In this document: positions 1-64,000 of the stretch, one piece after another | Layout of the letters: each line of letters opens with the position of its first letter | Numbering within the stretch: the first letter of the stretch is position 1 | Origin: Actinomycetota bacterium | GTDB lineage: Bacteria > Actinomycetota > Acidimicrobiia > Acidimicrobiales > RAAP-2 | Assembly: GCA_029850535.1 (NCBI GenBank) | Contig: JARCRU010000101.1 | Location: forward strand, 62,001 to 126,000 | Reading direction: 5' to 3' | DNA length: 64,000 bases | Program-made: the position numbers and the translations under genes | The notes under the pieces: model-generated | The model's database searches: none | Told to the model about the DNA's origin: nothing | Seen by the model: the letters and a program-made list of their open reading frames with translations, nothing else

Positions 1-797
1 AGCGCCACCGCGGCCTGCACCGGTGCGGGCACCATCAGTCCGGCGTGCTGACGAACCAGACGCAAATACGACACCAACTCGGGGTCCCCGGCGTAGAAGC
101 CCGCGCGAACACCCGCGAGGTTGGAGCGCTTAGAAATCGAATGCAACGCCAGTACGTTGTCCACGCCGTGTTCGAGGATGGTGCGCGGTCGATCGCTCCA
201 GGTGAAATCCGCGTAACACTCATCGCTCGCGACCAGCACGTCGTGCTCGCGCCCCCAACGCGCAGCGACACCAAGGTCATCGAGGTGTCCGGTGGGATTC
301 GACGGTGAATTCGACCAGAGCACCAGTGCCCGTTGCGCATCCGACGGGTCGATGCTCTCAAGGTCCAACGCACCGTCACGCAAGGGAACCTCCACGGCGC
401 GCAATCCGGCCAATCGTGCGCCCATGGCGTACGTGGGATACGAGATCGCCGGATAGAGCACCGTGTCGCGATCGTCTCGACGAAGGTGCAGGTACTGCGC
501 CAAGGAGGCGACGAACTCTTTGGTTCCCACGCACGCACCGAGTTGCGCGGCGGGCACCTCAACGTTGAAGCGCCGGTGCATCCAACCGGCACAGGCGTCG
601 CGATATTGGGCGGTGCCTGCTGACGGGGGGTATCCCCGCGCGCCCGTCGCTTGAGCCAGAGCAGCGACGACAAAGTCCGGCGGTGCGTCGACCGGGGTGC
701 CGATGGAGCAATCGATAGCGCCTCCCTCGTGCACCGAGGCGGCGGCGCGAAGACCGTCGAGTCGTTCGTAGGGGTACGGCGGTGGCGCGAAACTCAA
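1..797 (-). CDS. dapC: N-succinyldiaminopimelate aminotransferase (DapC-type), 3' end outside window
   Basis: A PLP-dependent fold-type I aminotransferase, probably converting N-succinyl-2-amino-6-ketopimelate to N-succinyl-LL-diaminopimelate in lysine and peptidoglycan precursor synthesis. It is absent from the ORF track because it starts with TTG and runs off the window. Reading the minus strand from 797 gives 265 open codons beginning SFAPPPYPYERL, with SNSPSNPTG, a DECYADF stretch and the PLP-lysine context SISKRSNLAG. Those are hallmarks of actinobacterial DapC. The TTG overlaps the hflX stop as TTGA, so translation is probably coupled. The other dap genes nearby support a lysine role. 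A related class I aminotransferase with another substrate cannot be excluded. Confidence 0.85.
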   Translation of the reverse strand, partial: MSFAPPPYPYERLDGLRAAASVHEGGAIDCSIGTPVDAPPDFVVAALAQATGARGYPPSAGTAQYRDACAGWMHRRFNVEVPAAQLGACVGTKEFVASLAQYLHLRRDDRDTVLYPAISYPTYAMGARLAGLRAVEVPLRDGALDLESIDPSDAQRALVLWSNSPSNPTGHLDDLGVAARWGREHDVLVASDECYADFTWSDRPRTILEHGVDNVLALHSISKRSNLAGVRAGFYAGDPELVSYLRLVRQHAGLMVPAPVQAAVA

Positions 798-2086
798 TTG
801 ACGACCCTCCACTCGGCGAATCGGGCCGCTCCGACCTCGTCCAGGACAACCCGCACGGTCACGGACTCCTCGTCCACCGAGGTGTCGACGACTTCTCCCT
901 CGCGGTGGGCGGCCGCCACGAGGTCACCTCGATCCAGGGGGAGGCGCAACGTCATCACTCGATCCTTCGTACGAAGCCGATCACCCACGGTAGCAATCAA
1001 GTCATCGAGGTTCTCGCCGGTCAGAGCCGAGACCCACACACTGCCCTCGTGCGTGGCGGCGAGGTCTCGCGCGCGCGAGCCCGGCACGTCCGCCTTATTG
1101 AACACCAGCAACTCGGGCACGGCATCGGCATTGATCTCACGCAGCACGTCACGCACCGCCGCGATCTGTTCTTCGGCGTCATCACTGGCGCCGTCCACGA
1201 CGTGCACCAGAAGATCCGCGAGTTGTACTGACTTCAGCGTGCTCATGAACGCCTCGACGAGTTCGTGGGGTAGGTTCGAGATGAAACCCACCGTGTCGGT
1301 GACGAGAATCGTCTCTCCCCCGGGCAACTGTCGCTGGCGGGTGCGTGGGTCCAGGGTCACGAAGAGGCGATCTTCGGCGGGCACACCCGCGTCGGTGAGT
1401 GCGTTGAGCAACGACGACTTCCCCGCGTTGGTGTAGCCCACGAGGGTCACCTCGCGGTGACGCCCTCGGTCTCGCCCCTGGCGCTGCACATCGCGCGTCC
1501 GGTCGATCTGTTTAAGTTCTTGTCGGATGTGGTGGATTCGATCCACCAGACGTCGCCGATCCACCTCGAGCTGGGTCTCACCGGGGCCGCGGGTTCCGAT
1601 GCCGCCTGCTTGTTGGGAGAGTGAACCGCCCGCCCGGCGAAGCCGCGGAAGACGGTACTGCAAAAGTGCGAGCTCCACCTGGGCCCTGCCCTCGGGCGTA
1701 CGGGCGTTTTGAGCGAAGATGTCCAAGATCACCGCCGTGCGATCAATGGCCGTGCGTCCGAGGATTTTCTCGAGGTTTCGTTGCTGCGCCGGCGAGAGGT
1801 TTTGCTCGAACACCACCGTGTCGGAGTCCACCACCAGGCAGATCTCCTTGAGCTCGTTCACCTTGCCCGATCCCAGGAACGTGGCCGGATCGGGAGCGTC
1901 GCGTCGTTGCACCACGCGCGCGACGACGTCGGCCCCGGCGGTGTCCACCAGCAGGGCCAATTCGTCGAGTTGATGCTCCAAGGCCTCGGCGGTCATGCCC
2001 GGAAACTGAACTCCCACCAACACAATCTTTTCGCGAAAGGTGCGGTCGATAAGTGTGGTGGGTACGTAGGTCACCCGCCGAGCCAC
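794..2086 (-). CDS. hflX: GTPase HflX
   Basis: Ribosome-associated GTPase of the TRAFAC/HflX family, known for rescuing or splitting stalled and heat-damaged 70S ribosomes. The 430-residue product has the HflX N-terminal domain (residues about 15-130), the linker glycine motif GGIGTRGPGE (161-170), the P-loop GYTNAGKSS (217-225), G3 DTVGF (264-268) and G4 NKAD (330-333). The GTG start at 2086 lies inside the end of dapF, a 16-base overlap, and its stop overlaps the dapC TTG. It therefore sits within a tightly coupled dapF-hflX-dapC run. The length is typical. Confidence 0.95.
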   Translation of the reverse strand: MARRVTYVPTTLIDRTFREKIVLVGVQFPGMTAEALEHQLDELALLVDTAGADVVARVVQRRDAPDPATFLGSGKVNELKEICLVVDSDTVVFEQNLSPAQQRNLEKILGRTAIDRTAVILDIFAQNARTPEGRAQVELALLQYRLPRLRRAGGSLSQQAGGIGTRGPGETQLEVDRRRLVDRIHHIRQELKQIDRTRDVQRQGRDRGRHREVTLVGYTNAGKSSLLNALTDAGVPAEDRLFVTLDPRTRQRQLPGGETILVTDTVGFISNLPHELVEAFMSTLKSVQLADLLVHVVDGASDDAEEQIAAVRDVLREINADAVPELLVFNKADVPGSRARDLAATHEGSVWVSALTGENLDDLIATVGDRLRTKDRVMTLRLPLDRGDLVAAAHREGEVVDTSVDEESVTVRVVLDEVGAARFAEWRVVN

Positions 2087-2838
2087 TCCACGTTCGCCAC
2101 GAACCTCACCGGGCCCTCAAGTCGAGCGCCCCCTTCGCCTAACGTGACGCGCAGCGATCCGCCCGGGTTGTCCACGACGACGTCAGAACCGGTGAAGCCG
2201 CGCTGATGACACACGGCCGCCGTCGCGACTGACCCCGTACCGCACGCCAGTGTCCAGCCCACGCCACGTTCGATGACCCGAATGGCGACATGCGCTTCGT
2301 CAACGATTTCGACGAATTCAACGTTAGCTCCGCCCATTTGGGCCGACAACTTCGCGGCCATCTCCTCGCGGTTGACGTCGTCCCAGTCGGGATTGTCCAC
2401 CACGACGACGTGAGGGTTTCCCACGTGCGCGACGCCCAGGGCTCCCGGCAGAGTGTCCCCGAGGCTCACTGGGCCCATCTCGACGCTTCCCGTACCACAG
2501 TCATCGCGTAGGTCGAGGGTCACCAGCCGCTCCCCCGCGAGCGTGCTCACGCGCATCTCACGATCCGAACGCCCCGTCGCGCGGCGCACTGCCGCGACGA
2601 GACAACGAATTCCGTTGCCCGACATCTCGGCGATCGTGCCATCGGCGTTGTAGAGCGTCATCGAGAGCGACGAACCAATTGACGCGACAATCAGTCCATC
2701 GGCACCCACGCCCATGTGGCGATCGCACGCCGCGCGAGCGCGCTGCGCGTTCCACCACGGTGCGGATCCTTGCTCGACCACGTCGACCAAGAAGTCATTG
2801 CCCGCACCCTGCCACTTTTGCAACGATCGAAGTGCCAT
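2071..2838 (-). CDS. dapF: Diaminopimelate epimerase
   Basis: Converts LL- to meso-diaminopimelate, the direct precursor of lysine and of the peptide cross-link in many cell walls. I use the ATG at 2838 (255 aa, MALRSLQKWQGAGNDF) rather than the track's upstream start, which would add 63 unrelated residues antisense-like in composition and overlap miaA. The two catalytic cysteines are visible in SGNGIRC (Cys79) and LACGTGS (Cys199). It follows miaA after 4 bases and overlaps hflX by 16. No strong ribosome-binding site is seen, so coupling to miaA is likely. Confidence 0.96.
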   Translation of the reverse strand: MALRSLQKWQGAGNDFLVDVVEQGSAPWWNAQRARAACDRHMGVGADGLIVASIGSSLSMTLYNADGTIAEMSGNGIRCLVAAVRRATGRSDREMRVSTLAGERLVTLDLRDDCGTGSVEMGPVSLGDTLPGALGVAHVGNPHVVVVDNPDWDDVNREEMAAKLSAQMGGANVEFVEIVDEAHVAIRVIERGVGWTLACGTGSVATAAVCHQRGFTGSDVVVDNPGGSLRVTLGEGGARLEGPVRFVANVEWLGG

Positions 2839-2842
2839 ATTG

Positions 2843-3772
2843 TTAGTTTCGCACGAACCCGTCGGGACTGGAGAGGACTTCGCCAATACGCTTCGCCGCG
2901 TCGGAGGGGTCCTCGAACCACTCCACGCGCGGATCGCGCTGGAACCACGAACGCTGGCGGCGAGCCAGTCGTCGACTCTGAATGATGGCGTCCTCGACGC
3001 ACCGGTCCAGATCGACGCCCTCTTCAATGTGACGAAGTAATTCGCGATACCCCACGGCCTGACGGGCCGTGCGACTCATTCCTCGGTCCCTCAGTAGTGC
3101 GACCTCCTCTAGTAGTCCTTGTTCCATCCAAGCCTCGAAACGTCTAGCGATTCGCACATCTAAGACACGGAATTCACAATTCAGTCCAACCTGAACGACC
3201 CGCGGCGCTCCGTAGTGGCGAAGACCGGCCCCGAAGGACGAGAAGGGCCGCCCGCTGCCCAGGGTGACCTCGAGGGCTCGCACGACACGGCGACGATTGG
3301 TGGGCTCCATGCGAGTCGCTGCGACGGGGTCGAGTCGACGTAACTCCTCGTGGAGCTCCGCGGCCTCAGCACCTCGCGCCTCGAGTTGCGCGCGGACCTG
3401 GGCGTATTGACCGGGGATGTCCAGATTGTCGATCACGGCTCGTCCGTAGAGTCCGGTGCCCCCCACGTAGAGGACTGCGCCACCCAACGCCCAGACCAAA
3501 CTCTCGGCGTCGCGCGCCTCTCGCTGGAATTGGGCGACGGTGAACTCCTGGTGGGGTTCGATCAGATCGATCAAGTGATAATTCACCTCAGCACGCTGCT
3601 CGGCGGTGGCCTTAGCGGTACCAATGTCCATACCCCGATAGACGGTCATTGAGTCCACGCTAAGAATCTCGAGGGCTCCACCGCTCTCGAGTGCCAACTG
3701 GTGGGCCAGCGCTGACTTGCCCGACGCCGTGGCGCCCACGAGGGCCACTGCCGTGCCGCCGTGATTCCTCAC
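2843..3772 (-). CDS. miaA: tRNA dimethylallyltransferase
   Basis: Transfers a dimethylallyl group to A37 of tRNAs reading UNN codons; MiaB then methylthiolates the same base. The 309-residue product carries the P-loop GATASGKS (13-20), the DSMTVYRGMDIGTAK segment and the conserved GGTGLY motif near residue 105. The GTG start overlaps the miaB stop by four bases (GTGA), so the two enzymes of the same modification pathway are coupled on one transcript. Length and motifs are normal for the family. Confidence 0.96.
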   Translation of the reverse strand: MRNHGGTAVALVGATASGKSALAHQLALESGGALEILSVDSMTVYRGMDIGTAKATAEQRAEVNYHLIDLIEPHQEFTVAQFQREARDAESLVWALGGAVLYVGGTGLYGRAVIDNLDIPGQYAQVRAQLEARGAEAAELHEELRRLDPVAATRMEPTNRRRVVRALEVTLGSGRPFSSFGAGLRHYGAPRVVQVGLNCEFRVLDVRIARRFEAWMEQGLLEEVALLRDRGMSRTARQAVGYRELLRHIEEGVDLDRCVEDAIIQSRRLARRQRSWFQRDPRVEWFEDPSDAAKRIGEVLSSPDGFVRN

Positions 3773-5163
3773 GAGGACATCAGAGGCAAACGAACTTTGT
3801 GTCGTGGGCCTCTCGTGACCGACACGAGTTCACCCAGCAGGTGGTAGGGGGCACCGTGAGTGACCGTGACCGTCGCGAGCGATCCGGGTCGCAACACCGC
3901 GTCGCTCAGGGGGAAGTGAATGAGTTTGCCCTGGCGAGTTCGACCCGAGAGCATCTGGTCGTTACGCCGCGAGGCTCCTTCGACGAGTACCTCCTCGACG
4001 AGACCCTCGCGAGCCTCGTGGTGCCGGAGCGCTGAGCGGTCCAGCACGTCCTTGAGACGTGCGAAGCGACCCGCAATCGCCTCATCGTCAATGAAGTCCG
4101 CCGTCATTTCGGCCGCGCGAGTCCCGGCGCGCGCCGAGAAGATGAAGGTGTAGGCCGAATCGAAGTCGGCCTCGGCCACCACTTCGAGTGTCTCGTTGAA
4201 ATCGCGCTCCGTCTCACCGGGGAATCCAACAATCAGGTCCGTGGTCACGTGCAGGTCCTCGATGCCGGCGCGCGCGGACGCGAGCCGCTCGAGATAGCGC
4301 TTCGCGCTGTAACCACGGCGCATCATCCTCAGCACCCGATCCGAACCCGACTGCAACGGCAGGTGCAATTGCGGACACACCGCCGGAGTCTCGGCCATGG
4401 CGGCAATCGTCTCGGGCCGCAAGTCCTTCGGGTGGGGACTGGTGAAACGAATCCTCTCGATGCCCTCGATCTCGCCCAGGGCACGCAGCAGATCGGAGAA
4501 GAGGGGCCGACGTCGGGTGATGTCACGACCGTAGGAATTGACATTCTGACCCAATACGGTGATCTCGGTGACGCCCGACTTGGCGAGCATCTCGCCTTCA
4601 GCAATGAGGTCGTCGAATGGTCGACTGATCTCGCCACCGCGCACCGAGGGCACGATGCAGTAGGCGCAGGTGTTGTCGCACCCGGTCTGAATTGTCATCC
4701 ACGCCGCCCAGGGCAACTCGCGCACCGCGTAGAGCGCCGGCGCCATGTCGCGTGCGGTGTCGGGGTCGGGCGCGTCCCAGACGTCGACGACCGGTCCCTC
4801 CAGCGCCGCGCGACGCAACAACGCCGGTGCCTGCGCAAGGTTGTGGGTGCCAAAGACCACGTCAACCCACGCCGCACGCTCGAGAATCTCACCCCGATCC
4901 TTTTGGGCCATGCATCCGCCCACCGCGATCTGCATCTCGGGACGACGCTCCTTCTCAGCCTTCAGGTGACCCAGCGCGCTATAGAGTTTCAAATCGGCGT
5001 TCTCGCGGATCGTGCAGGTGTTGAAGATCACCACGTCCGCCGACGTATCGCTCTGCGCCTCAACCATGCCTTCACTCACTAAGAGACCGGCGAGGCGCTC
5101 GGAATCGTGTTCGTTCATCTGACAGCCAAAGGTGCGAATCGCGAAAGTTTTGGGCTCAGACAC
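3769..5163 (-). CDS. miaB: tRNA-2-methylthio-N6-dimethylallyladenosine synthase
   Basis: Radical-SAM methylthiotransferase that completes ms2i6A37 in tRNA. The 464 residues show the N-terminal MTTase domain with its three cluster cysteines (C14, C50, C84), the radical-SAM CxxxCxxC (C162, C166, C169) and a C-terminal TRAM domain. The GTG start has no clear ribosome-binding site. TAGGCT lies exactly six bases upstream, suggesting a leaderless mRNA. It leads the miaB-miaA-dapF-hflX-dapC run, and its stop overlaps miaA. Confidence 0.97.
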   Translation of the reverse strand: MSEPKTFAIRTFGCQMNEHDSERLAGLLVSEGMVEAQSDTSADVVIFNTCTIRENADLKLYSALGHLKAEKERRPEMQIAVGGCMAQKDRGEILERAAWVDVVFGTHNLAQAPALLRRAALEGPVVDVWDAPDPDTARDMAPALYAVRELPWAAWMTIQTGCDNTCAYCIVPSVRGGEISRPFDDLIAEGEMLAKSGVTEITVLGQNVNSYGRDITRRRPLFSDLLRALGEIEGIERIRFTSPHPKDLRPETIAAMAETPAVCPQLHLPLQSGSDRVLRMMRRGYSAKRYLERLASARAGIEDLHVTTDLIVGFPGETERDFNETLEVVAEADFDSAYTFIFSARAGTRAAEMTADFIDDEAIAGRFARLKDVLDRSALRHHEAREGLVEEVLVEGASRRNDQMLSGRTRQGKLIHFPLSDAVLRPGSLATVTVTHGAPYHLLGELVSVTRGPRHKVRLPLMSS

Positions 5164-5169
5164 CCCGCC

Positions 5170-5175
5170 AGCCTA
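5170..5175 (-). promoter_or_regulatory. Putative -10 (TAGGCT) for leaderless miaB
   Basis: TAGGCT followed by six bases (GGCGGG) and then the GTG start of miaB. It matches the TAnnnT form of an actinobacterial -10 element at the distance that would put the transcript start on the start codon. GGCGGG touches the start too closely to be a good Shine-Dalgarno sequence. No -35 is recognisable. Confidence 0.5.
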
Positions 5176-5205
5176 ATCTTTGGACCCTTCGCTCACCTCG
5201 CGACC

Positions 5206-6075
5206 CTACTGCGGCACGACCTCTTCGGGTGCGGTGCGATCCATCGTGACCCCCGCGCCCGCCACCACCACGCACACCAGGCCCATCAGCACCCACGACG
5301 TGGCACGTTGGTGCAAGATGAGCGCACCAATCACGAAGGCCAGCGCCGGATCCAAACTCATCAGCACCCCCGCCACCGCCGGGCTGAGTCGGCGCAGGGC
5401 TTGCAATTCGGCGGCGAACCCGAGCACGATGGACATCAGGCCCACCAGGAGCAAACGTCCACCGAGCGAGGGGTGATGCACGACGAGCACGACCTTGGAC
5501 AACGCCCAGGGCAGGGTGACCAGGGCGCTCACCGACATCGACACTGCGAGCCCGCCGAAACCGGACGTGGCTCCCCCCACTCGCGCGGCCGCGAAGACGT
5601 ACCCACCCCACCCCAGTCCACTCAAGAGTCCGAACATCGCCCCCACCAGCGTGACGCCACCACCGGGGTGGGACAACAGGACGACACCGGCGGCCGCGAG
5701 GAAGGCGAAACTGACGTGTCGCCAGGACCGGCGACCAAAGACCGCCACGCTGAGTGGACCCAGGAATTCAATGGTCACCGCACTGCCCAGCGGGATTCGT
5801 GCGATGGACTGGTAAAAGCACACGTTCATGAACGCCACCGTGACGCCCAGCACGATGGCCGCGCGCCACTGGTCGCGGCGCCACTGGCGTAGTCGTGGTC
5901 GTGTTATCGCCATCAAGATGGCCGCCCCGAGGAGGAATCGCCATCCGCTGGTGGCAACGGGGCCGAGATCGGCGAAGGCGGGTTGAACCAGGGCGGCCGA
6001 CCACTGAATAGATGTGGCGCCCAAGATGATGAAACCAGCGCCCACGAGAGACACTGGCGAGGTGGGTGTACTCAC
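5206..6075 (-). CDS. EamA/RhaT-family (DMT superfamily) membrane transporter
   Basis: A 289-residue integral membrane protein with about ten hydrophobic segments in two repeats, as in EamA/RhtA-type drug/metabolite transporters that export amino acids or metabolites. I take the GTG at 6075 (VSTPTSPVSLVGAG), one base after the thrB stop. The longer track ORF would read through thrB in another frame. Being directly downstream of homoserine kinase, it might export threonine or homoserine as RhtA does, but the substrate is inference. A 42-base gap separates its stop from the miaB start. Confidence 0.85.
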   Translation of the reverse strand: MSTPTSPVSLVGAGFIILGATSIQWSAALVQPAFADLGPVATSGWRFLLGAAILMAITRPRLRQWRRDQWRAAIVLGVTVAFMNVCFYQSIARIPLGSAVTIEFLGPLSVAVFGRRSWRHVSFAFLAAAGVVLLSHPGGGVTLVGAMFGLLSGLGWGGYVFAAARVGGATSGFGGLAVSMSVSALVTLPWALSKVVLVVHHPSLGGRLLLVGLMSIVLGFAAELQALRRLSPAVAGVLMSLDPALAFVIGALILHQRATSWVLMGLVCVVVAGAGVTMDRTAPEEVVPQ

Positions 6076-6076
6076 C

Positions 6077-6928
6077 TCACTCGTTGAGCTGGAGCCCACG
6101 CCGGTCGGCGTCGATCTCCCAGACTTCGCCCGGCACGGAATGTGCGACGAGAAACTCACGCGCCTCCTTGGCCACCTCTGGCGAGGTTCGCTCGTCGCAG
6201 AGTGCCAACATCGTCGAGCCGGCCCCCGACCAGCACGAGCCGGCGGCGCCCGCCTCGCGCAGTCGGGTGAGGAGCGGTTGAGCGAACGCCAGCAGCGACA
6301 TCCGATAGGGCTGGTGCAAGAAGTCGTCCATCGATCCCGGCGCGAAGTCCTCGTGGTGCGCGAGCCCGGCAATCAATAGGGCGACAGCACTCACGTTGTG
6401 CACCGCGTCCTTGAAGGGCACGTGCTGCGGCAACACCCGGCGGGCGTCGGCGGTCGGCAACTCCTCCTCAGGCACCACGACGACGAACCGCCACGCGGGG
6501 TCGAGCATCAGCGTTCGCGCGAGGACTGAATTATTCTCGTCGACACCGGCGACCACCAAGCCTCCGAGAAGTGAAGCGGCGGCATTCTCCGCGTGACCGT
6601 CGATCTCGGTGGCGAGGGCCAGGGGCGAGGCGGAACCCGCCGCGGCGGCAGCGGCCAGGGCGAGCGCCGCCGACGAGCCCAAGCCCCGCGAGAGTGGAAT
6701 CTCCGACCTCACGTGCAAAGCGAAGCGATCGTGACCGAGGACCCGCGTGGCCACTCGCGCACCCAAGTGACGCTGGTCGTCGAAGAGCCCCGCGCCACAG
6801 CCCTCGGACGTGATCGAAAAGCTCTCCGCCGGCTCCACCGACACCTCGACATAACGAGCGAGAGCCAACGCGAGGGCGTCAAAACCTGGTCCAAGATTGG
6901 CCGAACTGGCCGGAACGCGCGCGAGCAT
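6077..6928 (-). CDS. thrB: Homoserine kinase
   Basis: GHMP-family kinase that phosphorylates homoserine on the route to threonine. The 283-residue protein begins with the ThrB signature VPASSANLGPGFD, has the GHMP ATP-binding motif IPLSRGLGSSAA (77-88), and has the C-terminal GSCWSGAGST glycine loop. The ATG lacks a ribosome-binding site but follows TAGCCT by exactly six bases, inside the end of the carboxypeptidase gene. A transporter gene follows after one base. No thrC or hom is in the window. Confidence 0.95.
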   Translation of the reverse strand: MLARVPASSANLGPGFDALALALARYVEVSVEPAESFSITSEGCGAGLFDDQRHLGARVATRVLGHDRFALHVRSEIPLSRGLGSSAALALAAAAAAGSASPLALATEIDGHAENAAASLLGGLVVAGVDENNSVLARTLMLDPAWRFVVVVPEEELPTADARRVLPQHVPFKDAVHNVSAVALLIAGLAHHEDFAPGSMDDFLHQPYRMSLLAFAQPLLTRLREAGAAGSCWSGAGSTMLALCDERTSPEVAKEAREFLVAHSVPGEVWEIDADRRGLQLNE

Positions 6929-6932
6929 AGAG

Positions 6933-8150
6933 TCAGGCTACGCGTTGCACCAGGGTCAGCGGAGTCAGACGATGCACGACCGTCAGGGGAACTCGCAGGT
7001 TCGATCCGTCGTTGACGCTCAGCCAGCCGACCACTTGCCCCGCCGAGATCGGTCCCGTTTGGGGGAAGATGTCGACGTGGGTCTGGGCTCCGTTCAGGGC
7101 CGTCAAATAGGCAATTCGTACGTGAAGTTTGGTCACCACGTTCACACGTTCGTTATCCCAGCCGATCGATCCGACCACCGTACCGGCGGGGATGTCGGCC
7201 GCGAATTGTGAGTTCACCACCGAATGCGCCAGGGCGAGGGCCTCGTCACCGGCGGGTCCCAAGAGGTCACCGCCGCGAGCCCCAAGAACGACCGCGTAGG
7301 CCAGTTGACTCTGCCCATCGAACGTGAACGTCATGGCCATCACGTCACACCCGCCGGCCGCATCGGTGCGTCCCGACTTGACACCCACGACATTGTCCTG
7401 GCCCACGAAAGGGGTGTAAGTGGCCAGGGTCCCCGCCACCGGCAGAGTCACCGTTGGTTGGATGACGATGGCTCGCACAACGGGATACTTCATCAGGAGG
7501 GCTGCGAGTTCACCCTGGTCGAGTGCGGTTGAGACCGATCCCGAACCGATGCCCGATACGTCGACGTAGTGAGTACCCGTCAGACCAAGTATCTGCGCGT
7601 CGGCGTTCATGTGGGCGATGAAGTTCTGGGTGCCACCCCACGCGAGGTTCGCCAGCAGGGTCGCGAAGTTGCCCGCAGAGTGCACCAATAGCCCCGCCAG
7701 CAATTGGTCTTCGCAGAGCCGTTCACCTACCGCGACCGCCGCACTGGACTGACCCTGAGCCGCGATCGCGTCGTAGAAGGCGACGTCGCCGGCGTTGATG
7801 TTGATGCACGGGCCACTCTCGCCCGGGTTCAGGGGCAGCTTCTGCAGTGTGACGTAGGCGGTCATCAATTTGGTGAGACTGGCGATCGGCAGGACCACAT
7901 TGTGGTACGACCGCTTGATTCCCAAGGCGGGAATCACGACAGCGGCACTCCCCACGTTGGGCCAGGCGATCGGCGTCGTGGCGGGTATGCGAAGGGAGGA
8001 GAGATTCGACTCAAAGGTCGAAGCCTGGTGCAGCAGGGGGACCTGCATCATGAATATCATGCCCGCCGCCATCGACGCGCCGACGGTCAGTGAGAACCCG
8101 CGAGTCACGAGACCGCGAAGTGCCGGGTGCTGAAACGAGAAACGAGACAC
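6933..8150 (-). CDS. D-alanyl-D-alanine carboxypeptidase (peptidase S11 family)
   Basis: Membrane-anchored, low-molecular-weight penicillin-binding protein, expected to trim D-Ala from peptidoglycan stem peptides outside the cell. The 405 residues start with an uncleaved-looking hydrophobic segment (about 15-40). The active-site motifs follow: SLTK (91-94), SAGN (158-161, the SxN position) and KSG (258-260). The C-terminal part resembles the beta-rich S11 tail. The GTG start follows TAACGT by six bases, overlapping the ftsK stop. The motif order supports the family firmly; the exact paralogue (DacA/B/C) is not resolved. Confidence 0.88.
   Translation of the reverse strand: MSRFSFQHPALRGLVTRGFSLTVGASMAAGMIFMMQVPLLHQASTFESNLSSLRIPATTPIAWPNVGSAAVVIPALGIKRSYHNVVLPIASLTKLMTAYVTLQKLPLNPGESGPCININAGDVAFYDAIAAQGQSSAAVAVGERLCEDQLLAGLLVHSAGNFATLLANLAWGGTQNFIAHMNADAQILGLTGTHYVDVSGIGSGSVSTALDQGELAALLMKYPVVRAIVIQPTVTLPVAGTLATYTPFVGQDNVVGVKSGRTDAAGGCDVMAMTFTFDGQSQLAYAVVLGARGGDLLGPAGDEALALAHSVVNSQFAADIPAGTVVGSIGWDNERVNVVTKLHVRIAYLTALNGAQTHVDIFPQTGPISAGQVVGWLSVNDGSNLRVPLTVVHRLTPLTLVQRVA
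6935..6940 (-). promoter_or_regulatory. Putative -10 (TAGCCT) for leaderless thrB
   Basis: TAGCCT, six bases (GACTCT), then the thrB ATG. The hexamer overlaps the last codons of the upstream carboxypeptidase gene, so a promoter here would be internal to the apparent operon. No -35 consensus is visible. Confidence 0.5.
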
Positions 8151-8156
8151 TCAATG

Positions 8157-8162
8157 ACGTTA
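8157..8162 (-). promoter_or_regulatory. Putative -10 (TAACGT) for leaderless carboxypeptidase gene
   Basis: TAACGT, six bases (CATTGA), then GTG. The hexamer includes the ftsK stop codon region, so the downstream gene may have its own promoter despite a nine-base spacing to ftsK. Confidence 0.45.
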
Positions 8163-10520
8163 CTGGGTCTCGTCGAGTTCGTCGCGCGAGATCAACACCT
8201 TGCGGGCCTTGGAACCGTCACCCGGTCCCACGACCCCTTCAATTTCTAGTTGATCCATGAGTCGCCCGGCCCGGGCGAAGCCCACTCGCAGCTTGCGCTG
8301 GAGCATCGACGTCGAACCCGACTGATTGCGAATGACGATCTCACGAGCCTGGCGCAGGATCTCGTCGTCATCGTCGCCCGAACCCGTGGCCGACTCGCTG
8401 CGACCAGCGGGAATGTCCAGCGCCACGACCGTCTCACGTTGCCCACCCTGGGCGCGCCAGTTCTCCACCACGCGACGCACTTCGTCCTCGGACACCCACG
8501 GAGACTGGAGTCGGCGCGCAATATTGCTCGAGGCGGTCACGAGCAGCATGTCACCCTTGCCGATCAGCCGCTCCGCACCCGCCTGGTCCAAGATGACGCG
8601 ACTGTCAGCCAATGACGACACCGCGAAGGCCATTCGCGACGGCACGTTGGCCTTGATGACGCCGGTGATCACGTCGACGCTGGGTCGCTGGGTGGCGAGC
8701 ACCAGATGGATGCCGACCGCACGGGCCATCTGAGCAATGCGTACGACGGACTCTTCGACGTCGCGCGCCGCCACCATCATCAGATCATTGAGCTCATCAA
8801 CCACGATCACGATGTAGGGCAATACTTCAGGTTCTCGGGCGTTCACGCCCGCGTCGAAGGAAGTCGAGCGTTCGATGGCCTCGCCGACCAACTCCTCAGT
8901 GGTCGCCTCGAGCTCCACGGCACCACGGGCCAACATCTGCTGGTAGCCCGTGATGTCACGCGCGCCATTCTCGGCCAAGACGTCGTAGCGACGCTCCATC
9001 TCCTTGACGGCCCACGCCAGCGCGCCGGCGGCCTTCTTTGGATCGACCACCACCGGCGCCAACAAGTGGGGCAGGTCGTTGTAGTTACCCATCTCGACCC
9101 GCTTGGGGTCCACCAGCAAGAGTTTTACCTGATCGGGTGTCGCGCGCATGACGAGTGACGTGATGAGTGAATTGATGCACGAACTCTTTCCCGCTCCCGT
9201 CGCGCCCGAAATCAGCACGTGGGGCATCTCGCCCAGATTGACGACGACGGTCTTGCCTGAGATGTCACGACCGATGGGCACGTCGAGGGGATGCGTCGCG
9301 GCGACGGCCTCGTCGGAGGCGAGTAGGTCACCCAGCGCTACGAGGGCGCGCTGCCGATTTGGCACCTCCACACCGATGGCCGAACGCCCGGGGATCGGTG
9401 CGAGGATGCGCACGTCCGGGCTGGCCATGGCGTAGGCGATGTCCTTATTCAGCGAGGTGACTCGTGACACCTTCACCCCCGCACCGAGTTCGAGCTCGAA
9501 GCGCGTCACCGTAGGCCCCATCGTGAAGCCGACGAGGGTCGTTTCCACACCGTGCGCGCCGAGCGCACTCACGAGCTCCTCTCCCGCCGCCTCGATCGCG
9601 TCACGGTCCTGTCGCAGTTCACGGGTCCGTGAGAGCAGTGACATCGGTGGCAGTTCCCAGTGGGACTCTTTCGTGCCGAAATAAAACGCTGGTCGTGGGA
9701 CCTCCTCTGGTTCCTCCTGGTAGGCCTCCACGTCGCGATCGCCCTCCTCCTCGACGTCGTCACCGTCGGTGAAGCCCACGGTGACTGCCTCGACGTGGAC
9801 CCCCTCGTCGTCCGGCTGCGGATCACTCGTGCGGCGCCGACGCGGTGGTGTGTCGGTGGTGCGGATCACTTCGATCTCGGGCACCCCATCGGGTTCGTAG
9901 TTGGTCGTCGTAGGTCGTGCGCTCCACCACGTAGCGAAGTGACGACCCAGGTACGAAAAAACCGCACCGCTGGACGCAAACAGGGAGCGTAGACCAACCG
10001 ACGTGCCGATCATGACCGCAATGATCAACACCGCCAGCAACGCCGCGACGGCTCCCCCCGGCCCGATGAATCGAGCGAGCGATCCTCCGACGGCGACGCC
10101 AAGCCAGCCGCCCGCGCGGCCGAGTTCCGCGAGTGGTGCGCGCAACGACGGACGACCTTGTGCGATGTCGCCCATACCCGACACGGCCACCAGTGCCAAG
10201 GAGACCGCCCAGAGAAATCGAGCTCGTTCTACCTGCACTCGTCCAGTGACGAGGACAACACCCAGACCAATCAGCAAGACGGGCACGGCCACGCGTCCCA
10301 CACCGAATGTCGCCTTGAGCCCTTCATTGACCCCGCGTCCCGCGAGACCTAGCGCGTTGATCTCGGCGAGCAAAATCAACAGACCCGCCAAGATCATGAG
10401 GACAATCCAAATATCTCGCTGGTGACGACTCCACAGTGTCTCGGGAGTGACGGTCGCGTGACGAGTCCGTGTCTTATTCTTTCCCTGGCTGGGTGGAGAT
10501 GTTCGACGAGAGTTTGCCAT
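8160..10520 (-). CDS. ftsK: DNA translocase FtsK/SpoIIIE family
   Basis: Membrane-anchored, hexameric ATP-driven DNA pump that clears and resolves chromosome termini at division. The 786 residues hold four to five N-terminal membrane helices (about 37-180), an acidic linker (about 200-290), the RecA-like motor with Walker A GATGAGKS (439-446) and a Walker B region LLLVDPKRVE, then a C-terminal gamma winged helix (TSMLQRKLRVGFARAGRLMD). I prefer the ATG at 10520 to the GTG one codon earlier because GGAAG is better spaced. XerC, its usual partner, is encoded at 34365-35270. Confidence 0.96.
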   Translation of the reverse strand: MANSRRTSPPSQGKNKTRTRHATVTPETLWSRHQRDIWIVLMILAGLLILLAEINALGLAGRGVNEGLKATFGVGRVAVPVLLIGLGVVLVTGRVQVERARFLWAVSLALVAVSGMGDIAQGRPSLRAPLAELGRAGGWLGVAVGGSLARFIGPGGAVAALLAVLIIAVMIGTSVGLRSLFASSGAVFSYLGRHFATWWSARPTTTNYEPDGVPEIEVIRTTDTPPRRRRTSDPQPDDEGVHVEAVTVGFTDGDDVEEEGDRDVEAYQEEPEEVPRPAFYFGTKESHWELPPMSLLSRTRELRQDRDAIEAAGEELVSALGAHGVETTLVGFTMGPTVTRFELELGAGVKVSRVTSLNKDIAYAMASPDVRILAPIPGRSAIGVEVPNRQRALVALGDLLASDEAVAATHPLDVPIGRDISGKTVVVNLGEMPHVLISGATGAGKSSCINSLITSLVMRATPDQVKLLLVDPKRVEMGNYNDLPHLLAPVVVDPKKAAGALAWAVKEMERRYDVLAENGARDITGYQQMLARGAVELEATTEELVGEAIERSTSFDAGVNAREPEVLPYIVIVVDELNDLMMVAARDVEESVVRIAQMARAVGIHLVLATQRPSVDVITGVIKANVPSRMAFAVSSLADSRVILDQAGAERLIGKGDMLLVTASSNIARRLQSPWVSEDEVRRVVENWRAQGGQRETVVALDIPAGRSESATGSGDDDDEILRQAREIVIRNQSGSTSMLQRKLRVGFARAGRLMDQLEIEGVVGPGDGSKARKVLISRDELDETQ

Positions 10521-10566
10521 CACCTTCCAAGTTACCGAACACTCATTCGCTCCAGTGTCATCCGTC

Positions 10567-10572
10567 TAATCT
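10567..10572 (+). promoter_or_regulatory. Putative -10 (TAATCT) for leaderless FAD-protein gene
   Basis: TAATCT, six bases (GGTGCG), then the ATG at 10579. It lies in the 55-base divergent gap between ftsK and this plus-strand gene. There is no ribosome-binding site, and no clear -35 was found. Confidence 0.55.
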
Positions 10573-10578
10573 GGTGCG

Positions 10579-11349
10579 ATGGCCGACCCCCAACACCAAA
10601 GTACCCTCGACTTAGCAACCCGTCTCAAAGTCCTCGCGCGCAGCTGCACCGTCGTTGCGCGACGCCCCCTCTCATCGTCACTCGTGGAAGTAGTCCTACG
10701 TGGTGACGCGTCGCACTTGGCCGGGGTTCCCGGTAACGACGTCATGTTGCTCGTGGGCGCCGACGGCGAGTCCCCCACGCGACGCCGCTACAGCGTGCGT
10801 TCGGTCGATGCGACAGCCGACACCTTCACCCTCTGGATCGCGGCGGCACACGATGGCCCCGGTGGCCGGTGGGCGCGCACGGTTGACGAGGGTGACGTCG
10901 TCGACGTGGTGGGACCTCGTGGCAAGATTCCCCTCGACGAGGTCGCCGACTGGCACCTCTTCATCGGCGACGTCCCCTCCATGGGGGCCTTCTTTCGAAT
11001 GGCGCAGAGTATCGACGTTCCCGGTCGAGCCATCTTCATCCTCGAACTCGACGACCCCACGGACGCGTTGACCCCCACCTTCGACGAGGCCCTCGGCGTG
11101 ACGGCAATCTTCGTCGATCGCGATGGACGAGCGCACGACGACCCCACGGGCCTGCTGGGCGGACTCGCCGCCTTCACGCTCCCCCCCGACGAGGGCCACG
11201 CCTATCTCTTCGGAGAATTCCACGTGATGCGCGCAGTGAAGACGGCCCTACTCGATCGCGGACTTCGCTCCGAACAGATCTCCCTCAAGGCCTACTATCG
11301 AATCGGTCAGGCCAACGGCGCCAACGGCGAGCCGTCCAAGGACGTTTAG
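10579..11349 (+). CDS. Siderophore-interacting-family FAD/NAD(P)H oxidoreductase
   Basis: A 256-residue flavoprotein of the SIP/ViuB type, related to ferric-siderophore reductases. An N-terminal FAD-binding barrel contains the RRYSVR motif (about residues 74-79), followed by a SIP-type NAD(P)H domain with the GD, GE and final YYRIG motifs. The family usually ends with a YWR-like aromatic motif, so YYRIG is a variant. Known members reduce iron chelates, but no siderophore biosynthesis or uptake gene is in the window, so the substrate is open. It is a plus-strand singleton with a likely leaderless start. Its stop overlaps the rnj stop by four bases. Confidence 0.8.
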   Translation: MADPQHQSTLDLATRLKVLARSCTVVARRPLSSSLVEVVLRGDASHLAGVPGNDVMLLVGADGESPTRRRYSVRSVDATADTFTLWIAAAHDGPGGRWARTVDEGDVVDVVGPRGKIPLDEVADWHLFIGDVPSMGAFFRMAQSIDVPGRAIFILELDDPTDALTPTFDEALGVTAIFVDRDGRAHDDPTGLLGGLAAFTLPPDEGHAYLFGEFHVMRAVKTALLDRGLRSEQISLKAYYRIGQANGANGEPSKDV

Positions 11350-13007
11350 AGCACCACAATGGCCGTCAGCAACACCGGCTGGCGTCGATACTTCTGACCA
11401 AGCAAACGACCGGCGGCGCGTTGGGCGACTTTGGAGAGTGACTCGTCGTCGCGGTTGCCCTCCTTCAGGGCGGACTGCACGGCGTCGCGCACGGTGTCCC
11501 TCACGGCGTCCAAGACCCCACGATCGTGTTCTCCCTCGAACCATCCGCGAGCCACCACGCGCACCGGCTGCGAGAGAACCCCACGCTCGGCGTCCACTCC
11601 CGCCGTGATTTGAACCACGCCGTACTCCGCCAACATGCGACGTTCTTCCAGGGGACGTTCATCCAAATCCCCCGCGCTGCCATCGATGTAGTGAAAGCCC
11701 GCTGGCACCTGACCCGCGCGCTTGATGCCGTCGCGCGTCACCTCGATCTGGTCACCGTCTTCGCAGATCAAAATGTGTTGATCCGCCAGACCCATCGATG
11801 CCGCGAGGTCGGCGTGGTGACGCAGGTGACGATACTCACCGTGCACTGGCACGAAGTTCTTGGGTCGAATCAATTGGTGATATGTCCGCAACTCCCCCTG
11901 GCGCGCGTGGCCTGAGGCGTGCACGGGCTCTTGACCCGAATGAATCACCTCAGTCCCCGCTCGATGCAGGTCGTCGATGACGCGGCCCACTGACCATTCG
12001 TTGCCGGGAATGGGGTGAGAGGAGAGGATAATGGTGTCATTCGCCCCCACCGAGAAGTTGCGCGCGTCGCCGCGCGACAACTTGGAGAGTGCCGCCAGTG
12101 GCTCACCCTGGCTACCCGTGCAGATCACGCAGATCTCTCCGGGCTCGTAACGGTCGACGTTCTCGATGTCGACGAAGTCGGCCGAATCGACGTGAAGAAG
12201 GTTCAGCTTTCTCGCCAGTTTGACATTGGCCTCCATGGACCGACCCATGAGGGCGATCTTGCGATTCTGCTCTCGGGCGACGTCGATGATCTGTTGGACG
12301 CGATGCAGATGACTGGCGAAGCACGCCACGACCAAGCGGCGCTCGGGCCGCTCGAGGAACAATCGACGAAGGGCCCCGCCCACTGAACGTTCCGAGGCGG
12401 TGAATCCCGGCTCCTCGGCGTTGGTCGAATCGCACAGCAGTAGTGACACACCCTCGTCACCCAGCGCGGCGAGGCGTGAAACGTCGGTGCGGCGGTTGTC
12501 GATCGGCGTGAGATCCAGTTTGAAATCACCCGAGTGCACGACCACTCCCACCTTGGTGTGAAAGGCCAGCGCGTGCGCACTCGGCACCGAGTGCGTGACT
12601 TGAATGAACTCGACGTCGAAGGGTCCGATGCGGCGTCGCTCTCCGTCGGCGACCTCGATGAAGGTGAGGTCGTGGGCCACGCGCGCCTCGGTGAGACGGT
12701 GACGGGCGAAGCCCAGTGTCAACGCCGATCCGTAGATTGGTACGTTGACGTCCTTAACGAGGTAGCGCAGCGCCCCCGTGTGGTCCTCGTGGCCATGGGT
12801 CAAAACGATGGCGTCCACGCGGTCGCGCCGCTCGATGAGCCAGCGAAAGTCCGGCAGGATCAAGTCGACACCGTACATCGTGGGTTCGGGGAACATGAGT
12901 CCCGCATCGACTACGACGATGCGCCCGTCCTGCTCGATGGCCGCACAATTTCGGCCAATCTCTCCGAGACCGCCCAGAAAGGTGACTCGAACGCTGTCCT
13001 TAGCCAC
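11346..13007 (-). CDS. rnj: Ribonuclease J
   Basis: Metallo-beta-lactamase/beta-CASP ribonuclease with endo- and 5'-3' exonuclease activity in mRNA decay and rRNA processing. The 553 residues contain the zinc motif HGHEDH (71-76), the later GSQGEPLAALS and HASGHA beta-CASP motifs, and an RNase J C-terminal domain. The GTG start (VAKDSVRVTFLGG) overlaps dapA by eight bases, so it is translationally linked to a lysine gene, a common actinobacterial arrangement. Its 3' end overlaps the convergent FAD-protein gene. Confidence 0.96.
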   Translation of the reverse strand: MAKDSVRVTFLGGLGEIGRNCAAIEQDGRIVVVDAGLMFPEPTMYGVDLILPDFRWLIERRDRVDAIVLTHGHEDHTGALRYLVKDVNVPIYGSALTLGFARHRLTEARVAHDLTFIEVADGERRRIGPFDVEFIQVTHSVPSAHALAFHTKVGVVVHSGDFKLDLTPIDNRRTDVSRLAALGDEGVSLLLCDSTNAEEPGFTASERSVGGALRRLFLERPERRLVVACFASHLHRVQQIIDVAREQNRKIALMGRSMEANVKLARKLNLLHVDSADFVDIENVDRYEPGEICVICTGSQGEPLAALSKLSRGDARNFSVGANDTIILSSHPIPGNEWSVGRVIDDLHRAGTEVIHSGQEPVHASGHARQGELRTYHQLIRPKNFVPVHGEYRHLRHHADLAASMGLADQHILICEDGDQIEVTRDGIKRAGQVPAGFHYIDGSAGDLDERPLEERRMLAEYGVVQITAGVDAERGVLSQPVRVVARGWFEGEHDRGVLDAVRDTVRDAVQSALKEGNRDDESLSKVAQRAAGRLLGQKYRRQPVLLTAIVVL

Positions 13008-13896
13008 GCGAGCCCACCAACGCCGACACCAGGTCGTGCGCGCACTGGTCGAGGACCTCGTCGCTCGGGCCCAAGGGCAGCCGACATTGCCCGACGTTGA
13101 AACCTAGCGCTCGCATGGCCGCCTTGGACGGAAGTGGATTGGGATACATGTCACTCGTTTCGAAAGTACAACTCGGGGCCAGCCGCGCGTTGAGCAGTCG
13201 CGCCGCGTTCCAGTCACCCGCGTGAGCCGAACGGATCAGCGCCGCGAATTCCGGGGCCGCCCAATGAGCCGCCACCGACACCAGCCCCACGGCACCCACG
13301 GCGAGGAACGCCAACAACAACGCGTCGTCGCCACTGTACAGGTCCAGCGACTCTCCCAATTCGGCCTTAAGCGCCGCCGCGCCCACCAAGTCCGCCGACG
13401 CGTCCTTGAGTGCGACCACGTTGGGATGGTCGCGAACGACCTCGATCACGGTGTTCGCGGCGACCTTGCGACCCGTACGAATGGGGATGTCGTAGAGCAT
13501 CACCGGCAGCGCGGTCGCCTCGGCGACTGCGCCGAAGTGCGCCGCAATTCCGTGCTGGCTCGGACGCGCGTACGCCGGAGTGGTCGCCAGGATACCCGCG
13601 ACCCCCGTCGACGCGGTGCGGGCCGTCAATCGCACCGACCGAGCCGTGTCAGAAGAGCTGGTCCCAGCGAGGACTGGCACAGTGACCGCCTGCGCCACCG
13701 CGGCGAACAAATCGAGCTTCTCCTCGTCGGAGAGCGACGAGCCCTCGCCGGTGGATCCAGCCACCACTAGGGCCTCGTTGCCTTGATCGACCAAGTACCG
13801 CGCGAGATCGCGTGCGACGTCCAAATCCAGAGCACCGTCCTCGTGGAAGGGAGTGACCATCGCGGTCAACAAATATCCGAAACGGGGACCGGCCAT
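13000..13896 (-). CDS. dapA: 4-hydroxy-tetrahydrodipicolinate synthase
   Basis: Condenses pyruvate with aspartate semialdehyde as the committed step to lysine and diaminopimelate. The 298-residue TIM-barrel shows GSTGEG (47-52), Tyr135 in LYDIP and the Schiff-base Lys164 in VALKDAS. The ATG lacks a Shine-Dalgarno sequence but follows TAACTT by six bases. Its end overlaps rnj by eight bases, and dapB lies 41 bases upstream on the same strand. Confidence 0.96.
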   Translation of the reverse strand: MAGPRFGYLLTAMVTPFHEDGALDLDVARDLARYLVDQGNEALVVAGSTGEGSSLSDEEKLDLFAAVAQAVTVPVLAGTSSSDTARSVRLTARTASTGVAGILATTPAYARPSQHGIAAHFGAVAEATALPVMLYDIPIRTGRKVAANTVIEVVRDHPNVVALKDASADLVGAAALKAELGESLDLYSGDDALLLAFLAVGAVGLVSVAAHWAAPEFAALIRSAHAGDWNAARLLNARLAPSCTFETSDMYPNPLPSKAAMRALGFNVGQCRLPLGPSDEVLDQCAHDLVSALVGSRG

Positions 13897-13902
13897 GTAA
13901 CG

Positions 13903-13908
13903 AAGTTA
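13903..13908 (-). promoter_or_regulatory. Putative -10 (TAACTT) for leaderless dapA
   Basis: TAACTT, six bases (CGTTAC), then the dapA ATG, in the 41-base gap after dapB. It implies that dapA-rnj can be transcribed separately from dapB. No -35 match. Confidence 0.5.
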
Positions 13909-13937
13909 CCAGTGATGGTGCCCGCCTCGGAGTCGTC

Positions 13938-14708
13938 TCAGGCGATGAAGCTATCGATTCCCCAGGTGAAACCCGGCGTGGCGTCAATGTTCATGACGGC
14001 AATCGCCACGCCTTGCACGAAACTCACGCGGTCGTAGGAGTCGTGACGAATGGTAAGGCCCTCGCCCGGCCCTCCCAGCAGGATCTCTTGATGGGCTACC
14101 AGACCCGGCAGTCTGACCGAGTGGATGCGCACTCCGTCGCCCGCGTCGGCTCCTCGCGCACCCTCGATCGTGTAGCGCTGAGTGGGCTCGAGAGGAGTGA
14201 CTCGCCCAGCGGCCGCACGCGCCGCGCGTACCCGCTCGGCCGTGGTGAGCGAAGTACCCGACGGTGCGTCGACTTTGCGGTCGTGATGCAGCTCAACGAT
14301 CTCGACGCGCTCGAAATAGGGCGCGGCCAGCGCCGCGAAGCGCTCGCTCAGCACCGCACCCAGAGAGAAGTTCGAGGCCATGATGATCCGAGTCGAACTG
14401 GCGGCACTCTCCACCTCTGCGCGCTGGCCAACAGTGAGTCCGGTAGTCCCAATCACCAGGCCCACGTGATGGGCAGCGCTCCACTTCGCGCTCGCGACGA
14501 CCGAGTCGGGTTGGGAGAAATCAACCACCACGTCGATGCTCTGAGCGTCCACGTTGGTGAGACACGAGTAGTACGTCGCGCCAAAACTATGTTCGGGCTC
14601 GCGCACGTCAACGAGTGCGCTCACGACCATTCCTTCAATCAGGTTGAGGTTCTCGGCGAGCGACTGACCCATCCGGCCCGCACCACCCACCAATGCGATT
14701 CTTTTCAT
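13938..14708 (-). CDS. dapB: 4-hydroxy-tetrahydrodipicolinate reductase
   Basis: NAD(P)H-dependent reductase acting directly after DapA. The 256 residues start with the Rossmann loop VGGAGRMGQ (7-15) and carry the signature HHDRKVDAPSGT (141-152) with the catalytic His and Lys. The ATG follows TAGGGT by six bases without a convincing ribosome-binding site. It lies just downstream of the hairpin that ends the pnp transcript. Confidence 0.96.
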   Translation of the reverse strand: MKRIALVGGAGRMGQSLAENLNLIEGMVVSALVDVREPEHSFGATYYSCLTNVDAQSIDVVVDFSQPDSVVASAKWSAAHHVGLVIGTTGLTVGQRAEVESAASSTRIIMASNFSLGAVLSERFAALAAPYFERVEIVELHHDRKVDAPSGTSLTTAERVRAARAAAGRVTPLEPTQRYTIEGARGADAGDGVRIHSVRLPGLVAHQEILLGGPGEGLTIRHDSYDRVSFVQGVAIAVMNIDATPGFTWGIDSFIA

Positions 14709-14714
14709 TCCGTC

Positions 14715-14720
14715 ACCCTA
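14715..14720 (-). promoter_or_regulatory. Putative -10 (TAGGGT) for leaderless dapB
   Basis: TAGGGT, six bases (GACGGA), then the dapB ATG. It sits between the pnp hairpin and dapB, consistent with a new transcript. No -35 consensus is seen. Confidence 0.5.
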
Positions 14721-14756
14721 TCGGTCGACTCACGCGACAACGTGACCGAACGACGA

Positions 14757-14795
14757 GATCCCGCCACGTGGACCCGATGGGCACGTGGCGGGATC
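14757..14795 (-). terminator. Perfect 14-bp hairpin downstream of pnp, no U-tract
   Basis: GATCCCGCCACGTG and its exact reverse complement flank an 11-base loop, 22 bases past the pnp stop. The stem is very strong, but no T-run follows on either strand, so it is an I-shaped terminator or a 3'-protecting structure rather than a classical intrinsic terminator. The pnp stop itself sits in a 12-base palindrome, ATAGGCGCCTAT (14809-14820). Confidence 0.6.
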
Positions 14796-14816
14796 TGCGC
14801 CAAAATCTATAGGCGC

Positions 14817-17279
14817 CTATCGACGACGCGGGCGCGGACCACGACGATTCCCACCGTCGTTCTCTGAGAACGACGGGCCGCCAGGACCCAAGTCTCCGAT
14901 TTCGTCCGCCAACTCGGCCTCAAAGGCGGCCTCGAAACTCGACGAGGGAGTCGATGGGCTCGACGAGGGTCGAGGCGAACGCTCGGCGCGTTCACGACCA
15001 CCACGGTCGCCACGGTCGCCACGGTCACCACGGTCCGAGCGGTCTCCACGGTCCGAGCGTTCGCGAGGAGCATCCTCCGTCGCCATGCCGGCGTACTCAC
15101 CCGCGAGGGACAACGACACCTTGCCCTGTGGGTCGATGTCATCCACCTTGACCTCAATGGCCTGGCCGAGTTCCACCACGTCTTCGACGAGTCCAATTCG
15201 CTTGCCACCGTTGAGCGGCGACATCTTGGAGATGTGCAAGAGGCCATCGCGACCGGGCAGGATACTGACGAATGCCCCGAACTTGGCAATGTTGACGATG
15301 CGACCTTGGTAGATCGCACCGACTTCTGCCGTGGGCGGATCCAGAATCAGTGAGATGCGACGCTTGGCCTCTTCGACGGCCCGACCATCCTTGGCACCGA
15401 TGGTGACAGTACCGACCACGCCATCATCGTCCACGGTGATGTCCGCACCGGTCTCTTGCTGCAGGGTGTTGATGACCTTGCCCTTGGGCCCGATCACCTC
15501 GCCGATCTTGTCGATGGGAATCTCGATGGACACGATCTTGGGAGCCACCGCAGCAACTTCGGGACGCGGTGCGGCGATAGTTGAAGTGATCACCTCGAGA
15601 ATGGCGAGGCGGGCCTCCTTGGCCTGGTGTAGTGCCTTGGCCAAAACTTCGGCGGGTAGTCCATCAATCTTGGTGTCCAGTTGCAGCGCGGTGACCGCGT
15701 CAGCGGTACCGGCGACCTTGAAGTCCATGTCTCCGAAGGCGTCCTCCGCGCCCAGGATGTCGGTCAACGTCGAGTAGACCCCATCTTCGTAGACCAGACC
15801 CATCGCGATACCGGCCACGGGGGCCTTGATCGGTACACCGGCCGCCATCAGGGAGAGTGTCGAACCACAGACGGAGGCCATCGAGGTCGAACCGTTCGAC
15901 TGCAGAACGTCAGAGACGACACGCAGCGTGTAGGAGAACTCCTGCTCACTCGGCAACACTGGTACCAGCGCGCGTTCCGCGAGCATGCCGTGACCTACCT
16001 CTCGGCGCTTGGGAGCCCCCACGCGACCGGTCTCGCCGACTGAGTAGGGCGGGAAGTTGTAGTGGTGCATGTAGCGACGGAACTCGTCGGGGGTGATCGA
16101 GTCGATCTGCTGCTTCATGCGCGGCATACCCAAGGTCGTCACGTTGATGACTTGGGTCTCGCCACGCTGGAACAGGGCCGAACCGTGCGTCATCGGGAAG
16201 AGGTCGACCTGGGCCGACAGCGGTCGAATCTCGGTCGAGGTACGTCCGTCGATACGTACGCCCTCGGCCGTGATGCGCTTACGAACGATCTTCTTCGTGA
16301 TGGACTTGACGGCGGCCTTGACTTCGCTGAGGCGATCGCCGAACTCCGGCAACTGCTCAATGATGGCCTTGGTCGCGGCGTCGAGCGCCTCGTTGCGGGC
16401 CGTCTTCGTCGTCAACTTGTTGGCCTCGGCCAACGCGTCCTCGCCGACGGCTTGCACTCGTGCCATGACGTCGTCCTGGTAGTCGGTGAAGACCTTGTAC
16501 TCAATGGTCTTGATCTCGCCGTGCTGAGCGACGTACTCGCGAACCAGTTGGCGCTGCAAGTTGATTGATTCGCGAATCCACAACTTAGAGGCTTCGAGGC
16601 CCGCGGCCAACACTTCCTCGGACACCTTGGGTGCACCGTCGGCGTACATTTCGAAGGAACCTTCCGTTCCGCCGGCTTCGACCATCATGATCGCGATGTC
16701 GGTCTCCACTGAGTCCTCCAGCGCCCGGCCAGCGACGACCAATTCGAACGTCGCGGCGTCGCCCTCGGCGAAGGTCGGGTGCGGCGCCCACTCACCGTCG
16801 ATGGTGTAGGCCATTCGCACGGCGCCAATCGGACCTTCGAAGGGAATGCCCGAGATCATCAGCGCGGCGGAGGCGGCGTTAATGGCCAGAATATCGTGCG
16901 GGTTCTCCTGGTCGGCGGAGAAGATTGTCCCGACCACTTGGACCTCGTTGCGAAAGCCCTTGGGGAACGAAGGACGCAGCGGCCGGTCGATCAAACGACA
17001 GATCAATACTGCTTGGTCCGAAATCTTGCCCTCACGACGGAAGAACGAGCCGGGGATCTTGCCAGCCGCGTAGGCCCGCTCCTCGATGTCCACCGTCAGG
17101 GGGAAGAAGTCGATGCCCTCACGCACGTTGCGCGCGGCGGCGACGGTGGCGAGGAGGATGGTGTCGCCGATGCGTGCGAGAACCGCACCGTCGGCGAGTT
17201 GGGCGAGGTGACCGGCTTCAAAACTCAAGGTCTTGTCGGTGCCCGTGATGGGACTACTTACGCGGATTGCGTCAGTCAT
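14817..17279 (-). CDS. pnp: Polyribonucleotide nucleotidyltransferase (PNPase)
   Basis: Phosphorolytic 3'-5' exoribonuclease that also makes RNA tails. The 820-residue protein has two RNase PH domains, a KH domain (VIGPKGKVINTLQ) and an S1 domain (GAIYQGRIVNIAKFGAF). It ends in an unusual low-complexity tail rich in SDRGD/GDR units and then RGPRPRRR, plausibly RNA-binding. The ATG at 17279 is chosen because AAGGAG lies nine bases upstream; the track's extra 21 residues are leader. It follows rpsO as in many bacteria. The intercistronic region holds two hairpins. Confidence 0.96.
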   Translation of the reverse strand: MTDAIRVSSPITGTDKTLSFEAGHLAQLADGAVLARIGDTILLATVAAARNVREGIDFFPLTVDIEERAYAAGKIPGSFFRREGKISDQAVLICRLIDRPLRPSFPKGFRNEVQVVGTIFSADQENPHDILAINAASAALMISGIPFEGPIGAVRMAYTIDGEWAPHPTFAEGDAATFELVVAGRALEDSVETDIAIMMVEAGGTEGSFEMYADGAPKVSEEVLAAGLEASKLWIRESINLQRQLVREYVAQHGEIKTIEYKVFTDYQDDVMARVQAVGEDALAEANKLTTKTARNEALDAATKAIIEQLPEFGDRLSEVKAAVKSITKKIVRKRITAEGVRIDGRTSTEIRPLSAQVDLFPMTHGSALFQRGETQVINVTTLGMPRMKQQIDSITPDEFRRYMHHYNFPPYSVGETGRVGAPKRREVGHGMLAERALVPVLPSEQEFSYTLRVVSDVLQSNGSTSMASVCGSTLSLMAAGVPIKAPVAGIAMGLVYEDGVYSTLTDILGAEDAFGDMDFKVAGTADAVTALQLDTKIDGLPAEVLAKALHQAKEARLAILEVITSTIAAPRPEVAAVAPKIVSIEIPIDKIGEVIGPKGKVINTLQQETGADITVDDDGVVGTVTIGAKDGRAVEEAKRRISLILDPPTAEVGAIYQGRIVNIAKFGAFVSILPGRDGLLHISKMSPLNGGKRIGLVEDVVELGQAIEVKVDDIDPQGKVSLSLAGEYAGMATEDAPRERSDRGDRSDRGDRGDRGDRGGRERAERSPRPSSSPSTPSSSFEAAFEAELADEIGDLGPGGPSFSENDGGNRRGPRPRRR

Positions 17280-17363
17280 GGATATGCTCCTTATGCGGTT
17301 AGCAACACTCCGCCCGGATCCCAGTGAGCAACCGCCGCGCAACGCGACTGTTCTCCACTGGCC

Positions 17364-17407
17364 TCCGAGGCCTCGGATGTGTTGATCACGTCGACGGCGT
17401 CGACGTG
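17364..17407 (-). promoter_or_regulatory. rpsO-pnp intercistronic hairpins
   Basis: CACGTCGAC and GTCGACGTG form a nine-base-pair stem with a three-base loop (17387-17407), seven bases after the rpsO stop. The 14-base palindrome TCCGAGGCCTCGGA (17364-17377) follows. No U-tract is present, so partial termination or an RNase processing site is more likely than full termination. In E. coli the equivalent region carries an RNase III site controlling pnp; the same role here is inference. Confidence 0.5.
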
Positions 17408-17413
17408 GACCGG

Positions 17414-17671
17414 CTAGCGACGAATGCCGAGACGACCGATCAACTCGCGGTAACGCTCCACGTTGCCGCGCTGCACGTAATCGAGCAGACGACGACGCTG
17501 GCCGATGAGCTTCATCAGTCCGCGTCGGGTGTGGTGATCACCCTTGTGAACCTTGAGGTGCTCGGTGAGGTGCGAGATCCGGTCCGTCAGGATAGCGATT
17601 TGGACCTCGGGCGAGCCCGTGTCCGTCGCGTGAGCCTGAAAGTCCTTGATGATCTGCTGCTTCTCAGCCAT
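17414..17671 (-). CDS. rpsO: 30S ribosomal protein S15
   Basis: Primary 16S rRNA-binding protein of the small-subunit platform. The 85 residues show the family landmarks [29 protein letters not shown] and [10 protein letters not shown]. The ATG has a weak AAGG about ten bases upstream. A structured leader lies in the gap after ribF, and S15 is autoregulated through such leaders in several phyla. pnp follows downstream. Confidence 0.97.
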
Positions 17672-17694
17672 AACGTATTTGCCTTATGAGTCGG

Positions 17695-17727
17695 GGGTCC
17701 CGTTGCGAGCCGCCAACGTGACGACCC
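17695..17727 (-). promoter_or_regulatory. Structured rpsO leader
   Basis: The transcribed strand can fold GGGTC/GACCC outside CGTTG/CAACG, with an eight-base apical loop, 24-56 bases upstream of the rpsO ATG. A short TCAGCG-A-CGCTGA repeat lies further upstream. It is a candidate S15 feedback site only by position and foldability. Confidence 0.35.
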
Positions 17728-17754
17728 ACACGATCAGCGTCGCTGACCGAATTT

Positions 17755-18705
17755 CTATCCTAGCAGGACCCAGGCCCCGGGCGTAAATTTCTCGAAGATT
17801 TCCTCACATCGCTGGACGTCGAGGGTCATTTGGGTCACTAGATCCGCCAAAGTGTCGAAAACGGCCTCGCCGCGCAGCCGTTCGAGGAACGCCACGTCTA
17901 GGACCACGTCGTAGAGGTCACCGTCGAAGCCCGGCAGGTGCACTTCCACCAGCAGGTCACCCTCCTCGTAGAACTGGGGGCGCGTGCCCACCGACACCGC
18001 ACCGCATCGCCACTCTCCTCGTCCCCAGCGCACCGCCGCCGCGTAGATTCCCGTCGCGGGCAATTTCTGTCGTGGCGCGCCGCGCAAATTGGCGGTGGGA
18101 AATCCCAGATCCCGTCCACGCGCGTCGCCATGGGCGACGGGGGCGCGAAGGACGAAGGGCCGCCCCAGAATCTCGCGCGCGCCGCGCACGTCGCCCTCAC
18201 CCAGACGCGCACGCACCTCAGTGGAACTGAAACGACTAGCCCCCCCGTAGGTCGGTGACGTGTGGACCCGGAAACCGTGGCGCTCCCCCTCGCGCGCCAG
18301 CAGCGCGATGTCGCCCTCGCGACCGCGCCCGAAGTGCACGTCGTCACCGACGACGAGATCCGTCGTACCCAAGTAGCCCACCAGAACTCGCTCCACGAAC
18401 GCCGCCGCACTCTCTCGCGCGGCGAACTCGTCAAAACTCAGGACGCCCACCTGGTCGACGCCGAGGATCTCGAGTCCCTCGAGTCGTTGCTCGAGAGTGC
18501 CGATCAACTCCGGTGCGCTCGTGGGCGACAAGACCTGCGCCGGGTGGGGATCGAAGGTGACGATGCTCGCCGCACCACCCACCTGTGACGCGAGGCGAAC
18601 GACGTGTTCGATCAAGGCTTGATGCCCGAGATGCAGACCATCGAAGACGCCAAACGCCGTCACGCTCGGACGTTGCATCTGCGCGTCGAAATTGCTTCGT
18701 CTCAC
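17755..18705 (-). CDS. ribF: Bifunctional riboflavin kinase / FAD synthetase
   Basis: Makes FMN from riboflavin and then FAD. The N-terminal nucleotidyltransferase half shows FGVFDGLHLGHQ and the later SSTEVR, while the C-terminal kinase half has GFPTANL and the GTRPQFYEE region. I choose the GTG at 18705 (316 aa), which overlaps the truB stop as GTGA and has GAGGG eight bases upstream. The internal ATG at 18678 (307 aa) has no ribosome-binding site. It ends the rimP-nusA-infB-truB run, an order seen in many bacteria. Confidence 0.94.
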   Translation of the reverse strand: MRRSNFDAQMQRPSVTAFGVFDGLHLGHQALIEHVVRLASQVGGAASIVTFDPHPAQVLSPTSAPELIGTLEQRLEGLEILGVDQVGVLSFDEFAARESAAAFVERVLVGYLGTTDLVVGDDVHFGRGREGDIALLAREGERHGFRVHTSPTYGGASRFSSTEVRARLGEGDVRGAREILGRPFVLRAPVAHGDARGRDLGFPTANLRGAPRQKLPATGIYAAAVRWGRGEWRCGAVSVGTRPQFYEEGDLLVEVHLPGFDGDLYDVVLDVAFLERLRGEAVFDTLADLVTQMTLDVQRCEEIFEKFTPGAWVLLG

Positions 18706-19595
18706 TGTTCGTGCCCTCGCGGCGCCATGACGATCTCGGGCTTCCACAGTTCCCCGCGACGACGCAGGACCCCGACGAGTTCACCGTCGCGCTCGAAGAC
18801 GGCGATCTCGTCGCCCTCGAAACTCTCGCCCAGCGCAACACGCTGACCCATGCGCATCTTGGCGACGTCGCCCTCTCCTAGGACGTGCGACTCCAAACTC
18901 TCCACCAGTCGCCTCGGGGGGGCCAGAGCGGAGGTGACGTCCTCGAGTGCGGTGACTTCTTCGAGCGTGAGCGCGTCGTGCACGTGATGAGTGCCACTGG
19001 CAATTCGTCGCAGGGCCGTCAGGTGACCCAGGGTCCCCAACGCCATCGCCAGGTCACTCAGTAGGACTCGAACGTAGGTTCCCACCGAGCACGTGACGTC
19101 GAAGTCCCAGTCGCCACTCTGCTCCGTGGGGGTGAGGACGAACGACTCAATCACGATGTCGCGAGGCGCGCGCTCCACCTCAATACCCTCTCGAGCCAAT
19201 TCGTGCAGTCGTCGCCCCTTGACCTTTAGCGCCGAAACCATAGGTGGGACTTGCGTCTGGGGTCCGATCATCGCCGCGGCCGCCGCATTGACCACTTCGA
19301 GTGACAACTCCGGCACGGTGGCCGTGGCGACAATCGCACCGTCAGCGTCGAGTGAATCGGTGGCGACGCCCAAGCGTACGGTACCGATGTAGTGCTTGGA
19401 CTGCGACTGCGCGAAACGCAGGAGCCGCGTCGACGACCCGACGGCCACCACCAGCAGTCCCGTGGCCATGGGGTCGAGGGTCCCGGCGTGACCGATGCGA
19501 CGCTCATTCAACACTTTTCGCAAACGCGCCACCACGTCGTGGCTGGTCAACCCGGCCGGCTTGTCGATCAGCAGCAGACCACTACTCGTCGTCAT
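18702..19595 (-). CDS. truB: tRNA pseudouridine-55 synthase
   Basis: Forms pseudouridine 55 in the T-loop of tRNAs. The 297-residue protein has the catalytic Asp41 in GHAGTLDPMATG, the KHYIGTVRLG strand, the later VPPMVSALKVKGRRLHELA motif, and a C-terminal PUA-like domain. The ATG at 19595 is used because upstream residues of the track ORF overlap rbfA in another frame. The chosen start still overlaps rbfA by 14 bases. Its stop is coupled to ribF. Confidence 0.96.
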   Translation of the reverse strand: MTTSSGLLLIDKPAGLTSHDVVARLRKVLNERRIGHAGTLDPMATGLLVVAVGSSTRLLRFAQSQSKHYIGTVRLGVATDSLDADGAIVATATVPELSLEVVNAAAAAMIGPQTQVPPMVSALKVKGRRLHELAREGIEVERAPRDIVIESFVLTPTEQSGDWDFDVTCSVGTYVRVLLSDLAMALGTLGHLTALRRIASGTHHVHDALTLEEVTALEDVTSALAPPRRLVESLESHVLGEGDVAKMRMGQRVALGESFEGDEIAVFERDGELVGVLRRRGELWKPEIVMAPRGHEQ

Positions 19596-19941
19596 GTTGT
19601 TGTCGGCGTAGAACGCCCTCCACCGCATTGCCGCTAGCGATTGCCGGATCGGCCATGAAGGACAGCTTGGGCGTTCGTTTGAGACGTGTTTGAGCGTTCA
19701 CCGACCCCTGAATCTGAGCGCGGCGCTCCTCGAGCGCCTCCACCACGGAAGGGTCGAGCGAATCGAAGAACACCATCGCCTGACGCATGTCCGAGGTCGT
19801 CTCGACCCCGGTCACCGTTAAAAAGCCCAGTCGCTCGTCGTGATCACTTAAGCGCAGCAACTCCTCGGAGATGACCTCGCGCAAGATCTGATTGACCCGC
19901 GCGGAGCGAGGATAGGAGTGATGACTCGACGAATGGGCCAT
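19582..19941 (-). CDS. rbfA: 30S ribosome-binding factor A
   Basis: Small KH-fold assembly factor for the 5' end of 16S rRNA, also needed for cold adaptation. The 119-residue product has the typical RVNQILREVISEEL start and the LKRTPKLSFMAD C-terminal motif. It begins three bases after infB and overlaps truB by 14 bases. Length and gene order are standard. Confidence 0.95.
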   Translation of the reverse strand: MAHSSSHHSYPRSARVNQILREVISEELLRLSDHDERLGFLTVTGVETTSDMRQAMVFFDSLDPSVVEALEERRAQIQGSVNAQTRLKRTPKLSFMADPAIASGNAVEGVLRRQQHDDE

Positions 19942-19944
19942 GGA

Positions 19945-22641
19945 CTAGGCCGTGCGCGGAATCTCGCGCTCTTCGAATGTCTCAATGATGTCGCCGTCCT
20001 TGAGGTCCTGGTAGTCCGAGAGCCCGATACCGCACTCGTAACCGGCCGCCACTTCACGTGCGTCGTCCTTGAATCGACGCAACGACGTGATGGAACCCTT
20101 CCAGATGATGGTGCCCTCTCGCAAGAAGCGCACCTTCGAACCTCGCGTGATGACTCCTTCGCGCACGAAGCAACCCGCGATAGCCCCGATCTTGGGCACG
20201 CGAAAGACCTCGCGAACCTCCGCCTCACCGGTCACCACTTCCTCGTAGACCGGCGACAAGAGGCCGAGCATGGCCGATTCGATCTCCTCGATCAACTTGT
20301 AGATGATCTCGTAGGTGCGGATCTCCACCCCTTCGGACTCGGCCAACTCTCGACTGCGTCGATCCGGTCGCACGTTAAAACCGATAATGGTCGCCGTCGA
20401 GGCCTTGGCCAACTGCACGTCGTTCTCGGTGATGCCACCGACACCGCGGTGCACGATGACCAGTTTGACGTCGTCGCGCTCCAACTTTCGCAGCGATTCG
20501 GTGCAGGCTTCCAGTGACCCTTGGACGTCGGCCTTCAAGACGATGTTGAGCGTCGCGGTCTCGCCGCGCTGAATCTGTTCGAACAGGTCCTCCAGGCGCG
20601 CGCCCGACGCCGATGCCACGGGTTGGTGACCCACCAGTCGCACGCGCTGGGCTCGAGCCTCGGCGAGCGAGCGAGCGTTGCCCAGGTCCTGGGCCACGCG
20701 CACCTCGTCGCCCGCGAAGGGCGGCTCGGAGAAGCCCAGAATCTGCACGGGCGTCGAGGGCCCGGCCGACTTGATCTGCTTGCCCTGGTCATTGATGAGG
20801 GCCTTGACCTTACCGAAGGCGGCACCGGCAACCACGGGGTCGCCCACTCTCAACAGTCCCTGCTGGACCATCACGGTCGCCACGGGGCCGCGACCGACCT
20901 CGAGGTTGGCCTCGAGCACCGTGCCGGTCGCGCGACCAGTCGGTCGCGCCGTCAATTCGGCGAGCTCGGCCACCAGGAGCACCTGCTCGAGCAAGTCCTC
21001 AATACCCAGTCCCTGAAGCGCTGAGATCTCCACGGTAATCGTGTCGCCGCCCCACTTCTCGGGAACCAGTCCGTGTTCGCTCAGTTGTTGCAGGACCCGG
21101 TCGGGGTTGGCGTCTTCCTTGTCGATCTTGTTGAGCGCCACGATGATCGGCACCTCGGCGGCCTTGGCGTGGTTAATCGCTTCGACGGTCTGGGGCATGA
21201 CCCCATCGTCGGCCGCCACCACGAGGATCACGATGTCGGTGACTTTGGCCCCACGAGCACGCATGGCCGTGAAGGCCTCGTGACCCGGGGTGTCGAGGAA
21301 GGCGATGGGCTTACCCTGCCACTGGACCTGATAGGCGCCAATGTGCTGAGTGATGCCACCCGCCTCGCCGGCGACGACGTTGGTCTTGCGGATACGGTCA
21401 AGCAATTTGGTCTTGCCGTGGTCGACGTGTCCCATGACGGTCACCACCGGTGGGCGCGACGTCGCCTCGATTTCCTCGTCCATGTCATCTTCGTCGAAGA
21501 ATCGAGCCAAGAGCGCCGCTTCCTGCTGCTCACCCGGGTCCACCAATTTGACCGACGCGCCCACTTCGGCGGCGTAGAGCTCGATCATGTCGTCGGAAAG
21601 TCCCTGCACGGCAGTGACGATCTCCCCCTGGAGAAAGAGGAACCGAATGATGTCCGCCGCCGAACGATTCAACTTCGGACCAACGTCCTTGGCCGTCGAA
21701 CCGCGCTCGATGATGATGTCACCCTCGGGCACGGGTGCCGAGGAGGGCAACCACGTGGTCATCTGGGTCGGCTCGAGCTCTTCAACGTTGCGACGTCGAC
21801 GTCGAGTCGTCTTGCGCTGGGAACCTCGTGGTCCACCACCACCGCGCGGCGGTCCACCGCGGTTCGGACCGGTGGCGGCTCCGCCACTCGCGGGGGCTCC
21901 CGGTCGCGCTCCGAATCCGGTACCCGTCGGTCGTGAGGGTCCACCGGTTCGGGCGGGCCCGCCGGTCTGGGGACCCCGTGGGCTCATTGGACGAGGGCCA
22001 CCGGGTCCGGTGGGGCGACTCGAGGGACCGCCGGGTCCGCCGGGTCGACGAACTCCGGGCGGCGGCGGGATCGGACGACCCGAGGGGCTGATGGGACGTC
22101 CGGGCGGCGGCGGGATCGGACGACCCGTTGCGCTCAAGGGCGGTCGCATGGGGGTAGGCGTCTCACCAGGTTCCCCCGTGGTGGGCCGCTGGGTGGGGCG
22201 AATGGTCGTGGGTCCATCACTCGGTGTCACGCGCGGAGCGGCGGGCTTGGGAGCGGGAGCCGGTCGACTTCGAACGACGCGCGGTGCGTCACTCGCGGTC
22301 GCGGTCACTGTCGCGTCCTCACTCGCCGCGCGGTGCTCGGTGGCGATCGGCTCGACGACGGGCGTCGGCGTCTCCACGACCTGCGCGAGGGTGCCCTCGA
22401 CCGGTGCGTCGGGGGTGGCGTGGCGCGAGGACTTCGTCTTCACCGGCTCCTCGGGAGCGTGCTCACGACGCAGCCCTTCGGCGTCGGCCTTGCGGCGGAT
22501 TCGGTCCGCCTGGGCATCCTCGATCGAGGCAGAGGGGCTGGACGCGCCAATACCCAGTGTCTGAGCGAGCGCGAGCAACTCCTTGCTCGTTAGACCGAGC
22601 TCCTTGGAGAGCTCGTGTACCCGGATCTTCTTCTGCGCCAA
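19945..22641 (-). CDS. infB: Translation initiation factor IF-2
   Basis: GTPase that places initiator tRNA on the 30S subunit. I take the TTG at 22641 (898 aa, starting as [14 protein letters not shown]), with AAGGGA five bases upstream; earlier residues of the track ORF do not fit. An N-terminal IF2-N domain is followed by a long Pro/Gly/Arg-rich linker (about 140-290), a second IF2-N segment, G1 GHVDHGKT (404-411) and domains II-IV. A 28-base in-frame duplication occurs in the linker. Confidence 0.96.
22055..22127. repeat. Direct repeat of 28 bp, 45-bp period, inside infB linker
   Basis: The segment beginning CCGGGCGGCGGCGGGATC occurs twice without mismatch (22055-22082 and 22100-22127). 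The spacing is 45 bases, or 15 codons, so the repeat stays in frame and encodes two GRPIPPPPG units of the IF-2 linker. It looks like a local slippage duplication in a low-complexity region. Confidence 0.8.
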
Positions 22642-22686
22642 AACATTCCCTTGATTCGTGTACTCGCAGTCCGCGAGCACAGTTCC

Positions 22687-22953
22687 CTATTCTTCCACAA
22701 CTACAAACGTTTTCGAGTTCGTTGCCAGTTCCCTGAGCATCACTGCGTCCACTTCACCCAGCGAACATCGCAGGGCCCGCGACGCGTGAGCCAGATTGAC
22801 CCGTGCACCGCACTCACCTTCGCGACACCACCACACCCCTCGCCCGTCTCCTCGACCGAGATACCAGACACCCGTCGGGTGGCGACCCACTCGTTGCAGG
22901 TCAGCCTCCTGACGGCGCCGACGGCAGACCACGCAGGTCCGGACCGGGCTTAT
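22687..22953 (-). CDS. ylxR: YlxR (DUF448) RNA-binding/nucleoid-associated protein, start unresolved
   Basis: Small protein of the YlxR family found between nusA and infB in Gram-positive genomes. The core is clear: PVRTCVVCRRR, then VWWCREGECGARVNLAHA and a basic C-terminal half. No ATG, GTG or TTG precedes the conserved RTC motif until 23184, deep in nusA and with a non-YlxR composition. Options are initiation at ATA (22953), which overlaps the nusA stop with GGGGGA six bases upstream, a -1 slip on GGGGG producing a NusA-YlxR fusion, or GTG at 22932, which would delete RTC. Coordinates use the ATA. Confidence 0.75.
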   Translation of the reverse strand: MSPVRTCVVCRRRRQEADLQRVGRHPTGVWYLGRGDGRGVWWCREGECGARVNLAHASRALRCSLGEVDAVMLRELATNSKTFVVVEE

Positions 22954-24173
22954 GCCTGGTCCCCCGTGACATCGACTTCGAGCACTTCCAGTTGCGCACC
23001 GTTCTCGTCCATCACAACGACCTCCTCCACGCGCAGCGCGTGTCCCTCGCCATCGCTGACGACGTTGGCGGTCTCCTCGACCAGGGTGACACCATCGGTG
23101 AAGACCTCGGCGACGGGCTGGCCGTCGTGCACCTCGTGCACCTGGACCACCGTCTCGTCGACCACCACGCCCTCTTCGGTCCACACTTCGTCAACTACTT
23201 CCGCCTCATCTTCGTTCTCCGAGCGAATATCGATTCGCCAGCCGGTCAGACGCGCGGCCAGACGCGCGTTCTGGCCCTCCTTGCCGATCGCCAGGGAGAG
23301 TTGCTGGTCGTGGACGATCACCGTAGCGATCCCCTCTTCCTCGTTGAGTTGGACTTCGCGAACCCGCGCGGGCGCCAGGGCGGCCTGGATGAACTGAATG
23401 GGGTCGTCGCTGTAGGGAACCACGTCGATGCGCTCGGAGCGCAATTCGTTGGTGATGTTACGCACGCGCGAACCACGCGCACCCACGCAGGCCCCCACCG
23501 GATCCACCATGTTGTCGTTCGAGGCCACCGCAATCTTGGAACGATGCCCGGGCTCACGGGCCAACGCCTTGATCTCCACGATGCCGTTGGCGATCTCAGG
23601 AACCTCGATCTCGAAGAGTTTGGCGACGAGGGCGGGGTGGGTCCGACTCACCACGATCTGGGGACCCTTGTTGGTCTTGCGCACTTCGACGATGTACACC
23701 TTGACGCGCGCACCATGCTCGTAGCGCTCAAAGGCAATCTGTTCAGCCTGGGGCAAGAGCGCCTCCACGCGCCCCAGGTCCAAGAGCGTGTAGCGGTTGT
23801 CGTTCTGCTGCACCGTGCCCGAGACGATGTCACCTTCGCGATTGGCAAACTCCTCGTACATCTGACGACGCTGGATGTCACGAATCAATTGCATCAGGAC
23901 TTGCTTCGCCGTCTGGGCCGCGATTCGACCGAAGTCGTCCGGCGTCGCGTCCCACTCGCGGGTGACGTTGCCCTCGAGGTCGAGTTCAAGACCCCACACC
24001 TTGATCTCACCCGTCTCGGGGTTGATTTCAACCTCCGCGTCCTCCGCGGAGTCGGGTCGACGCTTGTAGGCGGCCAGGAGAGCATTGGCCAGCGCAATCA
24101 GCAACTCCCCCTCGTCGATGTTCTGGTCACGCGCAATCTGTCCGAGAGCTTCTAAAAATTCGAAGTTTGCCAT
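22950..24173 (-). CDS. nusA: Transcription termination/antitermination protein NusA
   Basis: RNA-polymerase-binding factor for pausing, termination and antitermination. The 407 residues comprise the N-terminal polymerase-binding domain, an S1 domain (EGDIVSGTVQQ), and two KH domains (GACVGARGSRVRNI and LAIGKEGQNARLAARLTGW). A Glu/Asp/Val-rich acidic tail of about 75 residues follows. The ATG has AAAGG seven bases upstream in the rimP end. The final codons contain GGGGG just before the TAA, relevant to the missing ylxR start. Confidence 0.96.
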   Translation of the reverse strand: MANFEFLEALGQIARDQNIDEGELLIALANALLAAYKRRPDSAEDAEVEINPETGEIKVWGLELDLEGNVTREWDATPDDFGRIAAQTAKQVLMQLIRDIQRRQMYEEFANREGDIVSGTVQQNDNRYTLLDLGRVEALLPQAEQIAFERYEHGARVKVYIVEVRKTNKGPQIVVSRTHPALVAKLFEIEVPEIANGIVEIKALAREPGHRSKIAVASNDNMVDPVGACVGARGSRVRNITNELRSERIDVVPYSDDPIQFIQAALAPARVREVQLNEEEGIATVIVHDQQLSLAIGKEGQNARLAARLTGWRIDIRSENEDEAEVVDEVWTEEGVVVDETVVQVHEVHDGQPVAEVFTDGVTLVEETANVVSDGEGHALRVEEVVVMDENGAQLEVLEVDVTGDQA

Positions 24174-24176
24174 GTC

Positions 24177-24671
24177 TTAGCCTTTCTTGCTCGTCATTGA
24201 GGAGGGTTTGCCCCGTGAGGGTGATGGCTTGGCTTCGCCACCCCACTGAAACACGGTGCGAGCGCGTTCGAGCGAGGAGATAGCGACTTCGACGTCACCG
24301 ACGGTCATGTCGGCCAGGGTGACGGTCGTGTCCGACACCGCGAGGAGCGGCCCCTCGAGGCGGCGCGTGGCCAGACCCTCGCGCTTCTCTCGGAGGGTGA
24401 CCACTTCACCCACCGCGGAGCGGAAGTGATCGAGGGTACGCAGCCGGCGCTCGAGACCCGGACTCGACACGTCGAGCGTGAATCGACCCGGAATCGGGTC
24501 GTTGAGGTCGAGCCACTCCGAAATCGCTCGGTTCGCCTTGGTGAGCGACTCCAAATCCACGCCACCGTCCCTATTGACCGTGACGCTCAAAGTTCCCTTG
24601 GCGAGTTCGACGTCGTAGAGTTCCAGACCGAGGTTGGATAGGAGCGAGCGCAATGGGGTCTCTAAATCCAT
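24177..24671 (-). CDS. rimP: Ribosome maturation factor RimP
   Basis: Assembly factor for the 30S subunit, normally upstream of nusA. The 164-residue product has the two RimP domains (LYDVELAKGTLSVTV and the LDVSSPGLERRL motif) and a basic serine-rich end. GAGGAGAGGC precedes the ATG. It is the first gene of the rimP-nusA-ylxR-infB-rbfA-truB-ribF run. The upstream gap contains a promoter and a terminator. Confidence 0.95.
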   Translation of the reverse strand: MDLETPLRSLLSNLGLELYDVELAKGTLSVTVNRDGGVDLESLTKANRAISEWLDLNDPIPGRFTLDVSSPGLERRLRTLDHFRSAVGEVVTLREKREGLATRRLEGPLLAVSDTTVTLADMTVGDVEVAISSLERARTVFQWGGEAKPSPSRGKPSSMTSKKG

Positions 24672-24699
24672 GCCTCTCCTCTCTATGCCACCAGCGTTG

Positions 24700-24735
24700 G
24701 GACAAAGAAAAAGCGCGGGCCCGAGGCCCGCGCTT
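24700..24735 (-). terminator. Intrinsic terminator between proS and rimP
   Basis: AAGCGCGGGCC and its complement form an 11-base-pair GC-rich stem with a three-base loop. On the minus strand it is followed by TTTCTTTG, the classical layout. It ends proS transcription and, because a promoter lies upstream of it, would also interrupt transcripts heading for rimP. Confidence 0.88.
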
Positions 24736-24773
24736 AAACGAGTCCAAACGTCCTGAGCGGACTGTCGGCTTCA

Positions 24774-24802
24774 ATTGTAGCAGTTAGCCCCGCGAGTGAC
24801 AA
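24774..24802 (-). promoter_or_regulatory. Sigma70-type promoter TTGTCA-N17-TACAAT upstream of rimP
   Basis: On the minus strand TTGTCA (24802-24797) and TACAAT (24779-24774) are separated by exactly 17 bases, the best promoter match I found in the window. The expected start near 24767 precedes the intrinsic terminator by about 30 bases and rimP by about 95. This suggests a rimP-nusA-infB leader with attenuation or readthrough. Confidence 0.7.
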
Positions 24803-24858
24803 CCGACGTCACTGATCGCTCACCAGAACATCAAAAGCACTCTGATGAGGAGAAATTC

Positions 24859-26271
24859 TCAATACGACTTGGCAATTATGGCGATCAAACCCTCCTCGAG
24901 ATCATTGGCGGGGATCGATCCATCGCTTCGCTGCAGGCAACGCACGGTCATCGCCTCTGCCTTGAGACGTGCTTCCCCGGCCTCGCCCACCAAATCCCAG
25001 GTCAAGCGGGCGAAACCACTTTGGGCGGCGACGATCGCCTCATCGAGGCTCGTCACGTCGCTCGTGCGCGCATCGCGAAAAGCGGTGGCCGCTTGGTACA
25101 TGTCACGCTGGATGTCCTCGGCCAGTCGCAGTACCAGGGATGCCACCTCGGAGAGCGCCACGGGGAACTTCTCTCCCGTATCGCGACGCACGACCGTCAC
25201 GAGACCCTGCGCGAGGTCGCGCGGACCCACTTCGACGCGAACGGGAACGCCCTTCATCTCCCAGTCGGTGACGCGTCGACCGAAACTCCCGCGGCGTCCG
25301 TCATCGAGCTGGGCGCGCACTCCCCCGTGAGTCAACTCCTCGTGAAGTCGACGGCAGGCCGCCAGAATCTCCTCATCCTCGCGCACCGCCACTACCACGG
25401 CGACCCAGGGTGCCACGGCCGGAGGCAACACGAGTCCGTTGTCGTCACCGTGTGCCATGATCAAGCCTCCGACCAGGCGTGTCGAAGCTCCCCACGAGGT
25501 GGTGAAGCACAATTGCGCCTGGCCCTCCTCGCTCTGGTAGTAGATGTCGAAGGCGCGCGCGAAGTTCTGACCGAGTTCGTGCGAGGTAGCCATCTGCAGG
25601 GCCTTTCCGTCGCGCATCATCCCTTCACAGGTCATCGTGTTGGTCGCTCCAGCGAAACGTTCGCTCGGCGGCTTGATGCCGAGAAAGGTTGGAACGGCCA
25701 ATACCTTCTCGAGGAAATCGTTGTACACCCGCAGGTGGATCCTCATCGCGTAGGCCGACGCGTCCTCCGCGCTGGCGTGGGCGGTGTGACCCTCCTGCCA
25801 CAGAAACTCCGATGAGCGCAAGAAGAGCCGGGGACGCAGTTCCCAGCGCACGACGTTGGCCCACTGGTTGAGCAACAGTGGAAGGTCACGGTAGCTCTGA
25901 ATCCACTTGGCCATGAACTCGCCGATCACGGTCTCCGACGTCGGGCGCACGACGATGGGTTCGGCGAGTCGCTCGCCACCCGCGTGCGTCACCACTGCCA
26001 ATTCTGGACTGAATCCCTCGACGTGCTCGGCCTCCTTCGAGAGGTAACTCTCGGGGATGAAGAGCGGGAAGTAGGCATTCTGCGCACCCGCGAGCTTGAT
26101 GCGTCCATCGATCGCGGACTGGATACGCTCCCATATGGCGTATCCGTACGGCCGAATCACCATGGTGCCACGCACAGGACCGTTGTCGGCCATCTCTGCT
26201 TTGGCCACCACGTCTTGGTACCACTTGGGGAAATCCTCGCTTTGCGGGGTCAGAACACTCGGGACGGCCAC
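24859..26271 (-). CDS. proS: Prolyl-tRNA synthetase, archaeal/eukaryotic-type (type 3)
   Basis: Charges tRNA-Pro. The 470-residue class II synthetase lacks the bacterial editing insertion. It shows the type 3 landmarks WERIQSAIDGRIK, the motif 2 region RWELRPRLFLRSSEFLWQEGHTAH, TSHELGQNFARAFDI, and the characteristic C-terminal tyrosine ending in AKSY. GAGGAG precedes the GTG by four bases. A terminator follows. Type 3 ProRS occurs in a minority of bacteria, including some Actinobacteria. A tRNA-Pro(UGG) lies at 63365-63439. Confidence 0.95.
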   Translation of the reverse strand: MAVPSVLTPQSEDFPKWYQDVVAKAEMADNGPVRGTMVIRPYGYAIWERIQSAIDGRIKLAGAQNAYFPLFIPESYLSKEAEHVEGFSPELAVVTHAGGERLAEPIVVRPTSETVIGEFMAKWIQSYRDLPLLLNQWANVVRWELRPRLFLRSSEFLWQEGHTAHASAEDASAYAMRIHLRVYNDFLEKVLAVPTFLGIKPPSERFAGATNTMTCEGMMRDGKALQMATSHELGQNFARAFDIYYQSEEGQAQLCFTTSWGASTRLVGGLIMAHGDDNGLVLPPAVAPWVAVVVAVREDEEILAACRRLHEELTHGGVRAQLDDGRRGSFGRRVTDWEMKGVPVRVEVGPRDLAQGLVTVVRRDTGEKFPVALSEVASLVLRLAEDIQRDMYQAATAFRDARTSDVTSLDEAIVAAQSGFARLTWDLVGEAGEARLKAEAMTVRCLQRSDGSIPANDLEEGLIAIIAKSY

Positions 26272-26329
26272 AACTCTCCTCTTCGACGTGGAAGAAGCCT
26301 AGTGAATCGCGCTGGGCGTCGGAGAACGA

Positions 26330-27556
26330 CTACTCGCTGCGGCGACGGATTCGCTCGATGACTTGAGCGGTGTTGTTCGCGTCGCCGCCCTTGTTCTCCA
26401 GCAACGCAGCACGGTCCGCGGCCGCGGCGGCTTCGGCGGACTCGTCGCGAGCGGCCAGACGCGCCTCGATACCCTCTTTGGCAATCTTCTGGGCCTCTTC
26501 GACGAGGGCATCGACCATCTCATCCTCCGGCACCACGCGGATGATCTGGCCCCGGATGAACAGGTGACCACGGTGCTTGCCCGCCGCGATGCCCAGATCG
26601 GCGTGGCGAGCCTCCCCGGGGCCATTAACGACGCAGCCCATCACGGCCACCTGAATGGGGATATCCAGTGCCGACAGTGCCAGTTGGGCCTCATTGGCCA
26701 CCTTGATGACGTCGACTTCAGCACGCCCACAACTCGGGCAAGCGATGAGATCGAGTCCGGTTCGTTCGCGAAGTCCCAATACTTCGAGTAGTTGACGACC
26801 GGCCTTCGCCTCCTCCACGGGGTCGGCGGTGAGCGAGAAGCGCAGCGTGTCGCCAATGCCCTCAGCCAACAACGTGGCGATCCCCGCGGTGCACTTCAAG
26901 AGACCTCCCGGTAGCGGTCCGGCTTCGGTCACTCCGAGGTGCAGGGGATACTCGAAGGTCTCCGAGGCTAAGCGGTAGGCGGCGATCATCGTGGCCACGG
27001 ACGACGCCTTCACCGAGATTTTCACGTCGTCGAAACCCACCTCTTGGAAATAGGCAAGTTCGAGGCGCGCCGACTCCACCAGGGCTTCGGGCGTCGCGCC
27101 ACCGAAACGCTCGTAGATGTCGGGGTGCAGGCTCCCGGCGTTGACCCCGATGCGAATCGGCACGCCACGGTCCTTGGCCTCGGCGGCCACCAATTTGATC
27201 TCCTCGGGCTTTCGCAGGTTGCCCGGATTCAGCCGCAGACCGTGGACGCCGGCTTCGAGTGCCGCCAACGCCATCTCGACGTGGAAATGAATATCGGCCA
27301 CTACGGGCACCGGGGAGCGGGGCACGATCTGAGCGAGTCCCTCGGCCGCCGCGCGTTCGTTACACGTACAGCGCACGATGTCCGCTCCCGCTCCGGCGAG
27401 CGCGTAGATTTGCGCGAGGGTCCCCTCGACATCGGCGGTCTTGGTCGTCGTCATCGACTGGACCGATATGGGCGCGTCGCCACCGACTTTGACCGAGCCG
27501 ACCGAAATCTGGCGCGTCAATCGTCGAGGCGTAAGAGAATTAGCAGTGACATCCAC
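26330..27556 (-). CDS. ispG: 4-hydroxy-3-methylbut-2-en-1-yl diphosphate synthase (flavodoxin)
   Basis: Iron-sulfur enzyme of the MEP isoprenoid pathway. The 408 residues contain a TIM-barrel and the cluster-binding cysteines in ACPSCGR and GCVVNGPGE. An Ala/Glu-rich tail extends beyond the usual end. The GTG start is preceded by CAGAAT and six bases, a weaker version of the leaderless pattern. dxr, of the same pathway, is encoded just upstream beyond the site-2 protease gene, the common dxr-rseP-ispG order. Confidence 0.96.
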   Translation of the reverse strand: MDVTANSLTPRRLTRQISVGSVKVGGDAPISVQSMTTTKTADVEGTLAQIYALAGAGADIVRCTCNERAAAEGLAQIVPRSPVPVVADIHFHVEMALAALEAGVHGLRLNPGNLRKPEEIKLVAAEAKDRGVPIRIGVNAGSLHPDIYERFGGATPEALVESARLELAYFQEVGFDDVKISVKASSVATMIAAYRLASETFEYPLHLGVTEAGPLPGGLLKCTAGIATLLAEGIGDTLRFSLTADPVEEAKAGRQLLEVLGLRERTGLDLIACPSCGRAEVDVIKVANEAQLALSALDIPIQVAVMGCVVNGPGEARHADLGIAAGKHRGHLFIRGQIIRVVPEDEMVDALVEEAQKIAKEGIEARLAARDESAEAAAAADRAALLENKGGDANNTAQVIERIRRRSE

Positions 27557-27594
27557 CCCACCATTCTGCCGTGCCCGACACCGGGCGCAATCGA

Positions 27595-28857
27595 TTAATG
27601 GAAGGGATTGGCGATCGGGTAGACGATGTCCAAGTACAGAGTGCTGGCGAACAGTACGAGCAGCACGCCCACGAAGGCGAAAACCACCGGCGTCAACTTG
27701 TTGATGTCGGCCTTATAAGGGTTGTCCCCTCGGCGGCGCAGGCGTTCGTAGGTGGCGATGGCGACGTAGCCACCGTCGAGGGGCAACATCGGCAACATGT
27801 TCATCAGCCCCACGAAGATGTTCAACGTGATCAGAATCGTGAAGAAGACGGGAAGATTGGACTGCGCGGCCTGGTCCGCCAGACGCACCACCTCGACAAT
27901 GGAGACCGGGCGCGTGGTCTGTGACACCGTGGACTTGGCAGCGGCCGGCGTCGTCACCTGATGGAGCAGCGTCGAGAACTCCCCGGGGGAGAATACGTGC
28001 ACCAGAGCGTGGGCCGCTTGGTTGATGGTCGAACCAACCACTTGGAAGGAGTCCGGTACCGCCCGCAGCCAACCCGTGTACACCGTGGGATTCGTCAAGT
28101 GGATCCCGAGCAGTCCGACCGGGGCCGCACCCGAGACCTCGGGTTTGCCGTTCAAGAGAACGGTGCGCCCGTCGACCGGTGTCGCGTGCAACGTGACGTC
28201 GCGACCACCACGCAGGACGATCATCGTGATGACGTGATTGGCGTGGGAGTGAATGAGCGTCGTGAGTTCGTCGGCCCCCGTAATCCGGTGACCGTCAATC
28301 GAGACGATCTCGTCGCCAATCCTCATCCCCGCGAGTTGAGCCGCGTTCTGGGTATGGCCCTGCCACGAGGTAAACCCGTCGACGCTGACGCGCTGCGGAT
28401 CGGCGTGTCCGACGAAGACGAGTGCCGCGTAAGCGATCAGCAACGCCATCACCACGTGCATCAACGAGCCGGCGGAGGCGAATATGACCTTGCGCGGGTA
28501 ACTCGCCGATCGGTAGGTGCGCTTCTCCTCTTCGGGAGCGATCTCCTCGTACCAGGTCATCCCCGGCACCTTGACGTAGCCCCCCAGCAGCAGGGCTCGA
28601 ATGCCGTAGCGTGTCTCGCCACGCGTCGTCGACCACAGCACCGGCCCGAAACCAACGAAGAAGTCGGTGACCCTCATACCGGAGCGCTTCGCGGTGATGA
28701 AGTGCCCGAATTCGTGTCCCATCACCATGGCAATGACGAGAAACAGCACCAGGGGTAACGCCCATCCCCACAGCCACGTGAGGAGACCCACGACCGCCAC
28801 GGTTCCCGCCAAGAGCGAGAGCACCGAACTGAGCGACGACCTACGACTTTCGATCAC
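27595..28857 (-). CDS. Site-2 protease (RseP/Rip1-type zinc metalloprotease)
   Basis: Intramembrane metalloprotease of the M50 family that cleaves membrane-bound regulators such as anti-sigma factors. The 420 residues have the zinc motif HEFGH (48-52) in the first helix, a periplasmic PDZ domain with GMRIGDEIVSIDG, and the second zinc ligand motif LPLDGG near the C-terminal helices. The GTG start overlaps the dxr stop (GTGA). The substrate is not evident from this window. The mycobacterial relative is Rip1. Confidence 0.93.
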   Translation of the reverse strand: MIESRRSSLSSVLSLLAGTVAVVGLLTWLWGWALPLVLFLVIAMVMGHEFGHFITAKRSGMRVTDFFVGFGPVLWSTTRGETRYGIRALLLGGYVKVPGMTWYEEIAPEEEKRTYRSASYPRKVIFASAGSLMHVVMALLIAYAALVFVGHADPQRVSVDGFTSWQGHTQNAAQLAGMRIGDEIVSIDGHRITGADELTTLIHSHANHVITMIVLRGGRDVTLHATPVDGRTVLLNGKPEVSGAAPVGLLGIHLTNPTVYTGWLRAVPDSFQVVGSTINQAAHALVHVFSPGEFSTLLHQVTTPAAAKSTVSQTTRPVSIVEVVRLADQAAQSNLPVFFTILITLNIFVGLMNMLPMLPLDGGYVAIATYERLRRRGDNPYKADINKLTPVVFAFVGVLLVLFASTLYLDIVYPIANPFH

Positions 28858-30017
28858 GAGGGCAGGTTAGCGTGAGTGATTCGCCGGGCCGTCGCGTCAT
28901 TATCCACCACGGCGTCGAGGTCCGCCAAGGGATCGTCGACGTACTCGTCCATCGTGCGCGCCACCAGCGGAACGATCTCGCCCCACGAAATGCGGTCCTC
29001 GAGGAACGCTTCGACGCAGACCTCGTTGGCCGCCGATAGCCACGCCGGCGCCGCCCCCGCGCGCTGCGCCGCCGCGAGGGCCAGATCCAACGCTGGAAAG
29101 GCCTCACGATCAGGTGGCTCAAATTGGAGGTTCAGCGCGGTGCGAAAGTCCAACTGCCCCCAGTGGTGCGCCAATCGTTCCGGGGCCCCCAAGCAATAGG
29201 CGATGGGCAGTCTCATGTCGGGTCGCGAGAGCTGGGCGAGCACGGAGCCGTCGACGTACCCCACCATCGAGTGAACGATCGACTGAGGGTGAACCACCAC
29301 GTCGATGCGATCGGTGCCGATGCCAAAGAGCGCCGAGGCTTCGAGCACTTCGAGCCCCTTGTTCATCAACGTCGAGGAATCGATCGTGATCTTGGGGCCC
29401 ATCGACCACGTGGGGTGTGCCAGAGCGTCGGACTTGGTGACCCCACGCAACCGTTCGCGACTCCACCCGCGAAAGGGTCCGCCCGACGCGGTCAAGAGCA
29501 ACCGAGCCACGTCCGGGTGACCCGGTTCGGTCGAACCCACCAGACACTGATAAATCGCACAGTGCTCGGAATCGACGGGCAGTATCTGCGCCCCCGGGGT
29601 GAGGCGGGCCTGCGCCACCACCGGGGCCGCGGCGATGAGTGATTCCTTATTCGCCAGGGCCAAACGGGCTCCCGCTTCGAGTGTCGCCAGCGTGACGGGG
29701 AGTCCCGCGAAGCCCATGACGGCATTCACCACCACGTCGGGGCCGGTGCAGAGTTCTCGCAGGCCCTTCTCGCCCACGACGATGTTGACGTCGTCACTCA
29801 CCAGGTCCGCCAGGCGGCTTCGGTCACTCTCGTCACTCACTCCCACGTGGCGCACGCCGAATTCCGTCGCCACCGCCGCGAGTTGCTCGACGCGTCGTCC
29901 GCCCGACACCGCGACCAAATCGAAGGCCTCGGGCTCTCGTCGCAGCACTTCCAACGTCTGGGTGCCGATGGAGCCCGTGGCGCCCATCAGCGCCACCCGA
30001 GTGCGCGAGGCAGTCAT
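28854..30017 (-). CDS. dxr: 1-deoxy-D-xylulose 5-phosphate reductoisomerase
   Basis: Second step of the MEP pathway, making MEP from DXP with NADPH and a divalent metal. The 387-residue product has the NADPH loop GATGSIGTQT, NKESLI, the metal and substrate motif PVDSEH, and LTASGGPFRGW, all typical. It begins after the cdsA stop with a four-base spacer (CACC) and no ribosome-binding site, so coupling is likely. Its stop overlaps the protease GTG. Confidence 0.96.
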   Translation of the reverse strand: MTASRTRVALMGATGSIGTQTLEVLRREPEAFDLVAVSGGRRVEQLAAVATEFGVRHVGVSDESDRSRLADLVSDDVNIVVGEKGLRELCTGPDVVVNAVMGFAGLPVTLATLEAGARLALANKESLIAAAPVVAQARLTPGAQILPVDSEHCAIYQCLVGSTEPGHPDVARLLLTASGGPFRGWSRERLRGVTKSDALAHPTWSMGPKITIDSSTLMNKGLEVLEASALFGIGTDRIDVVVHPQSIVHSMVGYVDGSVLAQLSRPDMRLPIAYCLGAPERLAHHWGQLDFRTALNLQFEPPDREAFPALDLALAAAQRAGAAPAWLSAANEVCVEAFLEDRISWGEIVPLVARTMDEYVDDPLADLDAVVDNDATARRITHANLPS

Positions 30018-30021
30018 GGTG

Positions 30022-31302
30022 CTAACTCAGTGACAGCAGGTGGGTCAGGAAGTACATGGTGGGAAGCGCGAAGAGCAGTCCGTCGACTCGGTCGAGCATC
30101 CCCCCGTGACCGGGCAGCAGATTCCCAATGTCCTTCACCCCCAGCGTGCGCTTGAACATCGACTCGAAAAGATCCCCCAGGGGCACCACCACCGACATCA
30201 CCACCGCGCACTCAACACCGTGAGTCAGAGTCCAGGGGTGCATCATCGGCAAGACCACGGCGCCCACCAGGAGCGTCAGGAGCGTCCCACCGAGCGTCCC
30301 CTCGATCGTCTTGTTCGGCGACAAGCGTGCGTTGAGCGGTCGCTTGCCGAGCCAACGTCCGACGAACAGTGCGCCCGAGTCATTGGCAACGGTGAGCCAC
30401 ACGGCACCCAGGACGTAAGCCAAACCGTGCTGGTGCGCAAAATTATGCGGTGACACCATTTCCACGCCGAAGGAGCCCAGGATTCCAATCCAGGCGTAGA
30501 CGAAGAACGTGGCCCCCAGCCCGTCCACCACGTCGATCATCTTCTCGGCGTTGAGGTACCACACGAAGGAGAACATGATCAGGAGTGCCGTGACGACACC
30601 GATGGCGACAACCCCCTTCTCGTAGATCGCGACGTCCAACGTCACTACCGCCACCAGCCCCAGGATCGTCGCCGGGTGAGCACCCACTGAACGGAATCCG
30701 GCGAAAGCCTCTCCCGCCGCGAGCGCGAGGGACACCGTGATGAGTATGGCGGTGGCGACGGAACCCAAATCGAAGATTCCCAGGACCACCAGTGCGAGCA
30801 CCACGCCCGTGAGAGTCGCGACCGAGACGTTGCGCGAGGAACTCTGGCGAACCGCACGGCCCGAAAGGGGGTCGGCACGGTGCGCACGACGGGTACGCAG
30901 CGCGCGGGTGGGCTCGGGACGCGGAGACTCCTGCAGGATCTGTTCGTCTTCCACGACCGGCTCCGCACGGAACTCCCAGGGACGCAAGTCCTCATCGTCC
31001 TTTTCCACGGCCAGAAGAGAGGCGTCGAATTGCTCCTCGTGGGCGACCCAGTCGGCTTCACCTTCTCGCCACGCGGGTGCGGGGATCGCGGCCCAGGGAT
31101 CTACCGCATCAGCGGATTCACGCGCCACCACGATGGGCACCTGCCCGGTCGGCGCGTCGGTCCAGTGCGGCAGAAGGGTTGCCGGGTCGACCGCGTAACC
31201 CGCGACGTCGGCGCCCGTGACAGTGACCCGGGGGTCGCTGGCGCTCACCACCGGAGTTTCCCCGGTGGGTTCGTCCAACAGGTCGTCGTCGTCAAACTTC
31301 AA
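30022..31302 (-). CDS. cdsA: Phosphatidate cytidylyltransferase with long acidic N-terminal extension
   Basis: Makes CDP-diacylglycerol, the branch point of phospholipid synthesis. The C-terminal part is a multi-helix membrane enzyme ending in the CdsA signature [26 protein letters not shown]. I choose the TTG at 31302 ([11 protein letters not shown], 426 aa), with GGAG four bases upstream; it overlaps frr by 11 bases. About 140 residues before the first helix are Asp/Glu/Pro-rich and probably cytoplasmic and disordered. That is longer than in most CdsA proteins, and the role is unknown. Confidence 0.92.
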   Translation of the reverse strand: [426 protein letters not shown]

Positions 31303-31861
31303 GAAGCTCCTGCTCCTTGTGCGAGAGGAGCGCATCCACGACCGCCACCTCGTCTTGTGTCATCTTGTCGAGGATCTTCTCGAGACGTTCCACTTCGTCC
31401 TTGGGGAGTCCCTGCTCCTTCTCGAGGTTCTCGAGCTCTTGTCGAGCGTGACGGCGCACGCCGCGCAGAGCGACCTTGCCCTCTTCGGCCTTGGTCTTGA
31501 CGATCTTCACGAAGGACTTGCGACGCTCCTCGGTCAGGGTCGGGAACGACAGTCGGATCACGACACCGTCATTGGAGGGGTTGAGTCCAAGATCGGCGTT
31601 GCTGATGGCCTTCTCGATCGCGTTCATCGCGCCCTTGTCAAAGGGTGAGACCACGAGCAAACGAGGCTCCGGCACCGAGAAGTTCGCCAGTTGCTTCAGG
31701 GGCGTCTCGGCCCCGTAGTAATCGACGAGCAGGTTTTCTATCAGCGACGACGACGCTCGACCAGTGCGCACGTTGGCGAACTCGAGCTTCACGTGCTCGA
31801 TAGCCTTCGCCATACGATCACGCGTGTCCTCCATCACCAGTTCAACGAGTTCATTATCCAT
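31292..31861 (-). CDS. frr: Ribosome recycling factor
   Basis: With EF-G, splits post-termination ribosomes. The 189 residues show the standard RRF features: MAKAIEHVKLEFANVRTGRAS, the LLVVSPFDK strand and RRHARQELENLEK in the long helix. The ATG overlaps the pyrH stop by one base (TAATG). The frr-pyrH-tsf-rpsB order is conserved across bacteria. Confidence 0.97.
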   Translation of the reverse strand: MDNELVELVMEDTRDRMAKAIEHVKLEFANVRTGRASSSLIENLLVDYYGAETPLKQLANFSVPEPRLLVVSPFDKGAMNAIEKAISNADLGLNPSNDGVVIRLSFPTLTEERRKSFVKIVKTKAEEGKVALRGVRRHARQELENLEKEQGLPKDEVERLEKILDKMTQDEVAVVDALLSHKEQELLEV

Positions 31862-32571
31862 TAGTTCACCAGCGTACCGACCGCGTCACCGCTGAGGGCG
31901 CGATCGAGGCTTCCCGGGGCCATGAGATCAAATACACGGATGGGTATCGCGTTGTCCTTGCAAAAAGTGATGGCGGTCATATCCATGACTCGAAGGTCAC
32001 GTGAAATGACCTCGTCGAAGGAGACCACGTCGTACCTCGTCGCCGCGGCGTTCTTTCGCGGATCCTCGTTGTACACGCCATCGACTCCCCCGTGGGTCCC
32101 CTTCAGCACCATATCGGCCTCAATCTCGGCCGCGCGCTGCACTCCGGCCGTATCGGTGGTGAAGTAGGGGTTTCCCATACCGGCGGCGAAGATCACTACG
32201 CGTCCCTTTTCGAGGTGGCGCACGGCGCGTCGCCGAATATAGGGTTCCGCCACCTGGTCCATGCCGATGGCCGACATCACTCGCGTGGCTCGACCGTGCG
32301 ACTCGATCGCATCTTGGAGGGCGAGCGCATTGATGACGGTGCCGAGCATCCCCATGATGTCAGAGTTGGCGCGGTTCATCCCGGCCATGGCACCCGTCGC
32401 GCCACGCCAAATGTTGCCCCCGCCCACCACTACGGCGAGTTCGAGACCCTCACGAGCCATCGCGCCCGCGATGACAGTGGCCAGAAAGTCCACCGTGCTG
32501 GCGTCGATGGTTTCGTCACTAGCCGACGAGGCGAGCGCCTCACCGGACAGTTTCAGGACCACGCGACGCAC
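31861..32571 (-). CDS. pyrH: UMP kinase
   Basis: Hexameric amino-acid-kinase-fold enzyme phosphorylating UMP to UDP. The 236 residues include LKLSGEAL near the start, the GGGNIWRG loop, GNPYFTTDTA and DGVYNEDPR. The GTG start lies three bases after the tsf stop, and frr follows with a one-base overlap. Length and motifs are typical. Confidence 0.97.
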   Translation of the reverse strand: MRRVVLKLSGEALASSASDETIDASTVDFLATVIAGAMAREGLELAVVVGGGNIWRGATGAMAGMNRANSDIMGMLGTVINALALQDAIESHGRATRVMSAIGMDQVAEPYIRRRAVRHLEKGRVVIFAAGMGNPYFTTDTAGVQRAAEIEADMVLKGTHGGVDGVYNEDPRKNAAATRYDVVSFDEVISRDLRVMDMTAITFCKDNAIPIRVFDLMAPGSLDRALSGDAVGTLVN

Positions 32572-32574
32572 GCG

Positions 32575-33360
32575 CTATCCCCCGATGACCACTTGGGCGT
32601 ACGCCGTGATGCTGGCGCTACCGAGGAATTGGGTAATCGTCTGCTTGTCATCCTTGGCGTACGCCTGCTCGAGCAGGACGCGCTCCTTGAACCAACCATT
32701 GAGGCGACCCTCGATGATCTTGGGGAGCGCGGCGGCGGGCTTTCCCTCGTTGAGGGAGATCTCCTCGACCGTGTGTCGCTCGGCCTCGACCTCGGCGGCG
32801 GGTACGTCGTCGCGACGCAGGTAGAGGGGCTTCGCGAAGGCGATGTGCACGGCCACTTCGTGGGCCATCTCCTCGTCGCCGCCCTTGAGGACGACGATAA
32901 CCACGTTGCGGCCCTTGTTCTGGTGGTTGTAGGTGTCGACAACCTCGCCTTCACCCGCGACCACGCGATAGACACGACCCACCGAGATGTTCTCCTTGAG
33001 CGTGGTGAGCATGGTCTCGATCTGGTTCTGGAACTGGGCGACAGCACCCTCGCCCTCGGCGCACACGCGCGCCGCCATCTCGTCCACCAGCGAAGTGAAA
33101 TCGTCGGACTTGGCGGCGAAATCTGTCTCGCAGCGCAACTCGACCATGGCGGCCACGTTCCCGTCGCGCACCACGGCGACAGAACCCTCGCCGGCCTCGC
33201 GGTCAGCTCGCTTGGCCGCCGAGGCCAGACCCTGAACACGGAGCCACTGGGTAGCGGCCTCCATGTCACCGTCGTTCGCCTCGAGGGCCTTCTTCGCATC
33301 CATCATCCCCACCCCAGTGGCCTGGCGCAGCGACATTACGTCCTTAGCGGTGATTGACAC
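32575..33360 (-). CDS. tsf: Elongation factor Ts
   Basis: Nucleotide-exchange factor for EF-Tu. The 261-residue protein has the N-terminal LRQATGVGMMDAKKAL helix-turn, the ELRCETDFAAK motif contacting EF-Tu, and a compact core. GAGGAG is placed eight bases before the GTG start. It lies between rpsB and pyrH in the usual order. Confidence 0.97.
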   Translation of the reverse strand: MSITAKDVMSLRQATGVGMMDAKKALEANDGDMEAATQWLRVQGLASAAKRADREAGEGSVAVVRDGNVAAMVELRCETDFAAKSDDFTSLVDEMAARVCAEGEGAVAQFQNQIETMLTTLKENISVGRVYRVVAGEGEVVDTYNHQNKGRNVVIVVLKGGDEEMAHEVAVHIAFAKPLYLRRDDVPAAEVEAERHTVEEISLNEGKPAAALPKIIEGRLNGWFKERVLLEQAYAKDDKQTITQFLGSASITAYAQVVIGG

Positions 33361-33397
33361 CTTGACATCTCCTCTTGTGTTCTGTTCGGTTTGCTAC

Positions 33398-34201
33398 TTA
33401 AGCGTTGGTGGTCACGTCAGTGGCCGGGGCAACTTCTGGCGTCGGCACCGTCTCAACAATGGTGGCGACGGGTGTCGCGGCCGCGGCCGCGGCCCGCACC
33501 GCGGCGGGACGGTTGGCGCGAATGAAACGGCCCTCGGTCACGGCGTCAGCGATGAGTCGGCACAACAGCGCACCCGAGCGAATGGCGTCGTCGTTGCCAG
33601 GAATGACGTAATCAATCACGTCGGGGTCACAGTTGGTGTCCACCACCGCCACCACCGGTAGGCCCAGCTTTCGAGCCTCGGTCACCGCAATGTGCTCCTT
33701 CTTCGTGTCGATCACGAAGATGGCGTCGGGCACGCGATCGAGATGGGCGATGCCCGACAGGTTCCGGTCGAGCTTCTCGAGTTCACGGCTGTGTCGCAGT
33801 GCCTCGCGCTTGGGCATGCCCTCGAAGTCACCCGCGCGCTGCATAGCGCGTAGTTCGATCATGCGCTTGACGCGCCCGGCCACCGTCGAGAAGTTGGTGA
33901 GCATACCGCCCAACCAGCGTTGGTTCACGAAGGGCATGCCACAGGCGTTGGCGTAGTCCGCGATGGGTCCCTGCGTCTGCTTCTTGGTGCCGACGAACAA
34001 GATGATGCCGCCCTCGGCCACCAAGTCGCGCACGTAGGTGTAACTCTGCTCGATGCCCGCGAGGGTCTTACGCAAGTCGATCAAGTAGATGCCGTTGCGC
34101 TCGCCGAGAATGAAGCGACGCATCTTGGGATTCCACCGGCGTGTCTGGTGTCCGAAGTGGACACCCGAGTCGAGGAGTTCTTGCAAAGTGACGAGGGCCA
34201 C
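33398..34201 (-). CDS. rpsB: 30S ribosomal protein S2
   Basis: Small-subunit protein that joins late in assembly and helps recruit S1. The GTG at 34201 (267 aa, [19 protein letters not shown]) is chosen over the longer track start because GGAAGGA lies six bases upstream. Landmarks are [22 protein letters not shown] and GTKKQTQ. An Ala/Thr/Pro-rich tail of about 40 residues extends the C-terminus. The leader contains inverted repeats. Confidence 0.96.
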
Positions 34202-34217
34202 GTAATTTCCTTCCGTT

Positions 34218-34272
34218 CGGTTGATCAACCGCGCAGTGCACTCCGAGGAGCGACCGTACGAAACTGCGCGGT
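34218..34272 (-). promoter_or_regulatory. Structured rpsB leader with competing inverted repeats
   Basis: The 14-base palindrome CGGTTGATCAACCG (34218-34231) shares four bases with a ten-base repeat, ACCGCGCAGT/ACTGCGCGGT (34228-34237 and 34263-34272), so the two hairpins exclude each other. They lie 17-71 bases upstream of the rpsB start. rpsB leaders in other bacteria bind S2 for feedback; the same use here is inference. Confidence 0.4.
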
Positions 34273-34364
34273 GTGTCTGCACCCTCCCACCCTGGGAGAG
34301 CCTCTCCAGTGTAGTCGAATCCAACTAGCGGCCCGGGTGCGAGGACTCCGGCGCGAACCCGGTT

Positions 34365-35270
34365 TCAGCCCCGCGGGTGGGTCTCGTGGTGAATCTTCTG
34401 CAGCCGCGACTTCGAGACGTGGGTGTAGAGCTGGGTGGTCGTCAGGCTCTCGTGACCCAGCAGCTCTTGGACCACTCGCAGGTCCGCTCCCCCTTCGAGC
34501 AGATGGGTGGCGTAGGTGTGGCGTAGCGCGTGCGGATGCACGTGACCGAGGACCACGCGGCGATCGAGCAGGCGGCGCACGTCGCGCGGACCCAGGCGCG
34601 CGCCTCGGCGATTGACGAACAGCGCATCGCCGGGTGAGCGCTCGGTGAGGACTTGCTCACGTAATTCGCGCCATCGATCAATCGCGGCCCACCCCGCTCG
34701 GTGCAGGGGCACGATGCGTTCCTTGCGACCTTTGCCCATGACCCGCAGCAGCCCTTGTCGCTGATCAAGACCGGAGAGATCGAGTCCGCAGAGCTCCGAC
34801 ACGCGTAGTCCGGCGCCGTAGAGCACTTCACACACTGCGCGGTCTCGCCGGGCCCAGGGATCGTCGCCCCAGTCTTCCTCGAGCAGTACGTCGAGCTGGT
34901 CGCGACCCACAATTTCTGGCAGGGTCGAGTGGGGCTTGGGCGCCGAGATCCTCGCGGCGGGATTCTCGTCCACGACGCCGCGTTCGAGGGCCCAGGCGAA
35001 GTAACTGCGAAGCGACGCTCGCCGTCGCGAGATCGTCGTACGCTCGTCGCTGCTCAAGTTCATCGAGGTCAAGTACTCACGCAGAGTGCGTCGGGTGACC
35101 TGGCGGGGAAGTTCAATGGCCCGCTGCGTCGCCCACGCCACAAAACGTGCGACGTCGCTGCGGTACGCGCGCACCGTGGCCGGCGAACGATCGAGTGCGC
35201 GTAACGAAACGACGAAGTCCTCGAGGCACCACTGCGCCACGCCTTCGCGATCGCCCGCCACTTCCGTCAC
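34365..35270 (-). CDS. xerC: Tyrosine recombinase XerC
   Basis: Site-specific recombinase that resolves chromosome dimers at dif. The 301-residue form starting at GTG 35270 has an N-terminal SAM-like core-binding domain and catalytic residues in GAGLRVSEL (Arg), [10 protein letters not shown] (Lys), [10 protein letters not shown] (His-Arg), [15 protein letters not shown] (His, Tyr). The track start at 35306 is also open, but TAGCCT lies seven bases before the 35270 GTG, suggesting a leaderless start. It sits by rpsB, is not next to a prophage, and is a housekeeping XerC. Confidence 0.92.
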
Positions 35271-35277
35271 ACCGCCA

Positions 35278-35283
35278 AGGCTA
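35278..35283 (-). promoter_or_regulatory. Putative -10 (TAGCCT) for leaderless xerC
   Basis: TAGCCT, seven bases (TGGCGGT), then GTG at 35270. The spacing is one base longer than the six seen elsewhere in the window. It supports the shorter xerC start. Confidence 0.35.
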
Positions 35284-35344
35284 GCGACGTCGATAGCCGA
35301 CCTCACGTCACTTACTAGTGTGGGGTGTGAGGTGAGGAGAACGA

Positions 35345-36019
35345 ATGTCGCGGATCTTGATCGTCGAAGATGATGAGCACATTCGCACCGCGTTGCGGCT
35401 CATGTTTCGCGGCGAGGGCTACGACGTCGACGACGCGTCGAACGGCGAGGACGGGGTGGCCCTCTTCGAGAAGCGCAACGCCGACGTCGCGATCGTGGAT
35501 CTAATGCTGCCGGGTATGTCGGGCTTCGACACCTGCATCGCTCTGCGTGCGCGTTCCGACATCCCGATCGTCATCGTCTCGGCGCGAGACGACACCTCCG
35601 ACGTGGTCAACGGGCTCGAGTCGGGCGCGGACGATTACGTGACCAAACCCTTCGTACCGATCGAACTGCTCGCCCGGGTCCGCGCTCACCTGCGACGTCG
35701 ACCCGACTCGGCCGCGCGCGCCTTTCACATCGGTGAACTGCACGTGATTCCCGATGAGGGTGTCGTTCGCCACGCCGATGGCACCGAACTACACCTCACC
35801 GCCACGGAATTTCGGCTGCTCGTCGATTTGGCCAAGGTCAACGGCAAGGTCCTCTCACGCGAGGACCTCCTCGAGCGCGTCTGGGGCTACGACTACTTCG
35901 GCGATAGTCGACTCGTCGACGTGCACGTTCGGCGACTGCGCATGAAGATCGAACCCGATTCCGCGGTGCCGGTGCACCTACTAACCGTCCGTGGCGCGGG
36001 GTACAAGTTGGTGCTCTAG
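35345..36019 (+). CDS. OmpR/PhoB-family response regulator, MtrA-like
   Basis: DNA-binding regulator with an N-terminal receiver (phospho-acceptor Asp52 in VDLMLPG, Lys101 in DDYVTKPF) and a C-terminal winged helix ending [13 protein letters not shown] and TVRGAGYKL. It has 224 residues. GAGGAGA precedes the ATG. The downstream histidine kinase and GerMN lipoprotein reproduce the mtrA-mtrB-lpqB order of Actinobacteria, where the system controls cell-wall and division genes. The MtrA assignment rests on this synteny and is not certain. Confidence 0.88.
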
Positions 36020-37407
36020 TGCGCAGTCGAAGCTTGCGACTACGACTGATCCTCATCTTCGGACTCGGAACGTTGCTGCTGAGTTCATTGCTCGGAACGT
36101 TGACCTTCTTCGGCGTGCGCCATGTCTTGATCGCTCAACAGCAGCAGACTGACCTGCAGCAGAGTTTCGTGAACGCCGCCCTGATCCGCAATACTCTCTA
36201 CACCGCACCTCTCACCTTGACCAATGAGGTGAGTTCCATCCAGCAATCAGCCAACTCAGTCCTCTTGCTCAATATCCACGGACAGTGGCAGACAATCAAC
36301 CCCCAGATCCCCTCCGTCGACATCTCGACAGCGGCACTTCGCGCCACGACTAGTGGTCACGTCACCACCGAAACCCGTTCCGTCCAGTCTGCCCTCGTCT
36401 ACGTCGTCGGGATCCCGATTCCCGCGGTTCAGACGCAGGTCTACGAGGTCTGGCCGCTCAACGGTCTCGAGCACAACATGCGCGTTCTCCTCATCATCAT
36501 CGGCTCGGCCGCACTGCTGACGACAATTCTCGGAGCGGGCGGAGGGGTCTGGGTCTCGCGACGGACACTACGCCCGCTCGTGGTGGTCTCGGACGCCGCC
36601 GCGCGCATCGCCGGAGGCGACTTCGCCACTCGACTCCCCACGACCCACGCCGGTTCCGAAATCGAACAGTTGACCGAGTCGTTCAACGCCATGGTCAACC
36701 AACTCGTGACCAAACTCGAGCGTGATGCACGTTTCGCCAGTGACGTGAGTCACGAGTTGCGCTCACCCCTGACGGCCCTGGCGATGTCGGCCTCGGTTCT
36801 CGAGCAGCATCGCGACGAACTCGCCCCCGCCGCGCAACAGAGTCTCACTATGTTGAGTGCGGAGATTCTGGTCTTCCAGGGTCTCATCGAGGACCTCATC
36901 GAACTCTCGCGCTCCGACGCGGGCGCCAATGCCCTCATTCTCGAAGTGATTCCCATCGCCGAGCTCACTCGACAAGCGGTGCGTTCGGTGATCCGACGCA
37001 GTGGCGGGCCCGAACCCCTCGTCGAGGTCGACCCGGAACTTGAACGAGCCCGGGTACTGGTCGATCGACGTCGCTTCGAACGCATCATCGCCAACTTGAT
37101 GGACAACGCCCAGCACTACGCCGGAGGAACGACCGCCATCCGCCTGGCGTCACGAGGGTCTCGGGTCGAGCTCAACGTCGACGACGCCGGTCCCGGGATC
37201 AGCGAAGGGGAACAAGAACACGTCTTCGAACGCTTCTATCGGGGTCGGGCCGCCCACGACCGCAGCGTGGTGCGCGGGACCGGGCTCGGGCTCGCATTGG
37301 TGCGAGAGCACGTGAAGTCCCTCGACGGCGAGATCCGCGCGACGCGCAGCCCCGAAGGAGGTGCTCGACTGCAGATCGAGTTGCCGCTAGTGGAGTTTCC
37401 CTCGTGA
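36019..37407 (+). CDS. Sensor histidine kinase, MtrB-like
   Basis: Membrane sensor of 462 residues. It has one helix near 8-33, an extracytoplasmic domain of about 115 residues, a second helix (154-178), a HAMP linker, the H-box SHELRSPL with phospho-acceptor His245, and an HATPase domain (NLMDNAQHYAGG, DDAGPGI, GTGLGLALV). The GTG start overlaps the regulator stop by one base, and its own stop overlaps the lipoprotein GTG (GTGA), so the three are coupled. The signal sensed is unknown. Confidence 0.9.
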   Translation: MRSRSLRLRLILIFGLGTLLLSSLLGTLTFFGVRHVLIAQQQQTDLQQSFVNAALIRNTLYTAPLTLTNEVSSIQQSANSVLLLNIHGQWQTINPQIPSVDISTAALRATTSGHVTTETRSVQSALVYVVGIPIPAVQTQVYEVWPLNGLEHNMRVLLIIIGSAALLTTILGAGGGVWVSRRTLRPLVVVSDAAARIAGGDFATRLPTTHAGSEIEQLTESFNAMVNQLVTKLERDARFASDVSHELRSPLTALAMSASVLEQHRDELAPAAQQSLTMLSAEILVFQGLIEDLIELSRSDAGANALILEVIPIAELTRQAVRSVIRRSGGPEPLVEVDPELERARVLVDRRRFERIIANLMDNAQHYAGGTTAIRLASRGSRVELNVDDAGPGISEGEQEHVFERFYRGRAAHDRSVVRGTGLGLALVREHVKSLDGEIRATRSPEGGARLQIELPLVEFPS

Positions 37408-37988
37408 GGTCCCTGCGACGCCTCGGCGTCCTCGTGGTGTGCGCTCTGGCCCTGAGCGGATGCACCTTGGTATCGACCTCCTCGTCGCCCAGTCTGATCA
37501 GCCCCAACGACGTGCCCTTGGGATTGCTCGACCCGACCATTCCCTTCACCGACTTCGCTCAAGTGCACTTCGTGACCCGCCAGATCTACTTGGTCGACCA
37601 CTCCCAACACGTGGTCGCGGTCAATCGGTTGGTGACGTCACCCCCGACCCTGTCCGAGGTTCTGCACTACGTACCCCTCGGACCCACCGCGAACGAGCAG
37701 GCCAACGGGATCACGACAGAGATCCCGTCGACCATGGTCGTCAATCAGGCAAACATGCCCAACGACGACGGAATTGCGCTGGTGGATGTGAGTGGGGCCC
37801 TTCTTCAGCTCACGCCCAACGCGCGGCGACTCGCCGTCGCGCAGCTGCTCTTCACCGCGCAAGCCATGGGCGCGGACACGGGTATCAAGATTTCCATCAA
37901 TCAGATTCCCTTCACCCTCCAATTGACCAACGGCTCGAACGTCACACTGATCACGCCAGCGGAGCTGGACTACTTACGACAGCGCTAA
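37404..37988 (+). CDS. GerMN-domain lipoprotein (short LpqB-like)
   Basis: A 194-residue secreted lipoprotein with a basic start, a hydrophobic stretch and the lipobox LSGC (Cys20). The rest matches the layout of a GerMN/sporulation-type domain (IYLVDHSQHVVAVNR). LpqB in mycobacteria sits in the same place after mtrAB and modulates the kinase but is about three times longer. Only the GerMN part is present here. It overlaps rsfS convergently by four bases. Confidence 0.75.
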   Translation: MRSLRRLGVLVVCALALSGCTLVSTSSSPSLISPNDVPLGLLDPTIPFTDFAQVHFVTRQIYLVDHSQHVVAVNRLVTSPPTLSEVLHYVPLGPTANEQANGITTEIPSTMVVNQANMPNDDGIALVDVSGALLQLTPNARRLAVAQLLFTAQAMGADTGIKISINQIPFTLQLTNGSNVTLITPAELDYLRQR

Positions 37989-38374
37989 CGCTGGTGGGCA
38001 GGACGGAATGCGGGAGCCGCACTCCAGAGGTGTTCGAGGTCGTAGTAGTCGCGGGTCTCCAGATCGAAGACGTGCACGATGACATCGCCGTAGTCGAGGG
38101 CGATCCATTGGGCCGTCGTCCAACCCTCAACGCGACTGGGCTTGAGCGTGAGGGCCACGTACACGCGTCGTTCAATCTCTTCAGCGATGGAACGAACCTG
38201 TCGATCGTTTCGTCCCGCGGTGATCACTAGCGCATCGAAGGAGTCGACGAAGTCGCGTAGGTCCAGGACCACGGTGTCAACGCTCAACTTCTCATCGGCA
38301 CCATCGAGTACCGCATCAATCACGGCAGTGACGAATGAATCTTGGGGGCCGCGCACTGTGCCGCCACTGGTCAC
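37985..38374 (-). CDS. rsfS: Ribosomal silencing factor RsfS (Iojap family)
   Basis: Binds L14 on free 50S subunits and blocks subunit joining in starvation. The 129-residue product shows the family core VVLDLRDFVDSFDALVITAG, the GWTTAQWIALDYGDVIVHVF motif and RDYYDLEHLW. The GTG start is eight bases after the small membrane ORF. It is downstream of nadD as in many genomes. Confidence 0.95.
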   Translation of the reverse strand: MTSGGTVRGPQDSFVTAVIDAVLDGADEKLSVDTVVLDLRDFVDSFDALVITAGRNDRQVRSIAEEIERRVYVALTLKPSRVEGWTTAQWIALDYGDVIVHVFDLETRDYYDLEHLWSAAPAFRPAHQR

Positions 38375-38382
38375 GATCTCGC

Positions 38383-38562
38383 TCAGTGGCCCACTCCTAG
38401 AACGATGACGGCGACCACGAAGGGAACGCTCACGGCACTCACGCCGATAATGGCGTAGCGCTGTCGAAGTCGGCGCGCGTCACGACGCGTTCGTGGCGCG
38501 CGCTCGAGCACCGACACTGGTGCTAGAGACCCGTCTGTGATGTCGAACGCGCGAACGGCCAT
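38383..38562 (-). CDS. Small single-helix membrane protein between nadD and rsfS
   Basis: An ORF of 59 codons, just below the track cut-off, starting ATG at 38562 and ending TGA at 38383. The first 35 residues are polar and Arg-rich (ERAPRTRRDARRLRQR), and the last 24 form one hydrophobic helix (AIIGVSAVSVPFVVAVIVLG), so a C-terminally anchored protein is predicted. It is 11 bases after nadD and eight before rsfS on the same strand, and a GAG-rich stretch precedes the ATG. Position and codon pattern suggest a real gene. I do not recognise a family. Confidence 0.6.
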   Translation of the reverse strand: MAVRAFDITDGSLAPVSVLERAPRTRRDARRLRQRYAIIGVSAVSVPFVVAVIVLGVGH

Positions 38563-38573
38563 TAGCTCTCACT

Positions 38574-39143
38574 CTACTCCGCGGCACCCTGATAAAGAGC
38601 GATGACTTCGCCGGGCATGTACAATTTCAGGCTCTCCGTATCAAGTGGAGTCTCGCGCAGGAAGGTGCTGGACAAGTCCACCGGCGCCATGGCAATTTCG
38701 TAGCAATTCCACCCGTCGGGCGCCACGAGTGGCGTGCCAGGGCGCGGGATGATCCCGACTGCCACCAGTTCGCGCAATTCGGCCGCACGATGCCAGGTCG
38801 GCAGTTGGGGCGCCAGATCCGCGCCAATCAGGACATCGACCTGATCGGTCTCCTCCAGCAGTTCCATGACCGTGTCGATGGTGTAGGAAGGTCCGGGCCG
38901 ATTGATCTCTCGATCGCTCACGCGCACCAGTTCTAAATCATCGAAGGCGACCGTCGCCATCGCTAGGCGCAGTGGGGCCGAATGCACTTGGCTCACCGCA
39001 CTCTTGCGATAGGGATCACCGGCCACGGTCACTTCGATCAGATCGAATCGCCCCGTAGCGGCGGCCGCGCGTAACGCCGCGACGTGTCCGTTATGGGGTG
39101 GATCGAACGTGCCCCCGAAGAGGCCGAGACGACGGAGGAGCAC
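38574..39143 (-). CDS. nadD: Nicotinate-nucleotide adenylyltransferase
   Basis: Converts nicotinate mononucleotide to deamido-NAD. The 189 residues include the nucleotidyltransferase motif GGTFDPPHNGH (10-20), the IGADLAPQLPTWHRA segment and the C-terminal SSTFLRE variant of the ISST motif. The GTG start follows TAGGCT by six bases without a ribosome-binding site. It is divergent from DAHP synthase and upstream of rsfS. Confidence 0.94.
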   Translation of the reverse strand: MLLRRLGLFGGTFDPPHNGHVAALRAAAATGRFDLIEVTVAGDPYRKSAVSQVHSAPLRLAMATVAFDDLELVRVSDREINRPGPSYTIDTVMELLEETDQVDVLIGADLAPQLPTWHRAAELRELVAVGIIPRPGTPLVAPDGWNCYEIAMAPVDLSSTFLRETPLDTESLKLYMPGEVIALYQGAAE

Positions 39144-39149
39144 CTCATC

Positions 39150-39155
39150 AGCCTA
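39150..39155 (-). promoter_or_regulatory. Putative -10 (TAGGCT) for leaderless nadD
   Basis: TAGGCT, six bases (GATGAG), then the nadD GTG. It lies in the 57-base divergent region shared with the DAHP synthase promoter, so both divergent genes appear leaderless. Confidence 0.5.
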
Positions 39156-39164
39156 ACGGCACAA

Positions 39165-39194
39165 TTGCTGAGTCTCCAATCAAACCTCTAGCCT
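39165..39194 (+). promoter_or_regulatory. Promoter TTGCTG-N18-TAGCCT for leaderless DAHP synthase
   Basis: TTGCTG (39165-39170) and TAGCCT (39189-39194) are 18 bases apart, and the -10 is followed by six bases and the ATG at 39201. It is the only leaderless candidate here with a plausible -35. Confidence 0.6.
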
Positions 39195-39200
39195 TAGGTC

Positions 39201-40580
39201 ATGTCTGAACGTACACCGTGGAACCCCGCCAGCTGGCGAGAGCGCATCGCCGCGCAGAGTCCCTTGTGGCCCGACGCCGACCACCTCTCGCGCGTCGAGG
39301 CCGAACTCGCCACCAAGCCACCACTCGTCTTCGCGGGTGAAGCGCGCCGCCTCACCCAGCAACTGGGTAAGGCCGCTCACGGCGAGGCCTTCTTGTTACA
39401 GGCCGGCGACTGCGCGGAGTCCTTCGAGGATTCCTCCGCCGACGCCATCCGTGACAAGTTGAAGGTCATCTTGCAGATGGCCGTGGCCCTCACCTACGCC
39501 TCGGGGGTACCGGTCGTGAAGGTGGGTCGTATCGCGGGACAATTCGCGAAGCCGCGGTCCGAGCACTACGAGGAACGCGACGGCGTACGACTGGACGCCT
39601 TCCGGGGTCACATCGTCAACCACGAGGCCTTCAACGAGGATGCCCGTCGTCCCAACCCTGAGCGTCTCCTCGACGCCTACCACCAGAGTGTCGCGACGCT
39701 GAACCTGTTGCGCGCCTTCACTACCGGTGGTTTCGCCGCCCTGACGAGGGTCCACGCCTGGAACCAGGAGTTCGTCACGAATTCGCCCGAAGGCAAACGC
39801 TACGAGGTGCTCGCCGACGACATCGATCGCGCGCTCGCCTTCATGCGCGCCTGTGGCGTCAACCTCGACGTCGACCACGAACTCTCGAGCGTGGACTTCT
39901 ACACCAGTCACGAGGCGTTGATCTTGCCCTACGAGCAGGCCCTGACTCGTCAGGACTCCCTGACTGGTGACTGGTACGACTGCTCGGCGCACATGCTCTG
40001 GATCGGTGACCGCACGCGCCAGGTCGACGGCGCCCACGTCGAGTTCCTGCGCGGCGTCGCCAACCCCATTGGGCTCAAGGTGGGACCCAGCACGAGTGTC
40101 GACGACCTCAAAACGCTACATTCGCTGTTGAACCCCCACAACGTGCCCGGTCGGCTGACCTTGATCGCGCGCATGGGGCGTGACAAGGTGAGCACCCTCC
40201 TGCCACCCCTGGTGACCGCGATGAAGGATGAGGGTGCTGAGGTGCTCTGGACCTGCGACCCCATGCACGGCAATACCTTTAAGGCCAGTGGTGGGCAGAA
40301 GACTCGTCGTTTCGACGACGTTCTCACCGAAGTGGCCCAGTTCTTCGCTGTGCACCAGGCCCTCGGCACCTGGCCCTCGGGTCTACACATCGAGTTGACC
40401 GGGGGCAACGTGACCGAGTGCCTCGGGGGAGGCGACCAGCTCGACGAATCTGATCTTGACACCAACTACACCTCGATCTGCGACCCGCGTCTCAACGCGT
40501 CGCAGAGTCTCGACATGGCCTTTCACGTCAGTGAATTCCTTCAGCGCGCGGTCACCGCACGCGGCGCGCGGTCGTTGTAA
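39201..40580 (+). CDS. 3-deoxy-7-phosphoheptulonate synthase, class II
   Basis: First step of the shikimate pathway, of the plant/actinobacterial AroA-II type. The 459 residues show [29 protein letters not shown], the metal and substrate motifs WCDPMHGN-like (WTCDPMHGN) and the [15 protein letters not shown] segment. Length matches the family. It is probably leaderless. Its last 40 bases overlap the convergent phosphatase gene. Symbols vary between aroF, aroG and aroH, so none is assigned. Confidence 0.96.
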
Positions 40581-41221
40581 CGCAGGAGTCGCACCTGACC
40601 GGCGTCGAACTCGATCTCGGTCATCGAACAGTGCTCCGTGCGCAGGCGTAACCGCGCGGCGGGTGACGCTCCCATCGCGAGTTTCATCGCTTGCTCGATG
40701 ACGCCACCGTGCACGAACAAAATGACCAACTCTCCGGGGTGAGCCTCACTGAGTCGAAGGAACGCCCCGACGCAGCGATCGTAGAAGCCGGTCCACGATT
40801 CGCCCTCGGGAGCGAAGGGTTGGGCGGGGTCCCGGTCCCAGTCGGGCCCGCCGAAGGTGGCGATCATCTCGTCCCAGTCCATCGCGTCAGCGCGACCCGG
40901 GTGCAATTCGCACAGGTCGCAATCCTCATCCACGCGCGAAAGGGGTAGCGACTGCGCTACGAGAGCGGCGGTCTCCTTGGCACGCGCGAGCACTGAGGAG
41001 TAGAGGGCCGCGACGTCGTCGAATTCGCGCGTGCGAGCGAGTCGATCAGCCAGGGCCACCGCCTGCTCTCGACCCCGGTCGGTCAGCCCAGTGCATCCCA
41101 GGGGACCGCCCACGATTCCCGCCACGTTACAGTGCGCCTCGCCGTGTCGCACCAGGACGAGTCGGGTACCTCGAGGTTCCTCGCCACTCGTTCGAAAGCC
41201 CTGGGGTGGTTCGGTCGCCAT
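40541..41221 (-). CDS. Histidine phosphatase (phosphoglycerate mutase-like) family protein
   Basis: A 226-residue enzyme of the branch-1 histidine phosphatase fold, with the phospho-acceptor motif [10 protein letters not shown], the later [11 protein letters not shown] arginine segment, an acid region CELHPG and the second catalytic histidine in FVHGGVIEQ. It could be a cofactor-dependent phosphatase or a small-molecule phosphatase; the substrate is not evident. The ATG at 41221 overlaps the VWA stop by one base (TGATG). It overlaps the 3' end of DAHP synthase by 40 bases. Confidence 0.85.
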
Positions 41222-42609
41222 CAGTTGAGTCCACCCACGAATGCCTCGAGTTGGCGAAGCGTGCGACATTCCAGCACGTCCGAGCAATGCGGTGCGTAAA
41301 GACTCAAGACGGAGTCTCCGCTGTTCCAGTAGCTTCGCGGCTCGGGATTGAGCCAGTACAGCGCCTTCACTCGGCGCGCGATGTCCTCGAGCACTTCGGC
41401 CTGCGCCGGGTGATAGTTGTTACGCGCGTCACCAAGAATGAGGACCGTCGTGCGACGGGTTAACTCGGGAGCGAAGCGGCGCGCGAAGATACCGAGCGCT
41501 CGACCGTAGTCGCTGTGACCATCCACCGCGACCACGTCGGCCTCGGCGGCGATGCGTTCGACGGCCTCGGCGGGGTCGTCGGTCTCGGAGAAGAGGTGGG
41601 TGACCTCGTCGAGGCCGTCCACGAACACGAAACTTCTCACCTGGGCGAACTGGCTGGAGATGGCGTGCACCAGGTGCAGCGTGAAACGAGCGAACGAGGC
41701 CACCGAGCCCGACACATCGGCGATGACCACGATCTCGGGCTTGGCGGGACGCGGCGGTTTGAATCTCACGTCAATGGGGACCCCACCGGTCGAGAGCGAA
41801 CTTCTCACCGTGTGACGCAGGTCAATGGGGCCCCGGTGGCGGTGGCGACGCCGACGCGCGAGGCGCACCGCGAGTTTGCGACTCAGTGGACGCAGGGCCC
41901 GCTCGAGTTGCACCATCTCCTCACGATTGGCGTGCATGACGTCGATGTCTTCGGGTAGGGTCTCGCGCACCGACTCCGCCATCGCCTCCGCCCCGCGATC
42001 TTGCACCAGTCGCTCTCGAATCTCGACCTCGACCATGGTCTTGAAACCCTCGACGCGCTGGTGCGCGTCATCACTCGCTAGGCGTTCGCTGAGCGCGTCC
42101 TCACCGACCGCGAGGTTCACGCTGGCCAGGCGCCGCTCCATCTCTTCGAGGTCGAGCTGACGCAGCGTCCGATAGAGGTAGTAGGCGCCGCCCACGGGCC
42201 GGCCGGGCTCGATACCCGCGTAGCGCGCCACGGCCTCGGCCGCGCTCTGGCGCAGGGCTCTTCGATTATTCTCGCGCAACGCGTCAAAGAGCTGCTCGGC
42301 CAACTCCGCGCCCGAACGTTGCGGCGCGTCGGGCGAATCCCCGCTGGGCGACCCGGGCATCGCCGCGTCCGTCGCGTCGAGGGGGCCACCTGGGCGTCGA
42401 TGCGCGAAAAAAACCTCGTACGCGGTGTCGAAGGCGCCGAGGTGGTCACCGCTCTTGACGAGCGTGGCGCACAGGGCGGAGCGAAAGAGCGACTGGTCCG
42501 CCACGTCGATGGTCTCCAGGGCCCGCGCCGCATCCACGGTCTCGCTCATCGAGACGGGAATGCCCACGGTGCGCAATTCTCCGATGAACGAGCTCAGGAG
42601 ATCGAGCAC
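41221..42609 (-). CDS. VWA domain protein, CoxE-like
   Basis: A 462-residue soluble protein with a C-terminal von Willebrand A domain containing the MIDAS motif DVSGS and later acid residues (VDGHSDYGRAL, LGDARNN). The N-terminal region is a helical CoxE/DUF58-like segment with a very basic stretch, RLARRRRHRHR. Three bases separate it from the MoxR ATPase gene. MoxR-VWA pairs act as metal-insertion or complex-assembly chaperones (for example CoxD/CoxE). No CO dehydrogenase gene lies nearby, so the client is unknown. Confidence 0.85.
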   Translation of the reverse strand: MLDLLSSFIGELRTVGIPVSMSETVDAARALETIDVADQSLFRSALCATLVKSGDHLGAFDTAYEVFFAHRRPGGPLDATDAAMPGSPSGDSPDAPQRSGAELAEQLFDALRENNRRALRQSAAEAVARYAGIEPGRPVGGAYYLYRTLRQLDLEEMERRLASVNLAVGEDALSERLASDDAHQRVEGFKTMVEVEIRERLVQDRGAEAMAESVRETLPEDIDVMHANREEMVQLERALRPLSRKLAVRLARRRRHRHRGPIDLRHTVRSSLSTGGVPIDVRFKPPRPAKPEIVVIADVSGSVASFARFTLHLVHAISSQFAQVRSFVFVDGLDEVTHLFSETDDPAEAVERIAAEADVVAVDGHSDYGRALGIFARRFAPELTRRTTVLILGDARNNYHPAQAEVLEDIARRVKALYWLNPEPRSYWNSGDSVLSLYAPHCSDVLECRTLRQLEAFVGGLN

Positions 42610-42612
42610 GCG

Positions 42613-43548
42613 CTAAGAGGAACGCCCGAGAATCTCGCGCGTCGCTTTCTCGATATCGGACTGGTACTTGAGCAGGACGTGCAGGGTCTCGGCTACCAGG
42701 TCTTCACCTAGTTCTTCGCGTCCCAGGATCACCAGCGTCCGTGCCCAGTCGAGGGTCTCAGAGACCGAGGGTGACTTCTTTAAGTCCATCATCCGCAGCG
42801 AGCGCACCACCTGAGAGATCTGCTCGGCCAGGGCCGTGGCGATCCCGGGCACCCTCGAGAGAATGATGTCGCGCTCACGCTCCACGTCGGGATATCCCAG
42901 GTGCAGGTACAAGCAACGCCGCTTGAGGGCCTCGGAGAGTTCGCGGGTGTTGTTCGACGTCAAGAAGACCATGGGAATCTGTCGAGCCTTGAGAGTGCCC
43001 AGTTCGGGAATCGACACCTGGTATTCCGAGAGAATCTCCAAGAGCAACGCTTCGGTCTCGAGTTCGACGCGGTCGACCTCGTCGATCAGGAGCACCACCG
43101 GATCGGTGGCGGTGATGGCTTCGAGCAAGGGACGCGTCAGCAGGAACTCCTCGGCGAAAATGTCCTCTTCGAGTTCGGACCACACCTCAGCGGATCCCTC
43201 AGGTCGCCCAGCTTGAATACGCAAAAGTTGCTTGCGGTAGTTCCACTCGTAGAGCGCCTTGGTCTCGTCGAGCCCCTCGTAACACTGCAGGCGGATCAGT
43301 CGCGCACCGAGCGACTCGGCCACGGCCTTGGCCAAGGCCGTCTTGCCCGTACCGGCGGGTCCTTCGACCAGGACCGGCTTCGCGAGGCGATCCGCGAGGA
43401 AGGTGACGGAGGAGATGGCGTCTGAACTGAGGTAGTCGTGCTCGGCCAAGCGAGAGTGCAGGTCCTCGGGCGACGAGAATCGCACCGGGGGCACCTCGGT
43501 CAGCCCCAGGCGCTCGGCGAGCTCGTGACGCGGATCGAGGGCGCTCAC
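42613..43548 (-). CDS. MoxR-family AAA+ ATPase
   Basis: AAA+ chaperone of 311 residues with Walker A GPAGTGKT, Walker B VVLLIDEVDR, a sensor-1 TSNNTREL and a C-terminal lid. I take the GTG at 43548, which overlaps the proA stop as GTGA; the 62 extra residues in the track are antisense-like. It precedes the VWA partner with a three-base gap. It is CoxD-like in size and motifs, but the client is not in this window. Confidence 0.9.
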   Translation of the reverse strand: MSALDPRHELAERLGLTEVPPVRFSSPEDLHSRLAEHDYLSSDAISSVTFLADRLAKPVLVEGPAGTGKTALAKAVAESLGARLIRLQCYEGLDETKALYEWNYRKQLLRIQAGRPEGSAEVWSELEEDIFAEEFLLTRPLLEAITATDPVVLLIDEVDRVELETEALLLEILSEYQVSIPELGTLKARQIPMVFLTSNNTRELSEALKRRCLYLHLGYPDVERERDIILSRVPGIATALAEQISQVVRSLRMMDLKKSPSVSETLDWARTLVILGREELGEDLVAETLHVLLKYQSDIEKATREILGRSS

Positions 43549-44777
43549 CGCACGTGTCCGTCGCCGCGCAGCACCCACTTGAGGCACGTCAATTCGCGAA
43601 GTCCCATGGGACCTCGCGCGTGGAGCTTCTGGGTCGAAATGCCGACCTCGCCACCCAGGCCCAATTCTCCGCCGTCGACGAACCGCGTCGAGGCGTTGAC
43701 CACCACCGCCGCGGCGTCCACCCGACGCACCCACGCTTCGGCGTTGGTGGCGTCGCGCGTCACGATGGCTTCGGAGTGACCGGTACCGAAGGTCGCGACG
43801 TGCTCAACCGCCTCGTCGAGCGAGTCAACGACCTTGACGGCCAGAACCAGGTCCAGGAACTCGCGCTCGTAGTCGTCGACGCTCGCGGGTGTCGCGGCGG
43901 GCAACACCGCCCTCGTGCGCTCGTCACCGCGCAACTCGACCTGGGGAATGGCGTTCGCCAGCGCCACGAGGAATTGCGGGGCCACGGCAGCATTCACTAG
44001 TACGGTCTCGGCGGCGTTGCACACTCCCGGACGCGACGTCTTCGCGTTCACGACAATGCTGAGGGCCTGTTCCAGATCGGCGCTGGCGTCCACGTAAATG
44101 TGGCAGTTACCGTCGCCGTCGAGGACGAAGGGCACCCGGGCGTGCTCGCGCATCGCGGCGATCAAACTCGGCCCGCCGCGCGGAATCAAACAATCAAGGA
44201 CGTCGGTCATCTGCATGAACTTCACGGCCACTTCGTGCGATGAGTCCTGCACCAGCGCCACCGCGTCCTCGGGCAGATCGTGCGCGCGCAACGCGTCGCG
44301 CCACTGGTCGACAATGAATTGATTCGACCGTTGGGCCGACGAGGATCCCCGCAGGTAGGCGGCATTGCCACTGCGCACGCACAGGCCCGCGACGTCGCTG
44401 GTCACGTTGGGTCGATTCTCGTACACGACGCCGATCACCCCCAGGGGTACCCGCAACCGCTCCACCCGCAGTCCATTGGGTCGCACGCTGGCGTCGACGA
44501 TTTCGAAGAGGGGGTCACTCGAGGCGGCGATTTCGCGCAACGCCTCGGACATCGCGGTGATGCGCTGACTCGTCAGGGTCAATCGGTCGACGCCAGCGCC
44601 GGATTCGACGTAGACCGCCACCTCCTCGGCGTTGATCGTGAGGAGTTCGTCCTCCCGTTTCTCGAGGGCGTCAGCCACTCGTAGGAGGACGGCTACTCGC
44701 TGATCATTACTGGCCTGGGCGAGGGCGCGCGCGGCCTCGCGGACGTTGCGGCCCTGCGCGGCCAGTGAACTCGACAT
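43545..44777 (-). CDS. proA: Gamma-glutamyl phosphate reductase
   Basis: Second step of proline synthesis, an aldehyde-dehydrogenase-fold enzyme of 410 residues. It shows VPLGVIGVVYENRPNVT, CLIPRGGPSLI, the catalytic cysteine in SRPGVCNAAET, and a typical C-terminal KWVLRGDGHVR. The ATG lacks a ribosome-binding site and follows TACGAT by six bases. The proB gene is directly upstream, and a MoxR ATPase is coupled downstream. Confidence 0.96.
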   Translation of the reverse strand: MSSSLAAQGRNVREAARALAQASNDQRVAVLLRVADALEKREDELLTINAEEVAVYVESGAGVDRLTLTSQRITAMSEALREIAASSDPLFEIVDASVRPNGLRVERLRVPLGVIGVVYENRPNVTSDVAGLCVRSGNAAYLRGSSSAQRSNQFIVDQWRDALRAHDLPEDAVALVQDSSHEVAVKFMQMTDVLDCLIPRGGPSLIAAMREHARVPFVLDGDGNCHIYVDASADLEQALSIVVNAKTSRPGVCNAAETVLVNAAVAPQFLVALANAIPQVELRGDERTRAVLPAATPASVDDYEREFLDLVLAVKVVDSLDEAVEHVATFGTGHSEAIVTRDATNAEAWVRRVDAAAVVVNASTRFVDGGELGLGGEVGISTQKLHARGPMGLRELTCLKWVLRGDGHVR

Positions 44778-44783
44778 GGTGCA

Positions 44784-44789
44784 ATCGTA
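44784..44789 (-). promoter_or_regulatory. Putative -10 (TACGAT) for leaderless proA
   Basis: TACGAT, six bases (TGCACC), then the proA ATG, in the 22-base gap after proB. It suggests that proA can be transcribed independently of proB. Confidence 0.5.
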
Positions 44790-44799
44790 CTGGAGGCCG

Positions 44800-45873
44800 C
44801 TACGGACGCCGCAGCAGCACCAGGTCGTCGCGGTGCACGATGACGTCGTCGGCGTCGTTGAACGACTCGGCGCTGGCGCGCACTAGACCCTTGGCCACCA
44901 CCGCGCCACCGGGACCGTGCACCTCCACGGCGTCGCCTTCGACGAAATCACCCGTGATGGACTCCACACCCACGCGCAGCAAACTGCGACCGTGGTTCTC
45001 GAGAGCCTCCAGGGCGCCCTGGTTGATCGAAACAACTCCCGAGGACGCCACCGCGAAGGCGATCCAGGCCTTACGGGCCGACAGTCGCTCGCCGCGCGCT
45101 TCGAACGTCGTTCCGAAGTCGTGGGTTCCCGTCAACGCGCGCAGCAACGGAGTCTCGGCGCGCGCCGGCGCGATCACGGTGGTGACCCCCGACCAGGTCG
45201 CCATACGCGCCGCCGCCACCTTCGAGGCCATGCCACCGCTACCCACTCCCGATCGACTCGCGCCCGCGACGTTTTCGAGTCGCGAATCGATCGAGGTGAC
45301 GACGTCGATCAAGGTGGCCGAGGGGTCCAAACGCGGGTCGGCGGTGAGTAGTCCCGGCGTGTCGGTCAAGAGCACCAGGTGGCTCGCCGTCACGAGGTTC
45401 GCCACCAGCGCCGCCAGGCGATCATTGTCACCAAAACGAATCTCCTCATCGGCCACGGCGTCATTCTCGTTGACGACCGCCACCACCCCGAGTGCGTGCA
45501 GAGCCGTCAAGGTAGAGCGTGCGTGCAGGTACTGTCCGCGGTGCGAGAAGTCGAGGGGGGCCAACAAGACTTGACCCACGGCGACCCCATGGGGGGCGAA
45601 CGCCCGCCGCCACGCGTCCATCAGCAGTGGCTGTCCCACCGCCGACACCGCTTGCAGGATCGTCGAATCCGTCGGTCGTCCTCGACCCTCGCCCACGTGC
45701 GCCCAGCCCGCGGTGATGGCCCCCGACGTCACCACGACCACCGACCATCCCTGCTCGCGCAGCGTCACCACGTCGTGCGCCAGTGACGACAGAACGTCGT
45801 GGGCGACGCCGCCGCGCGCGTCGGTCACCGAGGTGGTCCCGATTTTGACGACGACGCTACGATCCGTCGTCAT
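44800..45873 (-). CDS. proB: Glutamate 5-kinase
   Basis: First step of proline synthesis. The 357 residues comprise an amino-acid-kinase domain (VVKIGTTSVTD, VTSGAI, NENDAVADEE, FGDNDRLAA, GSGGMASKV) and a C-terminal PUA domain. The start is within the last codons of obgE: three in-frame ATGs (45897, 45882, 45873) are possible. I use 45873 (TTDRSVVVKIG), the best match to the family length. It overlaps obgE by 17 bases. The feedback site for proline cannot be judged from sequence alone. Confidence 0.94.
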   Translation of the reverse strand: MTTDRSVVVKIGTTSVTDARGGVAHDVLSSLAHDVVTLREQGWSVVVVTSGAITAGWAHVGEGRGRPTDSTILQAVSAVGQPLLMDAWRRAFAPHGVAVGQVLLAPLDFSHRGQYLHARSTLTALHALGVVAVVNENDAVADEEIRFGDNDRLAALVANLVTASHLVLLTDTPGLLTADPRLDPSATLIDVVTSIDSRLENVAGASRSGVGSGGMASKVAAARMATWSGVTTVIAPARAETPLLRALTGTHDFGTTFEARGERLSARKAWIAFAVASSGVVSINQGALEALENHGRSLLRVGVESITGDFVEGDAVEVHGPGGAVVAKGLVRASAESFNDADDVIVHRDDLVLLRRP

Positions 45874-47236
45874 CGTCGTCATCGTCTCCCACGCCATCGA
45901 GACGTCCGTGGCGCGCCAGGCGCTCGCGGCGCGTGACGCGGTGTCGCTCACCACGATCGAGACCCGAACCCACCTCGTCGCGCCACCATTCGAAGGACAG
46001 CGGACCAATGGTGACCACGTCACCATCGCGCACTCCCGCGCGATTGAGCACGCGGTCGACGCCGAGGTCCTTGAGACGCTTCACGATCTCGGCCAGGGCT
46101 TGGTCGTCGGTCAGGTCCTGAAACCGCACCGCGCGTTCAGCGGAGCGACCGCTCACTCGCCAGTTCGTCTCACCCGTTCTCTCGAGCGTGATTTCGTCAG
46201 GCACGGGCTTGTGCACCACCACTTGGTGCTCGTTCTGTTCCGCTTCGCGCGAGCGCACTTCGAGCACGAGTCCCGCGAGGCGCGCACTCAGTGCGTCGAT
46301 GCCAGATCCCGTTACCGCCGAAATGGTCGGGACTCCCTCGACCTCCTGAGCGGCCACGTCGCCCTTGGAACCCACGACCACTCGGGGGCGATCGAGTAAG
46401 TCGGCCTGGTAGTCACCGAGTTCGCGCAGCAGAATGGCCAGCTGTTCCTCGGGACCCAGGGGCGCGAACTCCGAGAGGTCCAGAAGTACGCACAGCACGC
46501 GGGCGCGCTCGACGTGGCGCAAGAAATCGTGTCCGAGACCTCGACCTTCCGCCGCCCCTTCGATCAATCCCGGGATATCGGCCATGACGTATTCCGTCGC
46601 GTCCTGGGGGCGACCCGAGCGAGCGCCCACGCGCACCACGCCGAGATTGGGCACGAGGGTCGTGAAGGGGTAGTCCGCGATCTTGGGTCGCGCGGCCGAC
46701 ACGCGCGAGATCAACGTCGATTTGCCCACGTTGGGAAAGCCAATCAACGCCACGTCAGCTTGCAGCTTCAACTCGAGGTTGTACCAACGCTCCTCGCCCA
46801 CTTCGCCTTGTTCGGCGAAGGCGGGTGCTCGACGCTGGTTCGAAAGAAAACGGTTGTTCCCCTGTCCACCCAACCCCCCCGCGGCGGCCAGCCAACGGTC
46901 GCCGGGTCCCGAGAGATCCACCAGCAACTCTCCCTCCTGGGAGTGCACCAGTGTCCCCACCGGCACCGCGACGATGATGTCTTTACCGTTGGAGCCGTGC
47001 ATGCGCTTGGACGTGCCGTGCTGACCGTCGGTGGCTCGGCGAAAGGGGTGATCGCGAAAGCCCAGCAGCGACGCCTGGTTGTGGTCGGCGACCAGCCAGA
47101 CGTCACCCCCCTTGCCACCGTCGCCGCCATCGGGACCACCCTTAGCGACGTGGGCCTCGCGGCGAAACGAGACGCAGCCCGCGCCACCGTCGCCGGCCTT
47201 GGCGTGCAGTTGGGCCGAATCGACGAAGCTACTCAC
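45857..47236 (-). CDS. obgE: GTPase ObgE/CgtA
   Basis: Essential 50S-assembly and stress GTPase. The 459 residues have the glycine-rich Obg fold (GDGGAGCVSFRREAHV), G1 GFPNVGKST, G3 DIPGLIEGA and a C-terminal OCT domain (VRFQDLTDDQALAEIVKRL). They end in a basic stretch and an Asp run. The GTG follows TAGGAT by six bases. The Asp-run codons (GAT/GAC) contain the ATGs of proB in the other frame. The usual rplU-rpmA-obgE cluster is split here, because rpmA-rplU lie about 3 kb away. Confidence 0.96.
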   Translation of the reverse strand: MSSFVDSAQLHAKAGDGGAGCVSFRREAHVAKGGPDGGDGGKGGDVWLVADHNQASLLGFRDHPFRRATDGQHGTSKRMHGSNGKDIIVAVPVGTLVHSQEGELLVDLSGPGDRWLAAAGGLGGQGNNRFLSNQRRAPAFAEQGEVGEERWYNLELKLQADVALIGFPNVGKSTLISRVSAARPKIADYPFTTLVPNLGVVRVGARSGRPQDATEYVMADIPGLIEGAAEGRGLGHDFLRHVERARVLCVLLDLSEFAPLGPEEQLAILLRELGDYQADLLDRPRVVVGSKGDVAAQEVEGVPTISAVTGSGIDALSARLAGLVLEVRSREAEQNEHQVVVHKPVPDEITLERTGETNWRVSGRSAERAVRFQDLTDDQALAEIVKRLKDLGVDRVLNRAGVRDGDVVTIGPLSFEWWRDEVGSGLDRGERHRVTRRERLARHGRLDGVGDDDDDDDGS

Positions 47237-47242
47237 CGCTCC

Positions 47243-47248
47243 ATCCTA
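47243..47248 (-). promoter_or_regulatory. Putative -10 (TAGGAT) for leaderless obgE
   Basis: TAGGAT, six bases (GGAGCG), then the obgE GTG. The GGAG inside the spacer is too close to the start to act well as a ribosome-binding site. No -35 is evident. Confidence 0.5.
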
Positions 47249-47265
47249 GGACCCGCCTCGAGGAG

Positions 47266-48630
47266 CTATCCGACCAGTTCATCGAGCGCGGCGTCAAACA
47301 CCCGCTGGTGCTGGGCCACGTGCTCGCTCGTCGTCGCCGGGCACATCAGGGCCATGTTGTGAAACGGAGTGAGCACGACCCCACGGTTAATGGTGTACAG
47401 GTGCAGATACTCCTCGAGCGTCTTGTCGGTGCTCGCGGCGGATTCGCCACCATTGGTCGGGGCGGGATCCATGAAGCGGTACTCGCAACGCGTTCCGAGT
47501 TGGCTCACCGACCACGACACGCCGTGGCGAGTGATCGATTCGCGCACCCCCAGGGTGAAGGTCGTCGCCAGCACTTCCATACGCGCGAAGGATTCATCGG
47601 TCAAGACCTCGCCGAGGACTGCGCGCATGGCTGCCAAACTCATGGCGTTGCCCGCCAAGGTGCCACCGACTCCCCCCACGTCAGTGATGTCCACCCCCTC
47701 GGTCAGGGCGCCCATGAGGCGTTGCGCGAGCGATTCACTCAACCCGAAGGCCCCACAGGGCACTCCCCCACCCAGCGACTTACCGATAGTCAGCGCGTCC
47801 GGCTGGAGTCCGTAGCGCCGGGTCGCACCCCCGGGACCCGCGGAGAAGGTGTGTGTCTCGTCGAGGATCATCAAGGTGCCGGTCTCATCGCAGAGTCGTC
47901 GCACGCCCTCCCAGAATCCGGGCGCGGGCAACACGATGCCGATGTTGGTCAGCGCGGGTTCGGCCAGCACCGCGGCCACGTCGCCGTGTCGCAATTCGCG
48001 CTCCAGGGATTCGAGGTCATTGAACTCGACCACCCGGGTCGTGGTGGTTGGATCCACCGCGGGTGCGACGCAGCCGGGTCGCATCGCGGGACGTCCGTGT
48101 GCATCGACGATCACGAAAGTCTCGTCGACGCTGCCGTGGTAGCAGTAGGAGAAGACCAGGATTTTGGGACGTCGAGTGACTAGTCGCACCAGTCGCAACA
48201 GCCAGCGATTGGCGTCGGTCGCCGAGAGCGTGAACGACCACTGCGCCAGCCCGAACCGTCGAGTCAATTCGTGCGCGACCCACTCGCCATCTGATGTCGG
48301 CATCATCGTCGTCACGCCGCCCAGTCGCCCGACACGCTCCTCCAGGGCCCGCACGAGTGCGTCGGGCGAGTGCCCGGCCATCGCGCCGGTGTCGCCCAAG
48401 GCGAAGTCAACCAATTCGTGACCGTCCGCGTCGGTGATCATCGCGCCGTGGGCGCGTTCAAAGGCCAAGGGGAACCCGCCGGACCACTCGTTCATCCACG
48501 TCATCGGCACCCGGGCAAAGAGGTGGCGAGCTGCCTCATGGACGGCGAGCGAGCGAGGGTTGGCCCGACGGTACTGGCCGCGCTCGCGAGCGACCAACTG
48601 CGTCAAATGCTGACGATCAAAGGACTCCAT
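47266..48630 (-). CDS. Class III PLP aminotransferase, glutamate-1-semialdehyde aminomutase-like
   Basis: A 454-residue fold-type I class III enzyme with the PLP lysine in TIGKSLGGGVPCGAFG, the ILDETHTF aspartate motif and the VDFALGDTGAMAGH entry region. These features are close to HemL-type aminomutases and their transaminase paralogues. No other haem gene is nearby, and several substitutions relative to HemL (for example the CYHGSVDE segment) leave a different aminotransferase possible. ATG 48630 is used, following TACCAT by six bases. It precedes obgE on the minus strand. Confidence 0.75.
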   Translation of the reverse strand: MESFDRQHLTQLVARERGQYRRANPRSLAVHEAARHLFARVPMTWMNEWSGGFPLAFERAHGAMITDADGHELVDFALGDTGAMAGHSPDALVRALEERVGRLGGVTTMMPTSDGEWVAHELTRRFGLAQWSFTLSATDANRWLLRLVRLVTRRPKILVFSYCYHGSVDETFVIVDAHGRPAMRPGCVAPAVDPTTTTRVVEFNDLESLERELRHGDVAAVLAEPALTNIGIVLPAPGFWEGVRRLCDETGTLMILDETHTFSAGPGGATRRYGLQPDALTIGKSLGGGVPCGAFGLSESLAQRLMGALTEGVDITDVGGVGGTLAGNAMSLAAMRAVLGEVLTDESFARMEVLATTFTLGVRESITRHGVSWSVSQLGTRCEYRFMDPAPTNGGESAASTDKTLEEYLHLYTINRGVVLTPFHNMALMCPATTSEHVAQHQRVFDAALDELVG

Positions 48631-48636
48631 CGCCCC

Positions 48637-48642
48637 ATGGTA
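48637..48642 (-). promoter_or_regulatory. Putative -10 (TACCAT) for leaderless aminotransferase gene
   Basis: TACCAT, six bases (GGGGCG), then the ATG at 48630. It lies at the edge of the HU-aminotransferase divergent region. Confidence 0.45.
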
Positions 48643-48689
48643 GGTGAACGAGCCAACTTTCCAGGGACACCGAGGGAAGCTATCGAGCC

Positions 48690-48836
48690 TGTGGTCAGGG
48701 ATTATCAATTGTCCTACGGAAGACGAAGGTTAAATATCTGCTCTAAATCCCTAAATTGCAGCGTTTTAGCGATAAAGATGGCTCCGGTTCAGGGAACTCT
48801 CCCAGTCCGATTTAACGAAGAGTAAGGAGTCGACCG
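48690..48836 (+). promoter_or_regulatory. AT-rich upstream region of the HU gene
   Basis: In this GC-rich window, about 48700-48780 is distinctly AT-rich (GGATTATCAATTG, TTAAATATC, CTAAATCCCTAAATTG, GCGATAAAG). It lies in the divergent gap and probably contains the hup promoter and an UP-like element. TTGTCC-N16-TAAATA is one weak candidate. AAGGAG precedes the GTG at 48837 by seven bases, so this gene has a normal leader. Confidence 0.4.
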
Positions 48837-49112
48837 GTGAACAAGGCCGAGTTGGTAGATGCAATTGTTGCCGAGAGTGGGGCGACGAAGGCCGCAGCGA
48901 TGGAGTTCCTGCGCGCGTTCGAAGACGTCGTCGTAGAGAACGTCGCCAAGGGCGAGAAGATCGTGCTGTCGGGCTTTCTGTCCTTCGAGCGTGTCGAGCG
49001 TAAGGCTCGTACGGCTCGCAACCCCCAGACCGGCGAGGCAATCCAGGTTGCCGCGTCACGTGCCCCCAAGGTGTCGATTGGTTCGACATTCAAAAAGGCC
49101 GTCAAGGGATAG
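48837..49112 (+). CDS. HU-family DNA-binding protein
   Basis: Histone-like nucleoid protein of 91 residues that bends and compacts DNA. The sequence has the HU layout: NKAELVDAIVAESG, the LSGFLSFERVERKART core, the RNPQTGEAIQVAAS arm and PKVSIGSTFKKAVKG. AAGGAG lies seven bases before the GTG. It is monocistronic, with an AT-rich upstream region and a strong terminator downstream. It lacks the long basic tail of mycobacterial HupB. Confidence 0.95.
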   Translation: MNKAELVDAIVAESGATKAAAMEFLRAFEDVVVENVAKGEKIVLSGFLSFERVERKARTARNPQTGEAIQVAASRAPKVSIGSTFKKAVKG

Positions 49113-49186
49113 TTCTCGCACGGTGGTGGAGACTTCCCCGCGGCTTCCCCTGCGATTGTGTGCAGGATGTCGCAAAAATTGAGACC

Positions 49187-49232
49187 AACCCGACGTCCCT
49201 TGGAAAGAATCCAAGGGACGTCGGGTTTTTTT
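49187..49232 (+). terminator. Strong intrinsic terminator after the HU gene
   Basis: AACCCGACGTCCCTTGG and its exact complement form a 17-base-pair stem around the loop AAAGAAT, followed by seven Ts on the plus strand. It is the strongest terminator in the window. It lies next to the convergent DUF4190-like gene stop. On the minus strand no T-run follows directly. Confidence 0.93.
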
Positions 49233-49740
49233 AGAATCCACTCTGCACGTTGAGGCCGCTCGGACTCGAAACGGCAATCAACCACGCGTCGTGGCAGCCC
49301 CGCATCCACAACGCGAGATTGTCGCTCTGGCTCTGAACGTTCGACGCGGAACACACAGACGACTCGCGAGCAGCGTTGGAGAAACTCTCCGCGGCGTAGG
49401 TCCTTCCGTCAATATACGAGGGGTCAGCCAGAATCGCATTGCTCGCACTGTGAGCCCACACGTCGCTCCACATGACGCCCGCCGGCACCAGACCAACGAT
49501 CCCGGCGAGGACACCCGCAATGGCCAAACCAGTACCGCGCCTCAGGCTCTCTCCCGCGTGAAACTTCCTCAGTTCGAAGAACCCTAACGCGATTCCCGCG
49601 ACTGAACCGACTCCGCCAATCCACGCGAGCGAGAGCACCAGGGACGCCAGCGCCACGGGTCGAGATGGGGACGAGGCCTCACTCACTGGCGCACTCGCAG
49701 TTCGCCTCGTCCAGGGGCGGAGCGATCTCGTATCGGGCAC
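49231..49740 (-). CDS. DUF4190-like membrane protein
   Basis: A 169-residue protein with a polar N-terminus, two hydrophobic helices (about 28-52 and 70-92) in the pattern of DUF4190 (ALASLVLSLAWIGGVGSVAGIALGF, GTGLAIAGVLAGIVGLV), and then an extracytoplasmic tail of about 75 residues. GGGAGG precedes the GTG at 49740. Function is unknown. It is convergent with HU and faces the same terminator. The tail contains two cysteines that might pair outside the cell. Confidence 0.75.
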   Translation of the reverse strand: MPDTRSLRPWTRRTASAPVSEASSPSRPVALASLVLSLAWIGGVGSVAGIALGFFELRKFHAGESLRRGTGLAIAGVLAGIVGLVPAGVMWSDVWAHSASNAILADPSYIDGRTYAAESFSNAARESSVCSASNVQSQSDNLALWMRGCHDAWLIAVSSPSGLNVQSGF

Positions 49741-49887
49741 TGCCCTCCCTTGCGTCGAAAGCTACTCCGAGGCTAGTCGTCGACCTCCCCTTTTTTGGCC
49801 GCAGGAGCAGAGCCAGAACAGCTGACCTGCGCCACCTTCATCAGGGCCCTCGACCGCACCGATTAAGAGGGACACGCCACTAAAGAA
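49741..49887. other. Gap between the DUF4190-like gene and the rpmA terminator
   Basis: I see no confident gene. A 37-codon minus-strand ORF (GTG 49875 to TAG 49762) ends FWLCSCGQKRGGRRLASE, but it begins inside the terminator region without a ribosome-binding site or TAnnnT hexamer. The plus-strand ORF in the track here has no family features. Confidence 0.4.
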
Positions 49888-49918
49888 GATCTCCCCAGGG
49901 CGCAGCCCTGAGGAGATC
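49888..49918 (-). terminator. Terminator downstream of rplU-rpmA
   Basis: On the minus strand GATCTCC, one mismatch, CAGGGC, a three-base loop and the complementary arm are followed by TTCTTTAG. It lies 23 bases past the rpmA stop and probably ends the rplU-rpmA transcript. Confidence 0.75.
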
Positions 49919-49941
49919 GACCAAAGTTGAACCTTGGAGAA

Positions 49942-50196
49942 TTAACTCTCGGTCAAAATGTCCACGAGTTTGCGGCCACCACGAAAACCGAACTTCACCT
50001 TGCCCTCGGCCAGGGCGAACAGAGTGTCGTCCTTGCCAATGCCCACGTTGCGCCCCGGGTGAAACAAAGTGCCACGCTGGCGAATGATGATCGAACCGGT
50101 CTTGACGAGCGTGCCGTCGAAGGCCTTCACGCCCAGGCGCTGGGCATTGGAATCGCGGCCGTTACGGGTAGAACCGCCACCTTTAGTCTTTGACAT
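49942..50196 (-). CDS. rpmA: 50S ribosomal protein L27
   Basis: Ribosomal protein whose N-terminus reaches the peptidyl transferase centre. The 84-residue sequence is typical ([42 protein letters not shown]). AAGGAG precedes the ATG. It follows rplU after nine bases and is ended by a terminator. There is no Firmicutes-type cleavable N-terminal extension. Confidence 0.97.
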
Positions 50197-50205
50197 AGTT
50201 GCTCC

Positions 50206-50562
50206 TTACGCCTCGACGGCTTCGACGGCCTTAGCCGCCTTGGCGGCCTTAGCCGGCTTCAGAGAGATCTTGTTGATCTCCACGGTGGTGTACCACTGAC
50301 GGTGCCCCCAGCGCTTGCGCTGGATGGACTTGGCCTTGTAGGTGAGGGCGCGGATCTTGGGACCGCTCTCCACACCAACGATGGTGCCCGTTACTCTGGC
50401 GCCCTCTAGCGCCGGACCAGCGAGAACGCTGTCTCCGTCCACTAGTAACACGGGCTCGAACTCAATGACAGCACCATTCTCTTCGGCGCGCTTGTCAACG
50501 CGGACCAATTGGCCCTCGGTGACGCGCTCTTGAGATGTGCCTACTCGGATGACGGCGTACAT
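50206..50562 (-). CDS. rplU: 50S ribosomal protein L21
   Basis: Large-subunit protein of 118 residues from the ATG at 50562 (YAVIRVGTSQERVTEGQLVRVD), chosen over the track start because that lies within the RNase gene. The core GHRQWYTTVEINKI motif is followed by an Ala/Lys/Val-rich tail of short AKAAK/VEAVEA repeats. There is no ribosome-binding site; TACTAT lies nine bases upstream, so the leader may be only two or three bases long. rpmA follows. Confidence 0.95.
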   Translation of the reverse strand: MYAVIRVGTSQERVTEGQLVRVDKRAEENGAVIEFEPVLLVDGDSVLAGPALEGARVTGTIVGVESGPKIRALTYKAKSIQRKRWGHRQWYTTVEINKISLKPAKAAKAAKAVEAVEA

Positions 50563-50571
50563 AGGGTTTCT

Positions 50572-50577
50572 ATAGTA
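50572..50577 (-). promoter_or_regulatory. Putative -10 (TACTAT) for rplU
   Basis: TACTAT lies nine bases before the rplU ATG, with a second reading TATAGA six bases before it. Either puts the transcript start within a few bases of the ATG. No Shine-Dalgarno is present. Confidence 0.4.
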
Positions 50578-50602
50578 GCCGAAATCCGTAACCTTGCGTG
50601 AC

Positions 50603-52255
50603 CTACAGGCCAGTGGCGACGACGAAACCTCGTCCATCGCACACGGCACAGACCTTGGAGACCGACTCCAACAGTCCCTCGTTGACTCGCTTGCGGGTCA
50701 TTTCAACTAGTCCGAGTTCGGAGATATCAAAGACTTGTGTGCGCGTCTTGTCGCGACTGAGGGCCTGTCGAAGTGCCGAGGCCACCGCTTCGCGGTGAGA
50801 CTTGGCTTCCATGTCGATGAAGTCAATCACGATGATGCCGCCAATGTCGCGCAAGCGAAGTTGTCGCGCCACTTCTTCGGCGGCTTCGAGGTTGTTGCGG
50901 AACACCGTCTCTTCGAGGTTCGTGGTGCCGACGTTCTTGCCGGTGTTGACGTCAATGACGGTCAACGCCTCGGTGCGCTCAATGATGAGTGAGCCGCCCG
51001 AGGGCAGAAACACTTTGCGGTCCAGTGCCCGGTGCAGTTGCTCGTGCACAAAATAGCGTTCAAAGAGGGGAAGCTCCTCACTGGACCTGTCGTAGTACTC
51101 AATTCGGTCGGCCAACTCCGGGTTCACCGCCAGAACGTAGTCGCGCACCTTGTTGTAGAGGTCGACGTCATCGATGATGACGCCACGGAAGTCGTCGTTC
51201 AACTCTTCGCGCAACACCCGCACCGCGAGGTCCAGGTCGCGATAGACCAAACGCGGCTGGTTGGACTTGGCCACCTCGGCTTCAATGGCGTCCCACTTCT
51301 CGCACAGCGAGGTGACGTCGCGCGCCAGGTCGTCGGCCGCCACACCCTCCGCCGCCGTGCGAATAATGATGCCGTGGCGCGCGGGCTTGACGTCGTCGAT
51401 AATCTTGCGCAACCGACGTCGTTCACCGTCGGGCAAGCGCTTCGAAATGCCGATCGTGCTGGAATTGGGCACTAGGACCGCGAATCGACCGGGAATCGAG
51501 ACTTCCTGGGTGAGGCGAGCGCCCTTGGCGCCAATCGCGTTCTTGGTGACTTGACACACGATGGTCTGGCCAGATCTGATCATCTGCTCAATACGCTTGT
51601 CGTTGGACGTGGTTCCCTCGATGTCGTCATCACTGAGCGAGATGTCGCCTCGGTAGAGCACGGCGTTCTTGGGAATGCCGATGTCGACGAACGCGAGCTC
51701 CATGCCCGGCAGGACGTTCTGGATGCGGCCGACGTAGATGTTGCCGTCGATCTGGTTGGTCTCGTCGGCGGCCTTAGCGACCGTGTACTCCACCATGGTG
51801 CGACCTTCGAGGGTGGCAATGTGAGTGGCCTCCTTGGTGGTGTGCACGCACATCAAATAGCGACCCTGGGCCCGCGTGCGGCGTTCTCCTCCGCGTCGCT
51901 TGCCCTTACGCGCGCGTGCGCCGTCGTCGCCGTCCAAATCCGGTGCCGACGCCTCGACCGGCGCCTCGACGGGACGCGCACTCTGCCGATTCGGTGCACC
52001 CTGGCTGGGAGCGCCAGAGCGATTCTGACCGCCCTGACCGCCCCGTCCACGGCCGCCACGTCGACGACGGTTGCCGCCTTGACCGCCGCCTTGACCATTG
52101 CTTGAAGAAGAGCCGTTACTCGAAGGTGACGAGGGGCTGGGCTGCTCGCGCGATGATCCCACCGAGGGACGGGTATCACCGATTTGCGGAGCGGGGCGGG
52201 TGTCGCCGATTCTGGGACTAGCCGGCGGTGTGGGGGTGGTGGTCTCGTCGCTCAC
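50603..52255 (-). CDS. Ribonuclease E/G family endoribonuclease
   Basis: Single-strand endoribonuclease for RNA processing and decay. From the GTG at 52255 (550 aa), with AAGGAG eight bases upstream, an N-terminal low-complexity arm of about 125 residues (Ser/Gln/Gly and RRRRGGRGRGG) precedes the S1 domain (GNIYVGRIQNVLPGMELAFVDIG), the RNase H-like and catalytic region (TVIDVNTGKN, GGIIVIDFIDM) and the zinc-link region CAVCDGRG. The compact length is nearer RNase G, with an arm like actinobacterial RNase E. Confidence 0.93.
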   Translation of the reverse strand: MSDETTTPTPPASPRIGDTRPAPQIGDTRPSVGSSREQPSPSSPSSNGSSSSNGQGGGQGGNRRRRGGRGRGGQGGQNRSGAPSQGAPNRQSARPVEAPVEASAPDLDGDDGARARKGKRRGGERRTRAQGRYLMCVHTTKEATHIATLEGRTMVEYTVAKAADETNQIDGNIYVGRIQNVLPGMELAFVDIGIPKNAVLYRGDISLSDDDIEGTTSNDKRIEQMIRSGQTIVCQVTKNAIGAKGARLTQEVSIPGRFAVLVPNSSTIGISKRLPDGERRRLRKIIDDVKPARHGIIIRTAAEGVAADDLARDVTSLCEKWDAIEAEVAKSNQPRLVYRDLDLAVRVLREELNDDFRGVIIDDVDLYNKVRDYVLAVNPELADRIEYYDRSSEELPLFERYFVHEQLHRALDRKVFLPSGGSLIIERTEALTVIDVNTGKNVGTTNLEETVFRNNLEAAEEVARQLRLRDIGGIIVIDFIDMEAKSHREAVASALRQALSRDKTRTQVFDISELGLVEMTRKRVNEGLLESVSKVCAVCDGRGFVVATGL

Positions 52256-52549
52256 GACGGGTACTCCTTGAGTTCTGGGTGAGGGAGCGGCACGCATCGG
52301 CGCAACTCCCCGTGGATCGGCCACGGTGCGCGAGACACGCGGCGGCCGGAGGGCAAACTACGTATTGGGCGGGTGTAAACGGGTCGCCGAAGGTCCCACG
52401 GAACTGGGCTACCTCCCTGACGTGTACCACGTTGCGTCCTTACTGCGGGCAACGACGGAATGATGCCACTCGGTCGTCACTGCGATTTCAATGCGCCACC
52501 GTCCGATGTACGGCCGCGCCCAACACCTCAAGGCTACTCGCAATACGCC
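52256..52549. other. 294-base gap between PBP2 and the RNase E/G gene
   Basis: I see no gene here. The gap probably holds the RNase E/G promoter and a long leader on the minus strand, plus the 3' region of the PBP2 transcript. CCGTGG-ATCGG-CCACGG forms a small hairpin near 52311-52327. RNase E leaders are autoregulatory in other bacteria; here that is only a positional analogy. Confidence 0.4.
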
Positions 52550-54769
52550 CTATCCGGCCCTCTTTGTCGTGGTGGTCGTAGTTTTTACTCCAGGGGAGCT
52601 GGTGGTCGTCACATTATTCGCCCCGGCGCTGCCCGTGGTGGTGGTCGGGGGGTGGGTGGTGGTGGTGACCGGGGCCACCTGGCTCTTCACCGTCAATACC
52701 AAGGGTCCCAAGGGGTGGCGATAGAGGTAGTCAAAGGTCTGAGCGACCACAGGTGCGGCGGCATCGGCGCCGTAGCCGCCCTGGGCTATCGCGCACACCA
52801 CGACGTACTGGGGGTGATTGGCCGGGGCGAAGCCCACGAACAACGAGTTCGGCTCGAGGGGCTTGCCATTGGGGTAGTAGCCCGTCGACGCGGTTCCGGT
52901 CTTGCCAGCCACCGGGAAGACGGACTGGGAGAACGTGGCGTAGTGCTGGAACGTCCCGTAGGCGGTTCCGCTGGGATTTTGCACCACCCCTTCGAGTCCT
53001 TGCAGGATGGGATCGCGCACCGCCGGGGGCAGACTCACGTGACCCAGCACCCTCGGGCCGTATCGCACCACCAATTTGCCACTCGGGCTCACGACCGCGG
53101 CGGCCACTTCAGGCGCGTATCGAGTGCCACCATTGGCGAACGTGGCGTAGGCGTCAGCCAGAGCCACGGGCGTTATGGCGGTAGATCCCTGACCGAAGGC
53201 CATTTCAATGTTGTCACCCGTGTACCACGTGTCGTTGGGGAAGGCTAATGGTGCCGCATTGTGTAACGCGATGCGCACCGTGGGTGAGTCCACGCGCCCC
53301 TGAACCTCATTGGGCAGGTCAATGTTGGAGTACTGATCGAGACCGTACTGGTGCGCCACGTTCTGAATGGGCGTCTCACCGTACTTAGCCTGCTGAGACC
53401 AGAAAAGGTAGCCCAATTGATAAAAGTAGTAGTCCGAGGACACGGTGATCGCCATCGGTAGGTCCACCAGTCCCGCACCCTGACCCTGGTCGTCATGAAA
53501 GACGCACCCGTGCGCGCCCTGCAGACAGCCGGGCACCGTGTAGTACCCCGTGTCATTCACCAGTTGCGTCGCCGGGAACACACCGGTCTGCATCTGTGCG
53601 GTGGCCGTGATGAGTTTGAAGGTGCTCCCGGGGGTGTAGAGACCTTGGATGGGATAGTTGGTGAAGGCCCCCTCGTTCAACAAGGTCTTAAAGGTGGCCT
53701 GGGAGAGGCCGTTGACGAATGAACTCAGGTCGAACGAGGGGTAACTCGACATCGCCAGTACCGCTCCCGAGTTCACGTCCATCACCAGCGCCGCTCCGTT
53801 GAGCGCCGGCGGCAGCACGCCGTTGGTGGGGTCGGGGGTGTGGCGAACTAGCGCAATGTCGGCGGCGAGGTAACCGTCGAGCGCCTTCTGCAGGCCCGCG
53901 TCCACGTTCAAGATGACCGAATCACCCTGTTGGGGTGGCGTTTTCTGCACCGCCCCCAAGATGTTGCCCTGGGCGCTGACCTCGATGGTGCTCGTGCCGT
54001 CGATCCCGCGCAGATACTGCTCGTAGAAATTCTCGATGCCGGTCTTGCCGTAGGTGGAGTTGGTGGTGTAGTTGAACGTCGGATTGGCCGCCATCTCCGC
54101 ACCGGTGATGGGTCCGACGTACCCCAAGAGTTGCGACGCCGTATTGCCGCCGAGGGGATAACTGCGCTGGGTGACACCCTGCACGCTGACGCCCGGGAAC
54201 TCACCCGGGTGCAGTTTGATGAATTGCACGACCGACGTGGGCGCGTTGGTCATGACCGGTGCGGGTTGGTACGGGTCGTACTGGACATTGGTGAGATCAC
54301 TCTGCACCTGACTCACACTCTGACGCGTGAGCGTCGCCAGAGCCCCGATCACGGAAGGGTTCAGGTACGCCTGCTGGCGCGAGAGCAGAATCTCAGTGGT
54401 GGTCACGTTGCTGACCAGTGGCGTCCCGGATCGAGAGACGATCAGCCCGCGCGACGCGGGAATGGTCGCGACGTGCAGCGAGTTCGATCGTACCGTCGCC
54501 ACCGAGGCGGATTGTTCAAGGATCTGGAGCATGAACAGGCGCACGAGGAGTAGCACCAGGAGAAGAGAGAAGAATCCCCCGATAATGCGCCAGCGGCGCT
54601 CGGGACGCGCTTGCACTTCTTCGGGTGATGCCACGAGGTCGCGAATGCCCACCGGTCGCGGCTCGTTGATGTGACGACCGCGTCCGCGAAAGGGATTCAG
54701 TGACACCCACGGACGCCACAACCGTTGGAACCACGACGCTGTCGGGCGATCCCGCCAGGAACCCTTCAT
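52550..54769 (-). CDS. mrdA: Penicillin-binding protein 2 (class B transpeptidase)
   Basis: Elongation-specific D,D-transpeptidase. The 739 residues have a cytoplasmic N-terminus, one anchor helix (about 60-82), a dimerisation domain and the transpeptidase motifs STFK (in TPGSTFKLI), SSD and KTGT. An unusual extracellular Thr/Pro/Gly-rich tail follows, of about 60 residues with runs of Thr. Its ATG overlaps the mreD stop (ATGA). The mreBCD-PBP2 order marks the rod-elongation cluster; rodA is not in the window. Confidence 0.93.
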   Translation of the reverse strand: MKGSWRDRPTASWFQRLWRPWVSLNPFRGRGRHINEPRPVGIRDLVASPEEVQARPERRWRIIGGFFSLLLVLLLVRLFMLQILEQSASVATVRSNSLHVATIPASRGLIVSRSGTPLVSNVTTTEILLSRQQAYLNPSVIGALATLTRQSVSQVQSDLTNVQYDPYQPAPVMTNAPTSVVQFIKLHPGEFPGVSVQGVTQRSYPLGGNTASQLLGYVGPITGAEMAANPTFNYTTNSTYGKTGIENFYEQYLRGIDGTSTIEVSAQGNILGAVQKTPPQQGDSVILNVDAGLQKALDGYLAADIALVRHTPDPTNGVLPPALNGAALVMDVNSGAVLAMSSYPSFDLSSFVNGLSQATFKTLLNEGAFTNYPIQGLYTPGSTFKLITATAQMQTGVFPATQLVNDTGYYTVPGCLQGAHGCVFHDDQGQGAGLVDLPMAITVSSDYYFYQLGYLFWSQQAKYGETPIQNVAHQYGLDQYSNIDLPNEVQGRVDSPTVRIALHNAAPLAFPNDTWYTGDNIEMAFGQGSTAITPVALADAYATFANGGTRYAPEVAAAVVSPSGKLVVRYGPRVLGHVSLPPAVRDPILQGLEGVVQNPSGTAYGTFQHYATFSQSVFPVAGKTGTASTGYYPNGKPLEPNSLFVGFAPANHPQYVVVCAIAQGGYGADAAAPVVAQTFDYLYRHPLGPLVLTVKSQVAPVTTTTHPPTTTTGSAGANNVTTTSSPGVKTTTTTTKRAG

Positions 54770-55278
54770 CGCCGAGCTCGGATCGCCGACGAACTGACCG
54801 CGAGAGCGACGCGAGTCATGGGTCTCGCCAGTAGCAAGAAGGCCACCGTGTTAACCAACATGGAGTCCAGGAGACTCCCCCGCCAGAGTGAGAAATTGAG
54901 CACGAAGGCTCCGCCGATGACGAAGAGGAGAGGCGCGAGGAAGCCCGCCGCGGCGGCAATGGCCGGCGTGACCCACAGCGCGGCGGAGTCGAGGTCGCCG
55001 ACCCCCTCCTTGCCCAAACGTGACGCGCCGTACGCCAGGAACACACCAACGACCGCGCTCAGTCCAAAGGGGGTGGCACTCTGGGCGTCAAAGAGCAATC
55101 CGGCGAGCAGACCGGCGAATACCGCGAGAGAGGTCAGCCCGGTGAGTCCCAACGCCACCGGCCAGAGCCACACCAGCATGATCACAGCACCTGCGAAACG
55201 CCACTGCGTGAACACCGCGAACTGCACCCCCACCACCATGAGGGTGACCAGAGTGATGAGTCCCCGAGCTTGGGTCAC
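54766..55278 (-). CDS. mreD: Rod-shape-determining protein MreD
   Basis: Membrane component of the elongasome. The 170-residue form from GTG 55278 overlaps the mreC stop as GTGA and has GGGAG eight bases upstream, so I prefer it to the ATG at 55293 in the track. About five hydrophobic helices are seen. MreD is poorly conserved, so the call depends on its position between mreC and mrdA. Confidence 0.88.
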   Translation of the reverse strand: MTQARGLITLVTLMVVGVQFAVFTQWRFAGAVIMLVWLWPVALGLTGLTSLAVFAGLLAGLLFDAQSATPFGLSAVVGVFLAYGASRLGKEGVGDLDSAALWVTPAIAAAAGFLAPLLFVIGGAFVLNFSLWRGSLLDSMLVNTVAFLLLARPMTRVALAVSSSAIRARR

Positions 55279-56093
55279 GTGGATGGCTCCCACAGCACCA
55301 CGTCGAGGTAGGCCAGGTTATTCAGATTCGCGGTGGGCGACAACGTGACCGAGTAACTCGACGCGCCTGGATTGATGAGGAGTTTGGTGACGCGCCCCAC
55401 CGGCAGGCCGGGCGGGAAGAGTCCCCCTTGCAGGCCGTTGGTCGAGAGCAGACTCCCCACGGCCAGCCCCGCGGTCACCGGAATCTGAGTCACGCTCAGT
55501 GGGTTGTTGATTCCCTCTCCCGAGACCAGCACGGAGGTCGCGCCATTGCCAAAGGTTGCTCCCACGACTGAACCAGTGTCGCTGAGCAGTCGCACCAGCG
55601 AGGAGTGCGCGGACGTGGCGATGATGCGCCCCACGAGTCCGCCATCGGCCACCACCGGCATGCCGCTCATCACGCCCTCATCTTGACCCTTGTCGATCGT
55701 GACGGTGGCCGAAAAGTTCGTCGGCGAAATCGCCGTCACTTGGGCGATCACCGTTCCGAGCGACGACGCCACGGGCACGTGCAGGGCTTGCGAGAGTTGG
55801 CGCAACCGCTGCGCGGCCGACGCGTTTTCGTCCGCGCGTAGGGTTGCCTGGCCCAGCAGATACCGCAGTTGCTTGTTCTGGGCTTGCACGTCAGAATAAT
55901 TGACCATACCGGCCACCATGTGACCAACGGGGCGAGCCACGAAGTCCGCGGCCCACGCAAAGGGGGACACCACCGCACGGGCCGCACTCTTGGCTCCCGC
56001 CACCACGCCGCCGGTCACGTAGAGCGTCACAATGATGAGGGTGCCGAGCACTCCCGTGAAGAAGAGTCGACGCCGCGAACGGTCTGAGGCCAC
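55275..56093 (-). CDS. mreC: Rod-shape-determining protein MreC
   Basis: Periplasmic/extracytoplasmic scaffold of the elongasome, with one N-terminal helix (about 10-32), a coiled-coil (VQAQNKQLRYLLGQATL through QRLRQLSQAL) and a beta-domain with the conserved DKGQDEGVMSGMPVV segment. The 272 residues are typical. It starts three bases after mreB and is coupled to mreD. Confidence 0.93.
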   Translation of the reverse strand: MASDRSRRRLFFTGVLGTLIIVTLYVTGGVVAGAKSAARAVVSPFAWAADFVARPVGHMVAGMVNYSDVQAQNKQLRYLLGQATLRADENASAAQRLRQLSQALHVPVASSLGTVIAQVTAISPTNFSATVTIDKGQDEGVMSGMPVVADGGLVGRIIATSAHSSLVRLLSDTGSVVGATFGNGATSVLVSGEGINNPLSVTQIPVTAGLAVGSLLSTNGLQGGLFPPGLPVGRVTKLLINPGASSYSVTLSPTANLNNLAYLDVVLWEPST

Positions 56094-56096
56094 GGT

Positions 56097-57128
56097 TTAG
56101 CGCGAAGGCGACGTCTTGAGCATGCGCGAGAAGACATCGAGTTCTTCGAGGCACATGCCCGAGCCCAGGGCGACGCAGTTGAGGGGGTCGTTGGCCACGA
56201 TGATCGGCATATTCGTCTCCACCTCGAGTCGGGTGGCCAGACCGTTCAACAGCGCTCCCCCACCAGTGAGGACGATGCCCTGTTCCATGAGGTCAGACGA
56301 AAGTTCGGGTGGTGTGCGGTCCAAAGTCACTTTGACGGCGTCCACGATGGCCTGCACTGGCTCCTCGATGGCCTGTCGAACCTGTTCGGTGGAGATCACC
56401 ACGGTCTTGGGCAATCCGGTGACGAGATCTCGTCCGCGGATCTGCGCCTGCATTTCTTGCTGCAGAGGGTACGCCGAGCCCATCTGGATCTTGATCTCCT
56501 CGGCCGTGCGTTCTCCGAGCGCGAGTTGGAACTCCTTCTTGACGAAGGCCACTATCGCGTCATCGAGCTCATCGCCACCGACGCGAATGGATTGACTGGT
56601 CACGATGCCGCCGAGGGAGATCACCGCCACCTCGGTGGTACCACCTCCGATGTCGACGACCATGTTGCCCGTCGGCTCGTGAATGGGTAGGCCGGCCCCG
56701 ATCGCTGCGGCCATGGGCTCTTCAATGATGTAGGCCTTGCGCGCGCCGGCGAACTCCGCCGCCTCCATCACCGCACGCTGTTCCACACCGGTGATACCCG
56801 AAGGGACACAAATCACCATGCGCGGCTTGGCGAAGCGGCGTTGGTGAACACGGTGGATGAAGTACCGCAGCATCTTCTCGCAAATCTCGAAGTCCGCGAT
56901 GACGCCGTCCTTCAGGGGACGAATCGCCTGAATGTTGCTCGGAGTGCGACCAATCATCAACTTGGCTTGAGCGCCCACCGCCAGCGGCTTGCCGTCCTTG
57001 ATGTCGACCGCCACCACGGACGGTTCATTGAGGACAATGCCTCGACCGCGCACGTAGACCAACGTGTTCGCAGTGCCCAGGTCCACCGCCATATCGCGGC
57101 CCAGCAGTGAAAAGCGAGAATCAACCAT
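56097..57128 (-). CDS. mreB: Rod-shape-determining protein MreB
   Basis: Actin-like filament protein guiding lateral wall synthesis. The 343-residue sequence shows phosphate-1 DLGTANTLVY, DIGGGTTEVAV, EEPMAAAIGAGLP and GIVLTGGGALLNGL, as in rod-shaped bacteria. AAGGGT lies five bases before the ATG. It leads the mreB-mreC-mreD-mrdA operon, so a rod-shaped cell is likely. Confidence 0.97.
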   Translation of the reverse strand: MVDSRFSLLGRDMAVDLGTANTLVYVRGRGIVLNEPSVVAVDIKDGKPLAVGAQAKLMIGRTPSNIQAIRPLKDGVIADFEICEKMLRYFIHRVHQRRFAKPRMVICVPSGITGVEQRAVMEAAEFAGARKAYIIEEPMAAAIGAGLPIHEPTGNMVVDIGGGTTEVAVISLGGIVTSQSIRVGGDELDDAIVAFVKKEFQLALGERTAEEIKIQMGSAYPLQQEMQAQIRGRDLVTGLPKTVVISTEQVRQAIEEPVQAIVDAVKVTLDRTPPELSSDLMEQGIVLTGGGALLNGLATRLEVETNMPIIVANDPLNCVALGSGMCLEELDVFSRMLKTSPSR

Positions 57129-57142
57129 ATAGAACCCTTAAT

Positions 57143-57180
57143 GAGAGTCCGACGAGTACTCTCCTACCCCTCTAAGGCTA
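57143..57180 (-). promoter_or_regulatory. mreB leader: hairpin and candidate -10
   Basis: GAGAGT-N9-ACTCTC forms a small hairpin (57143-57163) in the leader. TAGCCT at 57180-57175 is a possible -10, giving a leader of about 40 bases with a normal ribosome-binding site. No clear -35 is seen. Confidence 0.3.
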
Positions 57181-57214
57181 CGACACGGGAGCGTCGCACA
57201 CCAAACAGGTCTGC

Positions 57215-57625
57215 CTAGCCTAGGGCGGGAAAGAAGATCGCAATCTCTCGTTGCGCCGAATGCGCCGAATCTGAGCCGTGAATCAGGTTCTGGCTGATCT
57301 CCACGCCCAGGTCCCCACGGATGGTGCCCCCAGCCGCCACAGCCGGATTCGTCGGTCCCATCATCGTTCGAACGATCTGCCAGGTGTCTTCGGGCCCTTC
57401 GAGCACCATCGACATCACCGGTCCGCGCGTGATGAACGCCACCAGGCCCTCGTAGAACGGTTTACCCACGTGCTCGGCGTAGTGGCGCTCGGCGGTAGCG
57501 CGATCCAGAGTGCGAAGTTCGGCCGCCGCCAGACGTAACCCTCGGCGTTCGAAACGACCAATAATCTCTCCGACGAGACCGCGTTCGACGCCGTCGGGCT
57601 TGACCAGGACCAGAGTTCTTTCCAC
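57215..57625 (-). CDS. ndk: Nucleoside diphosphate kinase
   Basis: Balances NTP and dNTP pools by phosphate transfer through an active-site histidine. The 136-residue form from GTG 57625 ([16 protein letters not shown]) fits the family N-terminus; the track adds eight residues. The catalytic His is in NLIHGSDS, and the ERHYAEH and FPALG regions are typical. TAGATT lies eight bases upstream. It follows folC after 20 bases. Confidence 0.95.
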
Positions 57626-57645
57626 GACGGACAAATCTACCAGTC

Positions 57646-58974
57646 TCAATCGCGGTGGCGAGTTGAGAGGTGCAGCACGTCCGCTCTCACCTGTGCCACG
57701 AGGTACAAACTTCCCGCCGCGACGATGAGGTCGTCATCACCCGAGTGCTCGCGAGCGTGCGCCAGGGCCGCGGACACACTCGAGTGCTCGTAGGCCACTC
57801 CCCCCGCACGGCGCACGGCCTGGGCGACCACGTGGGCGTCCATGGCCCGCGGAGAATGTGGAGCGGCACAGTGGAATTCGGTGAAGCCGAGGGCCACCAA
57901 AGGTTGCACCATGTCGTCCACCTCGCGGCCACTCAACATGCCCAGCACGCAACGACGTTCCCCCTCCACGTGGAAGGCACCGTCCAGGGCGGCACACAGT
58001 GCGCGCATCCCCGCGGGATTGTGGGCACCGTCGACGACGATCATCGGGTGGCGACTGAGTAGTTCCATCCGTCCGGGCATGACGGCGTGCGCGAACGTCG
58101 AACGCACGACGTCCTCGCCCACGGCCCGTCCCAAGAAAGCCTCCGCGGCGACGAGGGCCGTCGTTGCGTTCACCCCTTGATGGATCCCGTGCAGCGACAC
58201 GAGGACGTCGTCGTAGTGCGCGAATGGCGTACGCACGGTGATGGCCCGCCCGCCCACGGCCAGGTCATTCCTCTCCAGTTCAAAGGATTCTTCGATCATC
58301 CAGAGAGTGGAGCCGAGTTCGCTGACGCGCGCCCGCGCGATTTCCACCACGATGGCGTTGGTAGTGGAGAGGACGGCCGTCGCGCCAGCACGAAAAATGC
58401 CCACCTTGTCACGCGCAATGGCCCCGATGCTGTCGCCCAACACCGCCGTGTGATCAAGGTCCACATTGGTCAGCACCGTCACGTCACCATCGACGACATT
58501 GGTGGAATCCCACGTCCCCCCGAGCCCCACCTCAACGACGGCGACGTCCACGCCCTCGTCGGAAAAGTGGAGCAACGCCCCCACCGTCAGGAGTTCGAAT
58601 CTCGTCAGTACGATGCCGCTCACGTGTTCAGCGTCGTAGAGGCGCCCCAACAGTGAGGTGAAGTCATCGTCATCGATCGCCACGCCATTGAGCGCAATAC
58701 GCTCGTTGAGGGCGTGCAGGTCGGGGCTGGTGAAGGTGCCCACGCGCAGTCCCGTAGCGCACAACAAAGCACTAGTCAGCGTCGTGGTAGTGCCCTTACC
58801 GTTGGTACCGGTGATATGCACCACCGGGTAATCACGGTGCGGGTCAGCGAAGAGTGCGAGGGTGTCCTTCACGGACTGCAGCGACGGAAGTTCGCGACGT
58901 CCAGGGGCGAGACGTTCGTAATCGACGTGCGATTCCAGCCACGCCAACGCGTCGTCGTACGTGGTCGGGCGCAC
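57646..58974 (-). CDS. folC: Folylpolyglutamate / dihydrofolate synthase
   Basis: Mur-ligase-fold enzyme adding glutamate to (dihydro)folate. The 442 residues contain the P-loop [25 protein letters not shown], the [10 protein letters not shown] motif and a C-terminal domain. The GTG start lies two bases after clpX, with ndk 20 bases downstream. There is no valS in front, unlike the common valS-folC order. Confidence 0.94.
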
Positions 58975-58976
58975 GA

Positions 58977-60230
<1,254 letters not shown>

Positions 60231-60499
60231 CGCGCACCTCCTCCGTGCAACATCCTACGAGGCCCCCGCGTGAAAAAGAGGCACCTCTCGCACTACTCCC
60301 CACTCTCGAACGTTGCGACCACGCCCTACAGCCGTTGCCGACCGCGAAGTACCGAGCGTCGATCGACCAGAACGCTTCAACCCTGGCGCGATGGGCATCG
60401 TTGAAAACCATCGTGAACAGGGATTAACTGCTCACCCCCCGCCTCGAGCACACCGCAAGCTTCCGAGAGCGACCCGTTGAGGTGAGTGGACCCGTTCAC
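60231..60499. other. 269-base gap between clpX and clpP
   Basis: No convincing gene. It probably contains the clpX promoter (TAGGAT about 25-30 bases before the ATG) and the end of the clpP transcript. A six-base-pair hairpin, AGGTGA-N10-TCACCT (60480-60501), covers the clpP stop without a U-tract, and a minus-strand AGAGG-TG-CCTCTTTTT near 60275-60291 is a weak terminator-like element. The 60-codon plus ORF in the track is not supported. Confidence 0.4.
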
Positions 60500-61108
60500 C
60501 TATGGTCGGGCGAGCAAAACCTCGTCGATGAGTCCGTACTGCACCGCTTCGTCGGCGCCGATGATGTAGTCACGGTCAGTGTCCTTGGCGATCCGCTCGA
60601 CGCTCTGACCGGTGTCGTGGGCCAGCATCGAATTGAGCATGTCCTTCATACGGAGGATCTCACGTGCTTGGATCTCAATGTCCGAGGCCTGACCCCCCAC
60701 TCCACCCCAGGGCTGGTGCAGCAAGACGCGCGCGTGGGGCAGGGCGAATCGTTTGCCCTTGGTCCCCGCCGCGAGGAGCACCGCGGCCGCCGAAGCCGCC
60801 TGGCCGAAACAGAAGGTCGACACGTCGGGCTTGATGTACTTCAGAGTGTCATAGATCGCCAGTAAGCCCGTGATGTCGCCGCCCGGAGAATTGATGTAGA
60901 GACTGATGTCCTTATCGGGGTCCTCGGACTCCAAGAACAACATCTGTGCACAAATCAAGTTGGCAATGGTGTCGTCGATGGGGGTTCCTAAGAAGATGAT
61001 GCGCTCACGCAATAAACGACTGTAGAGGTCGTAGGCACGCTCGCCCCGACTCGAGGACTCGACCACGGTGGGCACGAGGTAGTTCTGGGCACGGAAGTTG
61101 TCAATCAC
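60500..61108 (-). CDS. clpP: ATP-dependent Clp protease proteolytic subunit
   Basis: Serine protease barrel that works with ClpX. The 202 residues include [15 protein letters not shown], the catalytic Ser in [14 protein letters not shown] and the His in [11 protein letters not shown]. The GQAAS context varies from the more common GMAAS. AAGG lies seven bases before the GTG start. It follows tig after nine bases, the conserved tig-clpP-clpX order. Only one clpP is seen in this window. Confidence 0.96.
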
Positions 61109-61117
61109 GTTGCTACC

Positions 61118-62452
61118 TTATTCGTCGATCTCGGTGGACTGGTCCTCGCGCAGCAACTCGCGGTCGATCACGATACCCAAGTGGTCGACAAACGTCACGT
61201 GTTCACTGAGCCACTTATTGGCCTTAATCTTGGCGACTTCGGCCTCGAAGGCTACAACGCGACCAGTTTTATACAAATTCTCTCGCAGAGTAGTCGCCGA
61301 CAGGCTCATGGCCTCGGCGGTCTTCTCCAATTCCTCGTCGATCTCGGCCTCACTCGCCTCGAGCCCCTCGGCCTTCACGAGGGCACGCAGCGCCAAGTCG
61401 ATCTTCACCGCGCGTTCCGCATCGGTCCGCACCGCCGCCAACAACTGGTCTGGGGTTTGAGCGGTGGCCTGCAGAAATTGTTCAAAGCTCATTTTCTGCT
61501 GGGAGAGTCGATGACCCAAGTCGTGCATGCGGTCATTCGCCTCGGCGTCCACGAGGACCTCGGGGACCACGTCGTCGCCGACGAGCTCGCCCAGGGCCAC
61601 CAGCATCGCGTCACGCTGCGACATCTGTGCTTCGACGACCTTCATCTTGCTCATCTGGGCGAAGACGGCGTCGCGCATCTCATCGACGGTGGGCCAATCA
61701 GTGTTCTCCTGCACCCATTCGTCCGTGAGTTCGGGCAAGATTCGTTCCTTCACCTGCTTGAGCTGCATGGTGTAGACGACACTCTGACCGACGCCGGCAC
61801 TTGCCGTGACCACCAACTCCTCGCCCGCTCGCAGTCCGAGGATGAGTTCATCCACCTCTGGCGCGATCGATCCGGACCCCACCGTGTACATGAAGTCACT
61901 CATCTCGAGAGGTTCGGCCTCCGAGGAAGGCTGCTCGGCGCGAATATCCATATTCACCAGGTCTCCCCCGATGATGGGGCGATCGACGTCCTCGAGAACC
62001 GCGTCCGTCTCGCGGAAGCGGTTGATCTGGGCCTCGATCTCGTCGTCACCGACCACGGGTGAGGGAATCGTTACGCGCAGCGACTCGTACCCCGAAACCG
62101 AGACGTCGGGTCGAACCTCAACGTCGGCTTCGAAGGTCAACTGCCCCTCCTCCTCGCCTCCAGTGATCGTGACGTCGGGCTGACCAATGGGGTCGACCAT
62201 GGTCTCGGAGATTGCCCGTGCATAGAAGTCGGACAACGATTCACGTATGGCCTCGGCGCGCAGGACCGCCGGACCGCCGATGTTGGCGACGAGGACCTGT
62301 CGAGGGACCTTGCCCTTTCGGAAACCCTTGACGTTGACTTGCTTTGCCAAACTCTTCGCCGCGGCGTCAAGTGCCTCGTTCATCTCGGCGTCGTCGACTT
62401 CGACGACGAGCTTGATTCGGTTGTTTTCCAGGGTGGAGGATGTAGCGCGCAT
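61118..62452 (-). CDS. tig: Trigger factor
   Basis: Ribosome-bound chaperone and peptidyl-prolyl isomerase for nascent chains. The 444 residues show the ribosome-binding loop GFRKGKVPRQV, a central PPIase domain and a helical C-terminal domain ending in an acidic stretch. The ATG has no ribosome-binding site; TAGGCT lies nine bases upstream, so a leader of two or three bases is possible. clpP and clpX follow. Confidence 0.95.
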   Translation of the reverse strand: MRATSSTLENNRIKLVVEVDDAEMNEALDAAAKSLAKQVNVKGFRKGKVPRQVLVANIGGPAVLRAEAIRESLSDFYARAISETMVDPIGQPDVTITGGEEEGQLTFEADVEVRPDVSVSGYESLRVTIPSPVVGDDEIEAQINRFRETDAVLEDVDRPIIGGDLVNMDIRAEQPSSEAEPLEMSDFMYTVGSGSIAPEVDELILGLRAGEELVVTASAGVGQSVVYTMQLKQVKERILPELTDEWVQENTDWPTVDEMRDAVFAQMSKMKVVEAQMSQRDAMLVALGELVGDDVVPEVLVDAEANDRMHDLGHRLSQQKMSFEQFLQATAQTPDQLLAAVRTDAERAVKIDLALRALVKAEGLEASEAEIDEELEKTAEAMSLSATTLRENLYKTGRVVAFEAEVAKIKANKWLSEHVTFVDHLGIVIDRELLREDQSTEIDE

Positions 62453-62494
62453 AAGGGTGACAGCCTACCGCTACTGGCGCTCTCCCCGATGCGC

Positions 62495-63307
62495 CTAGGG
62501 CATCACATTGAGCGATTCAGCCAGTCGCCAGGCCAGGTCGCGATCGCCTCGCAAGTCCGTGGCCGAGGCGCGCACGAAGGCCTCTGCGTTGATCCGCCCC
62601 GACATCCGGCGCCAGAACAAGGCCACCGCCGTGGTCACTTCGACGAGCGGCACCTCCTCCGTACTCGACACCGCCGCACCCCGGCCACCACGAACCTGCA
62701 CCTGGATGCTTCGCCCCAAGCGCCCCACCAAATTGATCCGCAGCAACCCGCCTTCGGGAGCGGCCACCAATTTGGCCCAGACGTAGGGCAACGCCGCCTC
62801 GAAGCGATTGACCACGATCTCCTCACCCAATCCGTGGTCATCCGTCGGCTCGAGCAGGGCGTCGTGGACGTCTTGGAGGTGAATCCAACTATCCAGGACT
62901 CGCATCTCTTGAAACTGGTGCAGTGGTCGCGGCCCGTCGGGACTCCACGAATCGATCGCCCACTGCGCCGGACTCAGCGATCGAAGCCGCAGGATCGTCG
63001 CACTCGTGGCGTCACGAAAATCAGCGAGGACCTCGACCATGGCGAGATGTCGCCGACTCGCAACGAAGGCCTCGTTCATCTCGCCCAGGGAATTCCTCAC
63101 GTACTGGGGCCAGGGGCCAGTGGCGTCAGGCACCGTTGAACCGGCGAGGAACAGTTCGGTGCCGGTAATGTGGTTCACCACGTCGCGAACGCTCCAGCCG
63201 GGACAGGGGGTCAAGGCGTCGAAATCACGTTCGCCCCGACCCCGGAGAGTTTGAGCGAACTCCGACCACGTGTGCTCGAGTGCATCAACAATCCAGTCGT
63301 AGGCCAC
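62495..63307 (-). CDS. Mycothiol-dependent DinB-fold enzyme (maleylpyruvate isomerase-like)
   Basis: A 270-residue protein of the actinobacterial MDMPI/TIGR03083 type. It has an N-terminal DinB-like metal-binding helical bundle (LTPCPGWSVRDVVNHI with the first histidine, later MRVLDSWIHLQDV) and a C-terminal domain. Family members use mycothiol for isomerase or transferase reactions. AAGGGG precedes the GTG. The substrate is unknown. It fits an actinobacterial host. Confidence 0.82.
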   Translation of the reverse strand: MAYDWIVDALEHTWSEFAQTLRGRGERDFDALTPCPGWSVRDVVNHITGTELFLAGSTVPDATGPWPQYVRNSLGEMNEAFVASRRHLAMVEVLADFRDATSATILRLRSLSPAQWAIDSWSPDGPRPLHQFQEMRVLDSWIHLQDVHDALLEPTDDHGLGEEIVVNRFEAALPYVWAKLVAAPEGGLLRINLVGRLGRSIQVQVRGGRGAAVSSTEEVPLVEVTTAVALFWRRMSGRINAEAFVRASATDLRGDRDLAWRLAESLNVMP

Positions 63308-63364
63308 GGCCCCCCTTCAGTCGCTCTCACCGAGACTAGGAGCGAATGTGTGATGATGGTGGAA

Positions 63365-63439
63365 CGGGAAGTAGCGCAGCTTGGTTAGCGCGCCTGGTTT
63401 GGGACCAGGAGGCCGCGGGTTCGAATCCCGCCTTCCCGA
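63365..63439 (+). tRNA. tRNA-Pro (anticodon UGG)
   Basis: Full cloverleaf: acceptor CGGGAAG/CTTCCCG, D-stem GCGC/GCGC, anticodon stem CCTGG/CCAGG with loop TTTGGGA (anticodon TGG), and T-arm GCGGG-TTCGAAT-CCCGC. The discriminator is A, and CCA is not encoded. It is on the plus strand between two minus-strand genes. The reverse-strand ORF over it is an artefact. Confidence 0.97.
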
Positions 63440-63480
63440 CTCCGTGCGTCGGGCGAACTTCGCTGCACACTGCGTGCTGA

Positions 63481-64000
63481 TCAGGTTTTCTTCCGCGACA
63501 CCAGAAGACTCATCAGGGCGAAGAAGATACCCACGGTGAAGATGACCGTGCCGAAGACGAACACTTGCGGCGGCGTTCCCACTCGCGACGCGCCATAGAC
63601 CCACACCGGGAAGGGCACACTGGAACCACTGACGAAATTGGAAGTGACGAAGTCGTCAATTGACAAGGCGAACGCCATGAGCGCGCCCGCGATGACGCCG
63701 GGCATGATCAATGGCAACGTCACCAGCCGAAAGGTCGCCAGCGGGTTAGCACCGAGATCGTAGGACGCTTCTTCCAGGGCCACGTCGAAACCCGACAGGC
63801 GCGCGCGCACCGTTACGGTCACGTAGGCGATCGAGAACATCACGTGAGCCAGAACCAGGGTGAAAAAACCTCTGGCCACGTTGAAGGTGACGAAGAGTCC
63901 GAGCAGGGACGCACCCATGACGATCTCGGGGGCGGCGATGTTGAGAAAGAGCACCTGCTCGAATCCCGCCTTGCCGCGGAATCGCTTGCCTCGATATCGC
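63481..64000 (-). CDS. ABC transporter permease, PotC-type, 5' end outside window
   Basis: C-terminal 173 codons of an inner-membrane permease of the spermidine/putrescine type. It has several hydrophobic helices and the EAA loop EEASYDLGANPLATFRLVTLPLIMPG that docks on the ATPase. DDFVTSNFVSG is a PotC-like segment. The frame is open to the window edge; the track's 63954 start is only an internal GTG. Partner potA, potB and potD genes would lie outside. The exact polyamine is not determined. Confidence 0.85.
   Translation of the reverse strand, partial: RYRGKRFRGKAGFEQVLFLNIAAPEIVMGASLLGLFVTFNVARGFFTLVLAHVMFSIAYVTVTVRARLSGFDVALEEASYDLGANPLATFRLVTLPLIMPGVIAGALMAFALSIDDFVTSNFVSGSSVPFPVWVYGASRVGTPPQVFVFGTVIFTVGIFFALMSLLVSRKKT

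Follow-up and report, generated by a model that had tools for sequence, protein, structure and literature searches.

The window, a stretch of 64,000 nucleotides (C101:62001-126000), belongs to a genome assembly of 2.48 Mb in 146 contigs that is 93.6% complete. By polynucleotide phosphorylase (pnp), its nearest named relatives are genomes from metagenomes that carry the labels Acidimicrobiaceae or Acidimicrobiales; the top one is palsa_596 with 91% identity, and on the basis of this gene the genome is assigned to class Acidimicrobiia. All eleven genes listed by the first-pass annotation were found to carry, as claimed, a TAnnnT hexamer exactly six bases before an ATG or GTG start codon. On the minus strand these are miaB (TAGGCT, 5170-5175; GTG start 5163, coding sequence 3769-5163), thrB (TAGCCT, 6935-6940, inside the S11 gene; ATG 6928), the S11 carboxypeptidase gene (TAACGT, 8157-8162; GTG 8150), dapA (TAACTT, 13903-13908; ATG 13896), dapB (TAGGGT, 14715-14720; ATG 14708), nadD (TAGGCT, 39150-39155; GTG 39143), proA (TACGAT, 44784-44789; ATG 44777), obgE (TAGGAT, 47243-47248; GTG 47236) and the class III aminotransferase gene (TACCAT, 48637-48642; ATG 48630). 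On the plus strand, the gene of the SIP-type FAD protein (TAATCT, 10567-10572; ATG 10579) lies back-to-back with ftsK, and that of class II DAHP synthase (TAGCCT, 39189-39194; ATG 39201) is divergent from nadD. One gene that fits the rule equally well had been omitted from the list, namely clpP on the minus strand (TAAGGT, 61115-61120; GTG 61108), where the TAA is the stop codon of tig (61118-61120).

Looser spacings were also found on the minus strand. The near variants at xerC (TAGCCT, 35278-35283; GTG 35270, spacing 7) and ndk (TAGATT, 57634-57639; GTG 57625, spacing 8), and the doubtful ones at rplU (TACTAT, 50572-50577; ATG 50562, spacing 9) and tig (TAGGCT, 62462-62467; ATG 62452, spacing 9), are as previously described; ftsK (TAACTT, 10529-10534, spacing 8 to ATG 10520) is a further near variant that had not been listed. 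Family searches agreed with the names given to miaB, class II DAHP synthase, proA, obgE and the class III aminotransferase, supported those of dapA, dapB, the SIP-type FAD protein and the S11 peptidase, and identified the nadD product as a nadD-type cytidylyltransferase and that of thrB as a GHMP kinase.

Two of the listed genes abut their upstream neighbours, so that their description as uncoupled does not hold. The S11 gene starts 9 nt past the ftsK stop, and the first half of its hexamer is the ftsK TAA (8160-8162); thrB starts 4 nt past the S11 stop, and the last T of its hexamer is the first base of the S11 TGA. We also observed two back-to-back pairs of candidate leaderless promoters whose start codons are about 57 bp apart, ftsK/SIP (10520-10579) and nadD/DAHP synthase (39143-39201).

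The TAnnnT peak in the source genome

Genes were called with a finder for which only coding potential and the type of start codon decide the start, and which is blind to upstream bases. Within the window, the hexamer stood at spacing 6 in 10 of 56 genes called in this way, compared with 0.31 expected (Poisson P 1.6e-12); dapB and the S11 gene come in addition to these ten when their starts are set to 14708 and 8150. Genome-wide analysis covered 1.90 of the 2.48 Mb. A positional peak at six bases had been named beforehand as the decisive observation, and a sharp one was obtained (z of about 18 for ATG and about 6 for GTG). Counted without gene calls, TAnnnT at spacing 6 occurred 223 times before ATG against a frame-matched mean of 71 (excess 152), and 204 times before GTG against 133 (excess 71). 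No such peak was seen for TTG (excess -8) or CTG (excess 4) in the same 1.90 Mb. Weak shoulders accompanied the ATG peak (excess 37 at spacing 7 and 23 at spacing 8), while the GTG excess at spacing 7 was only 3. Among 1,509 motif-blind gene starts, 142 had the hexamer at spacing 6, 51 at 7 and 28 at 8; the background was 8.3, so that about 6% of the spacing-6 cases (8.3/142) are expected by chance, and the excess at spacing 9 was small (16 versus 8.3). For the ATG form alone, the whole assembly contained 280 sites at spacing 6 and 83 at spacing 12. The share of genes with a box close enough for an mRNA beginning at the start codon may thus be estimated at about one in ten (9-14% of called genes).

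An artefact of chance or codon structure could be suspected from the period-3 variation of the background counts. It is refuted by the frame-matched comparison (71 and 133 versus 223 and 204) and by the flat TTG and CTG profiles, and we regard its probability as negligible. The same codon-phase background fully accounts for an apparent depletion of TTG at spacing 6, which was rejected as a signal.

The consensus at the peak reads TAGnnTGG, with G at the third base in 48% of cases and at the two positions that follow the box in 57% and 49%. No TTGACA signal was detected at a spacer of 16-19 (17 sites versus 18.4 expected at two mismatches), and there was no TGn extension around the box. C at position -1, considered as an initiator signal, occurred in 53% of cases versus 43-46% at other starts; this is not clearly stronger and gave no support. 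The Shine-Dalgarno (SD) sequence was absent from all 142 box genes, but when pyrimidine-rich hexamers in that position were taken as controls, only 1 of 152 genes had it; since the box and the SD compete for the same bases, its absence is uninformative. For this reason the earlier remark that genes with good ribosome-binding sites lack the hexamer, although true, has no evidential value. When TAnnnT lies 12-35 bases upstream, the SD rate rises to about 40% versus 24%; with per-bin P values of 0.03-0.2 this is suggestive, and we do not use it as proof. A 16S rRNA gene for an anti-SD check was not found in the source assembly.

From these results, a hypothesis regarding the function of the hexamers may be put forward: they are -10 boxes that place the transcription start on the start codon and give rise to leaderless mRNA, a situation known from Streptomyces and Mycobacterium. 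Judged from sequence, we assign this reading a probability of about 0.92. Each hexamer would be the -10 element of a promoter of the housekeeping sigma factor, and RNA polymerase would recognise TAnnnT together with a G-rich discriminator (TAnnnTGG) without a -35 hexamer. With the first T at -12, the six-base distance would put +1 on the A or G of ATG or GTG; the mRNA would therefore have no 5' leader, and ribosomes would initiate at the 5'-terminal start codon without an SD interaction. A closely related possibility keeps the hexamers as -10 boxes but places most transcription starts 1-3 bases ahead of the codon, producing very short leaders. The ATG shoulders at spacings 7 and 8, the spacing of 8 retained by ftsK and the spacings of 7 or 8 in many ribF orthologues would fit such a scheme; however, spacing 6 dominates, and GTG peaks only there (71 versus 3 at spacing 7), as one would predict if a 5'-terminal GTG tolerates no offset, which makes short leaders as the general rule improbable.

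Operon position and conservation of the box

The box occurs preferentially in transcript-opening genes. At spacings 6-9 the excess amounted to 13.5% of all called genes; it reached 27% among genes in divergent orientation and 26% among those lying 12-49 nt behind a same-strand neighbour, but only about 4% (4.4%) among tight-operon genes. Simple arithmetic from the counts raises the share among divergent genes to about 39% if all starts with a near-best coding score are allowed, and we estimate that roughly a third of transcript-opening genes carry the box. This distribution bears on a different explanation, in which TAnnnT serves translation, being recognised by the ribosome, and is not a promoter. 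The fixed distance to the start codon is all that speaks for it, whereas the peak is nearly gone in tight operons (4.4% versus 27%), where translation signals are still needed and promoters are not, and the motif agrees with the -10 already described for Actinobacteria; we therefore consider a ribosomal signal very improbable. Divergent genes with a shared promoter region were also inspected, and the 12 pairs in which both genes appear leaderless, versus 8.2 expected, are not striking.

The S11 gene and clpP represent a small class in which the stop codon of the upstream gene, TAA or TAG, doubles as the TA of the box. Across the genome, TARNNT was found at 12 of 24 TAA/TAG stops located 9-11 nt before the next gene, which corresponds to a box spacing of 6-8, compared with 11 of 122 such stops with other gaps from 3 to 40 nt (Fisher P 1e-5). 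The respective counts in relatives were 11 of 15 and 4 of 27, the genes being non-independent. A second register, with a gap of 4 and a box ending on the T of TGA, was seen at thrB and two other genes. Given the enrichment of TARNNT at the stops with a gap of 9-11 nt, the box appears to be selected in close gene pairs, probably as an internal promoter. Especially at thrB, the S11 gene, clpP and obgE, transcription may also come from a promoter further upstream, the box being an extra internal one.

We analysed the retention of the box in relatives recovered by a pnp search. Spacing 6 was kept in 8 of 9 relatives for the SIP gene, in 9 of 9 closest relatives for dapA and in 10 of 10 closest relatives for dapB, more distant dapB orthologues having a spacing of 7. 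In the relative L101, both the miaB box and its spacing are identical, and thrB has TACGCT at an equal spacing; the S11 box is a weaker case, retained in few relatives. In columns -45 to -13 of the SIP, dapA and dapB alignments the pairwise identity was about 40%, the flanks having diverged; the aligned rows had been chosen for spacing 6, so identity in the core columns is by construction, while the retention counts are unselected. The start codon alternates between ATG and GTG among relatives, as noted for dapB, while the register of the box holds. The box was essentially absent from the pnp, rpsO, nusA, rimP and infB orthologues of the relatives.

Spacing 8 was kept in 7 of 9 relatives for ftsK, which argues for ATG 10520 as its start over GTG 10523, the start of the longer reading frame. 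At ribF (18678-18720) the window differs from its relatives: in many orthologues the start lies another 30-36 nt upstream and is preceded by TAnnnT at 6-8 bases, and the window copy, whose start is uncertain, has no such box. The dapA box lies inside a longer block, CTGGTAACTTCG (13901-13912), kept in several relatives with diverged flanks, and this block is perhaps a regulator site or a special promoter.

Acidimicrobiia and other Actinobacteria

The same signature was observed throughout the class. In the breadth table, which holds 123 class genomes after three genomes of the draw were omitted, the ratio of spacing-6 to spacing-12 sites exceeded 1.5 in 110 genomes, with a median of 3.6-fold. 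In 22 small, high-background genomes taken as a group the ratio was 1.11, equivalent to about 90 extra sites each. No clear TAnnnT-ATG peak at spacing 5, 6 or 7 was found in genomes G012, G004 and G126, and G122 lacked the spacing-6 peak, perhaps having one at 7 only; in these four, leaderless starts may have been lost, or the genomes may be misplaced. Leaderless transcription, proposed in the first-pass annotation, is thus supported by the positional peak, its restriction to ATG and GTG, the gene context, the register kept in relatives and the class-wide occurrence.

In mycobacteria, RbpA is an essential RNA-polymerase factor acting together with CarD (PMC5302886). A search for RbpA (PF13397) found no match in 61 Acidimicrobiia, namely the source genome and 60 others at least 95% complete; across the phylum, the family was matched in only 13 of 119 genomes. 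A very divergent RbpA below the Pfam threshold is possible in this class. CarD is present in the source genome, PF02559 being matched in an open frame of 178 residues (G000:C92:2207-2386), and a second match fell in a frame of 1,155 residues that is Mfd-like by length. These data suggest a broader scheme, which we put forward tentatively and at somewhat less than even odds: Acidimicrobiia as a class would use -10-only leaderless promoters without RbpA, by means of the G-rich discriminator and CarD, closely spaced gene pairs would have co-opted an upstream TAA or TAG to supply the TA of the box, and the system would have been lost in a few lineages.

Promoters of this kind have been reported before, in agreement with the earlier statement that TANNNT leaderless mRNAs are known in Actinobacteria. 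Zheng et al. 2011 (PMC3160421) predicted computationally the TANNNT leaderless genes of Actinobacteria and Deinococcus-Thermus, an average of 19.2% of actinobacterial genes being TA-like leaderless; Acidimicrobiia are not mentioned in the text of that paper. The genome studied here resembles that set in having TANNNT some 12 bp upstream of the start codon, a high-GC actinobacterial background, weak middle bases and a sizeable share of genes, but differs in the share itself (9-14% of called genes) and in that the box is sometimes built on an upstream stop codon. Transcription starts of leaderless genes have been mapped in mycobacteria (PMC3898074, PMC6448022): Mycobacterium tuberculosis has TANNNT promoters without a -35 motif (Cortes et al. 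2013, PMC3898074), and the leaderless genes of M. smegmatis are enriched in amino-acid and cofactor biosynthesis (PMC6448022). The TANNNT -10, the lack of a -35 consensus and the ATG/GTG starts are common to both mycobacteria and the present genome, and thrB, dapA, dapB, proA, DAHP synthase and nadD recall the enrichment in M. smegmatis. In contrast to mycobacteria, with their mapped transcript starts and essential RbpA, the leaderless starts here are predicted from sequence and RbpA was not detected; no transcription-start study of Acidimicrobiia was found in the literature searched.

The leaderless signature described here is real and statistically strong; it is of a kind already known from other Actinobacteria, while the lineage is new. 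A well-supported signature is thereby extended to a mostly uncultured class, in which the box can serve annotation as start-codon evidence for dapB, nadD, obgE, ftsK and other genes, and how the trait is lost may be studied by comparison with the lineages that lack a peak. Whether -10-only leaderless promoters depend on RbpA can be asked naturally in this class, where the factor is apparently missing: should its absence prove genuine, such promoters in Acidimicrobiia do without it.

Follow-up and report, generated by a model that had tools for sequence, protein, structure and literature searches.

The locus considered here raises the question of why an intrinsic terminator should stand between a promoter and the operon that encodes NusA. 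On the minus strand of the window (the whole 64,000-nt stretch of DNA that was analysed), a same-strand gene run includes proS, rimP, nusA, ylxR and infB; proS, identified by its Pfam match, lies upstream of rimP and ends at 24859. A sequence-only reading of this region had proposed that the promoter and the terminator form an attenuator, perhaps sensed by NusA, by analogy with the nusA operon of E. coli. The autoregulation of nusA by attenuation has been documented in few organisms. The features of the leader and of the operon are collected in Table 1.

Table 1. Positions of the leader elements and operon genes within the window.
Feature	Position	Strand	Basis
-35 hexamer TTGTCA	24797–24802	-	Read from the sequence; TTG of the -35 kept in relatives
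Extended -10, TGCTACAAT	24774–24782	-	Sequence; TGnTAnnnT in 78/78 relatives
Predicted transcription start	24765–24767	-	Point where the conserved block begins
Genus-specific, nearly invariant 5′ domain of the leader, ACAGUCCGC..CAGGACGUUUGGACUCGUUU	24736–24765	-	Genus alignment
Small hairpin GUCC-(GCUCA)-GGAC	24750–24762	-	RNAalifold; stem invariant, loop of 4–6 nt across species
11-bp terminator hairpin, GGGc..gCCC core of rimP-leaders	24711–24735	-	Sequence; 97.5% of cells paired; phylum comparison
T-rich tract UUUCUUU, interrupted by C (two further U counted in the stem)	24704–24710	-	Sequence
GUCCCAACG, 3′ strand of the terminator-flanking helix	24695–24703	-	Pairs with 24750–24742 (CGUUUGGAC), one mismatch here
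AGGAG ribosome-binding site of rimP	24676–24680	-	Sequence
rimP (RimP_N, PF02576)	24177–24671	-	ORF and Pfam; ATG at 24671
nusA (NusA_N, S1 and KH domains)	22950–24173	-	ORF and Pfam
ylxR, between nusA and infB	within 22687–23184	-	Pfam
infB (IF2)	19945–22680	-	Sequence and place

The promoter and the terminator hairpin ahead of rimP

The promoter had been described as TTGTCA-N17-TACAAT on the minus strand, and all its coordinates proved right. The -10 hexamer, TACAAT, occupies positions 24779–24774, is preceded by a TG and lies 17 nt from TTGTCA. It is the best of the three promoter-like sites in the window (10/12 plus TG); since 2.3 such sites are expected by chance, their number is uninformative alone. 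Stronger evidence comes from the 78 unique relative loci with enough upstream sequence for comparison: the extended -10 (TGnTAnnnT) ends 6–9 nt ahead of the conserved block (ACAG) in every one of them, a TTG -35 is found in 68, and the spacing is 17 in 58. Given this invariant extended -10 together with the conserved leader behind it, the promoter and the hairpin are both taken as real.

The 11-bp hairpin with a T-rich tract that had been claimed ahead of rimP was found at 24735–24704, and the distances proposed between promoter, hairpin and rimP all agree with the sequence. The hairpin (AAGCGCGGGCC-TCG-GGGCCCGCGCTT) comprises 11 pairs, nine of them GC, and its end lies 39 nt from the rimP ATG. 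Stems of at least 9 bp with a T-rich tail occur three times in the 64 kb of the window and never in six shuffles, so the hairpin is not a product of chance. The two other strong hairpin and T-tract sites of the window lie at 49187–49227 (+) and 49918–49888 (-).

A genus-specific 5′ domain in the leader

The order of promoter, hairpin and rimP that had been read in the window is kept throughout the genus, with the same arrangement in all 35 loci (the window's own included). The 62-nt leader core, which extends from the predicted start through the hairpin, shows a mean pairwise identity of 89% between species, compared with 37% for the 46 nt upstream and 49% for the stretch after the terminator. 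Even the codon positions of rimP are each less conserved than this core (71, 79 and 45% identity at positions 1, 2 and 3). Conservation thus sets in at the expected start of the transcript, an argument for selection acting on the RNA.

RNAalifold applied to the 35 sequences yields two elements, a GUCC-loop-GGAC hairpin with an invariant stem and the terminator; in the stem of the latter, 97.5% of cells are paired. The GTCC/GGAC pairing occurs unchanged in 35/35 loci. A DNA operator was considered as another explanation for this GTCC..GGAC repeat; it seems less fitting than an RNA loop, because species differ in the length of the centre of the repeat (4 to 6 nt).

The exact pattern of the 5′ domain was scanned over 84,980 genomes, one per species, and gave 82 matches, none of them before another class of gene. 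The rimP gene starts 75–103 nt downstream in at least 79 of them. Two matches have no rimP match, the leader being too near the end of the stretch; in another (L128), the leader is followed by a ATGGAATTTGAG start at the usual distance, and the automatic distance was misplaced. A covariance model of the leader detects the element in 93 of the 99 genomes of the genus, usually with a single strong match in each. The genomes sampled from the 132 other genera in the order gave no match.

An invariant leader sequence, a strong terminator and a single strong match per genome are also what an independent gene for a trans-acting small RNA would show, consisting of a promoter, about 60 nt and a terminator, with rimP expressed by leak-through only. 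Such a gene is very improbable, given that the element stands immediately before rimP in at least 79/82 loci and before no other class of gene, and that the wider hairpin family is tied to rimP as well.

Seven of the records that bear the genus's exact rimP-leader (L086, L092, L097, L099, L126, L131 and L140) are titled Acidobacteria/Acidobacteriota or Saccharibacteria, and their rimP is 56–81% identical to that of the window. For both of these reasons, either wrong titles or contaminated bins are probable.

The hairpin in the order and the phylum

Outside the genus, both in the remaining families of the order and more widely in the phylum, rimP is preceded by (A)GUGGGC-loop-GCCCAC(U) and then a T-rich tract. 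A GGG..CCC hairpin with a T tract was detected upstream of rimP in 76 of the 110 regions compared across the phylum, against 7 of 1100 shuffles (0.6%), mostly 25–35 nt downstream of a -10. The 5′ domain is absent from the order's other families and across the phylum. In the sister genus of the same family, ACGUGGGC..GCCCACGU and a T tract stand before rimP without the full 5′ domain. These data point to an old origin and a wide distribution in the phylum (Actinobacteriota) for the promoter-proximal hairpin ahead of rimP, to which a nearly invariant RNA domain is added in one genus.

The hairpin is missing from several genomes of the phylum, including large ones of 8–10 Mb (e.g., L155, L171 and L182), and some actinobacterial families with genomes of this size show none at all. 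In family f31 (L169, L177, L178, L183, L184 and L187), a hairpin of opposite polarity, (A)GCCCCU..AGGGGCU, is located before rimP. An inverse CCCg..cGGG motif of this kind has been described for a second terminator in some Gammaproteobacteria (PMC2965389).

The phylum comparison also bears on whether the hairpin merely terminates proS, which lies upstream on the same strand. This reading is rejected as scarcely credible: the promoter precedes the hairpin in all relatives, and most hairpin-bearing loci outside the genus, many genomes in all, have no recognisable proS upstream, so that the hairpin belongs to rimP.

A further alternative concerns the strength of the stop. Within the genus, the tail never varies in its first three U, but the remainder is poorly kept in some species; some relatives have a short tract (UUUCUCAUU, UUUUUAGCG), and there the hairpin might be a pause rather than a stop. 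On this view, the hairpin would serve for pausing or NusA docking and seldom terminate, delaying the polymerase for factor loading or ribosome coupling. It appears improbable, since a T-rich tract follows the hairpin throughout the phylum and termination has been observed at the corresponding place in Streptococcus agalactiae (PMC4448216). At the opposite extreme, the strength of the 11-bp hairpin means that termination could be largely constitutive.

Alternative pairings and the flanking helix

The sequence-only reading had also pointed to competing GTCC/GGAC pairings in the early leader. The pairing itself stands, as indicated above; its role as a switch is not supported. Pairing of the leader with the 5′ arm of the terminator was no better than in shuffled sequences (mean z of -0.7 in the genus and +0.4 elsewhere), and folds of growing leader lengths display the GUCCGC/GCGGGC pairing only as a folding intermediate. 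A classical antiterminator formed by the 5′ GUCCGC and the terminator arm is thus unsupported.

A different helix, formed by GGACGUUUGGAC and, after the U tract, GUCCGAACGUCC, encloses the terminator in many species. Its complementarity exceeds that of shuffles in the genus (mean z of -2.0) and not elsewhere; values below -2 are reached by 51% of the genus sequences, none of 11 in the order and 5% in the phylum. It was consequently discarded as a general trait of rimP-leaders. The helix is imperfect in the window, lost in L074, L080, L107 and L109, and has few compensated pairs (U-A to A-U or C-G). Being strong in the genus only, lost in some lineages and poor in compensated pairs, it is moderately supported as a secondary feature of the genus leader. 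In one sublineage (L074, L080, L107, L109 and L269), the leader is about 76 nt long and the ribosome-binding site directly follows the U tract, the flanking helix being gone.

The 3′ strand of this helix lies past the U tract, so it would form only in read-through RNA. By analogy with the E. coli operon, it may be an RNase III site, or it may protect or expose the RNA.

Similarity to known NusA sites was also sought. Local alignment of the leader with the rrn leaders of genus members (GCTCCTTGAAAACGGAAGAACGAGAGC) scored no better than shuffles, and mimicry of the rRNA boxA/boxC (the rrn NusA site) was accordingly dismissed. The KH-binding site of M. tuberculosis, which we take to be GUUUG.G.ACUC, was compared as well; the match in the leader is equalled by 12% of shuffles and was not used.

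Proposed mechanism

The best explanation for this element, and in our judgement a probable one, is a rimP-leader transcription attenuator in which termination is most likely raised by NusA. Transcription would begin at about 24767. A part of the RNA polymerases would halt at the U tract (about 24710–24703), releasing an RNA of about 60 nt, and the remaining ones would continue into rimP–nusA–ylxR–infB, the share of read-through setting the output of the operon. NusA carried by the elongating polymerase would most likely touch the emerging leader and hairpin and increase termination; plentiful NusA would thereby lower its own synthesis. In this genus, the sensor or the polymerase is probably contacted by the additional invariant 5′ domain; the flanking helix would take shape after read-through.

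The attenuation that had been proposed before the nusA operon is borne out by the promoter–hairpin–U-tract–rimP order kept in the genus, by the hairpin in 76/110 regions of the phylum and by a published family of rimP-leaders. The reading is therefore supported as more than an analogy with E. coli, yet it is of an already known kind, because the element fits that family. The choice of NusA as sensor in this organism follows the precedents; the S1 and KH domains detected by Pfam in the NusA encoded here were counted in its favour, and interrupted U tracts, such as the one found here, have been described for NusA-dependent terminators.

The same attenuator could respond to another sensor, with RimP, IF2, YlxR, a ribosomal protein or NusG acting on the 5′ domain. 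The constraint on the 5′ domain far exceeds what a generic NusA-stimulated terminator requires, the hairpin occurs without it in the rest of the phylum, and RimP was also considered by Naville & Gautheret (PMC2965389). The direct precedents name NusA, and a different sensor is possible but rather unlikely.

Returning to the attenuator as such, a bolder and only tentative proposal is that the rimP-leader of this genus has acquired a domain devoted to sensing (the ACAGUCC hairpin and the invariant GUUUGGACUCGUUUAA linker) that would bind NusA or another ribosome-assembly factor and set termination, with the flanking helix remodelling the RNA after read-through.

Comparison with known attenuators of the nusA operon

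In the metY–nusA–infB operon of E. coli, two terminators lie upstream of rimP and NusA influences its own expression. There, rimP is preceded by metY and by RNase III sites and several promoters; here, one promoter is predicted, and no tRNA separates it from rimP.

The B. subtilis leader is closer in design. According to the account of Mondal 2016 given in a 2025 review (PMC12288461), NusA autoregulates through NusA-stimulated termination in its own leader. An intrinsic terminator is located in the leader of the same rimP/nusA operon in both cases, and read-through in B. subtilis is reportedly controlled by NusA. The leader is about 180 nt long in B. subtilis (PMC2965389) and about 95 nt here.

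In S. agalactiae, RNA-seq of gbs0413-0418 revealed intrinsic termination 31 nt past the start, before rimP–nusA–infB, together with short terminated RNAs, and NusA feedback was suggested (PMC4448216). The stop was thus seen in RNA in that species, at 31 nt, whereas here it is predicted from sequence at about 60 nt.

The closest counterpart is the rimP-leader itself, presented by Naville & Gautheret in 2010 as the most ubiquitous attenuator (PMC2965389). Its general form consists of a GGGc..gCCC terminator stem and a U stretch, 4–130 nt from rimP, without a visible antiterminator, and NusA was named as the best candidate regulator (PMC2965389). The present leader likewise lies in front of the rimP–nusA–infB operon, both GGGC and GCCC fall within its hairpin (GCGCGGGCC-UCG-GGGCCCGCGC), the U stretch counted from the last GC pair is UUUUUCUUU, and no antiterminator is visible. 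No match in the leader reaches the cut-off of any Rfam family; RF01770 (rimP) gives none at E <= 10 in the leader and, among 20 related loci, none at E <= 1, which does not count against the broader motif because this model is named for Gammaproteobacteria only.

The two systems differ in the invariant 5′ domain of about 30 nt and the flanking helix that are added here. A larger conserved element beyond the terminator was not found in 2010 (PMC2965389); this absence was reported but does not define the family, so the 30-nt domain does not exclude the leader of this genus from it. The 5′ domain, invariant within the genus, and the flanking helix are what is new beyond the published rimP-leader. 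As a compact target of about 60 nt, the 5′ domain lends itself to identifying the factor that reads the leader, a question that dates from the naming of the family in 2010.
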